Source of the DNA: Lamellibrachia satsuma
Taxonomy: Eukaryota; Annelida; Polychaeta; Sabellida; Siboglinidae
Direction of reading: 5' to 3'
NCBI GenBank assembly: GCA_033239005.1
Contig: BSQZ01000054.1
Span: 284,431 to 348,430, forward strand
DNA length: 64,000 nt
The notes below the pieces were generated by a model. It ran no database searches and had not been told where the DNA came from. It saw only the letters and a list, made by a program, of their open reading frames with translations. The position numbers and the translations under genes are program-made. Positions 1-64,000 of the stretch are shown here, in pieces (within the stretch, counting starts at the first letter, position 1; each line of letters opens with the position of its first letter).

Positions 1-305
1 TATTCATTAGAAGGTCCGTGGACAATTGCTTCCCGTCACGATGGTTACTAACTGTAAGACAATGTGTTATTTATTCAGGCAACTAGTTTGAGCATACCTA
101 AATGATGCTTTGGTCGATTAGTAATTACAACTATGCATGTCCTGATGAATCAGACACATTTAACACGTTCTCCAGGTAGTTGTTGACTCTATTATCGCTC
201 ACGACGGACATATTGCTTGGAAGCTGTCTCGTTCGCAGTATTCGCTTCGTTGCTATTGTTCGTGTAACGCTTCACACTGTGCAAGTTCCGGGTCGAGTGA
301 CAACT
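1..305. other. 3' flank of gene A, no gene seen
   Basis: No coding potential, RNA gene or recognisable repeat is visible. The stretch lies just past the stop codon of the minus-strand gene A, so it probably holds its 3' UTR. No canonical AATAAA signal was found on the minus strand here. Confidence 0.4.
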
Positions 306-2404
306 TTAGTCGACGTCTGATTTCACGCTGTGCACGATGGCTATTATGGCGACGACTATGTCGAGGACACCGGCCAAACCGCCGAGAAAGAACGAGCTGC
401 CTAAATCTGTCGTCACATCCGCCATGAACCAGATGGCGCCAAAGACCATAAACAGCCCTGAAAGAACAAAGATGATGGGTCAGTTGTACGTGTTACTTGG
501 TTTTACTTATGTTGTAAACATTGAACGAAATTTTGAGAAAAGGTGCTGAACGAACAACGAAAACAGATATTATTGTTTACCAACGTGTCATTGACGTTGC
601 CCGGACACAATACTACATGTAGGCCATCATATAACAAATATAAACATGTATCATATATAAGCTGCGGCACACGTAGACAGGCATGTGTACAAAACACACG
701 CACAAACAAAATGTACATCATCTATACCATCTATACAATGCAGAGGCAGACACTCTCTCCCGGTAAACATCCATCATGGGGGGTGGGGGGGTGGGAGCTA
801 AATACAATGTCGGCATAGGTATGGGTACGTTATTATATAGCGCGTTGTTCAATCCTTGGGATCGTTCAAACCCCTTTATACTTCACCCCTGGCAGACCTA
901 TTCATTCCAACAACCCGACTTCACCGGGAAGCATACAGCCCCACTGCAATTACTGCGCGAAGACTATTCGTTCACATATCCACGTATATCTGTAGCCAGA
1001 TAATACAGCTGAGCGAACTGTGGCAATGTGGAGTGGAATAAATTCCACGTTTTATTCGAACTGCGGCTTTGTTTTATGTGTCCAACGCACGTAACGCACC
1101 CAGCGGGTTTCGGGTACCAACGATGACTTAATTAATACTGTGGTGCATTTTTACATCTCTCAGTTCAGAGGAACTTTACATAACTTTTGTTAGCATTAAT
1201 CTATGAGTAAAATATGTCTATGAATTATAATATATCACATGTCATGAAAAAATACATGTTTTACACTTTAAGTGGTATTATTATATTAGGATTTCTCCAC
1301 CAATATGAAAATGATAAAATGTTACCTAACGTGTGGAGTGCGACTTCCATCCACGGTCAATGGTATATAGTTCAATTTGTTTGACAGTTGCCTAAAACGG
1401 GTTTTGGGGGTCAGTTAATGCATTTACAAGGATGGTATACTGGCAAGTTTGAGTTCCCCCTTCCCGGGACATGCACTCACGCGCACAGCTGGACTACGGA
1501 CAATGTTACCTGCAAACGACGCCGCGAGAATGACCAGCAACAGAACAAGGCCTTTGCCGAGAGAGTGGGCGAACGTGTACAGAATTGACAGCACGAGTGA
1601 GGCCAAGGACAGGATCAGGGACAGAGATACCATGTACCGAATCCCTTTGAAATAGGCTGAAACAAGCAACATCAAAATGGTCAAGTAAACACAGTGCCGA
1701 AAAAAGTGCGTGACGTTTGGAAAACGCAGTTCAGCAAAACTAAGATTTTATATTAGTCGAATAACAGCCAAAAACGATGACTGATAACTTTCTTTTATCT
1801 CTACAAACAGGATGATTTACTAGCAAAATAATATCATAAAATACGCATGTGTTATAGTTATACTGTACGTTTACTAAAATGATCCCGAATTGAATATAAT
1901 GAATCCCCAGCTAACGAGGAATAGCATTTGGACCCGTAACATTATAAACGTTTACAATAATATAATATCGTAAAGTTGTGAATATGTTGCCGCTTTACTA
2001 TCGAACATATATATTTAAACCGCTAAGCATTGCCGACAAATGTGAGCTATCTTATAATGACATTAGTGCACTGAGGGAGACGGCATTTCAAGTAATAAAT
2101 AAAACGAGATTTGCTACGATCTAGCTAGTGGGGCCGTCTGTTATGGCTAATGATTCTTACCGGTTACCACAGCGCCAGGTACCGGCGCGCAAACTCCGGC
2201 GGGGCAATATCTCCACAATCCCACATCAGTGGATCCACTCTTGAGCCAATATGAAGTCAAGAAGGCAACAGTCGAGGCGATGAAGGCGAGGACAGCGCAC
2301 ACCAGGATGACGGCGCAGAGCGGCGATAGCGGACCGACAAGATGCACGCTTGATTTGTCTTTGCGCGTCTCCGAGATCTCCCGAGTAGCAAGGATACCAG
2401 GCAT
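306..2404 (-). CDS. Gene A: claudin/PMP22-like four-helix membrane protein, 180 aa
   Basis: Three coding exons on the minus strand: 2404-2161, 1656-1510 and 457-306 (244+147+152 nt = 181 codons with stop). Both introns are phase 1 and GT-AG; donors read GTAAG and GTAAC, acceptors TTTCAG. A TTTCAG acceptor at 2440 places the start ATG 35 nt inside its exon. Four hydrophobic segments lie near residues 27-52, 86-109, 117-143 and 153-173. The first extracellular loop has W53, GLW at 62-64, C67 and C72, the signature of the claudin/PMP22/EMP superfamily. The spacing (W-x8-GLW-x2-C-x4-C) is shorter than in vertebrate claudins. Known members make tight or septate junctions or act as membrane adaptors; a junction role here is inference. 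Genes B, C and D share the exon structure, so this is one member of a local family. Family assignment is fairly sure, orthology unknown. Confidence 0.85.
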
Positions 2405-2460
2405 CTTTCACGCTTCAGTGTCGATACTTCCGGTGGTTCCTGAAACGAATTTCACGAATC

Positions 2461-2813
2461 ATACATAATATATATATATACATATAGGTTATTTCAACAG
2501 AATCAACATAACTATAACAATAACAACAACAACAACAATAACTGTTGTTATTTAGCCTTCAATTGTATATCCAAAAAACACAATGATCAGAAAAAGAATG
2601 TTTCAATATTTATGCCAAATTATAGAAAATAAACTAATTAACAGAACCCTAATATAGCTGTTATGAAAGTACTTAACTGGTGAAATGATTATTTAACAAG
2701 TTAATCAACTCTTTTCTAATGCTAATTAATTCGATCCCTAATATAGCTGTTATGAAAGTACTTAACGGGTGAAATGATGATTTAACAAGATAATCAACTC
2801 TTTTCTTTCAGTG
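2461..2813. repeat. AT-rich tract, AAC repeats and an 89-bp tandem duplication
   Basis: An (AT)n stretch near 2467-2482 is followed by AAC/AAT repeats at about 2510-2542. From about 2647 to 2813 an 89-bp sequence beginning CCCTAATATAGCTG occurs twice in tandem with a few substitutions. All of it lies upstream of the coding exons of gene A, in its putative first intron. Confidence 0.7.
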
Positions 2814-3464
2814 AAAGATATATATTTTTAATAACGTCCACCACGTGGCTGCCAGGTGTGATATATAATAACATAGCGGACACCTGGCCACAACGGACAA
2901 CTGTGTACAACGGAGTCGTTATCGTGTCTAAACTTAATTTTGTGTAGCATGATTTATAAGCGTTTCGTAATTAATGGCATTACAGCCGCTAAATTGTTAT
3001 AGCTCACCTCACTGAAGTTACGAAAATATAGTTATTTCGACACCTGTGCAGCTGTTCTGATTTGCTAACGTTTTGTTTTACAACACTTACTTATTTTGTA
3101 TATAACATCAAAATGGACATGACATACACTTGCTCGATTCAGTGGATGTATTTAAATTGTACTGATCTACCACTATAGTACTTTGAAATGTTGATCATCG
3201 TGTTGGATCAAACCACGATGTTTCACGCCAATTCTTTCTCTTGGTATGATTCGCAAGATTATCTCCGTTGTTATTACATTATGTGCTTAACAACCATTTC
3301 AGTAGTCGTGACAGAATAACATATAGTTTGTCTTGTTCCGTTGTCGGTATCAGCATCAAAACAATTTCGTTAGGATACGACAACGGCAATTAGTAAAAAA
3401 AATGCGTGGTTAAAACGAGTAATTAGCTGCAAGGCTACTCTAGCCCAGAAATCTATAGACGTAC
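2814..3464. other. Presumed 5' intron of gene A, nothing recognised
   Basis: AT-rich single-copy sequence without a convincing ORF. If the noncoding exon proposed at 3465 is real, this is intron. Confidence 0.3.
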
Positions 3465-3520
3465 CTGAAGTCTGAAGAAGCAGACAGTATCGTCTATCTG
3501 TTGATATGTGACGACCGGGC
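3465..3520 (-). promoter_or_regulatory. Possible 5' noncoding exon end of gene A
   Basis: On the minus strand the sequence reads ACTTCAG|GTACGT, a strong splice donor with the exon ending at 3465. Its position upstream of the coding exons matches the CATCAG|GTAAG-type donors upstream of genes B, C and D. The far end of the exon and the promoter are not defined. This is inference from the shared layout. Confidence 0.25.
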
Positions 3521-4242
3521 GTAGAGGACGATGGTTAAATAGTCACTGTCATGCATCGCTAGAGCGCTCATTTTAGGGGGACATGTCAAAACATCGTTGT
3601 TTTCAAGAAGCAGCAAATGAGTCTATGAGCTCGATTCTCTTGGAATTCATTGACGTTTTAGTATGATCCCTCTGCGTATTGCATGCCGGGAAAGGCCACG
3701 TGACTTGCGGCTGATCCAGAATAGCAGAACTTGATAAGATAACCTAGGTTACAGAAATTGTGTGTAAGACAATTCGTTCGCTGGTAATTGCAGAATGTAA
3801 ACCTGCAGGCCTGCGACGACAATTAGAAGTCTCACTGGTGGCCATTACTGTGTTAATCTGGCTCATTCAGAAATATGCTCTACGATCTTCGATCAACTGA
3901 CACAGCATGTAGTTATACATTCATGTGCCTCCTCAATGATATCCGTGAAGAGGGCTTGTTTCGTTAACAAATCCCCCATAATCGTGATTACAATCGGAGT
4001 TTGCGTGCGTCTGTGTGTGTGTGTGTGCGTGCGTGCTTGCGTGCGTCTATGTGTTTTAATCGTATTGTGTACACACACACAAACACGTATACACACGTAC
4101 AGACGCATACATACAAAACACAACATAATTCAAACTAGGGCACTGTCTAACTGATTAACATTTGTGCTAAGGAAACGATTTTTTTTTACTTTTTTTACAA
4201 AAGAACGGCAAAAAGGACAAAACAATTGTATGCTAAGGAATT
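3521..4242. repeat. Intergenic sequence with imperfect GT/GTGC and CA tracts
   Basis: About 3990-4050 is GTGT/GTGC-rich and 4070-4115 is CACA/ACGTAC-rich. The two halves are roughly complementary and could fold back. The rest shows no gene. Confidence 0.5.
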
Positions 4243-4540
4243 GGAGAGAGAGAGAGAGAGAGATAGGATGGAAGAGGGAAAGAGGGGAAGGAGAGGGAAA
4301 GGAGAGGGGAGGGGAGGGGGGAGGGGAGGGAGAGGGAATGGGAGAGGTAGAAGTAGTGGGAGTGAGAGAGGGAGAGGGAGTGAGAGATAGATGGAGAAGG
4401 AGAGGCAGTGGGAGACAGGGAGAGGGATAGAGAGGGGGAGAGAGGGAGAGGGAGAGGGGGAGAGGGAGAAGGAGAAGGTGAAGGAGAGGGACAGGGAGAG
4501 GGACAGGGAGAGGGAGGGGAGTGGAAGAAGAAGAAGAAGA
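4243..4540. repeat. Polypurine (GA/GGGA) tract, about 300 bp
   Basis: Almost pure A/G on the plus strand, made of GAGA, GGGGA and GGGAGAGGGA units. Long mirror-like polypurine tracts of this kind can form triplex DNA. Apparent ORFs here are low-complexity artefacts. Confidence 0.8.
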
Positions 4541-4937
4541 AAACTGTATATGAATTACTAATCTACCCGCCGTTTCCATAATGTTCAATTCCGACCTGCG
4601 GTGGATATTTCTATTTAAAATTGTATACACAACTTACACAGCCCACGGCTAGATCTAGGTTCGTCTCAACTATCTCGATGCAACTTGAAAATACAATGAA
4701 CCGTTTCAAATCAGACGAGTTTTAAGTAGACAACAGTCGTTACCACTGACAAGTGATTACATTGATTCGGACAATTCTGCTCTGTTAAGCTCCGACAAAG
4801 CACACCAAGAAACGGTCTAATATCTCGGGGTATCACTTAATCCAAATTCCTATTAACACCGGTGTCCTGTCAATGGATACGCTCGTTGCGTAAACGCGAC
4901 AAAGAAGAGCATTAGTGGCGCCACAAATCAGTACACA

Positions 4938-5243
4938 TGCACGATGTTGTTCCACGTACCACTTCACGATGTTGTTCCACGTACCACTTCACGATATTGT
5001 TCCACGTACAACTTCACGATGTTGTTCCACGTACCACTTCACGATATTGTTCCACGTACCACTTCACGATGTTGTTCCACGTACCACTTCACGATGTTGT
5101 TCCACGTACCACTTCACGATGTTGTTCCACGTACCACTTCACGATGTTGTTTCTCGTACCACTTCACGATGTTGTTCCTCGTACCACTTCACGATGTTGT
5201 TCCTCGTACCACTTCACGATGTTGTTCCACGTATCACTTCACA
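4938..5243. repeat. 25-bp minisatellite, about 12 copies
   Basis: Unit close to CGATGTTGTTCCACGTACCA plus CTTCA, repeated head to tail with few substitutions. A period of 25 is not a multiple of three and no unit contains a stop, so all three forward frames stay open. That explains three overlapping ORFs; none is likely to be a gene. Confidence 0.9.
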
Positions 5244-6079
5244 GTAGTCTGGCTGTCATCCCTGACAGCTCGATCACACTGACTCACACACTTATGATTT
5301 ACGACACTTAACGCTTGGGCTGCGATATTGACAGTGAGCAAAAGGCAATGTCGTTAGCTTGAACAATCAATTAACGAAATTAAGTTAGTAGTAACTATTT
5401 AATGAATATTTGACTCAAATTGCAATGTTTCTAGAAAACATTAATACGTTATTTACGTAAATATAATAAATCGATCACCTAAATTTGCAACCTAGTGGAC
5501 ATTGCGCCATAAACAACCTAGTGGACATTGCGCACATAAACACAGAAAGTGATTGCGAAATAATATTTGCAGCTAGGAATGACGTAGTCAAATATCAATC
5601 CGCGAAATTAAAACAAAATCGCTGTAATATCGAACTATATTTGATGCCGAGCCGCAGTTGACAAGAGGGACGCCGTAACTTACTACCACTGGGAAGAAAT
5701 GTGTCGTTACTGTGCTCGGTGGCGCCGGGCCTATAATATGAACAAGACGACTATAATTATCGACCTTGACTCGCTAAGTACATATTAGCAAGGCACACAT
5801 CTTACTGATAACGCGTCAGTGCGATTACTCGACTCTTTTAATTGACTGACACGTTCAGAGTGTCACGTTTACCCTGACACGTCCAGAGTAACACATTTAT
5901 CCTGACACGGTTAACGCAACACGCTTAGAGAGGCACAGCGTAAGGTATCAGGACGTTAGGATTTACCTCGCATTTTAATCATTGAAAATTTCGCAGACCA
6001 TCTAGCTACCGTTTTCAGAAACGATTGAGATTTCCTGAAAATTATATCATACTCAAAGCTAATGTCAATTATCCCCAGA
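5244..6079. other. Left flank of the palindrome, no gene seen
   Basis: A short duplicated motif (CCTAGTGGACATTGCGC twice near 5495-5535) and several degenerate copies of CTGACACG at 5840-5915 are visible. No coding region is supported. Homology to the right side stops abruptly at 6080. Confidence 0.4.
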
Positions 6080-6154
6080 CTTCTATGACTACGGTTGCAT
6101 ACTTCCCAGAGTAAAATTACAATGGGTACGATTCCAACACTGTTAACCACATAC

Positions 6155-6338
6155 CTTTGTCAGAAAAATCAAAAAGTTCGTAGTGGTTGTTCCAGTATTT
6201 GAGGGTTACTCCAGCGACGGACAAACCGAAGCACATCCCGGACGCCCAGAACATAATGGCTGTCATTCCTGTACACAGACCGATTCGGTGTACTTTGATT
6301 TCCCTATCCTCGTTGACATACGTGAATTCTTTGACCAT
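6155..6338 (-). pseudogene. Orphan exon 1 of gene B (left-arm copy)
   Basis: The coding part of exon 1 runs from the ATG at 6338 to a donor AAAG|GTATGT with the exon ending at 6155. An acceptor GATTACAG lies just upstream. Its translation is identical to exon 1 of the intact gene B at 29304-29487, with one hydrophobic helix at residues 23-46. The duplicated block ends 75 bp further on, inside intron 1, and no exon 2 or 3 with the 147-nt signature follows on the minus strand before gene A. It is therefore a truncated duplicate. Transcription from the putative promoter at 7.2-7.5 kb could still include it, reading into the unrelated left flank. Confidence 0.8.
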
Positions 6339-6566
6339 CTTCTCGTTCTCTTGAAGTTGTTTCTGTAATCAGCATTGAAAGCATTGGATGATACTTTTAG
6401 TATTATTTCTGGGCGAATTGCGAATGAATCAATACATGCGCGCAGAAGCACACTGGCGAGATAATACCAATCGAAACAAGTACGTGCTTAATTATCTAAC
6501 CACCAACTTGTGTGTCAAATAGGTTGCCTAAACAACGCGGCACACACAGTGGACATACATGAATAC

Positions 6567-7093
6567 GCCCGCCCGCCCGCCCGCCCGCCCGCCCGCCCGC
6601 CCGCCCGCCCGCCCGCCCGCCCGCCCGCCCGCCCGCCCGCCCGCCCGCCCGCCCGCCCGCCCGCCCGCCCGCCCGCCCGCCCGCCCGCCCGCCCGCCCGC
6701 CCGCCCGCCCGCCCGCCCGCCCGCCCGCCCGCCCGCCCGCCCGCCCGCCCGCCCGCCCGCCCGCCCGCCCGCCCGCCCGCCCGCCCGCCCGCCCGCCCGC
6801 CCGCCGCCCGCCCGCCCGCCCGCCCGCCCGCCCGCCCGCCCGCCCGCCCGCCCGCCCGCCCGCCCGCCCGCCCGCCCGCCCGCCCGCCCGCCCGCCCGCC
6901 CGCCCGCCCGCCCGCCCGCCCGCCCGCCCGCCCGCCCGCCCGCCCGCCCGCCCGCCCGCCCGCCCGCCCGCCCGCCCGCCCGCCCGCCCGCCCGCCCGCC
7001 CGCCCGCCCGCCCGCCCGCCCGCCCGCCCGCCCGCCCGCCCGCCCGCCCGCCCGCCCGCCCGCCCGCCCGCCCGCCCGCCCGCCCGCCCGCCC
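6567..7093. repeat. (CCCG)n array, 527 bp
   Basis: About 131 nearly perfect CCCG units with one phase slip (a CCG) near 6803. The minus strand is GGGC repeated, a chain of G-quadruplex motifs with one-base loops and one CpG per unit. It lies between the coding exon 1 copy and the putative 5' exon. Open frames through it (Ala-Arg-Pro-Pro or Ala-Gly-Gly-Arg repeats) are artefacts. Confidence 0.97.
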
Positions 7094-7187
7094 TCACTTG
7101 AGGTTATGTATCAAGAAACCAAGGCTGTTATCTTTAACCTCACACAGCAAAGAAACACGAACACGTATGTCCAAATACTTCTCTTAC

Positions 7188-7560
7188 CTGATGTTTGCAC
7201 CTTGAACGCGAACTAGTCGTGGAGGGTATGTCGCTGTCGAAATGTGATCCCAGCAACTTGTCACGACGCAAAGACAGTTTTAGAATACGAGTCACGCATA
7301 TCTACACTATCACCCCTCGTGACCGACTGTGGCCCGTCATAGGACAAACAACTCTATGCTGGGTGCATGCTATCATGAAAACGAAAGAGGAAGAAACTAT
7401 TTCACATGTTCGTGATCTTATGTTTCCTGTTGGTGGTTTTCCTCGTAGTTCCCTTTATAAAGGGGTGTCGCCAACATTCCACGAATACTCAAGTTGCAGT
7501 ATTAATATTTTTCTTCCGTAAGCATATGCCGTTACAAGTCGGAAATTTATTGCGCATGCC
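7188..7560 (-). promoter_or_regulatory. Putative 5' noncoding exon and core promoter of the gene B left copy
   Basis: A donor CATCAG|GTAAGAG ends a possible exon at 7188 on the minus strand. Further upstream are a TATA-like TTTATAAAGG at 7454-7463 and an NRF-1-like TGCGCATGCC at 7551-7560. The same donor, an AT-rich box and the NRF-1-like site recur in the same order upstream of gene D (53899, about 54211-54225, 54312-54321). This whole segment is missing from the right arm. Conservation between copies supports it; no transcript evidence is available. Confidence 0.45.
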
Positions 7561-7599
7561 AGACTGAAAATGGTGAAGAAGGAAAATAAACAAATTCTA

Positions 7600-8476
7600 C
7601 ACTGATCCGTTACTAATGTTACCTCGTGTCCTCAAGTTCTACTATATTTCTTTTTTCATTCTTTCAACTTCTCCCCGTCACCCACTCTCTCTCTCTCTCG
7701 TTCTTTCTATCTATCTCACCCCTATCCATGTCTCCCTATATTATCAAGGCATTCAATTATGCAGCCTATCTAGATTTACACTGTTTGACGTGACAGCGTC
7801 CTGATATCATCGATCCATGACCTTTGGTGGATCGTGGACAATGCCCAAACTGTCCGTTTCATCTTGCATCCGGTCGCATTTTAAGACATGGCCGCACAAG
7901 TCCAGGGGTAGAAATCATTGAACCTTGGCGCGAGGTGCCCCGATCGAGATATAGAAGTGGAACATTCGAAGCAGCAACCGGATGTTGATACTTCCGACAA
8001 TGCACTTCAACTTTTATCGAGTGGAGTCGGATGACTATGACCCATTGATAAAATGGTTCAGACTGTCAAACCTGTACAGCGGCATTTCTTGCTGTCAACT
8101 GAAATATGGCAATACGTTTTGGTTGTCCACCATATATCTCCATCTAATCACACCCACGCATCGCATTCCCGCTTTGGGTTTTCATCAAGTGAGGGAGTGT
8201 GGCAGGGATCTCAACCTCCCGTCTTCCCCTTTTTTTTGGGGGGGCAACCTCCAATCTCCCACCCTCGACATACCGTGCAGCAAGTGACGCAATGTATGCC
8301 TGTGTACTGTGTAAATCTTATCATGCATGCAGACGTGAACGTCTACAACTGATACGTCGTGTCGTTAGGCTCTGTGGCGCGCACCTTATCGGTACAGAGC
8401 TTCGATCGATATCATTTCTAATTCGGCTACATTGTAACATTACGACGTCACCTTCCCGAAGGCGCTACACCAGCCC
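7600..8476. other. Dispersed repeat block shared with 28.1-28.8, 55.5-56.1 and 61.4-62.1 kb
   Basis: Contains CTCTCTCT near 7686, the phrase AGCAGCAACCGGATGTTGAT near 7971, and a run of CAACCTCC/TCCCACC. Diverged copies of these phrases occur near 55.7-56.0 kb and 61.6-62.0 kb, and as the palindromic partner at 28.1-28.8 kb. No gene is supported. Confidence 0.5.
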
Positions 8477-8880
8477 CTATTGTAATTGTCGATACTGGCG
8501 TTGTGATTGCGAATGTTGTCTCAGTTAACATAGTAAACTGGCGTTGTGATTGGGAATGTTGTCTCAGTTAACATAGTAAACTGGCGTTGTGATTGGGAAT
8601 GTTGTCTCGGTTAACATAGTAAACTGGCGTTGTGATTGGGAATGTTGTCTCAGTTAACATAGTAAACTGGCGTTGTGATTGGGAATGTTGTCTCAGTTAA
8701 CATAGTAAACTGGCGTTGTGATTGGGAATGTTGTCTCGGTTAACATAGTAAACTGGCGTTGTGATTGGGAATGTTGTCTCAGTTAACATAGTAAACTGGC
8801 GTTGTGATTGGGAATGTTGTCTCAGTTAACATAGTAAACTGGCGTTGTGATTGGGAATGTTGTCTCGGTTAACATAGTAA
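8477..8880. repeat. 43-bp minisatellite, about 9 copies
   Basis: Unit starts CTGGCGTTGTGATTGGGAAT and continues through TGTTGTCTCAGTTAACATAGTAAA. Copies are nearly identical, some with CGGTTAAC instead of CAGTTAAC. The right arm has about 7 copies (27080-27385). Homologous loci at 33.3 kb and 57.75 kb have one unit only. Confidence 0.93.
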
Positions 8881-8955
8881 ATCATAAAAGTTTTTCCGTT
8901 TAGAATATTTCTTATCATCCGCCTCAAAGAACATTTAAACGACATTTAAACGCAC

Positions 8956-8974
8956 TCGCGCACGCACGCTCACT

Positions 8975-9006
<32 letters not shown>

Positions 9007-9095
9007 CACAACCATATACGCAAAAATTACACATGCACAACACACACTTGCACGCACTCACGCACAAATCACACACACGCGCGCGCGCACGCATG
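8956..9095. repeat. GCAC/GCGC-rich microsatellite
   Basis: Imperfect ACGC repeats with a GCGCGCGC core near 9078. The mirror copy in the right arm is at about 26875-27003. Confidence 0.75.
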
Positions 9096-10160
<1,065 letters not shown>

Positions 10161-10510
10161 TATTATATAGATATTTCCAAGACATTACCTTTAATGAGTA
10201 AGGCGGCATTGCGTATCCATCCGGAACTTTTACACTGGCTTCTCAACAGGTACAATATCTATCATCTCTGCAGATACATTCACTGTTTCCATCTGTATAC
10301 AAACGGCGCCCTGGTAGTACATTGTGCAATGCTGATTAATGTACACACCACCCCCGAAATTTATCGCTTAAAATGTACAAATCGATTTTGTACTTTTACA
10401 TGCATAGTAAAAAGGTGCGGTATTTCTTTTGATATTGTATAATTCAAAATAATACAAACTTTTTCGTGTAATGCAAGCGCATTTTTTGACAGTGGATATA
10501 TTGCTCTTTA

Positions 10511-10591
10511 ACGTGGGATGGGATAGCGTAGTGCTAAGACCATTGAACTATCAATCATGCGAGGTTTGGATCGTCTTGCTGTCGCATGAAC
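10511..10591 (+). mobile_element. Possible tRNA-derived SINE head
   Basis: TAGCGTAGTGCTAAG resembles a Pol III A box, and GGTTTGGATCG about 36 bp downstream resembles a B box, as in the 5' part of tRNA-derived SINEs. No intact tRNA cloverleaf is apparent. The same sequence is at 25279-25357 in the right arm. Weak call. Confidence 0.35.
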
Positions 10592-10939
10592 AATTCCGTT
10601 ATATTTGCTGTATAAATTATTACTTGGCCATATAATTTACAAATACAAGGAAAATCTTTAAAAGTATACTTTTAGCAGAGTGGACTAAACGAACGTTATT
10701 AAAACAAAAAACACTTCATATGCGTGATTGCAAGCAACACAATTATTTACTTAACAACTAGCAACATAATTACATTTTAAGAATTACGCGGGTATCAAAA
10801 GCTGATGAATATTGGGGGGGTGCGAAGTTAGTGTTGCGAACATATTGGGGGGGCTACGTATGCTTAACATATACCCACAAAAACTATTTTGTGACCAGCT
10901 TCCCTGTCCCCACCCCTTTGTAGATGTCATTTGTTACTA

Positions 10940-11290
10940 GACATCGTAAGGCTAGTGTGATGGGGTCTCGGAGCAGTGTGTGGCCTTAAAAGAGTTGTAT
11001 ATGTACCAACTATGACATGCACATATGTTTCCAAAGGGAAGTTATACATTGATGGAACATCCCAAAGAATACCTCCTCACAGGACAACCTCCTGTTACCT
11101 GGATGCATCATTGCCAAGGTGGGCAGCTGTGAACAAATATCTTGGGTCAGCAAGACGAGATAGAGTATTAGACACCAAGCATATCGGGGGGGGGGGGGGT
11201 AGCAACGTCTACTTAACATATACCCACCATAAATTTTGCGGACCAACTTCCCGGTTCCCACGCCTATGGATAAAAGTGAAATCAAGGCAT
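10940..11290. repeat. Dispersed repeat X, module 1 (left arm)
   Basis: Contains GGAGCAGTGTGTGGCCTTAA and AAGGGAAGTTATACATTGAT. Copies are at 24580-24935 (right arm, inverted) and 35080-35300. An open frame runs through it but differences between copies are mostly amino-acid changing, so coding constraint is not supported. It matches no family I recognise. Confidence 0.6.
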
Positions 11291-11598
11291 TGTTTTGGGC
11301 CTTTGAACCTATAAGAGTGCCTAAAAACTAACCATTTGCAACTATAATCAAGAATATCCCGCAAGTGGTTTACTGGGAATCTGTTCTAAAAGTGCGAAAT
11401 TCTGGTCTAATGTCACTTTTCGTGGATGCTGATATATTCATCAGCGTTTGCAACTTTGACCAATCAGCGGCGAACAGCCCTTTAAACCCGACGCGGCTGT
11501 GACGTACGCTGTGCATATCACGTGTATTTTAGCGTGGTTGAGATGTGCAGTTACTTTTTTATTTACTTTTGTAGTGGATTTACACGCAACACAAACTC

Positions 11599-11930
11599 TT
11601 ACAATGCTGTACTTTGCAACATTCGGATGTAAACGTGATTCAGCGATTGAGAGAGTTGTTGTTTTTCGATTTCCTCTGGAAAAACAAAGATTAGTGAAGC
11701 AATGAATTCACAACTGCGGGCGGGCTGGTTGGGAACGCGATATGCCAGACTTTGATCGGCCCATTTTGAAGAGTCGTGTTTTGACGTTGATATATTTTCA
11801 TTAACTAATGGGTCAAGATCCTTCAAAATGTCGGCAACGGAGAACTCTAAAGCCTGAAGCAGTACCGACAATCTTCCAGCATGTACCTCAGTCGAAGGCT
11901 TCGACACAACGCAAACACTCAATCAAGAGA
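11599..11930 (+). pseudogene. Decayed THAP zinc-finger domain (left arm)
   Basis: Read across shifting frames, the plus strand gives ATFGCKRDS, then VVVFRFPLEKQRL, then RYARL-stop-SAHFEESCFD, then LKPEAVPTIF. These are the ordered landmarks of a THAP domain: first cysteine region, FRFP, CSEHF and the LKPxAVPTIF end. The codon where CSEHF should begin with the zinc-binding cysteine is TGA, and at least two frame changes are needed, so it is dead. THAP domains bind DNA and occur in P-element-type transposases and in host regulators; the source here is unknown. Other copies are at 23950-24255 and 27850-28020. Confidence 0.7.
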
Positions 11931-11939
11931 ACTGTCAAA

Positions 11940-13353
11940 TCTGATAGCGAAGCGGTAAGTAAACAATGAATGAATGGACTATCTTCCCAAATAAGTTGAT
12001 TTTAGACGCAAACAGCATGTCTAAACTTATTGGCAGGTATGTGACTAAAATCGTCTGCGTCTACGATCAGGCGTTTAAAGTCGGAGTTGTGGGAAACCTA
12101 TACAGCCCTCTTGACATAGGATTCTGAACAAATATGGCGCTGTCCATGCAAAATAAGCTTTTCGGTGTTCAACAAGATGTATTTATTTAACCAATTGCGT
12201 GATATTCTTGATTACAGTTGCAAATGGTTAGTTTTCAAGTATAGGTTCAAATGTCCCAAAAATACATTTGGTTTCACTTTAAACACTAGTACATATTTAG
12301 CCATTAAATGTGTGTTTCAACTGTAATGCTAAAATGTTTGTTTCGTTGTCTTTGTCATTAGCTTTGTTTGTGTGGCTGTTTCGAATCCTTGTTGTTGTTG
12401 ACACCATTGTTGATCAAGGCTCCGATGGCAACCTCCTTTTAGAGGCCATTGACTAATGAATATCGTACTGTTAGTGAGATGAGGGATTTTGGAACAGTGT
12501 GTGACTATTCAGTTGCATATGTAGCAACTATGACATGCACCGATGTCTCCAAAGAGAAGTTATACATCCAAATATATACCTCTTCACAGGACAAGCTCCT
12601 GTTACTGGTTCATGTAACCACTTGAAGGAATCAAACACCACGTAAATCAACTGTAGCATACGCCGAGATAGCATCTGACGTGACCACTCGGCGGAATTCA
12701 CTGGACTGTTGCAAGTAAAGTAGTTCACCGAATTCGTTCGCGCGTTAATTTTCCGCGACGTAGTCGCATGTCTTTACACGCCGCAATGCAACTTTTGAAT
12801 CATTTGGAACCTTTTTCAATGTGCAACATTACATAGTTGCATATACCTGAGTCTTCACCATGTCATTATATTAAGCTCATTGACGAAATGGACCACAAAT
12901 CTACAAACATATTATATACTTCTCTCTTTTTTTCAACATATCTTATTTATAGTTAGTCCGTTAACCATATATTTATTTCAGCATATCCACTGAAGTTATA
13001 ATTTCCTTCCTTCTGCTGCGAACTCAGCTAAATCCTAGCATACATATATACTTACGTACGTACGTAAGATCAACATTTCACAAGAGTTAACGATAGTTAA
13101 CACTGCAATCAGTGTGCCTTGCAATCAGTTTATAGTTTGTATAGTTGCATTCATTTATCGTCCTCTGTGAGAATGCATACTTTCTGATATCCAATCTACA
13201 CTGTTTCTCAAGTCTCAAGTCTAAAGTGGTTATATTCCAAACAGCCCAAACTTGGGCTAACGCATGAGTTTGTGATGGACTGTGCGTTGCGGGTGGTACA
13301 TACAACTAAAAGACTAGTATCTTTAATGTTGCTGAAAGGGTTTTTATCTGATA
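11940..13353. repeat. Dispersed repeats incl. repeat X module 2 (12480-12735)
   Basis: 12195-12300 holds a copy of a repeat containing ATTCTTGATTACAGTTGCAA, seen at least six times in the window. 12480-12735 is a second repeat X module, partly similar to module 1, with a third copy at 34865-35000. A short TACG tandem lies near 13053-13066. No gene is supported. Confidence 0.55.
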
Positions 13354-16300
13354 GTTTTATTTATTTTATGTTAAGGATGTTAGATGAACATTTTTAATAC
13401 GTTGGTTATGTGTATGAATACTGTCGCTGTCTTGCCACATGCGCACATAGACAATCTCCATACCCACACCATGGATAAGTTTACGCTGAGCACTGTGTTT
13501 TAAAGGCAGTTTAGGTGAGCAGGTGTGGTGAAAGGGAGTTCCATGATTGCTTCTTGAAATTTTTGTGGGGTTTTTATGTGGATAATTTTTGGTGGAATCA
13601 TATTCCATATGCGAATGGCTCTGGGATAAAATGAAAAGACCATTGCATTTATACGACACCTGGGGGCTACGTATTGTCCACGGGTTCGAGAGCGGGTTAG
13701 TATGCCTGGGAGGGGGTGATCTCAATAATGTTATTTAGAATTGTGTAGAAGGTTGTGGCTTGTTTAATAATACGTCTTCGTTCAAGGGTTAGCCATCCAA
13801 GGGCAGTAATTAGATCTGCTGGTTTGTGTTCCGTCTGTAATCATTTTTAACAAATCTGGCAGCAGAGTGTTGTACTCTTTCAAGGCTTTTAACTTGTGAA
13901 ATGGTGTGATGATTCCATATTGGTGACGAATACTCGAGTTTTGGCCGGATTAGCATGTTGTAGGCTGTTTGTTTAACTTCGGGTTTACATGGGTCAAGAG
14001 TTCGTTTAATCATGCCTAAAACTTTCGGAAATTTTGAAGTTATGTCAGTTACGTGATTTGTCCAGGTTAATTTGGAATCCAATTTTACTCCGAGATATGA
14101 GTGGCTGGATACAGTGGATAATAGCTGGCCAAAAAGCGAGTAATTGTGTGTGCTGGGTTTAGTTTTGTTTGTTATTGGAAGGTGTACACATTTAGACACA
14201 TTAAATTCCATTTGCCATTTGTCTGACCATGTTCGGAGTTGGTTTAGGTCAGTTTGGAGAATTTCGTGGTCGGTTTTGGAATAAATTTTACGATATATAA
14301 TACTGTCATCTGCAAACAGGCGTATAGAAGATTTAATGTTCCCATCTATGTCATTTATGTAGAGTAAGAAGAGGACATGTCCTAGAACTGAACCCTGTGG
14401 GACACCAGATTTGACATCTGTGATGTCCGACAAGGCTCCGTTAACTGAGACTCTCTGTTTGCGGTTGGATATAAAAGATTTTATCCAGTTTTGAGTGTTT
14501 CCAGTGATTCCGTAGGAGGTCAATTTTGATAGAAGACGTAGATGAGGCACTTTGTCGAAGGCTTTGGCAAAGTCAAGCCGGATTGCGTCAATTTGGGTCT
14601 TGTTGTCCATAGCAGTCATCCAGTCATGGACTGTCTCAATGAGTTGAGATTCACAAGATAGTCCCGACTGGAATCCGTGTTGGAAGTGGAGAATGATGTT
14701 ATGCTTGTGCAAGTGTTTCCACATATTGCTTAGGATGATATGTTCCATTACTTTACAGAGGATGCAGGTTAGTGATATGGATCTGTAGTTAGCAGGGTAA
14801 GATTTGTGGCTCTTTTTGTGTATAGGAGTTACTAATGCTTGTAGCCAGTCGTTAGGAAGTTTACCTGTGTTGTATGATTGTTGGAAAATTTGGGTGATAA
14901 TGGGGGCTATCTGCTTTGCAGTTTCTTTAAGGACTCTGGCTGGGAGTACATCTGGGCCTGTAGCTTTGTTCTGGTTTAGATTTTCCAGCTGCTTAATTAC
15001 GCCAACTATGCCAATTTAGAGAAGGGGATGTTGGGGTAAGTAGACGGGGCTATTTGGGGGATGGGTGCTTTTCTTGGGTAAATACAGAGCTAAATTGGTT
15101 GTTTAGGGCATTTGCTTTATCACGATTATTTATTATTGGCTGGTCGTTTACTGGAAGTGTGGGAATGCCGATGTTTTCTCGTTTATTTGCCTTAATAAAT
15201 GATCATAATCGTTTTGGATTAGTTTTCAGGCTGTCTCCAATGTGGGTGTTAATATAGTCTTTGTAAGATTTTGCTAATGCTTTAGTAGCTTGCTTTCGGA
15301 GTTCCTTAAATTTTTCCCGTTCACTGTTTAGTCCAGTTTGCTTTGCCTTTTTGTGGCTTTTGTTACGTCTTCTCTGCATTCTAATTAGTTCACGTGTTAT
15401 CCAGGGGAGGTGGGTTTTAGCTTTAGTGTATCGTCTAGGTATGCTATTGTTAATCAAGGTAGTCAGTCGTTCGCGAAAGAAGGTCCAGTTTATGTCTATA
15501 TCCTGTAAGTTGTGGTCCATGTCGAAGTACTCATGATTTAGTTTGTCTATGTCGTCTTTGAGTTTGTCCCAGATTTGTAACTTTAAACTTTGTGGGGGGT
15601 TTTCTTGTTGCGAACTGGGTTTAAGTTGACATTGAAGGTCACGGATTCGTGATCGCTCATTTTATACAGCCCAAAGTCGTTAGTTATTTCTAGTAGTTTT
15701 TTACGCTTGCTAGCAGTGCTGTTGTTAGTGGTCTGATGATTTGTCCAGTTGATATCATGGAGGTTAAAATCTCCAGCTATGACTACATTAGGGGGAGTTT
15801 TTTTGTGATCTATATAGTTTAGTTAGGGAGTCATGGAGAGCTCCAAGGGTGGTCATTTGGGGGTTGATAATAAGATGCAAAGTATATGCATTTGTTTCGT
15901 GCAAAGTGAATTTTTGTCCAACCTGTTTCACAATTTGAGTTTAAATTTTGGAGGGGTTCAGCTACAATGTTGTCACGGAAGGCTATAAGGACTCCACCGC
16001 CATGGACATTCCTGTCCTTTCTGATGGCCTCATAGTTGGGTGGTAGGAAAGAGTATGTAGCATAGTTTGCATCTAATTTAGTTTCAACTAGAAATATGAT
16101 GTCTGGGTTATTAGATTGAATAGTTGCCTTTAGTTGGGTTGCTTTTTCTATGCTCTTAACGCTGTTGGCGTTTATAAAAATTCCTTTCTTTAAGTGTGTT
16201 TCCTTGGGTTTTCTTGTAACGTTCAGGGGTTGAAGTGTTTTGGGGGTTTGGGGCGAAATTAAGCTTGCATTTTGTGATGTATGGAGTGTTGGGGTACTAA

Positions 16301-17224
16301 GCATAGAGCTGTCAGACCAGGTGTTGGTATAATTGGATTGCTCATTTCTAGATGGAGAAGTGGTAACATTTGGAATTCCACAATGGTCGCAGAACCAGAA
16401 GGCACTTTGGTTAATCAAAGAGTTGGAGGATGATGGAGATATACCAGTATAATATATGTGGTGCCATTGATTACATTCTTCGCAGAGGATAGCCTTATCT
16501 CGTTTTCTGACAGGTTGATGACAACTTCCACAAGGACAAATTGGGCGCAAATGTGGGCCAGGGTTTAGATGGATGTCGCCTGAGAGTGCGATCAGTCCAC
16601 TGAGGTACATATGTGTAAGAACCTTTGATTTGAATTTGATTTTGGGTGGAAATTTAATTCGGGGTTTCAAAGTTAGGGCATAATATTTTGGTTTAATTTA
16701 GAGATTTGATCGAGATACGCGTTGACATGTCCAATGGTCGTTGCTATTAGGAGAATGACGGTGATAATTTGCGTTAACCCAAGGTTCATCCGCGTGGAGT
16801 GCGGAACTAGGTGAGGCGAATATTTCCTAAAAGGAGATCTGAATTGGAATACATTTTGTAGCATGGTTTTCTGAAAGTTAGATCCAAATGCAAACAGTGG
16901 CGACTTGAAGAAAAGTAAGCTTTCTAATGAAATGCTTAGAGATAAAGTGAAAAGAACTCACCCGGATGGCGCCGGCAGTGGAAGTCCGCCATCTTGGAAA
17001 TTCTGGTTCATGTGTTGCGGTAAAGGGCTTTGTTTTTATTAATTGATTTTGTTGTCATTTGGTTTGTCTGGTTCCGCGTGATCAGTGGATTATGTTGAGT
17101 TGTTGTACCAGTTGTGGTCATTCGTTGTGTTGGTGAACATGTTGTGTTGGGTGAAATGTGTGGAGCGATGTAATGTAATGGACTCGTACCACCCCGACGC
17201 ATGCGCATGCGCCATAGCACTAAC
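13354..17224 (-). mobile_element. CR1-like non-LTR retrotransposon, dead copy (left arm)
   Basis: Minus-strand mirror of the element at 18660-22530. In order it holds a PHD-finger segment, an AP-endonuclease domain (16670-15831 and onward), a linker frame (15520-15203) and a reverse transcriptase (14748-13810) with SGVPQGS and FADD motifs. Stop codons and frameshifts break it at the same places as the right copy, so it died before the arms separated or has been kept similar by gene conversion. Single substitutions distinguish the copies, for example Lys instead of Thr just before SGVPQGS. Confidence 0.9.
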
Positions 17225-17655
17225 TCTACTTTCTCTTCTTTCTCTTACCTGAGACAAAATACTATTCACTTTACAATTACCATCTGTATGTAATGTGTGT
17301 TAAATTATATGACAACATTTTCATTGAGCAAAAATTAAATATATATTAAATACAATTTTATCAAATATCATAGAAAGAGAGAGAGAGAGGGGGGGAGAGT
17401 GAGATAGAGAGAGAGAGAGTACGAAACAATTGCTAACAAATGCAACATACGACCCATGTAATGCAAAATGTGTAATAACTGAATTAATCGATAACGTTTC
17501 TTGGAGGGACGACAGTTTTGGCGCCATCTGCCGATCAACATTCAGCTAGAACTTTTATTACAAAAGATATTTCTTTTAAACGCATGTGGTATTCTATATT
17601 TTCATTTCATGTATATAATATCAACGTCTATCGCCCAATTAACGTATACCCAATA
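17225..17655. other. Innermost left-arm sequence next to the spacer
   Basis: Contains a GA/CT tract at about 17371-17420, much shorter than its partner at 18440-18510, and a GGCGCCATCTGC motif near 17520. No gene seen. Confidence 0.5.
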
Positions 17656-18201
17656 GGCATTCGTACTGTGCGAAGGAACTGATGCGGATGTTTCACGCAG
17701 ATTACGTAAATCACAATAATCACAGAAAACACGAGAACAATCGCGCGTTTATGCAAAACCGCGTACAAGGTCGCGTTTTAAATTATTCAAATGTCATCTG
17801 GATTCTCAGAATGAGGCAGCCGTGTGTTATCTGGTTTGATATATCACGGTAAAATGCTCTAGACCAATCGGGTAGTCTTATTACCGTGATATATCCATCC
17901 AGATAATGCACGCTGCCTCGTTCTGATAATCCTATGTTAAGCATACGTTTGTGAACGTCGATTGGATATCAGCACGGTTAGCCGTTGTATAATATCCTAT
18001 ACACCAGCTTCAGAGAGGACCGTAGTTGTGGCAGTTACTCAGTACAGTGGACGGGAACCAGGTAGTAAAGCTATCAGCTGAACATATGCGCCATCTGCTG
18101 GATAATGTGTTGACAAACAGAGCGTATGGATTGTACAACCTACTGTCAGTCAAATTGTGATATCCACCTTTTTGCCGGCATCATTATTTTATTGACTTGC
18201 A
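17656..18201. other. Palindrome spacer (546 bp, single copy)
   Basis: This sequence has no partner in either arm. It contains a smaller imperfect hairpin (separate entry) and otherwise no recognisable gene. It is the only unduplicated DNA between the two arms. Confidence 0.85.
17804..17928. repeat. Imperfect hairpin inside the spacer
   Basis: About 48-bp arms (17804-17852 and 17881-17928) share GATATATCACGGTAA and its complement plus GAGGCAGC.GTG.GTTATCTGG, around a 28-bp loop carrying ACCAATCGGG. It could be a foldback MITE or a regulatory cruciform. Confidence 0.7.
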
Positions 18202-18435
18202 TATTGGGTATACGTTAATTGGGCGATAGACGTTGATATTATATACATGAAATGAAAATATAGAATACCACATGCGTTTAAAAGAAATATCTTTTGTAAT
18301 AAAAGTTCTAGCTGAATGTTGATCGGCAGATGGCGCCAAAACTGTCGTCCCTCCAAGAAACGTTATCGATTAATTCAGTTATTACACATTTTTGCATTAC
18401 ATGGGTCGTATGTTGCATTTGTTAGCAATTGTTTC

Positions 18436-18439
<4 letters not shown>

Positions 18440-18485
<46 letters not shown>

Positions 18486-18510
18486 ACTCTCCCCCCCTCT
18501 CTCTCTCTTT
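18440..18510. repeat. CT-rich microsatellite
   Basis: About 40 bp of CT repeat followed by a CCCCCCCTCTCT stretch; expanded relative to the left arm. Confidence 0.85.
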
Positions 18511-19213
18511 CTATGATATTTGATAAAATTGTATTAAATATATATTTAATTTTTGCTCAATGAAAATGTTGTCATATAATTTAACACACATTACATACAG
18601 ATGGTAATTGTAAAGTGAATAGTATTTTGTCTCAGGTAAGAGAAAGAAGAGAAAGTAGAGTTAGTGCTATGGCGCATGCGCATGCGTCGGGGTGGTACGA
18701 GTCTATTACATTACATCGCTCCACACATTTCACCCAACACAACATGTTCACCAACACAACGAATGACCACAACTGGTACAACAACTCAACATAATCCACT
18801 GATCACGCGGAACCAGACAAACCAAATGACAACAAAATCAATTAATAAAAACAAAGCCCTTTACCGCAACACATGAACCAGAATTTCCAAGATGGCGGAC
18901 TTCCACTGCCGGCGCCATCCGGGTGAGTTCTTTTCACTTTATCTCTAAGCATTTCATTAGAAAGCTTACTTTTCTTCAAGTCGCCACTGTTTGCATTTGG
19001 ATCTAACTTTCAGAAAACCATGCTACAAAATGTATTCCAATTCAGATCTCCTTTTAGGAAATATTCGCCTCACCTAGTTCCGCACTCCACGCGGATGAAC
19101 CTTGGGTTAACGCAAATTATCACCGTCATTCTCCTAATAGCAACGACCATTGGACATGTCAACGCGTATCTCGATCAAATCTCTAAATTAAACCAAAATA
19201 TTATGCCCTAACT

Positions 19214-20041
19214 TTGAAACCCCGAATTAAATTTCCACCCAAAATCAAATTCAAATCAAAGGTTCTTACACATATGTACCTCAGTGGACTGATCGCACTC
19301 TCAGGCGACATCCATCTAAACCCTGGCCCACATTTGCGCCCAATTTGTCCTTGTGGAAGTTGTCATCAACCTGTCAGAAAACGAGATAAGGCTATCCTCT
19401 GCGAAGAATGTAATCAATGGCACCACATATATTATACTGGTATATCTCCATCATCCTCCAACTCTTTGATTAACCAAAGTGCCTTCTGGTTCTGCGACCA
19501 TTGTGGAATTCCAAATGTTACCACTTCTCCATCTAGAAATGAGCAATCCAATTATACCAACACCTGGTCTGACAGCTCTATGCTTAGTACCCCAACACTC
19601 CATACATCACAAAATGCAAGCTTAATTTCGCCCCAAACCCCCAAAACACTTCAACCCCTGAACGTTACAAGAAAACCCAAGGAAACACACTTAAAGAAAG
19701 GAATTTTTATAAACGCCAACAGCGTTAAGAGCATAGAAAAAGCAACCCAACTAAAGGCAACTATTCAATCTAATAACCCAGACATCATATTTCTAGTTGA
19801 AACTAAATTAGATGCAAACTATGCTACATACTCTTTCCTACCACCCAACTATGAGGCCATCAGAAAGGACAGGAATGTCCATGGCGGTGGAGTCCTTATA
19901 GCCTTCCGTGACAACATTGTAGCTGAACCCCTCCAAAATTTAAACTCAAATTGTGAAACAGGTTGGACAAAAATTCACTTTGCACGAAACAAATGCATAT
20001 ACTTTGCATCTTATTATCAACCCCCAAATGACCACCCTTGA
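19214..20041 (+). pseudogene. Retrotransposon PHD finger plus AP-endonuclease fragment
   Basis: Of the 275 residues, about 25-38 read MYLSGLIALSGDIHLNPGP, a 2A-like motif ending NPGP. Next, C-P-C-G-x-C and CEEC..WHH form a PHD-type zinc finger, in which the expected cysteine after WHH is a tyrosine (HHIYYTGI). From about residue 165 the frame shows the AP-endonuclease landmarks INANSVKS, VETKLD and RKDRNVHGGGV. The frame breaks at about 20040; the expected continuation, with GDFN, lies in another frame. The mirror copy is at 15831-16670 on the minus strand. Confidence 0.85.
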
Positions 20042-21136
20042 AGCTCTCCATGACTCCCTAACTAAACTATATAGATCACAAAAAAACTCCCCCTAATGTA
20101 GTCATAACTGGAGATTTTAACCTCCATGATATCAACTGGACAAATCATCAGACCACTAACAACAGCACTGCTAGCAAGCGTAAAAAACTACTAGAAATAA
20201 CTAACGACTTTGGGCTGTATAAAATGAGCGATCACGAATCCGTGACCTTCAATGTCAACTTAAACCCAGTTCGCAACAAGAAAACCCCCCACAAAGTTTA
20301 AAGTTACAAATCTGGGACAAACTCAAAGACGACATAGACAAACTAAATCATGAGTACTTCGACATGGACCACAACTTACAGGATATAGACATAAACTGGA
20401 CCTTCTTTCGCGAACGACTGACTACCTTGATTAACAATAGCATACCTAGACGATACACTAAAGCTAAAACCCACCTCCCCTGGATAACACGTGAACTAAT
20501 TAGAATGCAGAGAAGACGTAACAAAAGCCACAAAAAGGCAAAGCAAACTGGACTAAACAGTGAACGGGAAAAATTTAAGGAACTCCGAAAGCAAGCTACT
20601 AAAGCATTAGCAAAATCTTACAAAGACTATATTAACACCCACATTGGAGACAGCCTGAAAACTAATCCAAAACGATTATGATCATTTATTAAGGCAAATA
20701 AACGAGAAAACATCGGCATTCCCACACTTCCAGTAAACGACCAGCCAATAATAAATAATCGTGATAAAGCAAATGCCCTAAACAACCAATTTAGCTCTGT
20801 ATTTACCCAAGAAAAGCACCCATCCCCCAAATAGCCCCGTCTACTTACCCCAACATCCCCCTTCTCTAAATTGGCATAGTTGGCGTAATTAAGCAGCTGG
20901 AAAATCTAAACCAGAACAAAGCTACAGGCCCAGATGTACTCCCAGCCAGAGTCCTTAAAGAAACTGCAAAGCAGATAGCCCCCATTATCACCCAAATTTT
21001 CCAACAATCATACAACACAGGTAAACTTCCTAACGACTGGCTACAAGCATTAGTAACTCCTATACACAAAAAGAGCCACAAATCTTACCCTGCTAACTAC
21101 AGATCCATATCACTAACCTGCATCCTCTGTAAAGTA

Positions 21137-22075
21137 ATGGAACATATCATCCTAAGCAATATGTGGAAACACTTGCACAAGCATAACATCATTCTCCACT
21201 TCCAACACGGATTCCAGTCGGGACTATCTTGTGAATCTCAACTCATTGAGACAGTCCATGACTGGATGACTGCTATGGACAACAAGACCCAAATTGACGC
21301 AATCCGGCTTGACTTTGCCAAAGCCTTCGACAAAGTGCCTCATCTACGTCTTCTATCAAAATTGACCTCCTACGGAATCACTGGAAACACTCAAAACTGG
21401 ATAAAATCTTTTATATCCAACCGCAAACAGAGAGTCTCAGTTAACGGAGCCTTGTCGGACATCACAGATGTCACATCTGGTGTCCCACAGGGTTCAGTTC
21501 TAGGACATGTCCTCTTCTTACTCTACATAAATGACATAGATGGGAACATTAAATCTTCTATACGCCTGTTTGCAGATGACAGTATTATATATCGTAAAAT
21601 TTATTCCAAAACCGACCACGAAATTCTCCAAACTGACCTAAACCAACTCCGAACATGGTCAGACAAATGGCAAATGGAATTTAATGTGTCTAAATGTGTA
21701 CACCTTCCAATAACAAACAAAACTAAACCCAGCACACACAATTACTCGCTTTTTGGCCAGCTATTATCCACTGTATCCAGCCACTCATATCTCGGAGTAA
21801 AATTGGATTCCAAATTAACCTGGACAAATCACGTAACTGACATAACTTCAAAATTTCCGAAAGTTGTAGGCATGATTAAACGAACTCTTGACCCATGTAA
21901 ACCCGAAGTTAAACAAACAGCCTACAACATGCTAATCCGGCCAAAACTCGAGTATTCGTCACCAATATGGAATCATCACACCATTTCACAAGTTAAAAGC
22001 CTTGAAAGAGTACAACACTCTGCTGCCAGATTTGTTAAAAATGATTACAGACGGAACACAAACCAGCAGATCTAA
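21137..22075 (+). pseudogene. Retrotransposon reverse transcriptase fragment
   Basis: 312 residues with LDFAKAFDKVPH, SGVPQGSVLG, YINDI and the catalytic FADD, followed by the thumb-region phrase YLGVKLDSKLTW. These are reverse-transcriptase motifs of CR1/Jockey-type LINEs. N-terminal motifs lie upstream of 21137 in the same area, and C-terminal ones after a frameshift at 22075. The mirror copy is at 13810-14748. Confidence 0.92.
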
Positions 22076-22530
22076 TTACTGCCCTTGGATGGCTAACCCT
22101 TGAACGAAGACGTATTACTAAACAAGCCACAACCTTCTACAAAATTCTAAATAACATTATTGAGATCACCCCCTCCCAGGCATACTAACCCGCTCTCGAA
22201 CCCGTGGACAATACGTAGCCCCCAGGTGTCGTATAAATGCAATGGTCTTTTCATTTTATCCCAGAGCCATTCGCATATGGAATATGATTCCACCAAAAAT
22301 TATCAACATAAAAAACCGAAAAACATTTCAAGAAGCAATCATGGAACTCCCTTTCACCACACCTCCTCACCTAAACTGCCTTTAAAACACAGTGCTCAGC
22401 GTAAACTTATCCATGGTGTGGGTATGGAGATTGTCTATGTGCGCATGTGGCAAGACAGCGACAGTATTCATACACATAACCAACGTATTAAAAATGTTCA
22501 TCTAACATCCTTAACATAAAATAAATAAAA

Positions 22531-23069
22531 CTATCAGATAAAAACCCTTTCAGCAACATTAAAGATACTAGTCTTTTAGTTGTATGTACCACCCGCAGCG
22601 CACAGTCCATCACAAACTCATGCGTTAGCCCAAGTTTGGGCTGTTTGGAATATAACCACTTGAGACTTGAGACTTGAGAAACAGTGTAGACTGGATATCA
22701 GAAAGTATGCATTCTCACAGAGGACGATAAATGAATGCAACTATACAAACTATAAACTGATTGCAAGGCACACTGATTGCAGTGTTAACTATCGTTATCG
22801 TGAAATGTTGATCTTGTACGTACGTACGTACGTACGTACGTACGTAAGTATATATGTATGCTAGGATTTAGCTGAGTTCGCAGCAGAAGGAAGGAAATTA
22901 TAACTTCAGTGGATATGCTGAAATAAATATATGGAGAACGGACTAACTATAAATAAGATATGTTGAAAAAAGGAGAGAAGTATATAATATGTTTGTAGAT
23001 TTGTGGTCCATTTCGGCGGCGTGTAAAGACATGCGACTACGTCGCGGAAAATTATCGCGCGAACGAATT
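22531..23069. other. Right-arm noncoding sequence with a GTAC tandem
   Basis: About 22816-22847 is a self-complementary (GTAC)n run of about 8 units, longer than the partner near 13053. No gene seen. Confidence 0.6.
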
Positions 23070-23350
23070 CGGTGAACTACTTTACTTGCAACAGCCCAGT
23101 GAATTCCGCCGAGTGGTCACGTCAGATGCTATCTCGGCGTATGCTACAGTTGATTTAACGTACGTGGTGTTTGATTCCTTCAAGTGGTTACATGAACCAG
23201 TAACAGGAGCTTGTCCTGTGAAGAGGTATATATTGGGATGTATAACTTCTCTTTGGAGACATCGGTGCATGTCATAGTTGCTACATATGCAACTGTATAA
23301 TCACACACTGTTCCAAAATCCCTCATCTCACTAACAGTACGATATCCATT
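23070..23350. repeat. Dispersed repeat X, module 2 (right arm)
   Basis: Mirror of 12480-12735, containing GTGGTCACGTCAGATGCTAT. A diverged third copy is at 34865-35000. Confidence 0.65.
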
Positions 23351-23469
23351 AGTCAATGGCCTCTAAAAGGAGGTTGCCATCGGAGCCTTGATCAACAATG
23401 GTGTCAACAACAACAACGATACGAAACAGCCACACAAACAAAGCTAATGACAAAGACAACGAAACAAAC

Positions 23470-23570
23470 AATGCATGTTTCAACTGTAATGTTTCAACTG
23501 TAATGTTTCAACTGTAATGTTTCAACTGTAATGCTAATCATTTTAGCATTACAGTTGAAACACACATTTC
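23470..23570. repeat. Local tandem plus inverted insertion in the right arm
   Basis: TGTTTCAACTGTAA occurs four times in a row and is then followed by its inverse (TTTAGCATTACAGTTGAAAC), forming a hairpin. The left arm has only one copy (about 12310-12335). Confidence 0.85.
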
Positions 23571-23949
23571 ATGGCTAAATATGGCTAAATAGTGTTTAAA
23601 GTGAAACCAAAGGTATTTTTTGGGACATTTGAACCTATACTTGAAAACTAACCATTTGCAACTGTAATCAAGAATATCACGCAATTGGTTAAATAAATAC
23701 ACCTTGTTGAACACCGAAAAGCTCATGGACAGCGCCATATTTGTTCAGAATCCTACGTCAAGAGGGCTGTATAGGTTTCCCACAACTCCGACTTTAAACG
23801 CCTGATCGTAGACGCAGACGATTTTAGTCACATACCTGCCAATAAGTTTAGACATGCTGTTTGCGTCTAAAATCAACTTATTTGGGAAGATAGTCCATTC
23901 ATTCATTGTTTACTTACCGCCTCGCTTTCCGATTTGACAGTTCTCTTGA

Positions 23950-24255
23950 TTGAGTGTTTGCGTTGTGTCGAAGCCTTCGACTGAGGTACAGACTGGAAGA
24001 TTGTCGGTACTGTTTAAGACTTTAGAGTTCTCCGTTGCCGACATTTTGAAGGATCTTGACCCATTAGTTAATGAAAATATATCAACGTCAAAACACGACT
24101 CTTCAAAATGGGCCGATCAAAGTCTGGCATATCGCGTTCCCAACCAGCCCGCCCGCAGTTGTGAATTCATTGCTTCACTAATGTTTGGAGGAAATCGAAA
24201 ACAACAACTCTCTCAATCGCTGAATCACGTTTACATCCGAATGTTGCAAGAGTTT
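23950..24255 (-). pseudogene. Decayed THAP domain (right arm)
   Basis: Mirror of 11599-11930. Here the sequence that gave LKPEAVPTIF on the left is altered (AAGTCTTAAACAG instead of AAGCCTGAAGCAG), so the copy is further decayed. A small tandem duplication (AGAGTTTGTGTTGCGTGTAA twice, near 24250-24290) is private to this arm. Confidence 0.65.
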
Positions 24256-24579
24256 GTGTTGCGTGTAAGAGTTTGTGTTGCGTGTAAATCCACAACAAAA
24301 GTAAATAAAAAAGTAACTGCACATCTCAACCACGCTAAAAATACACGTGATATGCACAGCGTACGTCACAGCCGCGTCGGGTTTAAAGGGCTGTTCGCCG
24401 CTGATTGGTCAAAGTTGCAAACGCTGATGAATATATCAGCCTCCACGAAAAGTGACATTAGACCAGAATTTCGCACTTTTAGAACAGATTCCCAGTAAAC
24501 CACTTGCGTGGTATTCTTGATTACAGTTGCAAATGGTTAGTTTTTAGGCACTCTTATAGGTGCAAAGGCCCAAAACAAT

Positions 24580-24935
24580 GCCTTGATTTCACTTTTATCC
24601 ATAGGCGTGGGAACCGGGAAGTTGGTCCGCAACATTTATGGTGGGTATATGTTAAGTAGACGTTGCTACCCCCTCCCCCCGATATGCTTGGTGTCTAATA
24701 CTCTATCTCGTCTTGCTGACCCAAGATATTTGTTCACAGCTGCCCACCCTGGCAATGATGCATCCAGGTAACAGGAGGTTGTCCTGTGAGGAGGTATTCT
24801 TTGGGATATTCCATCACTGTATAACTTCCCTTTGGTAACATATGTGCATGTCATAGTTGGTACATATACAACTCTTTTAAGGCCACAAACTGCTCCGAGA
24901 CCCCATCACACTAGCCTTACGATGTCTAGTAACAA
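24580..24935. repeat. Dispersed repeat X, module 1 (right arm)
   Basis: Mirror of 10940-11290. A third diverged copy lies at 35080-35300. Confidence 0.6.
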
Positions 24936-25278
24936 ATGACATCTACAAAGGGGTGGGGACAGGGAAGCTGGTCACAAAATAGTTTTTGTGGGTATATGTT
25001 AAGCATACGTAGCCCCCCCAATATGCTCGCAGACACTAACTTCGCCACTTCCACAATTTTAATCTACTTTCGATGCCCGCGTAATTCTTAAAATGTAATT
25101 ATGTTGCTAGTTGTTAAGTAAATAATTGTGTTGCTTGCAATCACGCATATGAAGTGTTTTTTGTTTTAATAACCTTCGTTTAGTCCACTCTGCTAAAAGT
25201 ATACTTTTAAAGATTTTCCTTGTATTTGTAAATTATATGGCCAAGTAATAATTTATACAGCAAATATAACGGAATTGT

Positions 25279-25357
25279 TCATGCGACAGCAAGACGATCC
25301 AAACCTCGCATGATTGATAGTTCAATGGTCTTAGCACTACGCTATCCCATCCCACGT
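25279..25357 (-). mobile_element. Possible SINE head (right arm)
   Basis: Inverted partner of 10511-10591, with the same A-box- and B-box-like motifs. Weak call. Confidence 0.35.
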
Positions 25358-25708
25358 TAAAGAGCAATATATCCACTGTCAAAAAATGCGCTTGCATTAC
25401 ACGAAAAAGTTTGTATTATTTTGAATTATACAATATCAAAAGAAATACCGCACCTTTTTACTATGCATGTAAAAGTACAAAATCGATTTGTACATTTTAA
25501 GCGATAAATTTCGGGGGTGGTGTGTACATTAATCAGCATTGCACAATGTACTACCAGGGCGCCGTTTGTATACGGATGGAAACAGTGAATGTATCTGCAG
25601 AGATGATAGATATTGTACCTGTTGAGAAGCCAGTGTAAAAGTTCCGGTTGGATACGCAATGCCGCCTTACTCATTAAAGGTAATGTCTTGGAAATATCTA
25701 TATAATAT

Positions 25709-25710
<2 letters not shown>

Positions 25711-25744
<34 letters not shown>

Positions 25745-25864
25745 CGCACACACGCACACACGCACACACGCACACACGCACACACGCACACACGCACACA
25801 CGCACACACGCACACACGCACACACGCACACACGCACACACGCACACACGCACACACGCACACA

Positions 25865-25948
<84 letters not shown>
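25711..25948. repeat. CA/CACACGCA/CGCA compound microsatellite
   Basis: CA repeats, then about 17 copies of the 8-bp higher-order unit CACACGCA, then CGCA, then CA. The left arm has only CA and CGCA units, so the 8-bp order arose after the arms separated. Confidence 0.95.
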
Positions 25949-25949
<1 letters not shown>

Positions 25950-26964
25950 ATATATTATTTTGACCGCCCAAATGTGCTTTGTTGGCCCACTTTTAATGTA
26001 ATTTGAATTTGACCGATATCTTGGTTATGGATATTGTTTGATCATTGTTCACCGTTTCGTAAGGGCAGCAAGACAGGTGGCGACCAGAGCAGACGGGTAG
26101 AATGGGTTATATAAACATATAACTAAAATACAAACCATTAACACAACTATATTTTTGATACTGTACACACAGTTTGGAGTAATAACTAGCTAAAATAAGA
26201 TCGTAGATTACTTGTTATCAAATATTATTCAGGTCCTGGTTTGTATATATTGTTTGGTGTTGTTTGGTGAAACTCTCTACCTCTCTTTCCTTACCTCTCC
26301 CTTCTTGCAATCATGGTTTATACCTTCGCCCTGTTCTCTCTTCTTTCATGTCCTTGATTACATTATCATTTCCATTTTACCAAAATGTCGCTTTAAATGT
26401 AACACTTAACCAAATACATGTGCCACTGTTACTCGGGAAGGAACGCTATTGGTGGATTGCGTCTTTGTGCGTATATGTGTGTAATTTAAGTTATGCGATG
26501 ACAAACAGCCACCATATACCGTGTTCCAGTGACGTCACCAGAGAAGTCCCGGGTCACTGGTCCAGTTGGACATTACACAACCACTCAAACAGACGCCCTA
26601 TGTCCATCACGTATAAGCCGTTGAGGGTCAATGTGGCCATCTGCGATACTGCGGTCTTTCCTTTGTGTTGACCATATTTCCGCTCAAAGTATACCGGTAT
26701 TATCTTGACCTCTTTGCCAGACAGCGTCGGGACGTCTTTGTGCCATTGCAGTTATTAACAGCGACAACGATCATTGCTGCAGGAGTGAACCTCGATGGGA
26801 CAAACAATCTTGATCGACTGGTTATGCTTGTTTGTTAAAATAGCTAAGGCGATATGCGTGTTGTGAGTATGCGTGCATGCGTGCGCGCGCGCGTGTGTGT
26901 GATTTGTGCGTGAGTGCGTGCAAGTGTGTGTTGTGCATGTGTAATTTTTGCGTATATGGTTGTG

Positions 26965-27005
<41 letters not shown>

Positions 27006-27079
27006 GAGTGCGTTTAAATGTCGTTTAAATGTTCTTTGAGGCGGATGATAAGAAATATTCTAAACGGAAAAACTTTTAT
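25949..27079. other. Right-arm mirror of 8881-10022, noncoding
   Basis: Same motifs as the left arm in reverse complement, including a GCGCGCGC-containing microsatellite at 26875-27003. No gene is supported. Confidence 0.6.
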
Positions 27080-27385
27080 GATTTACTATGTTAACTGAGA
27101 CAACATTCCCAATCACAACGCCAGTTTACTATGTTAACTGAGACAACATTCCCAATCACAACGCCAGTTTACTATGTTAACTGAGACAACATTCCCAATC
27201 ACAACGCCAGTTTACTATGTTAACTGAGACAACATTCCCAATCACAACGCCAGTTTACTATGTTAACTGAGACAACATTCCCAATCACAACGCCAGTTTA
27301 CTATGTTAACTGAGACAACATTCCCAATCACAACGCCAGTTTACTATGTTAACTGAGACAACATTCGCAATCACAACGCCAGTAT
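27080..27385. repeat. 43-bp minisatellite, about 7 copies (right arm)
   Basis: Mirror of the array at 8477-8880 with two fewer units and almost no variation between units (all GTTAACTGAGACAAC). Confidence 0.93.
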
Positions 27386-27615
27386 CGACAATTACAATAG
27401 GGGCTGGTGTAGCGCCTTCGGGAAGGTGACGTCGTAATGGTACAATGTAGCCGAATTAGAGACGATATCGATCGAAGCTCTGTACCGATAAGGTGCGCGC
27501 CACAGAGCCTAACGACACGACGTATCAGTTGTAGACGATCACGTCTGCATGCATGATAAGATTTACACAGTACACAGGCATACATTGCGTCACTTGCTGC
27601 ACGGTATGTCGAGGG

Positions 27616-28127
27616 CTAGCCTTTAGACCACAGCTGGGTTGACAAGGCACCATTGTCCAATTGCACTGAACAGCTATTTGTTTGTGCATGTGCGTGTGCG
27701 TGTGCGTGTGCGTGTGCGTGTGTGTGTATTTTTTTGTGCGGCGTGCGGTGTACGTATGGTGTTTATGTTTATATACAGCTAAATATGTAGTGTTATTAAC
27801 ATTAATGTCAATAACAACAGCCAAAGTCGCCTAAGAGGGGATGTGGCAGGTGAAGCAATGAATTCACAACTGCGGGCAGGCTGGTTGGGAACGCGATATG
27901 CCAGACTTTGATCGGCCCATTTTGAAGAGTCGTGTTTTGACGTTGATATATTTTCATTAACTAATGGGTCAAGATCCTTCAAAATGTCGGCAACGGAGAA
28001 CTCTAAAGCCTTAAACAGTGGGAGATGGAAGGTTGGTCCTAGAAATTGGTGGGAAGTGTGAGTTTAGCCTCAAAGATAGGTGGGAGGTAGGCATGGCTGA
28101 AGGTGGGACGAGGACTATCAAAATTGG
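27616..28127. repeat. 512-bp segment present only in the right arm
   Basis: The left arm passes directly from one flank (ATGTCGAGGG, reverse complement) to the other (TGGGAGATTGG). About 28020-28127 resembles 61880-62030, so that part is probably ancestral and lost from the left arm. 27850-28020 is an extra THAP-derived copy. 27690-27725 is a GTGTGC repeat. Confidence 0.85.
27850..28020 (+). pseudogene. Third copy of the THAP relic
   Basis: 171 bp matching 11694-11864 almost exactly, from GTGAAGCAATGAATTC to CTCTAAAGCCTTAAACAG. Only the middle of the domain is present. It is absent from the similar block at 61.9-62.05 kb, which suggests insertion or copying from the neighbouring relic. Confidence 0.7.
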
Positions 28128-28806
28128 TGGGAGATTGGAGGTTGCCCCCCCAAACAAGGGGAAGACGGGAGGTTGAGATCCCTGCCACACTCCCTCACTT
28201 GATGAAAACCCAAAGCGGGGAATGCGATGCGTGGGTGTGATTAGATGGAGATATATGGTGGACAACCAAAACGTATTGCCATATTTCAGTTGACAGCAAG
28301 AAATGCCGCTGTACAGGTTTGACAGTCTGAACCATTTTATCAATGGGTCATAGTCATCCGACTCCACTCGATAAAAGTTGAAGTGCATTGTCGGAAGTAT
28401 CAACATCCGGTTGCTGCTTCGAATGTTCCACTTCTGTATCTCGATCGGGGCACCTCGCGCCAAGGTTCAATGATTTCTACCCCTGGACTTGTGCGGCCAT
28501 GTCTTAAAATGCGACCGGATGCAAGATGAAACGGACAGTTTGGGCATTGTCCACGATCCACCAAAGGTCATGGATCGATGATATCAGGACGCTGTCACGT
28601 CAAACAGTGTAAATCTAGATAGGCTGCATAATTGAATGCCTTGATAATATAGGGAGACATGGATAGGGGTGAGATAGATAGAAAGAACGAGAGAGAGAGG
28701 GGGTGACGGGGGAGAAGTTGAAAGAATGAAAAAAAAAAGAAATATAGTAGAACTTGAGGACACGAGGTAACATTAGTAACGGATCAGTGTAGAATTTGTT
28801 TATTTT

Positions 28807-29076
28807 CGGGCGGGCGGGCGGGCGGGCGGGCGGGCGGGCGGGCGGGCGGGCGGGCGGGCGGGCGGGCGGGCGGGCGGGCGGGCGGGCGGGCGGGCGGGCG
28901 GGCGGGCGGGCGGGCGGGCGGGCGGGCGGGCGGGCGGGCGGGCGGGCGGGCGGGCGGGCGGGCGGGCGGGCGGGCGGGCGGGCGGGCGGGCGGGCGGGCG
29001 GGCGGGCGGGCGGGCGGGCGGGCGGGCGGGCGGGCGGGCGGGCGGGCGGGCGGGCGGGCGGGCGGGCGGGCGGGCG
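28807..29076. repeat. (GGGC)n array, 270 bp (right arm)
   Basis: About 67 perfect CGGG units on the plus strand, directly upstream of gene B. Compared with the left arm, the array is half as long and the adjoining 490 bp holding the putative 5' exon and promoter are gone. On the plus strand, the coding strand of gene B, it is a continuous run of G-quadruplex motifs. Confidence 0.97.
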
Positions 29077-29303
29077 TATTCATGTATGTCCACTGTGTGT
29101 GCCGCGTTGTTTAGGCAACCTAGTTGACACACGAGTTGGTGGTTAGATAATTAAGCACGTACTTGTTTCGATTGGTATTATCTCGCCAGTGTGCTTCTGC
29201 GCGCATGTATTGATTCATTCGCAATTCGCCCAGAAATAATACTAAAAGTATCATCCAATGCTTTCAATGCTGATTACAGAAACAACTTCAAGAGAACGAG
29301 AAG

Positions 29304-31603
29304 ATGGTCAAAGAATTCACGTATGTCAACGAGGATAGGGAAATCAAAGTACACCGAATCGGTCTGTGTACAGGAATGACAGCCATTATGTTCTGGGCGT
29401 CCGGGATGTGCTTCGGTTTGTCCGTCGCTGGAGTAACCCTCAAATACTGGAACAACCACTACGAACTTTTTGATTTTTCTGACAAAGGTATGTGGTTAAC
29501 AGTGTTGGAATCGTACCCATTGTAATTTTACTCTGGGAAGTATGCAACCGTAGTCATAGAAGGATAACTATATATTTCCAGTTGATCATTTAAATACCGC
29601 TGTCGCTTCGCATCCTCTTGTTATATTCAGATAATATGATTGGCGATAAATTTACAAGAATGCTTAGTGTATTTGATAATACATACGAGGTGGCATTTAA
29701 GAAAAAACTATTGTTTTCTATGCGGAGTTGTGACACTATGATAATACAATTATGGTGTATCGTGTATGTGCAGATTATGGACCATGCAGTTCGTTACGTT
29801 CTTGGGATCGTACAGAGCTGTGTGCGACGTGACATTCGTTGAAGGTCCAAGAAAATGTTGAAAAGAATATTTTCGTCTGAGAATTGTTTTCATTGAATAA
29901 TTTATTGTGCGTGTCTACTGCCTTTTCTCTCGTCCCTCGCTTCCCCCATCCTCTCTTCAAACAAATATATAGATAGATACGAATGATAAAGAGATAAGAA
30001 GAGATTAGAGGAGAGAAACCCAAGCTATGTAGACTTAGGTCTTATGTCCACCTCGATCGTGAGGATTAGAGGAGAGAAACCCAAGCTATGTAGACTTAGC
30101 TCTTATGTCCACCTCGATCGTGAGGATTAGAGGAGAGAAACCCAAGCTATGTAGACTTAGATCTTATGTCCACCTCGATCGTGAAATAACACGGACACAA
30201 AATGTAAATTACTGCGTAAACAACTATTTATTTAAACTCGTCACGGTCCAGCGATCGGTGACATTTGTTCTCCGAACACTGACGCATATTTTGAAGTGGT
30301 TTAATCTTGAAACGTGAACAGATGTAAAAACACCAGAAGGCAGTCTTCATTATAATGGGAAAGGCATTAAAAAATAAATATTTTATTGGGATATAATTCG
30401 ACATGTGTAAAGAACGAGTTATGGATGTGGCGTGTTCCTCTGCAAAGCCATTCCGACTAACGCAGCATTGTTTGTTTTAGGGGCTACATTGTCGGGCAAG
30501 GTAGCATCCGTGATCGGAGTCGTCACGACAGGGTTGATGTTTATTTATGCCGTGATCTACAACCTCTCCAACGCCCTTCCAAAAGGAGGCTCTCTGAAAA
30601 AGTTCAAAATCTTGGCGGTCGCAAGTTGTAAGATTTCCGAAACATTTATCTTAAGTTGCTGTTGTTGTGTGCTCTTCCTCGTTCCTTCCTCTATAATATG
30701 TGAGGGTAATCCATTTACTGTTTACCATTTCATTGTTCCCTATCGGCACACTTCTCTCTCCAGTTGCCACTCTCCCCCGCCTTTCTCACATCCCTCATTA
30801 CGCAGTCCTCTCAACCCAGTTGCGGTCTTTCTTGTTTCATCGCATCTGCTCCCTTTGGTAGACGACTTCCTCCATCCACACCACGTCATCTGGCTTCTTC
30901 CTATTCTTCCTGTTAAGCTGAATAACACCCCAATCTCTTCCCTTAGGTCATCCATCCTCCTTCTTCCTGTGCTCTCCGGACCAAGTGGTTCTGGTAAACT
31001 CGACACTTTGCTATGTATGTAAGACATCAGTATCAGTAACATAGTTTTGACTGACACATGTCGAAATCATATTTTCACACCAAAGTAGAATCTAATCTTG
31101 CCGAAAGAGCTGTGTAAATGTTTTGCAATGTGAACAATGTTTGTCTAGTCATGTGAACAATGTAAAGGTACGTTGTTATATAGCGTGACATCCAGTCCAC
31201 ATAGGTGTGCATGTATGGATATGCATACACGTGTGTCTGTGCGTCAGCCCCGCCTGCTTGTGTGTGGAATTATGACTGGTCGACAGTAATCCAAACAGCA
31301 GTCATAACATTGTATGTTGGCATTATGCTCACCAACGCGTAACGCTGTCACGGTTCATTTGTTCTTTCAGGTTTAGTGTTGTTCGCTGGCATAGTGGTGT
31401 TCGTGATTGGAAACAATTTCAATTTCAAATATGGGCCTCCGTTATATGCGTTCGGCTGCGTTGTTGTCGCTGTTGTTATGGCTATTGGCTGCGAAATGGC
31501 AGTCTTGAAGGAAACGGAGCGAGCGAGAGAAGCAGGAATATATGATGAATTTTCGGTACTCCCTATCGGGTTGGAGCAAACCAGAGTGCACCGCGTTGTG
31601 TAA
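29304..31603 (+). CDS. Gene B: divergent claudin-like four-helix protein, 187 aa
   Basis: Exons 29304-29487, 30481-30627 and 31371-31603 (184+147+233 nt = 188 codons with stop), both introns phase 1 and GT-AG. An acceptor GATTACAG lies 26 nt upstream of the ATG, so an upstream noncoding exon is expected, but the sequence that would hold it is deleted here. The N-terminus has the family phrase VHRIGLCTGM; four helices lie near residues 23-46, 68-92, 104-123 and 130-150. The first loop has W49 but neither GLW nor the paired cysteines, so it is a divergent member. The last residues (EQTRVHRVV) match the start of a second module in gene D, followed at once by a stop, so this is a cut-down relative of the two-module gene. 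Function beyond membrane insertion is unknown. Confidence 0.8.
30003..30185. repeat. 61-bp tandem repeat, 3 copies, in intron 1 of gene B
   Basis: Each unit begins GATTAGAGGAGAGAAACCCA and ends ACCTCGATCGTGAG; copies differ at one position near the middle (TTAG followed by G, C or A). Confidence 0.9.
30735..31020 (-). mobile_element. 3' fragment of a LINE in intron 2 of gene B
   Basis: The minus strand encodes RRRMDDLREEIGVLFSLTGR followed by altered W.GHV.RM-type and LRNEG sequence, the C-terminal region of a non-LTR retrotransposon. The same fragment occupies the corresponding introns of both modules of gene D (49865-50225 and 52205-52560), antisense to the gene each time. Confidence 0.7.
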
Positions 31604-31695
31604 AAAAGGTAAGGTACGTTCTTATATAGCGCGGTACCCAGTCTTTGCACGTATTTGGATATCCGTGCATGCGTCCGTGTGTGTGTGTGTGTGCA

Positions 31696-31739
<44 letters not shown>

Positions 31740-31844
31740 TGTGTGTGTATGTGAAATTATGGCTGGTTGCCAGTAATTCAAACAGCAGTCATTACATTGT
31801 ATGTTGACATTATAGTCACCAACGCGTCATTCGTTCTTTCAGTG

Positions 31845-32090
31845 GTGTTCTTGTTTGCAAATACGGCTGGTACGGCTGCATTTCTAGCGCTATGAGTACG
31901 GCCGTCGCCTGTGTAGGCGGAGTCTCGAAGCCAAAGAAGCGAGCGAGAGAAGGAGGAATGGCGGCCGACTAGCACCAATGGAAATGGCGGGATACCCATA
32001 ATGGCGATAAACCAACAAAAGCCAGGGCGTTGTTAGTAGCTGGACGATACAACTGCAGATGGATCTGGATTAACTGCTCTGCACAATTCA
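31845..32090 (+). pseudogene. Relic of a second-module last exon downstream of gene B
   Basis: After a TTCTTTCAG acceptor, the sequence resembles the last exon of gene D module 2 (TACGGCTGCAT, GAAGCGAGCGAGAGAAGGAGGAATGGC) and its 3' flank (AAAGCCAGGGCG..., GCAGATGGATCTGGATTAAC). The reading frame is broken by early stops and the hexapeptide array has collapsed to one or two units. Intron-like sequence before it also matches gene D, so gene B once had two modules. Confidence 0.7.
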
Positions 32091-32960
32091 AACAGTCTGG
32101 CCACGAGACCCTGTTCGAAAGACAACATTTTCTCACTTTGCACTGGCGCTAAATGAAAGTAATCGCAACTGCCGTAGTTTTGTTGTGTTGCTTTGTCTTG
32201 ACACATTTGTACTGATCCTGTGAGCGCTAATACCCCATAGTCATATTTAGAAGCAGAATGTTGGCACTTATAATAAGAATTCCATTATGATTCTTGTTTC
32301 CCGAGAGCCTACGAGTCAGATATGATCGCACAATTTAGACATTTATAACAAAGAGCAATACATTATTATCGATAAACACATCAGTTGTTTTATATATTTT
32401 ATTTCATCCTTTTATAGAACATACGTATTAGAGCGATGCCGTTGAATTGGGTGACCGTAATTTCGTGCTATATGTTCTGCATTTAACGCTGCACACAACT
32501 CGACGTGACTGCTCCAAGCCTTTCGGTGTCGATGACGCACGCAAACCGTATCGCCGAGTTGCTGTGATTATTATCTCGCCGATAATTGGCATATCGCATA
32601 ACGCACTGTCACTGGAAGAAATTAAGTGATTTAGGATTCGCTCAAAAGTGTCAACATTGTCGTACTGTAGAGGGATCGGTCGGATGCCACCGAATGTGTT
32701 TTGTTTCTGACTGCATGACAGGAAAAACTTCATCGGCGGTCCCTCGGAACGTGAATGACGTCGGTCATGGGTCATGGGTCATAGGTCAGTCGTATTTCCT
32801 GAGGTGACTCAGGAGACGGATACGAGATCTGGAGATCTTGGTGCAGTGGGGGGGGGGGACAGGAGGTTCCGTGTGGAAGTGGTGCTTGTTGTTCTTGGTT
32901 CCTCTCCTCATTTCTTCTCTACCGTTTCACTACATCATTCTGTAGACGGTTTGACTCCGA
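32091..32960. other. Noncoding block, inverted copy of about 47.6-48.4 kb
   Basis: 32500-32640 matches the reverse complement of 47985-48120 (for example GATTATTATCTCGCCGATAA). A TCATGGG tandem occurs in both (32763-32780 and 47820-47850). Short frames ending in SLEEIK or SLGEIK run through both copies, but substitutions are mostly amino-acid changing, so coding is not supported. Confidence 0.55.
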
Positions 32961-32967
32961 GTAGTGC

Positions 32968-33840
<873 letters not shown>

Positions 33841-33884
33841 TCAACAATGTTAAAAATATTTAGCAAGACCTGTCGATATGTGTA

Positions 33885-33886
33885 CG

Positions 33887-33966
<80 letters not shown>

Positions 33967-33967
33967 A
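33885..33967. repeat. (GTGC)n, about 80 bp
   Basis: Roughly 20 perfect GTGC units. The reverse complement of the flanking sequence at 34008-34070 matches 47104-47175. Confidence 0.95.
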
Positions 33968-34140
33968 GCGTGCGGCTGAATTAATAAGTTGTAGCCGTAG
34001 TGAAATGCTGGGTGGCGCCACTGTGGGAGAGTTTGGACAGTCTCATGACGTCAGCGGAGGCCAGATGGCAGCACTAATTGTCTTTATACACATTGTAATG
34101 CTCTATTCTAGATTTTCAATATCATTTCCACCCTGTTGAA

Positions 34141-34460
34141 CAGGTGATCTAGCTATTTTATAGATATCACTCGTTCGTACGAAGGGGTTGAAAATATAAC
34201 ATTGGCAGACGCATATTATTTTTGTCTAGACTCATTCTGGATAACTAGACGACACATAATATCAGTTGTACAATTTTGTTCTACGACACTGTTGTATAAA
34301 AACTACACCATTGTTTGACAGGTGTTCTACTGTTTGTCACGTATATTATCTAGAATATATTTAACTCGGTTTAGTATTAGCCCATAAACATTATAGCCTA
34401 ATTGTTGAATTATTTCCTAATTGTTGAATCTAAACTATATTAACGTTGATACATTTGCCA
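34141..34460. other. AT-rich intergenic stretch, nothing recognised
   Basis: No ORF, repeat or RNA gene is evident. Confidence 0.3.
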
Positions 34461-34466
34461 TTTGGT

Positions 34467-34627
<161 letters not shown>

Positions 34628-34864
34628 TGGTGTGTGTGGGGGGCCCTTGTGCATAGTTAGTGAATTTAATTTGCCATAGCAATTTAAGTATTATGTTTTT
34701 ATTTAATGACATGGTGAAACTGCCCAGTACAGAAGACTTAGATATATGCAGCTATGTAATGGTTGACTTGTGTTTCACAATGAAAAAGGTTCCCAATGAT
34801 TCCGAAGTTGAATTGCTGCATATAAAGATGTGTGTTTACTCCGTGGAAAATCACCGGGCGAACG

Positions 34865-35300
34865 AATTATATGGAAAACTACTTTACTTGCCACGGTCCA
34901 GTGAATTCCGTCGAATGGTCACGTCAGATGCTATCTCTGCGAATGCAACTGTTGAATCAACGTACGTGGTGTTTGATTCCTTCAAGTGGTTGCATGAACC
35001 AGAACCTTGTTGTTACGTGCAGCACTGCATTGCCTTGGCGTCTATTAGTAAATCTCCATTTGCAAGCATCCGTCCAACGTCTTGCTGATCCAATACATTT
35101 GTTCACAACTGCCCACCCTGGCATTGATGCTTCCAGGTAACAGGAGATTATCCTGTGAGGAGGTATTCTTTGGGATGTTCCATCACTGTATAACTTCCCT
35201 TTGGAAACATATGCCATAGTGGGTACATATGCAACTATTTTAAGGCCACACACTGCTCCGAGACCCCATCACACTAGCCTTACTATGTCCAGTAACCAAT
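34865..35300. repeat. Third copy of repeat X (modules 2 and 1 adjacent)
   Basis: 34865-35000 resembles 23070-23260, and 35080-35300 resembles 24700-24930, joined by about 80 bp without a match. In the palindrome arms the two modules are 1.3-1.5 kb apart. Confidence 0.6.
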
Positions 35301-36480
35301 GACGTCTACAAGGAGGTTGTCGTCGGAGTCATAAAAACAACAAAGACAAAGACAACATCAACAATAACCACAATTAAACCTGACAATTCTCTCTTTCATC
35401 GAAGAGGAAATTTCCCAATGAAAACGTTCCGCCCGGACTTACCTTACACTTATAGATATTAGATAAATTGTTCAATAATTCTCTCTTGGTGACCCTAAAT
35501 TTCTTGATTTCTCTCTCTCTCTCCATGTGCTCCATGGGGCTCTGGTGGCACACCCCCACCGTTTTGGTATGGCAGTACCCTCCCCCGGCAACTCCCCCTC
35601 CCCATATTCACCAGCTTTCGATGCCCGTCTTAAAATGTTATTATTTTGTTAGTTATTTTGTTAAGTAAACAATTGTGTTGTTTGCAATTCAGTGTTTTTG
35701 TTTTAATAAACTTAGTTAAAATTTAGTTCACTCTGCTAATAGTATAGTTTTATAGATTTGCTTTGCGCTTGTGTAGTCGTGTACTTCGTTGACTCGACAC
35801 AAGGCATTACTGATTGGTTTCATGCCACCGTGTGGCGCCACTGACCACTGATCGACAAACGGTCGGTCTACAAATGGGCCATATTCACCGGGTCAGTCAA
35901 GGAGGCTCAAATTTTGCTCGAAAACATGTCGAAGATAGCGGACACAACCTACTAATTATGACATTGTGAGTTAGACATGTCGTGTCGTTTGGCAGACGTC
36001 GCCCGTTTCCACGTTGTTACCAGCAATGTAATGTTATACACTTATTGAACAGTACTGGATTCTATGCACAAGTTGTTCAGTGCTTACAACGAGTGCATAG
36101 AACTCAGTTCGTTCGATAAGGGTATAATAATCGATCGATAAGGGTATACTAATCGTTCGATAAGGTAGTTATTATATGGGTTCGTAGCTAACATTTGAAC
36201 ACATTCTAGGTAATTAACTGGTGATTTTGGTCCACTCTTTGTCGAGATGGCATCTGATTTCGGGAAGTGTTAGTATGAGCTAGACGTTTTAGAAGTGGTT
36301 TATTGATGTGTGGAAATAAAAATGTGCTTTTCCAAAATATTGAACGCACCAACATCAACAAACGTCAACAACATATCGATAAGGTGAAGCAGAGACAGTG
36401 GAGATGGCCACGTTCTCTGCTTTTACAGAGAATAGCACTTACGATAAATCGTAAATTTGCTCTAGTATCTAAGAGTCCTA
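35301..36480. other. Intergenic sequence with one half of a direct repeat pair
   Basis: 35745-35985 resembles 37290-37515 in the same orientation (shared TACACTTCG/TACTTCG, CACAAGG, TGACCACTG and AATTATGACA phrases in order). A small CGATAAGGGTATA tandem is at about 36113-36165. No gene seen. Confidence 0.45.
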
Positions 36481-36484
36481 AAAC

Positions 36485-36778
36485 ATGTTTTCTCATGAAT
36501 ATTTACGGAAAATTCAAGTTATAGAATGTGTGTGTCTTTCACATGTACAGGCTCGTGGTCAGGCGCCTGGGTGGGAAGTTTACGATATTGTTTGCCTTCA
36601 CGTGGAGGAATTTGATAGTATAACGTCTCTATTAAGTGCGGGCCTCTTGGAAAGACAATTGTCGCGGATGGAAAATAGTGGTCAGCGAATGGAAAATAGT
36701 GGTCAGCGGATGGAAAATAGTGGTCAGCGGCTGTCCTTCAACCTGTCGTTGTATGGCGTGATATCGTTGTTAAATTAA
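36485..36778 (+). other. Unrecognised 97-codon frame with a 7-residue repeat
   Basis: An open frame with three to four copies of RMENSGQ encoded by a 21-bp tandem at 36664-36732. An acceptor-like TGTACAG lies at about 36549. I recognise no family, and it may be chance plus a minisatellite. Confidence 0.25.
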
Positions 36779-36974
36779 ATTCCAAAGCTCCAACAGTTAC
36801 TGTAGCCGCTGCGAATTTCTGTTCAACAGTTTTAGTTCATAGCGCCCAGTTTAGCTCGGCAATAAAATCATTCTCCATTTAAAAAGTTTCGTGATAGTAT
36901 CTTCTACTACGACGCAACGTCAGTGTGTTGATGGTTACACCCGGTTTCACGTCCATTGTCAAGAGTCGACTTGA

Positions 36975-37200
36975 CAGTACGTAGTGTGCAACAAGGTCCT
37001 GTCTGAGGGTTCCATGAAATCAAACTTCCTGAAACGCCACTTGCGTGGCTGCCATCCTGCGATGGCCGATAAGGATGCTGCCTTCTTCAAGCGGAAGGAG
37101 GCTGGACTGAAGCAAGCTCGTCTTTATCACTGTGGCCAGTTCCGTCAACAGAACCAAGCAGGCCTTCGAGCCACATACATGGTTTCTTTGAGGAGTACGT
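36975..37200 (+). pseudogene. hAT/ZBED-type BED zinc-finger relic
   Basis: The frame reads QYVVCNKVL, SMKSNFLKRHL, DAAFFKRKEAGLKQARL and AGLRATYMVSLR, the N-terminal part of hAT-derived ZBED5/FAM200-like proteins. The first cysteine of the expected C-x2-C is a tyrosine, an in-frame stop lies just upstream, and the transposase core is absent. It is a fragment of a DNA transposon or of a gene derived from one. Confidence 0.75.
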
Positions 37201-38600
37201 GTATCACTGAAATGAGTGTTGACTGTTGTTTGATCTATAATCCTATATTCATTGTCACTAAGGTTGGAGTATCCCGTTGTTCGTCTCAGTTTTTAAGATT
37301 TGCCTTATGTTTGTGAAGTCGTACACTTCGCGGACACAAGGGGCAATATTGTATGTTTCTGCTGTGTACCGCAGGTACTGACCACTGCGAGGTGTTTCTC
37401 GACCAGCGCTGTTGTTGTTGTTGGTATTGATTTATTTGTTCAAGGACGACCAAATAATTCTGCTCGAAAATGTTTCGAGGATAACTGACGCAACCCATTA
37501 ATTATGACACGCAGCAAACGTAGGGCTATCAGAATCTGCTGTGGCCATAGTATGTATTTGTGCATCTTTTGTTTATTCGTAATCCTGTTTCAATCGTTAT
37601 AAAGATATAACGAGTTAACGATTTATACAAGATTAGACGTAAATGTATTACTGACTAATGCCGAGATTGTCGGGCTGAGTCCGTTGTGAACGGGCAAGAA
37701 TGTTGATTGTCAAACAAGCTGTACACGTCAATCAAAATTATTGACTATACATGACGGACTCAACCCGTCAAACTGACTGGGAGACGACGGGTCCTTGATT
37801 TGAGTTAATCGTGTCGTATCATTTCGGGGACGTCACTGTAATTAACATATATACATCCAGCTGACCTGTGCAACCTGTAATGAAGTTTCCTGCGAGACAA
37901 AGTATTTTCCTGCCAAATGACGCGTACCTGATTTAACCCAGTTCGTGTTGTTCGAGGGACAACAGTGCATTCAAAGGACACTGCGTGTACATAAACAAGT
38001 AAAATGGACTACACACAATGTAACAACAACATATGTAAAGTGTACAATAGGACAATACAGCCCAATTGGCATTGATATTTTATCAGATAAAGCCGACCCA
38101 GTTTATGGACATCCATGGCATTTGACATGACCTCAATACTTAAAGGTGCACCGTCTGATTGTTTGTTATTGTAAAGTCATGCCATTTAGAATAAACTGTT
38201 CAAATATCTTGGACACCCAAATATGTGTCAACAAACCAAAATTTGTGAATATTATTTGTTCGTTTAAATTTAATGTTTCCTGGGTTGCTAATGGAATATA
38301 TGAGGATGCAAGAGCGTAGGAAACGAGGGAATTGGCTGATTTTCAAAGAATGAAAGAGGGTTCATGGACGAAAGAAGAAGTTGAAACACGCGTAGCATAG
38401 TTAGCAATTGCGTAATTTAATAACGTAACGTAATTTACGTCAAACGCCTGCATTCGTTCGTTCGACGTAATACCCCACCACCCGTCTGAATGCACGAATC
38501 ACCACCATGGACCCCCGGGCACGCCTACAAAATGTCAGCCTCATGCACGCGAAACTGACGGAGATACGAGGGAACAAACAGACAGACATACACACAGACA
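37201..38600. other. Intergenic, no gene seen
   Basis: 37290-37515 is the second half of the direct repeat pair with 35745-35985. The remainder is AT-rich without supported features. Confidence 0.35.
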
Positions 38601-38619
38601 GACAGAGAGACAGACCGAT

Positions 38620-39384
<765 letters not shown>

Positions 39385-39390
<6 letters not shown>

Positions 39391-39706
39391 TACATGAGCA
39401 AAAATCTCACACAAACAATGTTCTGGGACAAACACATGAGCAGAAATCTCACACAAACAATGTTCTGGGGCAAATACATGAGCTGAAATCTTACACAAAC
39501 AATGTTCTGGGACAAATACATGAGCAGAAATCTCACACAAACAATGTTCTGGGACAAATACATGAGCAGAAATCTCACACAAACAATGTTCTGGGGCAAA
39601 TACATGAGCAGAAATCTCACACAAACAATGTTCTGGGACAAATACATGTGCAGAAATCTCACACAAACAATGTTCTGGGACAAATACATGAGCAGAAATC
39701 TCACTC
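39385..39706. repeat. 42-bp minisatellite, about 8 copies
   Basis: Unit starts GACAAATACATGAGCAGAAA and ends CAATGTTCTGG. A period of 42 preserves frame on both strands (14-residue repeats), which is why long frames extend into it. Confidence 0.95.
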
Positions 39707-40160
39707 AAACAACGGAACATGATATAATCATGGTCACATGTAACTGTATGGAGCATGAAATAACATTTCCTTTGTCAAATCGGTAGTCACTTATTAGTTG
39801 TAGCCCAGAGTTACTGTGCCTCACAACAACAACAACAACAACAACAACACATGCGGTTAATTCTGATAACCATAATTTATTATATCCATGAACATATTAA
39901 ATTTCAAATTATGACATATTCAACAGTAAGTTAAAGTTCCTTTTCATTTCGAACTAATTTTGCGAAAAGCCAAACCTGCTTAGTATGCACTGCAACACGC
40001 TGGCTCGTTTGTGCAACTTGTGCAGGTAGTTTGTTGGTGAAACCATTAGACAAACTATTAAATTACTTAATGTTTGGTCAGACATGCACTGAAGTGAAAA
40101 CGAAAACGCTGAAGAATCACGAATTTCACCGTAGGTGAAATTTCGTAATTGTATCATGTG
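39707..40160. other. Intergenic with an ACA tandem
   Basis: An (ACA)n run lies at about 39824-39849. Nothing else was recognised. Confidence 0.4.
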
Positions 40161-40255
40161 ATCGGCCACGGGACGGAAGTCACGCCCATGATAGGTCACG
40201 GGATGGAAGTCACGCCCATGATAGGCCACGGGATGGAAGTCACGCCCATGATCGG
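40161..40255. repeat. 30-bp tandem repeat, 3 copies
   Basis: Unit like ATCGGCCACGGGATGGAAGT followed by CACGCCCATG. Confidence 0.93.
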
Positions 40256-40744
40256 CATTGTCCCGCAGTGTTTACCATTTTGGATATCCACTATTTTGAG
40301 CCCAACCAGATCTAACGGCTGCAGTAAATTCTTACCTTGATTGAGCAAAAATACGTATGTTTGTATTAAACCAACTGCGCATTTTACTTAGACTATTCAC
40401 ACATTACATATTTGGACCTCAACGAACCGGATTTTCGATACGCTAAATCAGTTGAGGATGGAGTTTTAAACATAAAACTGCATTGCAACATTCGCATAAA
40501 CAATATTGATTCAACCGTTTTACAATAATGACATAATCAATATCGACGACGAATACGACTACAATCGATTGAAAAGCTAGTTGCGCGTTGCGTGGGTTTC
40601 TTATTAATCTGTCGAACTTCTTATTAATTTGATGCTTTATTAATAGCAGTCATATGCAAGAAAAATGCGCTGCAAAATATTATATCTGGTATAGTATAAG
40701 GTGAATACGCGCATACTAGAAATCTCAATCTCCCAACGTCATCA

Positions 40745-41215
40745 TTCATGACATGCGTCTTTTTCTTCATCCCACCTTCTTCTGTTCTTCGCTGCAGCGA
40801 CCATATTGTCTGTTGTTTAAAGGTTTACTACATTTCGCTGTCTTATAACGGTTCTTTTCAGCGTTTATCTCGGTCTTTTCTTCGTCCCACAGATTTTATC
40901 TCGGTCTTCCTCACTTTTTCCAGATTGACCTAAGTACTGCCTTTGACAATATTTCCGGTGGCATTCTTAGCATGCGCATGAGCCATGTATTACCATCTCT
41001 TTTTTCTAAAAGTTATTGAGGCATACTCCTGTTTGCATTCTTCTCTTGTTGTTTGTTGGTTTTTGTGTTCTCGCCGATGGTTTCTTCTGATTTTTCGGGG
41101 TCATTTGTTCTCAAAGATGGTTAGTTTATTATCGATTGTTTGTGAGCACGTCCAGCTTTTCGATCCACATACCAGCACATTTGATATAAAGATTTTCATT
41201 TTCTAATATCCACAT
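40745..41215 (-). mobile_element. Decayed LINE C-terminal region
   Basis: The minus strand gives KMKIFISNVLVCGSKSW, then IDNKLTIFENK-stop, then a KKRW..AHA..ATGNI stretch and VRKTEIKSVGRRKDRDK in shifting frames. These match in order the well-known LINE 3' region (NV.S.LLYG.ETW, KLQ.F.NKC, RRRW.WIGH.LRK..GNI, GRPR..WRR). Stops and frameshifts are frequent. Confidence 0.55.
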
Positions 41216-41536
41216 GGCGCTCAGTTTGTTGAAGGAAGCTGCCGCTTTGGCTTATCTGATTCCTTTCTCCATCTTAAGGGAAACCTCGCTTGCCATCACA
41301 CTCCCCAATCAAGTGAAGTTGCAATTCTAAAGGTTCCATGATCTAGTGATTACGATCCTCAAACAGATCCATACCGGTGTTATATACTGTAAGAAAGTGT
41401 TATATTAAATAGGTAAACTCTTTTCAGAATGTACACAATCGACTTGTTTGCGAGTAACCGTATTCGACTTTGTCTTTCGATCGTAAAATTAAACATATAC
41501 ATTGATTGTGTTCTTACTGAGCTTCAGACATCTAAT

Positions 41537-43389
<1,853 letters not shown>

Positions 43390-43458
43390 TTCTCAAGCTG
43401 CATGGGTCGTGACGCTGTAACGATTTACAAACACTGTGCACTTCATATCTTAAAGTAA

Positions 43459-43984
<526 letters not shown>

Positions 43985-44375
43985 TCTATGCTTGAATTGA
44001 GGACATGCTAACCCTAGTACCCTCAACGACATGCTAACCCTGGTACCAACTACGACATGCTAGCTCTAGTACCCACTACGACATGCTAGCTCTAGTATCT
44101 ACTAAGACACGTTCGTTCTTGTACCCACTACGAGATGCCAGGTCTAGTATCCACTACGGCATGCTAGCTCTAGCATCCACTGCGACATGCTAGCTCTAGT
44201 ATCAACTACGACACGTTCGTTCTTGTACCCACTACGAGATGCCAGCTCTAGTATCCACTACGGCATGCTAGCTCTAGCATCCACTGCGACATGCTAGCTC
44301 TAGTATCCACTATGACACGTTCGTTCTAGTACCCACTTCGAGATGCTAGCTCTAGCATCCACTGCGACATGCTCA
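43985..44375. repeat. Degenerate 26-bp minisatellite, about 15 copies
   Basis: Unit near CTACGACATGCTAGCTCTAG followed by TATCCA, with variants (CGTTCGTTCTTG, GATGCCAGCTC). Some variants recur as longer blocks, for example 44090-44190 against 44200-44300. Confidence 0.85.
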
Positions 44376-44889
44376 CTCTTTTGTGCAAATACGTTATTTA
44401 ATTCTGATGAAAGCATCAGACGAACTGCTGCACTAATTTTGACCGGATCCGATCAAATTTCGGCGAGAAAAGGGTAAAGCTGGTCCGGCTCTTTACACTA
44501 TGACATAAGGCTACTTACACTTTCCAAAGTTACCCGATCTAACTATCAAATTCAGTTCATTCGACGATTTAAAAAACATGCATTTAATTAAACTGACTGA
44601 GTATATTGTTTAAACAATTCTTCTTTTTGTATAACCATAACCTTAGTTAGGCCGTTGGCGTCTCCTTGCAATATATCTAGCCACTTCGAGTCCACAATCT
44701 GTCCAATGCTTAGTGTTGTCAATCCATCCATGTTGTCTGGTTGTTCTCATTCTACGCTGTTAAGTACCAGCATGTCTGGTCTTCTTTTTCAATGGCCGCA
44801 CTTAGCCAACCAACCAGATTAATGAAACATAACATACCTTCATTAACCTATACTTTATCGCTGACTCAGATGTAAATGTTTCTCTGTGT
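44376..44889. other. Intergenic, nothing recognised
   Basis: No supported gene or repeat. Confidence 0.3.
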
Positions 44890-45455
44890 CCAGCTCATCC
44901 TGAGCATACTGCGCCACACCCACGCCTCGAATGCGTGTATAAGTTTCGCACCCTCTTTCAAAATGTCCAGAACTCACTTCCAGACCGCGCGCCCTGTAGT
45001 CCAGTTCGTTCTAACCAATCATGCTCTGCTGCTGTTGCTCTCATCTTTCTCCCTGGAGGGCGAGGCTGGCACCGATACCGGTCGTCGATTTTTTGTGTTT
45101 CCTTCTTCTTCATCACTGATCCCGTTTCACTGCTGTCTCCACCAAACGTTTCCACTCCCCCTATCCCTCGCTCTCATTATCCACCCCCTCCCATTACCGC
45201 CAAATCTCTCTTCACGCAGTCCCATCTGTGTCTCGGTCTTCCTCTTCCCCTTCTACCCTCCACGCTAAACACATCCGCTCTCTTCGTCAGCCGTTCCCCT
45301 TCCATTCTTTCCACATGTCCAGCCAACTTTAACTGGCTCCTCGCCAGCTTCCTCGTGAGACTCTCTTTCACACCACCCTCCTTCCTCAGCTCCTCCATTC
45401 TTCGCTTGTCTATTCTTTTCACTCCCGCAAATAGTCTCACCCAAACCTGCATATG
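44890..45455 (-). mobile_element. LINE 3' fragment
   Basis: The minus strand at 45452-45177 encodes GVKRIDKRRMEELRKEGGVK, then SQLKLAGHVERMEGERLTKR and RGRGRPRHRWDCVKRDL. This is the C-terminal region shared by many non-LTR retrotransposons (W.GHV.RM...GRPR.RW.D.V..DL). The sequence on to 44890 is probably its continuation or 3' UTR. It belongs to the same general family as the fragments in the introns of genes B and D but is less degraded. Confidence 0.75.
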
Positions 45456-45784
45456 TCCCTATAATAAGTGTAAGGTACAGTTTGTCGTTTAGTCGGGATG
45501 AAACAGACTACAGTTTGTCGGGCTCTTTCTTTCTCTTATTTAATAAACACCTAAAACTGCATATCATATAATTTACACCCCAGTGTTCGAGTGATCAGTC
45601 ACAAGCACTTGAAAAGGGGCATAGTTCCAAACTTTCAATACCTAGTCGGAATGTGCACACGCAATGTTTCTATAAAGAATTCGTCATAACGTATACAGTA
45701 AGTTTCGAAAATTACAGTGACAATTCAAACATTCAATATTTGCTCAAATTAATTTATTTTTCTTGTATGTAGGTGGATGCTTAC
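45456..45784. other. Intergenic or intronic, nothing recognised
   Basis: No supported feature. Confidence 0.3.
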
Positions 45785-45850
45785 CTGATGAGAAATCCAC
45801 CGGCTGTCAACCTCAGAATTCACAATGACAATGATCCCGGCTGTCGATTG
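45785..45850 (-). promoter_or_regulatory. Possible 5' noncoding exon of gene C
   Basis: On the minus strand, CTCATCAG|GTAAGC at 45785 matches the donor CATCAG|GTAAG of the gene B/D 5' exons. An acceptor GTTACAG at 43415 precedes the coding exon of gene C. The intron would be about 2.4 kb. Exon start and promoter are not resolved. Confidence 0.35.
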
Positions 45851-46122
45851 ACCGTCACCAAGTTATCAGTGGACTTTGGAAATATAGCAGTCCATCAAAT
45901 AGATTAGTAGACAAATGTCGAGATAAACCTGGTCGAGCATTTGATATTATCTGTTGACTCACAACCACTAGATATGAGACCAGCCTGGCTAGCTGGTCAG
46001 TTTATTTCAATACCGTATTTAGATGGGGCAATTACTACTTTTCCCATATACCTGGGTGCTAAATAATACATGAATCGCTATAACAAATCAGATTCACTTC
46101 ACCATTCGTATCAGTTCGTATT

Positions 46123-50454
<4,332 letters not shown>

Positions 50455-50743
50455 CTGAAACAAGCTGCATTAGTCCGAATGGCTTTGCAGAGGAACACGC
50501 CACATCCATAACTCGGTCTTTTCACACGTCGAATTATATCCCAGTCAAGTATTGATTTCCGAATTTCCTTCTCATTATAACTTTCTTAATAAATCAAAGC
50601 AATTTTCAGAACAAAATATACTTTTCAAAATTGTCTTAGAACTTAAACGAATATCACATCGCACACATCTCTGTACGATCCCAAGAACGAATTGCTTGGT
50701 CGAATAATCTGCACATACACGATACACCATAATTGTATCATTG

Positions 50744-51140
50744 CAATGTTGTTATTGTAGTATATTATTGTAGTGTTATTATTGCAGTGTTATTATTATA
50801 TTGTTATTATTGTAGTGCTATTATTGTAGTGTTATTATTGTAGTGTTATTATTGCAGTGTTATTATTATAGTGTTATTATTGTAGTGCTATTATTGTAGT
50901 GTTATTATAGTAGTGTTATTATTGTAGTATTATTATTACAGTGTTATTATTGCAGTGTTATTATTGTAGTGTTATTATTGTAGTGTTATTATTGTAGTGT
51001 TATTATTTCAGTGTTATTATTGTAGTGTTATTATTGTAGTGCTATTATAGCAGTGTTATTATTGTAGTGTTATTATTGCAGTGTTATTGTTGTATTGTTG
51101 TTATTGTAGTTTTATTATTGTTGTCTTATTATTGTGTCAC
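50744..51140. repeat. 14-bp AT-rich minisatellite, about 28 copies
   Basis: Unit TTATTATTGTAGTG with variants (CAGTG, TAGTGC). It lies between the fused exon and the next exon of gene D, and is absent from the equivalent introns elsewhere. Confidence 0.92.
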
Positions 51141-51364
51141 AACTCCGCATACAAGAAACCAGGTTTATTTTTAAAAAAAATTAAAACGTATATGCCACCT
51201 CGTATGTGTTATCAAATATACTAAGCATTCTTGCAAATTGATCGTCAATCATATTATATGAATATCGCGAAGGCTTGTGAAGCGACAGCGGTATTTAAAT
51301 GCATCAACTGGAAATTGATAGTTATCCTTCTATGACCGTGGGTTGTATACTTTTTAGAACAAAA

Positions 51365-53384
51365 TTACAGTGGGCACGATTCCAGCATTGTCAACAACAT
51401 ATCTGGGCCAGAAATATCAAAAAGTCCGACATGATAGGATCCCATTTGTATCCAGTAATGGAGGCTTACTCCAGCGATGGACAAACAGAAGCACATCCCG
51501 GACTGCCAGAACATGGCGGCTGCCATGCCTGTAGACAGGCCGACGCGGTGTACTTTGGTTTGACCCTCGTCGTTGGTCTCCGTGAATTCTCTGGCCGGCG
51601 ATATTCCTGTTCGCTTCATTTCCTTCGAGACTGCGAATGCACAGCCGCAGGCCATAAACATAGCGACAGTACTGCAGCCGAACGCAAATGACGGACGCAA
51701 CGAATCGATTCCTTCATTGGTTGCGAATTCAACCACGAAACAGGCGATGCCAAAGAACAAGAGCAACCCTGAAACAACAAGTGGATTGTCACAGTGTTAT
51801 ACGTTGGTGAATATAATGTCAACATTCAATGCAATGACTACTGTTTGGATTACTGGCGACCAGTCGTAATTCCACACACAAGCAGTTCCGCACACACACG
51901 CGCGCGCGTGCATGCACGCACACACGGACGCACGCACAGGTACACGTGCACGCATATCAATGTACACGTACAATGACTGGATACCGCGCTATATAAGAAC
52001 GTACCTCTACATTTTTCACATGAATAGAAAAACATGGTGTACATTGTAAAATATTTACATAGCTCATTCAGCAAGATTAAATTCAACGTCGGCGTGAAAA
52101 TAAGATGTCGACATGTGTCAGTGTAAACTGTGTTATTGATACAAATGTCCCTGTGCGTACGTACATACGTGCACACATACATGCGTACATCAATGCATAC
52201 ATAGCAACATTTCAAGTTTACCAGAACAACTTGGTCCGGAGAGCACAGAAAGAAGGAGGATGAACGACCTCAGGGAACAGATGGGAATGCTATTCAGCTT
52301 AACGGGAAAAATAGGATAAAACCGGATGATGTGGGCAGGTCACGTGGTGCGGATGGAGGAGGGCCGTCTACCGTAGGAAGCAGATGCGATGAAGCAGCCA
52401 GGCCATGAGATCAGGAAAGCCGCAACTGGGTTGGGAGGACTGCGTAATGAGGGATGTAAGGAAGGCGGGGGAAGATGACAGGTGGAGGGAGAAGGCTGTC
52501 GATAGGGAACAGTGGAAAGGGAAAACAGCTCAGAAGGTGCAGCAGTAAATGGACTAGCCTCAACCATTATAGAGGAAGTAGTAAGAACGTACAACAACAT
52601 CTCTTGCATGCACAAAGGAAACACCTCTAGTCTGACTGAACTTAAGATATATGTTTTCGAAATCTCACAAGTTGCATTCGCACAGAAATTGAACATTCCC
52701 AGAGCGAATCCTTTTGGAACGGCGTGGACGAAGTTGTAGATCACGGCCGAAATAAACATGATCCCTGCCGCGATGACGCCCATCACGCAGAACGCCTGGC
52801 TCGCCTTTATGAAAGCTGAAACAAGCAACGGGGTTGCTGCATTAGTCAGAATGGCTTTACAGAGGAACACGCCACATCCATAACTCATTCTTTTCACACG
52901 TCGAATTATATCCCAGTCAAGTGTGTAGGGTTTATCTCCTCTAATCTCTTTTTATCCTTTTTTTGTATGTATCTATCTATATTTACGTAGAGAGGATGGG
53001 GGGAGAGGGATAAATTCTATCTCGTATGTATTATCAAATACATTAGACATTCTAGTAAATTGATCGTCAATCAAAAAGGCATGCGAATCGACAGCGGTAT
53101 TTAATTGGTCAACTGAAATTGATAGTTATCCTTCTATGACTGCGGCTGCATACTGCATACTTATCAGAGTAAAATTACAGTGGGTACGATTCCAACACTG
53201 TCAACATACCTTTGCTAGGAAAACCAAAAAGTCCGACGTGGAAGGGTCCAATTTGTATCCAGTAATCTAGGCTTACTCCAGCGATGGACAAACAGAAGCA
53301 CATCCCGGAAACCCCGAACATGACGGCGGCCATGCCTGAACACAGGCCGCCGCGGCGTTCATTCTCCATCTCGTCGTTGGTCAT
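51365..53384 (-). CDS. Gene D, module 1 and fused exon: divergent claudin-like protein
   Basis: Exons 53384-53210, 52815-52669 and a fused exon from 51768. Donors are AAAG|GTATGT and ACTT|GTGAG; acceptors TTTCAG. Exon one gives helix 1 with W and VGLF in place of GLW and no loop cysteines; exon two (147 nt) helix 2. The fused exon gives helices 3 and 4 (LLLFFGIACFVVEF, FAFGCSTVAMFMACG), a charged linker (SKEMKRTGISPAREFTETND), then without any intron an exon-1-like sequence (QTKVHRVGLSTGM, helix 5, VSLHYW, YHVGLFD). At the point aligning with the usual donor the sequence is CCAG|ATATGT. Read through, translation stops at 51365 and gives 241 aa with five helices. If the AT donor or a GT-bearing allele is used, it joins module 2 for 477 aa and eight helices. 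It resembles gene B closely and lies in the opposite orientation. Confidence 0.75.
52205..52560 (+). mobile_element. LINE 3' fragment in the module 1 intron of gene D
   Basis: Same fragment as 49865-50225 (GGAGGATGAACGACCTC..., GGCAGGTCACGTGGTGCGGA), antisense to the gene. Short tandem-free ends make the insertion boundaries unclear. Confidence 0.75.
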
Positions 53385-53898
53385 ATTCTCGTTCTTTTGA
53401 GGTCGATTCTGTAAACAACGTTGAATGAAACTTTTAGTATTAATTCTGAGCGAGTTGCGAATGAATCAGTGCATGCGCACAGAAACACACGGGCGAGATA
53501 ATACCACCCGAAAAACGTATGTGTTTAATTATCTAACCACCAACTTTTGTGTCAACTAGGTCGACTAAACAACGCGGCACATACTGTGGACATACATGAA
53601 TGCGACATTGTTATCCAAGGTTGCCTAACTTTGTATAAACTTTCTTAAGTATACTGCGAAATACCTATTTACAATTATATGCTTACCGCCTGCATGGTTA
53701 TCTGCCTATGAGTCCGTATGCCCCCCCCCCGCCCAATATTGTACCTGGTATTATATGTTTGACCTAGGTTGGGCCAAGGGCGGTCACAGCGCCACCTCAC
53801 TTGAGGTTATGAATGAAGAAACCAGGGTTGTTATTTTCAACTTTACATAGCAAAGAAACGCGAACACATATGTCCAAAAACTTAAAAACTTGTCGTAC

Positions 53899-54325
53899 CT
53901 GATGTCTGCACCTTAAACACTAACCAGTAGTGGAGGGTATGTCGCTGTCGGAATGTGATCCCACCGACTTGTCACGACGCAATGACAGTTGTACAACACG
54001 CGTCATGCATCTCTGCACTATAACCCTCGTGACCGATTGTAGCCCCCACGTTGGACAATAACCCCTCGTGACCGTTTGTGCCGCCCCCTTCCCCCATTGG
54101 ACAAACAACTCGATGTTGAGTGCATGCTATCATGAAAACGAAAGAAGAAGAAGGAAACTCTTTCAGTTGTTTGTCACCTCAACTTTCCTGTTGTTTTTTC
54201 ATCGTAGTTCCCTTTTTAAAGGGGTGTGGCCAAAATTCAACGAATGATCAAGTTGCAGTATCAATGTTTTTTTCTGCCGTAAGAATATGCGGTTACAAGT
54301 CAGAAATTCATTGCGCATGCCAGAC
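53899..54325 (-). promoter_or_regulatory. Putative 5' noncoding exon and promoter of gene D
   Basis: Donor CATCAG|GTACGA ends a possible exon at 53899, and an acceptor GTTTACAG lies 26 bp upstream of the coding ATG at 53384. Upstream are an AT-rich box (CCCTTTTTAAAGGGG at about 54211-54225) and an NRF-1-like TGCGCATGCC at 54312-54321, aligned with the same elements at 7.19-7.56 kb. In contrast to the arms, the intron has no CCCG array, only a short C run near 53730. Confidence 0.45.
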
Positions 54326-54518
54326 TGAATATGGCGAAGAAGTTAAATAAACAAATTCACCTTTCTACAACTGTTGATATCCAATCTACACTAATCCTTT
54401 ACTAATGTTACCTCGTGTCCTCAAGCTCTACTATATTTCTTGAGTGAGAAAGAACTATTTCTATCAATATTTCCATACCCACTCAATTTCTTAAAAAAAC
54501 TCTAATTTGATCTCCTCT

Positions 54519-55058
54519 TAACCTCCTTGTCTCTATGGTTGTAAAACATTGTATCCCTGTTTCCAGTGTGTGCACTCATAACCTCCTTGTCTCTATGGTT
54601 GTAAAACATTGTATCCCTGTTTCCAGTGTGTGCACTCATAACCTCCTTGTCTCTATGGTTGTAAAACATTGTATCCCTGTTTCCAGTGTGTGCACTCTTA
54701 ACCTCCTTGTCTCTATGGTTGTAAAACATTGTATCCCTGTTTCCAGTGTGTGCACTCTTAACCTCCTTGTCTCTATGGTTGTAAAACATTGTGTCCCTGT
54801 TTCCAGTGTGTGCAGTCATAACCTCCTTGTCTCTATGGTTGTAAAACATTGTATCCCTGTTTCCAGTGTGTGCACTCTTAACCTCCTTGTCTCTATGGTT
54901 GTAAAACATTGTGTCCCTGTTTCCAGTGTGTGCAGTCATAACCTCCTTGTCTCTATGGTTGTAAAACATTGTATCCCTGTTTCCAGTGTGTGCACTCATA
55001 ACCTCCTTGTCTCTATGGTTGTAAAACATTGTATCCCTGTTTCCAGTGTGTGTACTCA
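54519..55058. repeat. 60-bp minisatellite, 9 copies
   Basis: Unit begins TAACCTCCTTGTCTCTATGG and ends CAGTGTGTGCACTCA. Copies are almost identical, with alternating variants (CACTCATA, CACTCTTA, CAGTCATA). Because 60 is divisible by three, both strands have long open frames of 20-residue repeats (221 and 190 codons). Its last unit joins sequence resembling 60.84-61.06 kb, where only one partial unit exists. Confidence 0.97.
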
Positions 55059-55200
55059 TCGCACGAGCCAACACACCGTACTGGGCGGTGACGTCGGGTT
55101 CTTTACCACCAACATTTCAAGTTTAATCCACGTTGAAGTATACGTTCAGTGCTCCGAGATCAAATGTCACCGATCGCTGGACCATGATGAGTTTAAATAG
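55059..55200 (+). other. Conserved frame ending DHDEFK, shared with 60.96-61.06 kb
   Basis: The frame ends ISSLIHVEVYVQCSEIKCHR then SLDHDEFK-stop; at 60970-61062 it reads ISSLSHFEVCDHCSEDKCQR then ALDHDEFK-stop. A shared stop and similar length could mean an exon or simply a duplicated noncoding block. No family recognised. Confidence 0.3.
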
Positions 55201-55313
55201 TTGATTAATATACATTTTGTATCCATGTCATTTGAAGATCAAGATTGGTAAAAGATCTAGGTCAACTTAGCTTTTGTTTCTCTTCTCTAATCTCTTCTTA
55301 TCGCGTACACACA

Positions 55314-56181
<868 letters not shown>

Positions 56182-56479
56182 TACTTCGCTCTGAATGGCT
56201 CAGTGACAGCGGTTCCGCCGTTACACGCCACACCATCTCTTGTGCCAGTGTATTATGTTTAAATTAATTTACTTCTGTCGCGACTATAACACAGATGTGC
56301 ATGTGTCTGCATGCTTCAGTTACAAGGATGGCGTTTGTATACAAATATATAATGTCAGTGTTACCTGACAATCGGCGTATACACATACGTGATACTGGTT
56401 AGAAGGTTTTTTTACTGTACAAAATATTCAGTTATGGTTATTGAGTTGTTAGTTATGACAATGTCAAATTGACATCGAG

Positions 56480-57180
56480 GTAAACAGGGAAGGGTGGGAA
56501 ATATAACAGCAGGGGTGAGAGAGGGGGGAGGCAGGCGGGCATGCACGCACGTAGGCATGCATGCAGGCAGGCAGGCAGGCAGGGAGGGAGGGAGAGAGAG
56601 AAAGAGAGTGGGGGAAAGAGTGGAAGGAAGAAAGGAAGAAGCAGGGAGGGAGGGAGGATTGAATGTACGAAGATGGGTGGAAATACAAAACGAACGAAGT
56701 GAGTGGGAGTGAAAGAGAAAAGGTAGCAAATGAGGGCCGTGGGAGAAGACAAGAGGGGAGAGAGAAGTAAAGGAAATAAAAAAATGGACAGGGAACACAG
56801 AAGAGGATGGTTAGAAGAGATAACAGGATGTGGGGAATGTGAGAAGGTAAGTTGTAGAAGAAAATAATACAAGAGAGCGGAAATTAATAATGTGACAAGG
56901 GAACTGGAGGGTAGAGTGATAGTGTAAGGATGACAAATGTTAGAAGGGAAACGAAAAGAAGACAGAAGATAAGATGGGATTGAGGGAAATGCCAATGTAA
57001 TAAAGGACATGGAAAGAATGGAGAGAAGGGATAATGAATAAAGGAATAATGCAAGAAGGGACATATGGGGAATTTAAAAGGGCAACGGGAGAGTATGGAG
57101 AGAAGGAATGAAAGGAGGTTTGAGGTAGAAAGTAGGTAGAGGAAGGGAACATGAAACTAGAGGCGGAGAGCAAGTTATAT
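56480..57180. repeat. Long polypurine-rich stretch with GCAG/GGGA tandems
   Basis: About 700 bp strongly biased to A/G on the plus strand, with (GGCA)n near 56560-56582 and (GGGA)n nearby. Leucine/serine-rich minus-strand frames are composition artefacts. Parts resemble 9600-9700 and 58530-58660. Confidence 0.75.
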
Positions 57181-57399
57181 AATAATGTTATATCAAACTA
57201 TATAATCAAGCTATATAGTAATGTGCACACAACATCAAACAACACATACAACCCAGGATCTGATAAATAATTGATAACAAGTAATATACGATTTTATTCT
57301 AGTTATTTATTATTTCCAATTGTGTGTACGGTATGAAAATATTCTTGTTTTGTTGCTGTTGCTGACGGAAGGGATGCATTTTCCTGCTCGAACTGCATC

Positions 57400-57584
57400 A
57401 TCGTGCGCATGTGCTCATACGTTTCCACACATATGTCACACGCGATCGCCTTGCTGTTCGACCTGACCCCTTTCCCACAGATCAAGCAGGGATAACTGGA
57501 AGACTTGGACGCCCTCGGTCCCGGGCAGGAGTGGATGACCGTGGTCGGATGGCTGCAGCAGCAGGGTGCAATCGACAAGAGCAC
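57400..57584 (-). pseudogene. PHD-finger fragment of a second LINE
   Basis: The minus strand reads VIHSCPGPRASKSSSYPCLI followed by CGKGVRSNSKAIACDIC. The C-x2-C, KAI.C..C pattern is the PHD finger found at the start of CR1-like elements, and the preceding CPGPR looks like a mutated NPGP 2A-like motif. The part expected after CDIC (W.H..C) is disrupted. A truncated fragment, different from the palindrome element. Confidence 0.6.
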
Positions 57585-58060
<476 letters not shown>

Positions 58061-58079
58061 CACACCTCGTACCATACAC

Positions 58080-59045
58080 ATCCCCTTAGCTATTTTAACA
58101 AAGAGAAAGAACAGTCGACAACGGTTGTTTGTCTCATCGAGGTTCAATTCTCGAGGCAATGATCGTTGTCGCTGTTAATAACTGAAATGATACAAACACG
58201 TCACAAAGCAATCTTCTAAAGAGATCAAGATAATACCGGTGTATTTGAGTGAAAATGTAGTGAACAGGTTGGAAAGGCCACCTTGACTTCAGGAGGCGTG
58301 TAAGTGACGGGTATATGGCGCTGTTTGAGTGGTTCTGGAATGTCCAACTGGCCCAGTAACCCGGCATTCTCTTGTGACGCCACTGGAACACGGCCCAATA
58401 CACCTGGTGGTTGTTTCTCATCGCATAACTTAAACTACTCACATGTATACAACAAAACAAACTACCAATAGTGGCACATGTCTTTGGCTAAGTGTTACCT
58501 TTAAAGTGGCATTTTGTGAAAATGGAAATGCCAGTGTAACTAAAAACATGGAAAGAAGGAACAGAAGGAGAAGGAATAAAGGAATAATGCAAGAAGGGGC
58601 GGAGAGAGAGAGAGGGGGACGGAGTGAGAGAAGAAATCAGGGAAGGAAATAGAGAGTGTTTCACCATGAAACTATATAACAACGTGCACACGACATCAAA
58701 CAATATATACAAACTAGGTCCTGATAAATATTTGATAACAAGTAACATACGATCTTATTTTAGTTACGTATTACTCCCAGCTGTGTTTACAATATGAAAA
58801 TATATTTGTTTTGTTAACGGTTTGCATTTTCGAAATGAATGCAGCTACACGGACCCCCCGGGTCCTATTTGCACACAACCCCTTCCACCCGTCCGCTCTG
58901 GTAGCCACCTGTTGGACTGCCCCTGTTAAGAGGTCACCAATGATCAATCAATATTCGTAAACAAGACAACCGTCAAATTCAAATTACATAAAGAAATTGG
59001 GCTAACAAAATAAATTTGTGCGGTCAAGATGATATATATTAGTGC
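58080..59045. other. Duplicated block, direct copy of 9.12-10.02 kb
   Basis: Follows the left-arm sequence in order and orientation with moderate divergence and indels. It marks the far end of the region shared between the gene D upstream sequence and the palindrome arm. Confidence 0.6.
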
Positions 59046-60107
59046 GTGCAATGTGTTGTTTTGGCTGCATTAGCACGATCATGCTGCGACCCTCCATGCA
59101 GTGTGTATGAATAATGTGAAACAATGTAATAAAAATCAAGAAAACAATCAGTTATTCTCAGCGACATCAAATGTTTACGTCGCAATGCAACGTCCAATCA
59201 CGTTCTGGGTTGGTGTGGTCGAGACAGCACATGTCTGCGACGTCGCAATCACGTTTGTTGATGTTTGGAATCAGGTTAAAATAACGTGAATGTCACGTCG
59301 GAATCCGCGATTGACCAAAAAATGACGCTGATAGTGTGTCTACTTGCCCCGCCCCCCCCCCCCCACCAATCCCGTTGCATTTCGACGGACGCATAATATA
59401 CTCGAGCACTGAATGCAGAGTTATGAGAAAAGCACGTGTGTCTATGGCGATCTCCTGCTGCCGTTCATCGCACGAGTCAGCCAAATATAGCCCGCAACAA
59501 GGCGGTTCTCTACATGTTATAAATGCTAAACCCTTCGCAATAGTTTTTTATTCATAGATAACCTTCACAGAGATTCCATACATTAGCATCAAGCTGATAT
59601 CGGCAAAGTTCCGCAGTTATTTATTCTACCCATGCACAAGCTAATATATTCATTAGCTCTTATCTTAATGTTGGACATTGTCTTGGTGTAATATTTATTA
59701 ATCTCCATCTATCCAGTTCGACGGAAGTCGATTCCCTTCCGAGGACTTGCGAACGTCGCCCGAATAGAACGCCTTCTCCTAGTCTGACAGTGTCCAATGC
59801 GATCAATAGATAACCAATTAATAGTCTTCCAACCAGGGAGCAGTGTCAACTGCGAGCAATAACCAACTTCTTACTAGTTACAGAAGTACTACAAGTTATA
59901 AAGTTGGTTAAACTGTCTTTCACTTTTCAATCCGACCTCATTGCAAGACTAAAGTGTTTCACTGCTCCGCGCTGGAACATAAAGAGTTATCCATTTTATT
60001 GAGATGTTTACGCAGTTGACGAACGCATGCGTCCTTGTCATGAGTAGATAAGTAGATAAGTAGATAAGCTGTCAATGAAGCCAATACTTGAATTTCGGGT
60101 GACAAGT
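59046..60107. other. Intergenic; 59163-59305 duplicated at 62.42-62.65 kb
   Basis: TTTACGTCGCAATGCAACGT begins a stretch with a diverged direct copy at 62424. A run of 14 C lies near 59350. No gene seen. Confidence 0.5.
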
Positions 60108-61070
60108 AAACCACAGGGTCATTACGACCTGGCGCGTTGAAAAGGTTAAGGTCAGGTCAGGTGAGGACCCAGACATTCCAACGATTGCTCGCAGTTGTTT
60201 CGATATGCCCCTTCTCTGTGTTCGTTAGTATCAGTTTACGTGTCCTGCTCCCAACGTATATCAACTCTTAACCTATGGCATCTAAGTTCAACGTATCTCA
60301 CACGATGGCATAATGCAATGTCAGCCATTAGTTTGAAGTAGTTTCCACCACTGCGCCGTGGCGTCAGCTTCAACTGTTTTGTGTACATATTGCTGAAGAC
60401 ACAACTTTTAAATATATATTACTATCATATGTTGCGTGTAGTTTAATGTTTTAGAGACTTGTTATGTTGGCCTTTGTCTACTAAACTAGTCCTCTTTCTG
60501 ACAAAATAACACGCTTGTTTGAGACTGCGTTGATTCTGTGTATACTAGCCTCACTTAATACGTCACGCTTACCAGTCACGCTGGTTAATACATCAGTCAG
60601 CCCTCGGTAAACCGGAGAAATGACAGCGATCTCCCACGTTTAGAACACATTCTAAGTAAGCCTCTGACATGATATTCTTGATTTTAGTTGCACATGGTTA
60701 GCTTGTGTATAACCCCAAAAGCATGACTTTTGTTTCGCTTTAAATTGTCTTCACAAGTGTAGTTGACACGTTACCAGATGCAGCGTTTTAACTTATATCG
60801 TTGCAAGTGTCTGTGTAAATACGCTTTACGAGGTACCCCTGTTTCCAGTGCCTGCACACATCGCTCGAGCCAGCCAACTATCGTACGCAGCAGCGGGTGG
60901 TGCCATCTGGTGTTTTTATATCTACTATCGTACGCAGCAACTTGTGGTGCCGCCTGGTGTTTTATATCTGGTCACATTTCAAGTCTAAGCCACTTCGAAG
61001 TATGCGATCACTGCTCCGAGGACAAATGCCAACGAGCGCTGGACCATGACGAGTTTAAATAGTTGTTTAC
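60108..61070. repeat. First copy of a direct duplication (second at 63.53-64.0 kb)
   Basis: CAGGGTCATTACG and then CTTGTTTGAGACTGC... through CCAGCCAACTATCGTACGCA are repeated at 63533-64000 in the same order with some deletions. It includes a member of the ATTCTTGATT repeat family at 60665-60760 and a frame at 60763-61062 ending DHDEFK. The second copy is cut by the window end. Confidence 0.75.
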
Positions 61071-62199
61071 GCAGTGACATACATTTTGTACCATGTCATT
61101 TGAAGATGTAGCTTGATATCAACCTAACTTGGAGTTCTCTTCTTTAATCTCTCCATATCACTATTTTATCTGTCTCTAGCTATTCATGTGGGGAGTGGAT
61201 AGGGGGAAGAGAGGGGGAGAGGAAACCTTCGCTGGACTGTGGACTATGCCCGATATTTGACATGCCAAATATTTGTGTCAGCGACAACACACACACACAC
61301 GCATACGCACACGCACACGCACACATACATACAAAAATCTCCCTCCGTCACTCTCTCTATCGCTCACACTTTCCCTCACCCTGTCTCCACGACTCCTTAT
61401 ATTATCAATGTATTCAATTATGCAGCTGATTTACACTGTTTGCGTATAAAGACGTGACAGGGTCATGAAATCACCGATCCATGACCTATGTTTGACATGT
61501 CAAATATGTGTGTCAACATTTCCGAAGAAAACATTACGATTACCGTTAAACTGCCCGGTGTAGCGTGCGTCCGGTCGTGTTTTAGAAATGACCGCACACG
61601 ATAGAGACCAGAAATCACTGAACCGTGGCGCGAGGTGCCTCGATCGAGGGACAGACGCGGAGCATTAGCAGCAGCAACCGGATGTTGATACTTCCGACAA
61701 TGTGATCCATTGATAAAATAGTTCAGATTGTCAAACCTGTACAGTGGCATTACATGCCGGCAAATCAAATTTGGCAATAAGTGTTGGTTGCCGCCATATC
61801 TGTCCATCTAATCACACCCACACATCGCACTCTCCACTTTGGGTTTACACCAAGTGAGGGAATGTGACAGGGATCTCAACCTTCCATCTTCCCCCTGTTT
61901 TGGGGGCCAACCTCCAAGCTCCCACCAATGTTGATAGTCCTCTTCCCACCTCCCAACAAGCCTACCTCCCACCTTTTGTTGAGGCCAACCTCACACTTCC
62001 CACTTCTTGCCACACCAACCCTCAAATGACTTTGGCCGTTGTGAATTTAATTTATTTCACCCGGAGTACCGTTATTGCATTTACTAAGAGTATTGATGGT
62101 TAGCCTTCTATGTTACAGGAGATATATTTTGATCACGCCTGTCTGGTATGAAAGCTGCCATTTAATTTCTTCTCAAGTCGTGGTGAATTAATTTACATT
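61071..62199. other. Dispersed repeat block shared with 7.7-8.3 and 28.0-28.8 kb
   Basis: Contains CTCGATCGAGGGACAGA, GCAGCAACCGGATGTTGAT and repeated CAACCTCC/CCCACCT phrases. 61880-62030 preserves sequence found only in the right arm at 28020-28127. CA repeats lie at about 61288-61330. No gene supported. Confidence 0.5.
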
Positions 62200-62415
62200 T
62201 CCTTTATTCTCGCAGAGAGGAGGGGGGGCAGGCACGTACGCATGCACGCAAGGGATGCAGGTAGGGAAGGAGAGAGAGAGAGTGGGAGGATGAAAGGAGA
62301 AGGGAGGGAGTGAGGGAGGAGGGAGGGAGGGAGGGAGGGAGGGAGGGAGGGAGGGAGGGAGGGAGGGAGGGAGGGAGGGAGGGAGGGAGGGAGGGAGGGA
62401 GGGAGGGAGGGAGGG
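62200..62415. repeat. (GGGA)n and GA-rich tract
   Basis: 62311-62414 is nearly perfect GGGA (26 units); upstream is GA-rich with GGCA bits. Another G-run-rich array. Confidence 0.95.
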
Positions 62416-63530
62416 TGTATCGTCAAAAGTTTACGTCGCAATGCAACGTCCAACCACGTTCTGGTTTGGTGAGGGTTACATAAACATCAACTAACCGCGA
62501 CGTCGCAACCACATTCTGGGTTGGAGTGGTTGAAACAGCACCTGTCTGAGAAGTCGCAATCACGTTTCGTGAGGTCTGGAATCATTTTTAAATGAAGTGA
62601 ATATCACGTCGCATTACAGGCAATCCGCGACTGACCAAAATGACGTTTAATTCATGTCTTTAGAATGGCTTATTTAATAATGAATGTATTAACGTATTGT
62701 GGTGTGCATAACTTGTGACCGGAAGTACCCTATGTCATCAACTGTCGCCTCGAAACGGGAGTCACTTGTGTCCCCCTGCAATTGGGGTACCAACCTGTCC
62801 TTTGATATTGGATTTGAGACAGAGATGCCAGTTCATAGGCTTGTTGCTACATTGAGCATTTTGATGTCAGTGTAGAGGTTTTATTTGCAACAACAATGTT
62901 CAATCAAATGACTGTGCAATCCGCCTAATAGAATCGCGAATAGAATCAGCTATTTATTAGTACCAAAATTCAAAGTTTTACTCAAATTAAAAGGTGCGTT
63001 AATGCTAATGACATAATTGTGTGGTGATCGCCAATGTCGCCAGACACGGCACACGAAGAAGAAATATAATACTCTTTCTAGACATTGCATATTTTAGTCA
63101 TGGTTGCTTCCGCTAGATTGATTGATTGATTGATTAAGTTTTCTCTGTAGAATTGAATACATGAGTGGTAGTTAAGAACAGTGTCATATAAATCTAATAA
63201 TACTGAGGATAACACCAAAGCACACTGGTCTCCAACCTGGTCCTCCAAAAAAAATTAAATACAATAAATAAGATGATATGTAACATAAAAAGGTGATGAC
63301 TCGATTAAAATATGTAAATGACTTAGACAAAGACATTATCACGCACATCAATAAAATTAATACAGTTAAGAGACTAAGTTTCATGATGTTATGACGTAAC
63401 ATAAATATTTTGATCCTGAGCAAACAAACGGCTAAATAAAAGGGAGTTGACTTCATTTTTGAAACTCTTTTTAGAACGTCGTTGTTTGGTTGCGACTGGC
63501 AAGTTATTCCATTGGCATACTCAAGTAAAC
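62416..63530. other. Intergenic, duplicated block then nothing recognised
   Basis: 62424-62645 is the copy of 59163-59305, expanded by an internal duplication of the CGACGTCGCAA phrase. A GATT tetranucleotide run is at 63118-63136. No gene is supported in the remainder. Confidence 0.4.
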
Positions 63531-64000
63531 TACAGGGTCATTACGCCCTGGCGCAAAGAAAAGTGTAAAGTCAGGTCAGGACAAACACATTTGCTTGAGA
63601 CTGCTTTGGTTCTGTGTATGCCCGGCTATGCCAGTCTCATTTAATACGTCACGATCAGTCTAGGTTACCCGATTTCATGGAACTGGGCTTACGCTTATCG
63701 ATCGTGCTGGTTAACACGTCAGCCCTCAGTCAACCCGAGAAACGACGGGGTTCTGTCACTTTAAGAACACATTCTGTGTAAACCACTGGCGTGATATTCT
63801 TGATTTTAGTTGTACATGGTTAATTTGTGCATAACCCCAAAACCATGACTTTTGTTTCGCTTTAAATTGTCTTTACGAGTATAGTTGAAACAGCGTTTTA
63901 ACTTGTATCATTGCAAGTGTCTGTGTAAATACGCCGTACGATGTTCCCTGTATCCAGGGCCTGCACACATCGCACGAGCCAGCCAACTATCGTACGCAGC
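63531..64000. repeat. Second copy of the direct duplication, cut by the window end
   Basis: Matches 60108-60897 with deletions (see that entry). It ends in CTATCGTACGCAGC, identical to 60884-60897. Confidence 0.75.

What the first reader, a model, noticed from the sequence alone, without database searches (positions are those of the whole stretch)
6080..29562. A 23.5-kb near-perfect palindrome with 11.4-11.6 kb arms and a 546-bp spacer
The two arms pair base for base over long stretches, and several reading frames are identical on both sides. Inverted repeats this long and similar are rare and unstable; where known (primate sex-chromosome palindromes, amplified resistance loci) they are kept alike by gene conversion. 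The arms do differ by substitutions, a 490-bp and a 512-bp indel, private insertions and differing microsatellite lengths. That argues against a simple folded-read artefact, but an assembly error joining two haplotypes remains possible.
Basis: seen in the sequence. Interest (0 to 1): 0.92.

Follow-up and report, generated by a model that had tools for sequence, protein, structure and literature searches.

The report
Nested DNA palindrome with patchwork arm
An animal gene cluster holds a real-looking 23.5-kb mirror-image stretch of DNA inside a much larger mirror image, and one of its arms is a patchwork that matches two other copies in turn, a trace of how such structures arise or are kept alike.

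Summary
In detail: 6080-17659 and 18198-29562 pair as an inverted repeat with a 538-546 bp spacer, 1.07% substitutions outside tandem repeats and 29 indels. The window lies on contig C54 of a 735-Mb genome, in a cluster of four-span, perhaps claudin-like genes. A simple haplotype fold is unlikely: left and right flanks are unrelated and two stretches further out show no mirror partner. New here: (1) the palindrome sits inside a larger, patchy inverted repeat (spacer 2.4 kb, arms about 100 kb or more); (2) that repeat holds a third copy, P, with one arm only; (3) arm A is a mosaic: at 179 sites where B and P differ, A follows B at 77 of the first 78 from the spacer outward, then P at 90 of 101; (4) P shows that the A|spacer join is derived and cuts a dispersed hairpin-bearing element. 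Best reading: fold-back at a break, copying B, then a template switch to P; nearly as likely, later gene conversion of an arm that mirrors P. No raw reads were available. A striking new member of a known kind.

The parts
6080..17659 (+). left arm (A) of the palindrome, 11,580 bp
   Evidence: self-BLAST, alignment; mosaic of B-like (inner) and P-like (outer) sequence
17660..18197 (.). spacer, 538 bp (546 bp if counted from the innermost mismatch)
   Evidence: one further full-length copy among the scored places, C54:206702-207238, 96%
18198..29562 (-). right arm (B), 11,365 bp, continuous with the flank on its right
   Evidence: an older homology (29699-29075 with 53011-53604, part of a longer series) runs through its outer edge
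17800..17932 (.). 133-bp hairpin in the spacer (DNA folding z = -11.9)
17660..17992 (.). part of a dispersed hairpin-bearing element; the A|spacer junction cuts it, whereas P and six other copies continue to the left
13810..14748 (-). reverse-transcriptase frame (312 aa) of a LINE in arm A, frames broken
   Evidence: Pfam RVT_1 E 1e-25; nearly the same open-frame layout in both arms
15831..16670 (-). PHD / endonuclease frame of the same LINE, arm A
   Evidence: Pfam PHD and Exo_endo_phos
19214..20041 (+). PHD / endonuclease frame of the LINE, arm B
21137..22075 (+). reverse-transcriptase frame of the LINE, arm B; 2 aa differ from arm A
13768..17659 (+). inner tract of A that matches B (7 of 3,841 sites differ) while P is about 2.2% off; the switch lies between 13767 and 14039
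11898..11986 (+). short B-like tract (9 of 10 informative sites) inside the P-like outer part of A
6155..6338 (-). first exon (model) of a four-span gene in arm A; its donor lies 75 bp inside the outer edge of the arm; no second exon recognised by eye among the frames printed for 2400-6400
29304..29487 (+). first exon (model) in arm B, same frame sequence
30481..30627 (+). exon 2 (model) of the B gene, outside the palindrome
31371..31603 (+). exon 3 (model) of the B gene, with stop (spliced model 187 aa)
306..2404 (-). neighbouring four-span gene 1 (model: exons 2161-2404, 1510-1656, 306-457; 180 aa), same orientation as the A exon
7094..7581 (+). 488 bp present in A and P, with a relative in the older copy at 53795-54441, absent from B
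27616..28127 (+). 512 bp present in B, absent from A and P; 170 bp of it repeats 24009-24178 at 98.8%, and its right end has a relative at about 61926-62003
47059..59038 (+). older inverted relative of 25949-34127 (blocks mostly 69-87%, largely collinear, with off-diagonal copies too)

Best explanation
A real, recent inverted duplication inside a larger inverted repeat, in a cluster of four-span genes. Before it, the locus read: hairpin element with spacer - B - right flank, as the copy P still does. A break inside the hairpin-bearing element let the B side fold back on itself. Repair synthesis first copied B itself (inner 3.6-3.9 kb), then switched to the second copy P of the same sequence, about 80-95 kb away on the contig (or its sister or homologue), for the outer 7.7-7.9 kb, and the new end was joined to the left flank in intron 1 of the gene. 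Shown: the structure, the derived A|spacer join, the B-then-P mosaic of A, the one-armed state at P. Inferred: the break, the fold-back, and that one event made A.
For: Structure and uneven divergence. Third copy P with spacer and right flank but only one arm. Three-way alignment of 9,678 sites: inner 3,500 sites A-B 5 differences, P 77 private; outer 6,178 sites A-P 12 differences, B 90 private. At 179 B/P-informative sites A follows B at 77 of the first 78, then P at 90 of 101, and always one of the two; 12 runs, reached by 0 of 10,000 shuffles. The order B-then-P outward from the spacer is what fold-back first and template switch second predicts. Of 19 gaps of 3 bp or more in the outer part, A goes with P at 14. 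The two parts look about equally young: 5/3,500 vs 12/6,178, or about 3/6,100 if the short tract is left out, Fisher p 0.15 for the latter. P and six other copies of the element continue left past 17660, so A|spacer is the new join, with 1 bp shared. Hairpin in the spacer, z -11.9. In human fold-back inverted duplications 21 of 21 sequenced junctions have a single-copy spacer, 766-70,466 bp, and 13 have 2-8 bp inverted microhomology (PMC3907307, passages).
Against: No raw reads. Only 1 bp shared at the A|spacer join; at 6079|6080 only a TTATC word 6 bp off the join, not tested for chance. The short B-like tract at 11.9 kb needs one more switch or a later conversion. Of 19 outer gaps, 3 go with B and 2 are A's own; of 3 inner gaps one, in a CT repeat, goes with P. 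A's 5 private sites lie 4 in the inner and 1 in the outer part, more uneven than one birth would lead one to expect, though few. The left flank has an 81% relative at C54:229397-228632 that ends at 6080, on the far side of P's right flank: A thus stands where the mirror image of P would stand, less about 10 kb, which suits an arm inherited with the larger repeat and converted later.
Confidence: 0.45

Rival explanations
1. Older arm homogenised by gene conversion. A came with the larger inverted repeat as the mirror partner of P (about 10 kb between it and the left flank since lost), the spacer-B-flank block came to lie inverted beside it, and B then overwrote the inner 3.6 kb of A across the spacer; A and P stayed, or were made, alike in the outer part.
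For: Same mosaic; the place of A mirrors that of P relative to the left flank and its relative at C54:228632-229397; the short B-like tract at 11986-11898 looks like an ordinary conversion tract; human Y palindrome P6 has conversion tracts of mean 2,068 bp and maximum above 9 kb (PMC3723533, abstract); the arms of the larger repeat range from 0 substitutions in 793 bp to 81% identity.
Against: A-P differ by about 0.2% or less in the outer part while neighbouring parts of the larger repeat differ by 1-19%, so a second long conversion, running right up to the outer edge of the arm, is needed as well; the two must be of about the same age.
Confidence: 0.38
2. Assembly error: two haplotypes or two repeat copies joined so that a palindrome appears.
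For: Divergence of about 1-4% between the copies is in the range of heterozygosity in marine invertebrates (recalled); the contig carries a second, larger inverted repeat; a paper warns of artificial palindromes from scaffolding (PMC7953838, passages) and another of scaffolding errors behind breaks in collinearity (PMC5916493, passages).
Against: Left and right flanks are unrelated. C54:75001-78000 and 128501-132500 have no collinear partner in 284431-468430. The longest identical run between the arms is 1,365 bp, readable by long reads, and the genome is 735 Mb in 279 contigs with a 528-bp tetranucleotide array assembled through; the sequencing method itself is not known. A differs from B at 7 of 3,841 inner sites and from P at 12 of 6,178 outer sites plus repeat lengths. 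B and P differ by about 2%, so a switch of path would need a very short overlap.
Confidence: 0.12
3. A transposable element with very long terminal inverted repeats.
For: Inverted arms around a short centre; the spacer is partly a dispersed element.
Against: No target-site duplication (longest word shared by the 30-bp flanks is 4 bp, not at the edges); the right edge lies inside an older homology that runs on; no transposase family at E 0.01 or better recognised in the arm frames scanned, besides the broken LINE (three weak hits were not traced to a frame); a 2.5-kb arm probe is covered in full by A, B (two pieces) and P only, 40 of 1,642 candidates scored.
Confidence: 0.02

Closest known systems
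Fold-back inverted duplications of human chromosomes (Hermetz et al. 2014, PMC3907307; passages read)
   Same: Inverted copies around a short single-copy spacer; the end of the new copy is joined to other DNA.
   Different: Those are Mb-scale, beside terminal deletions; here the copy is 11.5 kb, inside a contig, and is a patchwork of two templates.
Gene-converting palindromes of the human Y, e.g. P6 (Hallast et al. 2013, PMC3723533; abstract read)
   Same: Inverted arms with multi-kilobase exchange between them.
   Different: Y arms exceed 99.9% identity; here 98.9% with one converted-looking block; location on a sex chromosome not tested.
Inverted-repeat gene pairs of Caenorhabditis (Zhao et al. 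2007, PMC1803023; abstract and first part of Results read)
   Same: Invertebrate inverted gene duplicates whose arms stay alike.
   Different: In the two examples read the intergenic arms are 160 and 124 bp; in the part read no third copy shows the donor.
Palindromes in the polymorphic VCBP gene cluster of amphioxus (PMC2632668; passages read)
   Same: Large inverted repeats in a variable gene family of a marine invertebrate.
   Different: Haplotype-specific there; no mosaic arm described in the passages read.
Palindromes reported in Adineta vaga and Folsomia candida (PMC5916493, PMC7953838; passages read)
   Same: Collinear inverted blocks on one scaffold of an invertebrate.
   Different: Defined by gene order, with misassembly named as a possible source; here base-level evidence with a third copy.

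Membership tests
Fold-back inverted duplication | single-copy spacer between inverted copies | tested here: met
   spacer 538 bp between the arms; within the window it matches only itself and its own hairpin
Fold-back inverted duplication | short inverted homology at the spacer edge | tested here: inconclusive
   1 bp shared at the A|spacer join; older homology would now be hidden in the arms
Fold-back inverted duplication | arm next to the fold copied from the other arm | tested here: met
   inner A matches B, not P; later conversion would look the same
Gene-converting palindrome | tracts shared between arms against a third copy | tested here: met
   77 of 78 inner sites, and a 9-of-10 tract at 11.9 kb; timing relative to birth of the arm not resolved
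Gene-converting palindrome | arms kept alike over time, seen across individuals or species | not testable with these tools
   the tool states that this genome has no relatives here
Terminal-inverted-repeat transposon | target-site duplication at the outer ends | tested here: not met
Terminal-inverted-repeat transposon | several full-length copies | tested here: not met
   one 2.5-kb arm probe, 40 of 1,642 candidates scored: covered in full by A, B and P only
Haplotype fold of an assembly | flanks continue to mirror each other | tested here: not met
Claudin / PMP22-like four-span proteins (genes in the flanks) | Pfam match above the curated cut-off | tested here: not met
   best TMEM37 21.9 bits (cut-off 31.7) and PMP22_Claudin 19.3 (26.7) on the frame at 2150-2407; of four spliced models only gene D has a claudin hit, 15.1 bits
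Claudin / PMP22-like four-span proteins (genes in the flanks) | shared exon plan | tested here: met
   four models (one partial) with exon 2 of exactly 147 bp and phase-1 introns; this shows one family, not that it is claudin

The most novel reading that the evidence does not exclude
Arm A is the fossil of one replicative repair event: a break in a hairpin-bearing element, fold-back copying of B, a template switch to a second copy about 80-95 kb away, and capture by the left flank. The event also delivered an upstream region and a phase-compatible first exon in front of gene 1, so that a fused four-span protein (A exon 1 with gene 1 exons 2-3, open frame of 160 aa) may be made.
Probability: 0.1. 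Interest if true: 0.65.

Novelty: new member of a known kind. Interest (0 to 1): 0.48.

Why it matters
Most palindromes show only that the arms are alike. Here a third, one-armed copy on the same contig tells which join is new and which copy each part of arm A goes with. That makes a usually hidden question, one-step template switching versus later gene conversion, testable with a second individual. It also places nested palindromes in a tandem gene family of an animal, where they could move promoters and first exons between genes.

Tried and rejected
Transposon with long terminal repeats: no target-site duplication, edge inside an older homology, no further full copies. Haplotype fold: flanks unrelated and two outer stretches not mirrored. 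LINE coding constraint as the cause of the low inner divergence: rejected, because the frames are broken alike in both arms and P carries 77 private differences in the same stretch. A probe from L042 turned out to be a common repeat and was uninformative. Rfam found nothing at gathering scores; ARAGORN no tRNA; no PDB relative of the exon at 43147-43392, while the RT frame matches LINE-1 and R2 chains. Protein search with the frame 51368-51796 gave 1 hit of 9 candidates, unnamed; the RT frame gave 4,337 hits of which 120 were listed, nearly all unnamed, the best named one from the annelid Ridgeia piscesae at 73% over 84%, so the host is only guessed to be an annelid or near relative. Pfam scan of 130 frames (of 237 found; left-arm frames, LINE frames and some others set aside by hand) gave six weak families, one member each. 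The probe at C54:383.7-386.2 kb never got an answer, so the left outer end of the larger repeat is known only to lie between about 157 and 132.5 kb, if it is a single end.
Full report
OBSERVATION. The inverted repeat is there as described. Self-BLAST pairs 6080-17659 with 29562-18198 in blocks of 93.5-99.6% identity. Outside tandem repeats 105 of 9,803 aligned sites differ, 1.07%, and the alignment has 29 gaps. The 538/546-bp spacer, the 488-bp and 512-bp indels and the differing repeat lengths are confirmed. Divergence is uneven: 29 of 3,108 sites in the outer part, 69 of 2,854 in the middle, 7 of 3,841 next to the spacer; a change point at 13768 has a log-likelihood gain of 29.8, reached by 0 of 1,000 permutations, and a second one at 10793 by 0 of 500. 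Substitutions are clustered: 38 of 105 lie within 10 bp of the one before. The longest identical run is 1,365 bp.

CONTENT. The inner part of each arm is a LINE with PHD, endonuclease and reverse-transcriptase frames, broken in nearly the same layout in both arms. In the genome search with the RT frame the two arms match at 100% (rounded) and the other 38 of 40 scored copies, of 882 candidates, at 94-95%. Around the LINE the window holds genes of one four-span family. A first exon recurs at 2150-2407, 6120-6368, 29274-29522, 43147-43392, 51368-51796 and 53178-53465 (six frames aligned; coordinates are of open frames). Four spliced models, one partial, have phase-1 introns and an exon 2 of exactly 147 bp. 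Pfam hits to TMEM37 and PMP22_Claudin stay below the curated cut-offs, so 'claudin-like' is a tentative label; the W-GLW-C-C motif is recalled. The outer edge of the palindrome lies in intron 1 of the model: arm B goes on to exons 2 and 3; for arm A only exon 1 was found, and no second exon was recognised by eye in the frames of the left flank.

POLARITY FROM OLDER COPIES. The stretch 25949-34127 is largely collinear, inverted, with 47059-59038, through the right edge of the palindrome; there are off-diagonal copies too. The B side is therefore taken as the old arrangement and the left edge at 6080 as a break. With older copies as outgroup (2,580 columns in five segments) 14 differences are new in A, 10 in B, and 3 are undecided. 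No target-site duplication was found.

THE WHOLE GENOME. After seven unanswered tries genome search replied: the window is C54:284431-348430 of a 735-Mb genome in 279 contigs. Among 40 scored of 1,069 candidates the spacer has one other full-length copy, C54:206702-207238, 96%. A 2.5-kb arm probe is covered in full by A, by B in two pieces (96-97%) and by C54:212093-214590, 99%. The right flank recurs at 218169-219845, 99%. Fetching 194431-224430 shows one continuous copy P: spacer' 206697-207238, arm 207239-218646, right flank 218647-224294 at 96-99%, with no second arm to the left of its spacer.

THE LARGER INVERTED REPEAT. Window 1-2600 has inverted relatives at 232082-234343 (89-95%), and weaker relatives in two symmetric pairs, 255361-256610/261696-262945 and 256714-257179/261127-261592, each with coordinate sum 518306. 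C54:355681-358180 pairs with 157209-159709 at 98%. The centre has a spacer of 2,386 bp (257946-260331), and the innermost 793 bp show no substitution and one 29-bp gap. Elsewhere substitution differences between window and second half are 1.1-2.4% in the stretches compared, 4.1% in the spacer, and the left flank has an 81% relative. P lies in direct, not mirrored, orientation relative to B, so the segment is also inverted between the two halves. Two stretches further left, 128501-132500 (scattered short hits of 67-90% only) and 75001-78000 (no hit), have no collinear partner in 284431-468430; 3001-5500 has one 296-bp hit of 92.6% there, but its mirror place was not held. The contig therefore does not look folded at its start. 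The outer ends were not mapped.

THE MOSAIC ARM. In a three-way alignment of 9,678 sites outside tandem repeats A-B differ at 96, A-P at 93, B-P at 179; private sites are A 5, B 91, P 88. In the inner 3,500 sites A-B differ at 5 while P has 77 private states; in the outer 6,178 sites A-P differ at 12 while B has 90 private states. Of the 179 sites where B and P differ, A follows B at 77 of the first 78 (17611 to 14039), then P at 90 of 101 (13767 to 6509); the 11 exceptions are a tract at 11986-11898 (B-like at 9 of 10 sites) and two single sites. A's own 5 private sites, where B and P agree, lie 4 in the inner and 1 in the outer part. Of 19 outer gaps of 3 bp or more A goes with P at 14, with B at 3 and alone at 2; of 3 inner gaps with B at 2 and with P at 1. 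A is thus pieced together from B-like and P-like sequence with a sharp switch between 14039 and 13767.

THE NEW JOIN. In P and in the six other genomic copies looked at (L011-L016) the dispersed element that makes up 17660-17992 continues to the left; in the window it is cut at 17660 and arm A begins, with 1 bp shared. It contains a 133-bp hairpin with DNA folding z -11.9. So P keeps the state before the duplication at this place, and A|spacer is the derived break.

MECHANISM. Fold-back repair from a break in the element would first copy the arm it folds onto (B) and could then jump to another copy (P). The observed order B-then-P fits. The ages of the two parts agree roughly (5/3,500 vs 12/6,178; about 3/6,100 after leaving out the short tract, Fisher p 0.15; leaving it out was decided after seeing it). 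Later conversion is the main rival and nearly as likely: the left flank has an 81% relative at C54:229397-228632 that ends at window 6080, on the far side of P's right flank, so A stands where the mirror image of P would stand, less about 10 kb. Human fold-back duplications have single-copy spacers of 766-70,466 bp (PMC3907307, passages), longer than this one, and Y-palindrome conversion tracts average 2,068 bp with a maximum above 9 kb (PMC3723533, abstract).

FUNCTION. Arm A carries the first exon and upstream DNA of the B gene in the orientation of gene 1, about 3.8 kb upstream of it. Splicing A exon 1 onto gene 1 exons 2-3 would leave an open frame of 160 aa. No transcript data were available.

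NOVELTY. Inverted duplications, nested palindromes (recalled for ape Y chromosomes) and conversion between arms are known. The worth lies in the third copy, which tells the derived join and the source of each part.

Noticed in passing
C54:157-259 kb vs 259-358 kb (L018, L029, L031, L045-L048; window 1-6079 and 29563-64000): A larger, patchy inverted repeat with a 2.4-kb spacer surrounds the palindrome; no substitution in the innermost 793 bp, elsewhere from about 1% to 19% difference where looked at.
   Followed up: partly
51368-51796: Exon 3 of one four-span unit and exon 1 of the next are fused in one open frame, suggesting an eight-span gene; the following donor reads AT instead of GT.
   Followed up: partly
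11273-12283: About 1 kb in the arm is a dispersed element with about 100-bp inverted ends; genomic copies listed at 81-88%; probably a non-autonomous DNA transposon.
   Followed up: no
11694-11863 and 27850-28019: A 170-bp piece of that element lies a second time, at 98%, within the 512-bp stretch that arm B has and A and P lack.
   Followed up: no
55694-56074: A 381-bp stretch that matches its own reverse complement, around a 200-bp pure AT array.
   Followed up: no
6566-7093, 28807-29076: Near-perfect CGCC/CGGG tetranucleotide arrays of 528 and 270 bp, about 230 bp upstream of the first exon model in the two arms.
   Followed up: no
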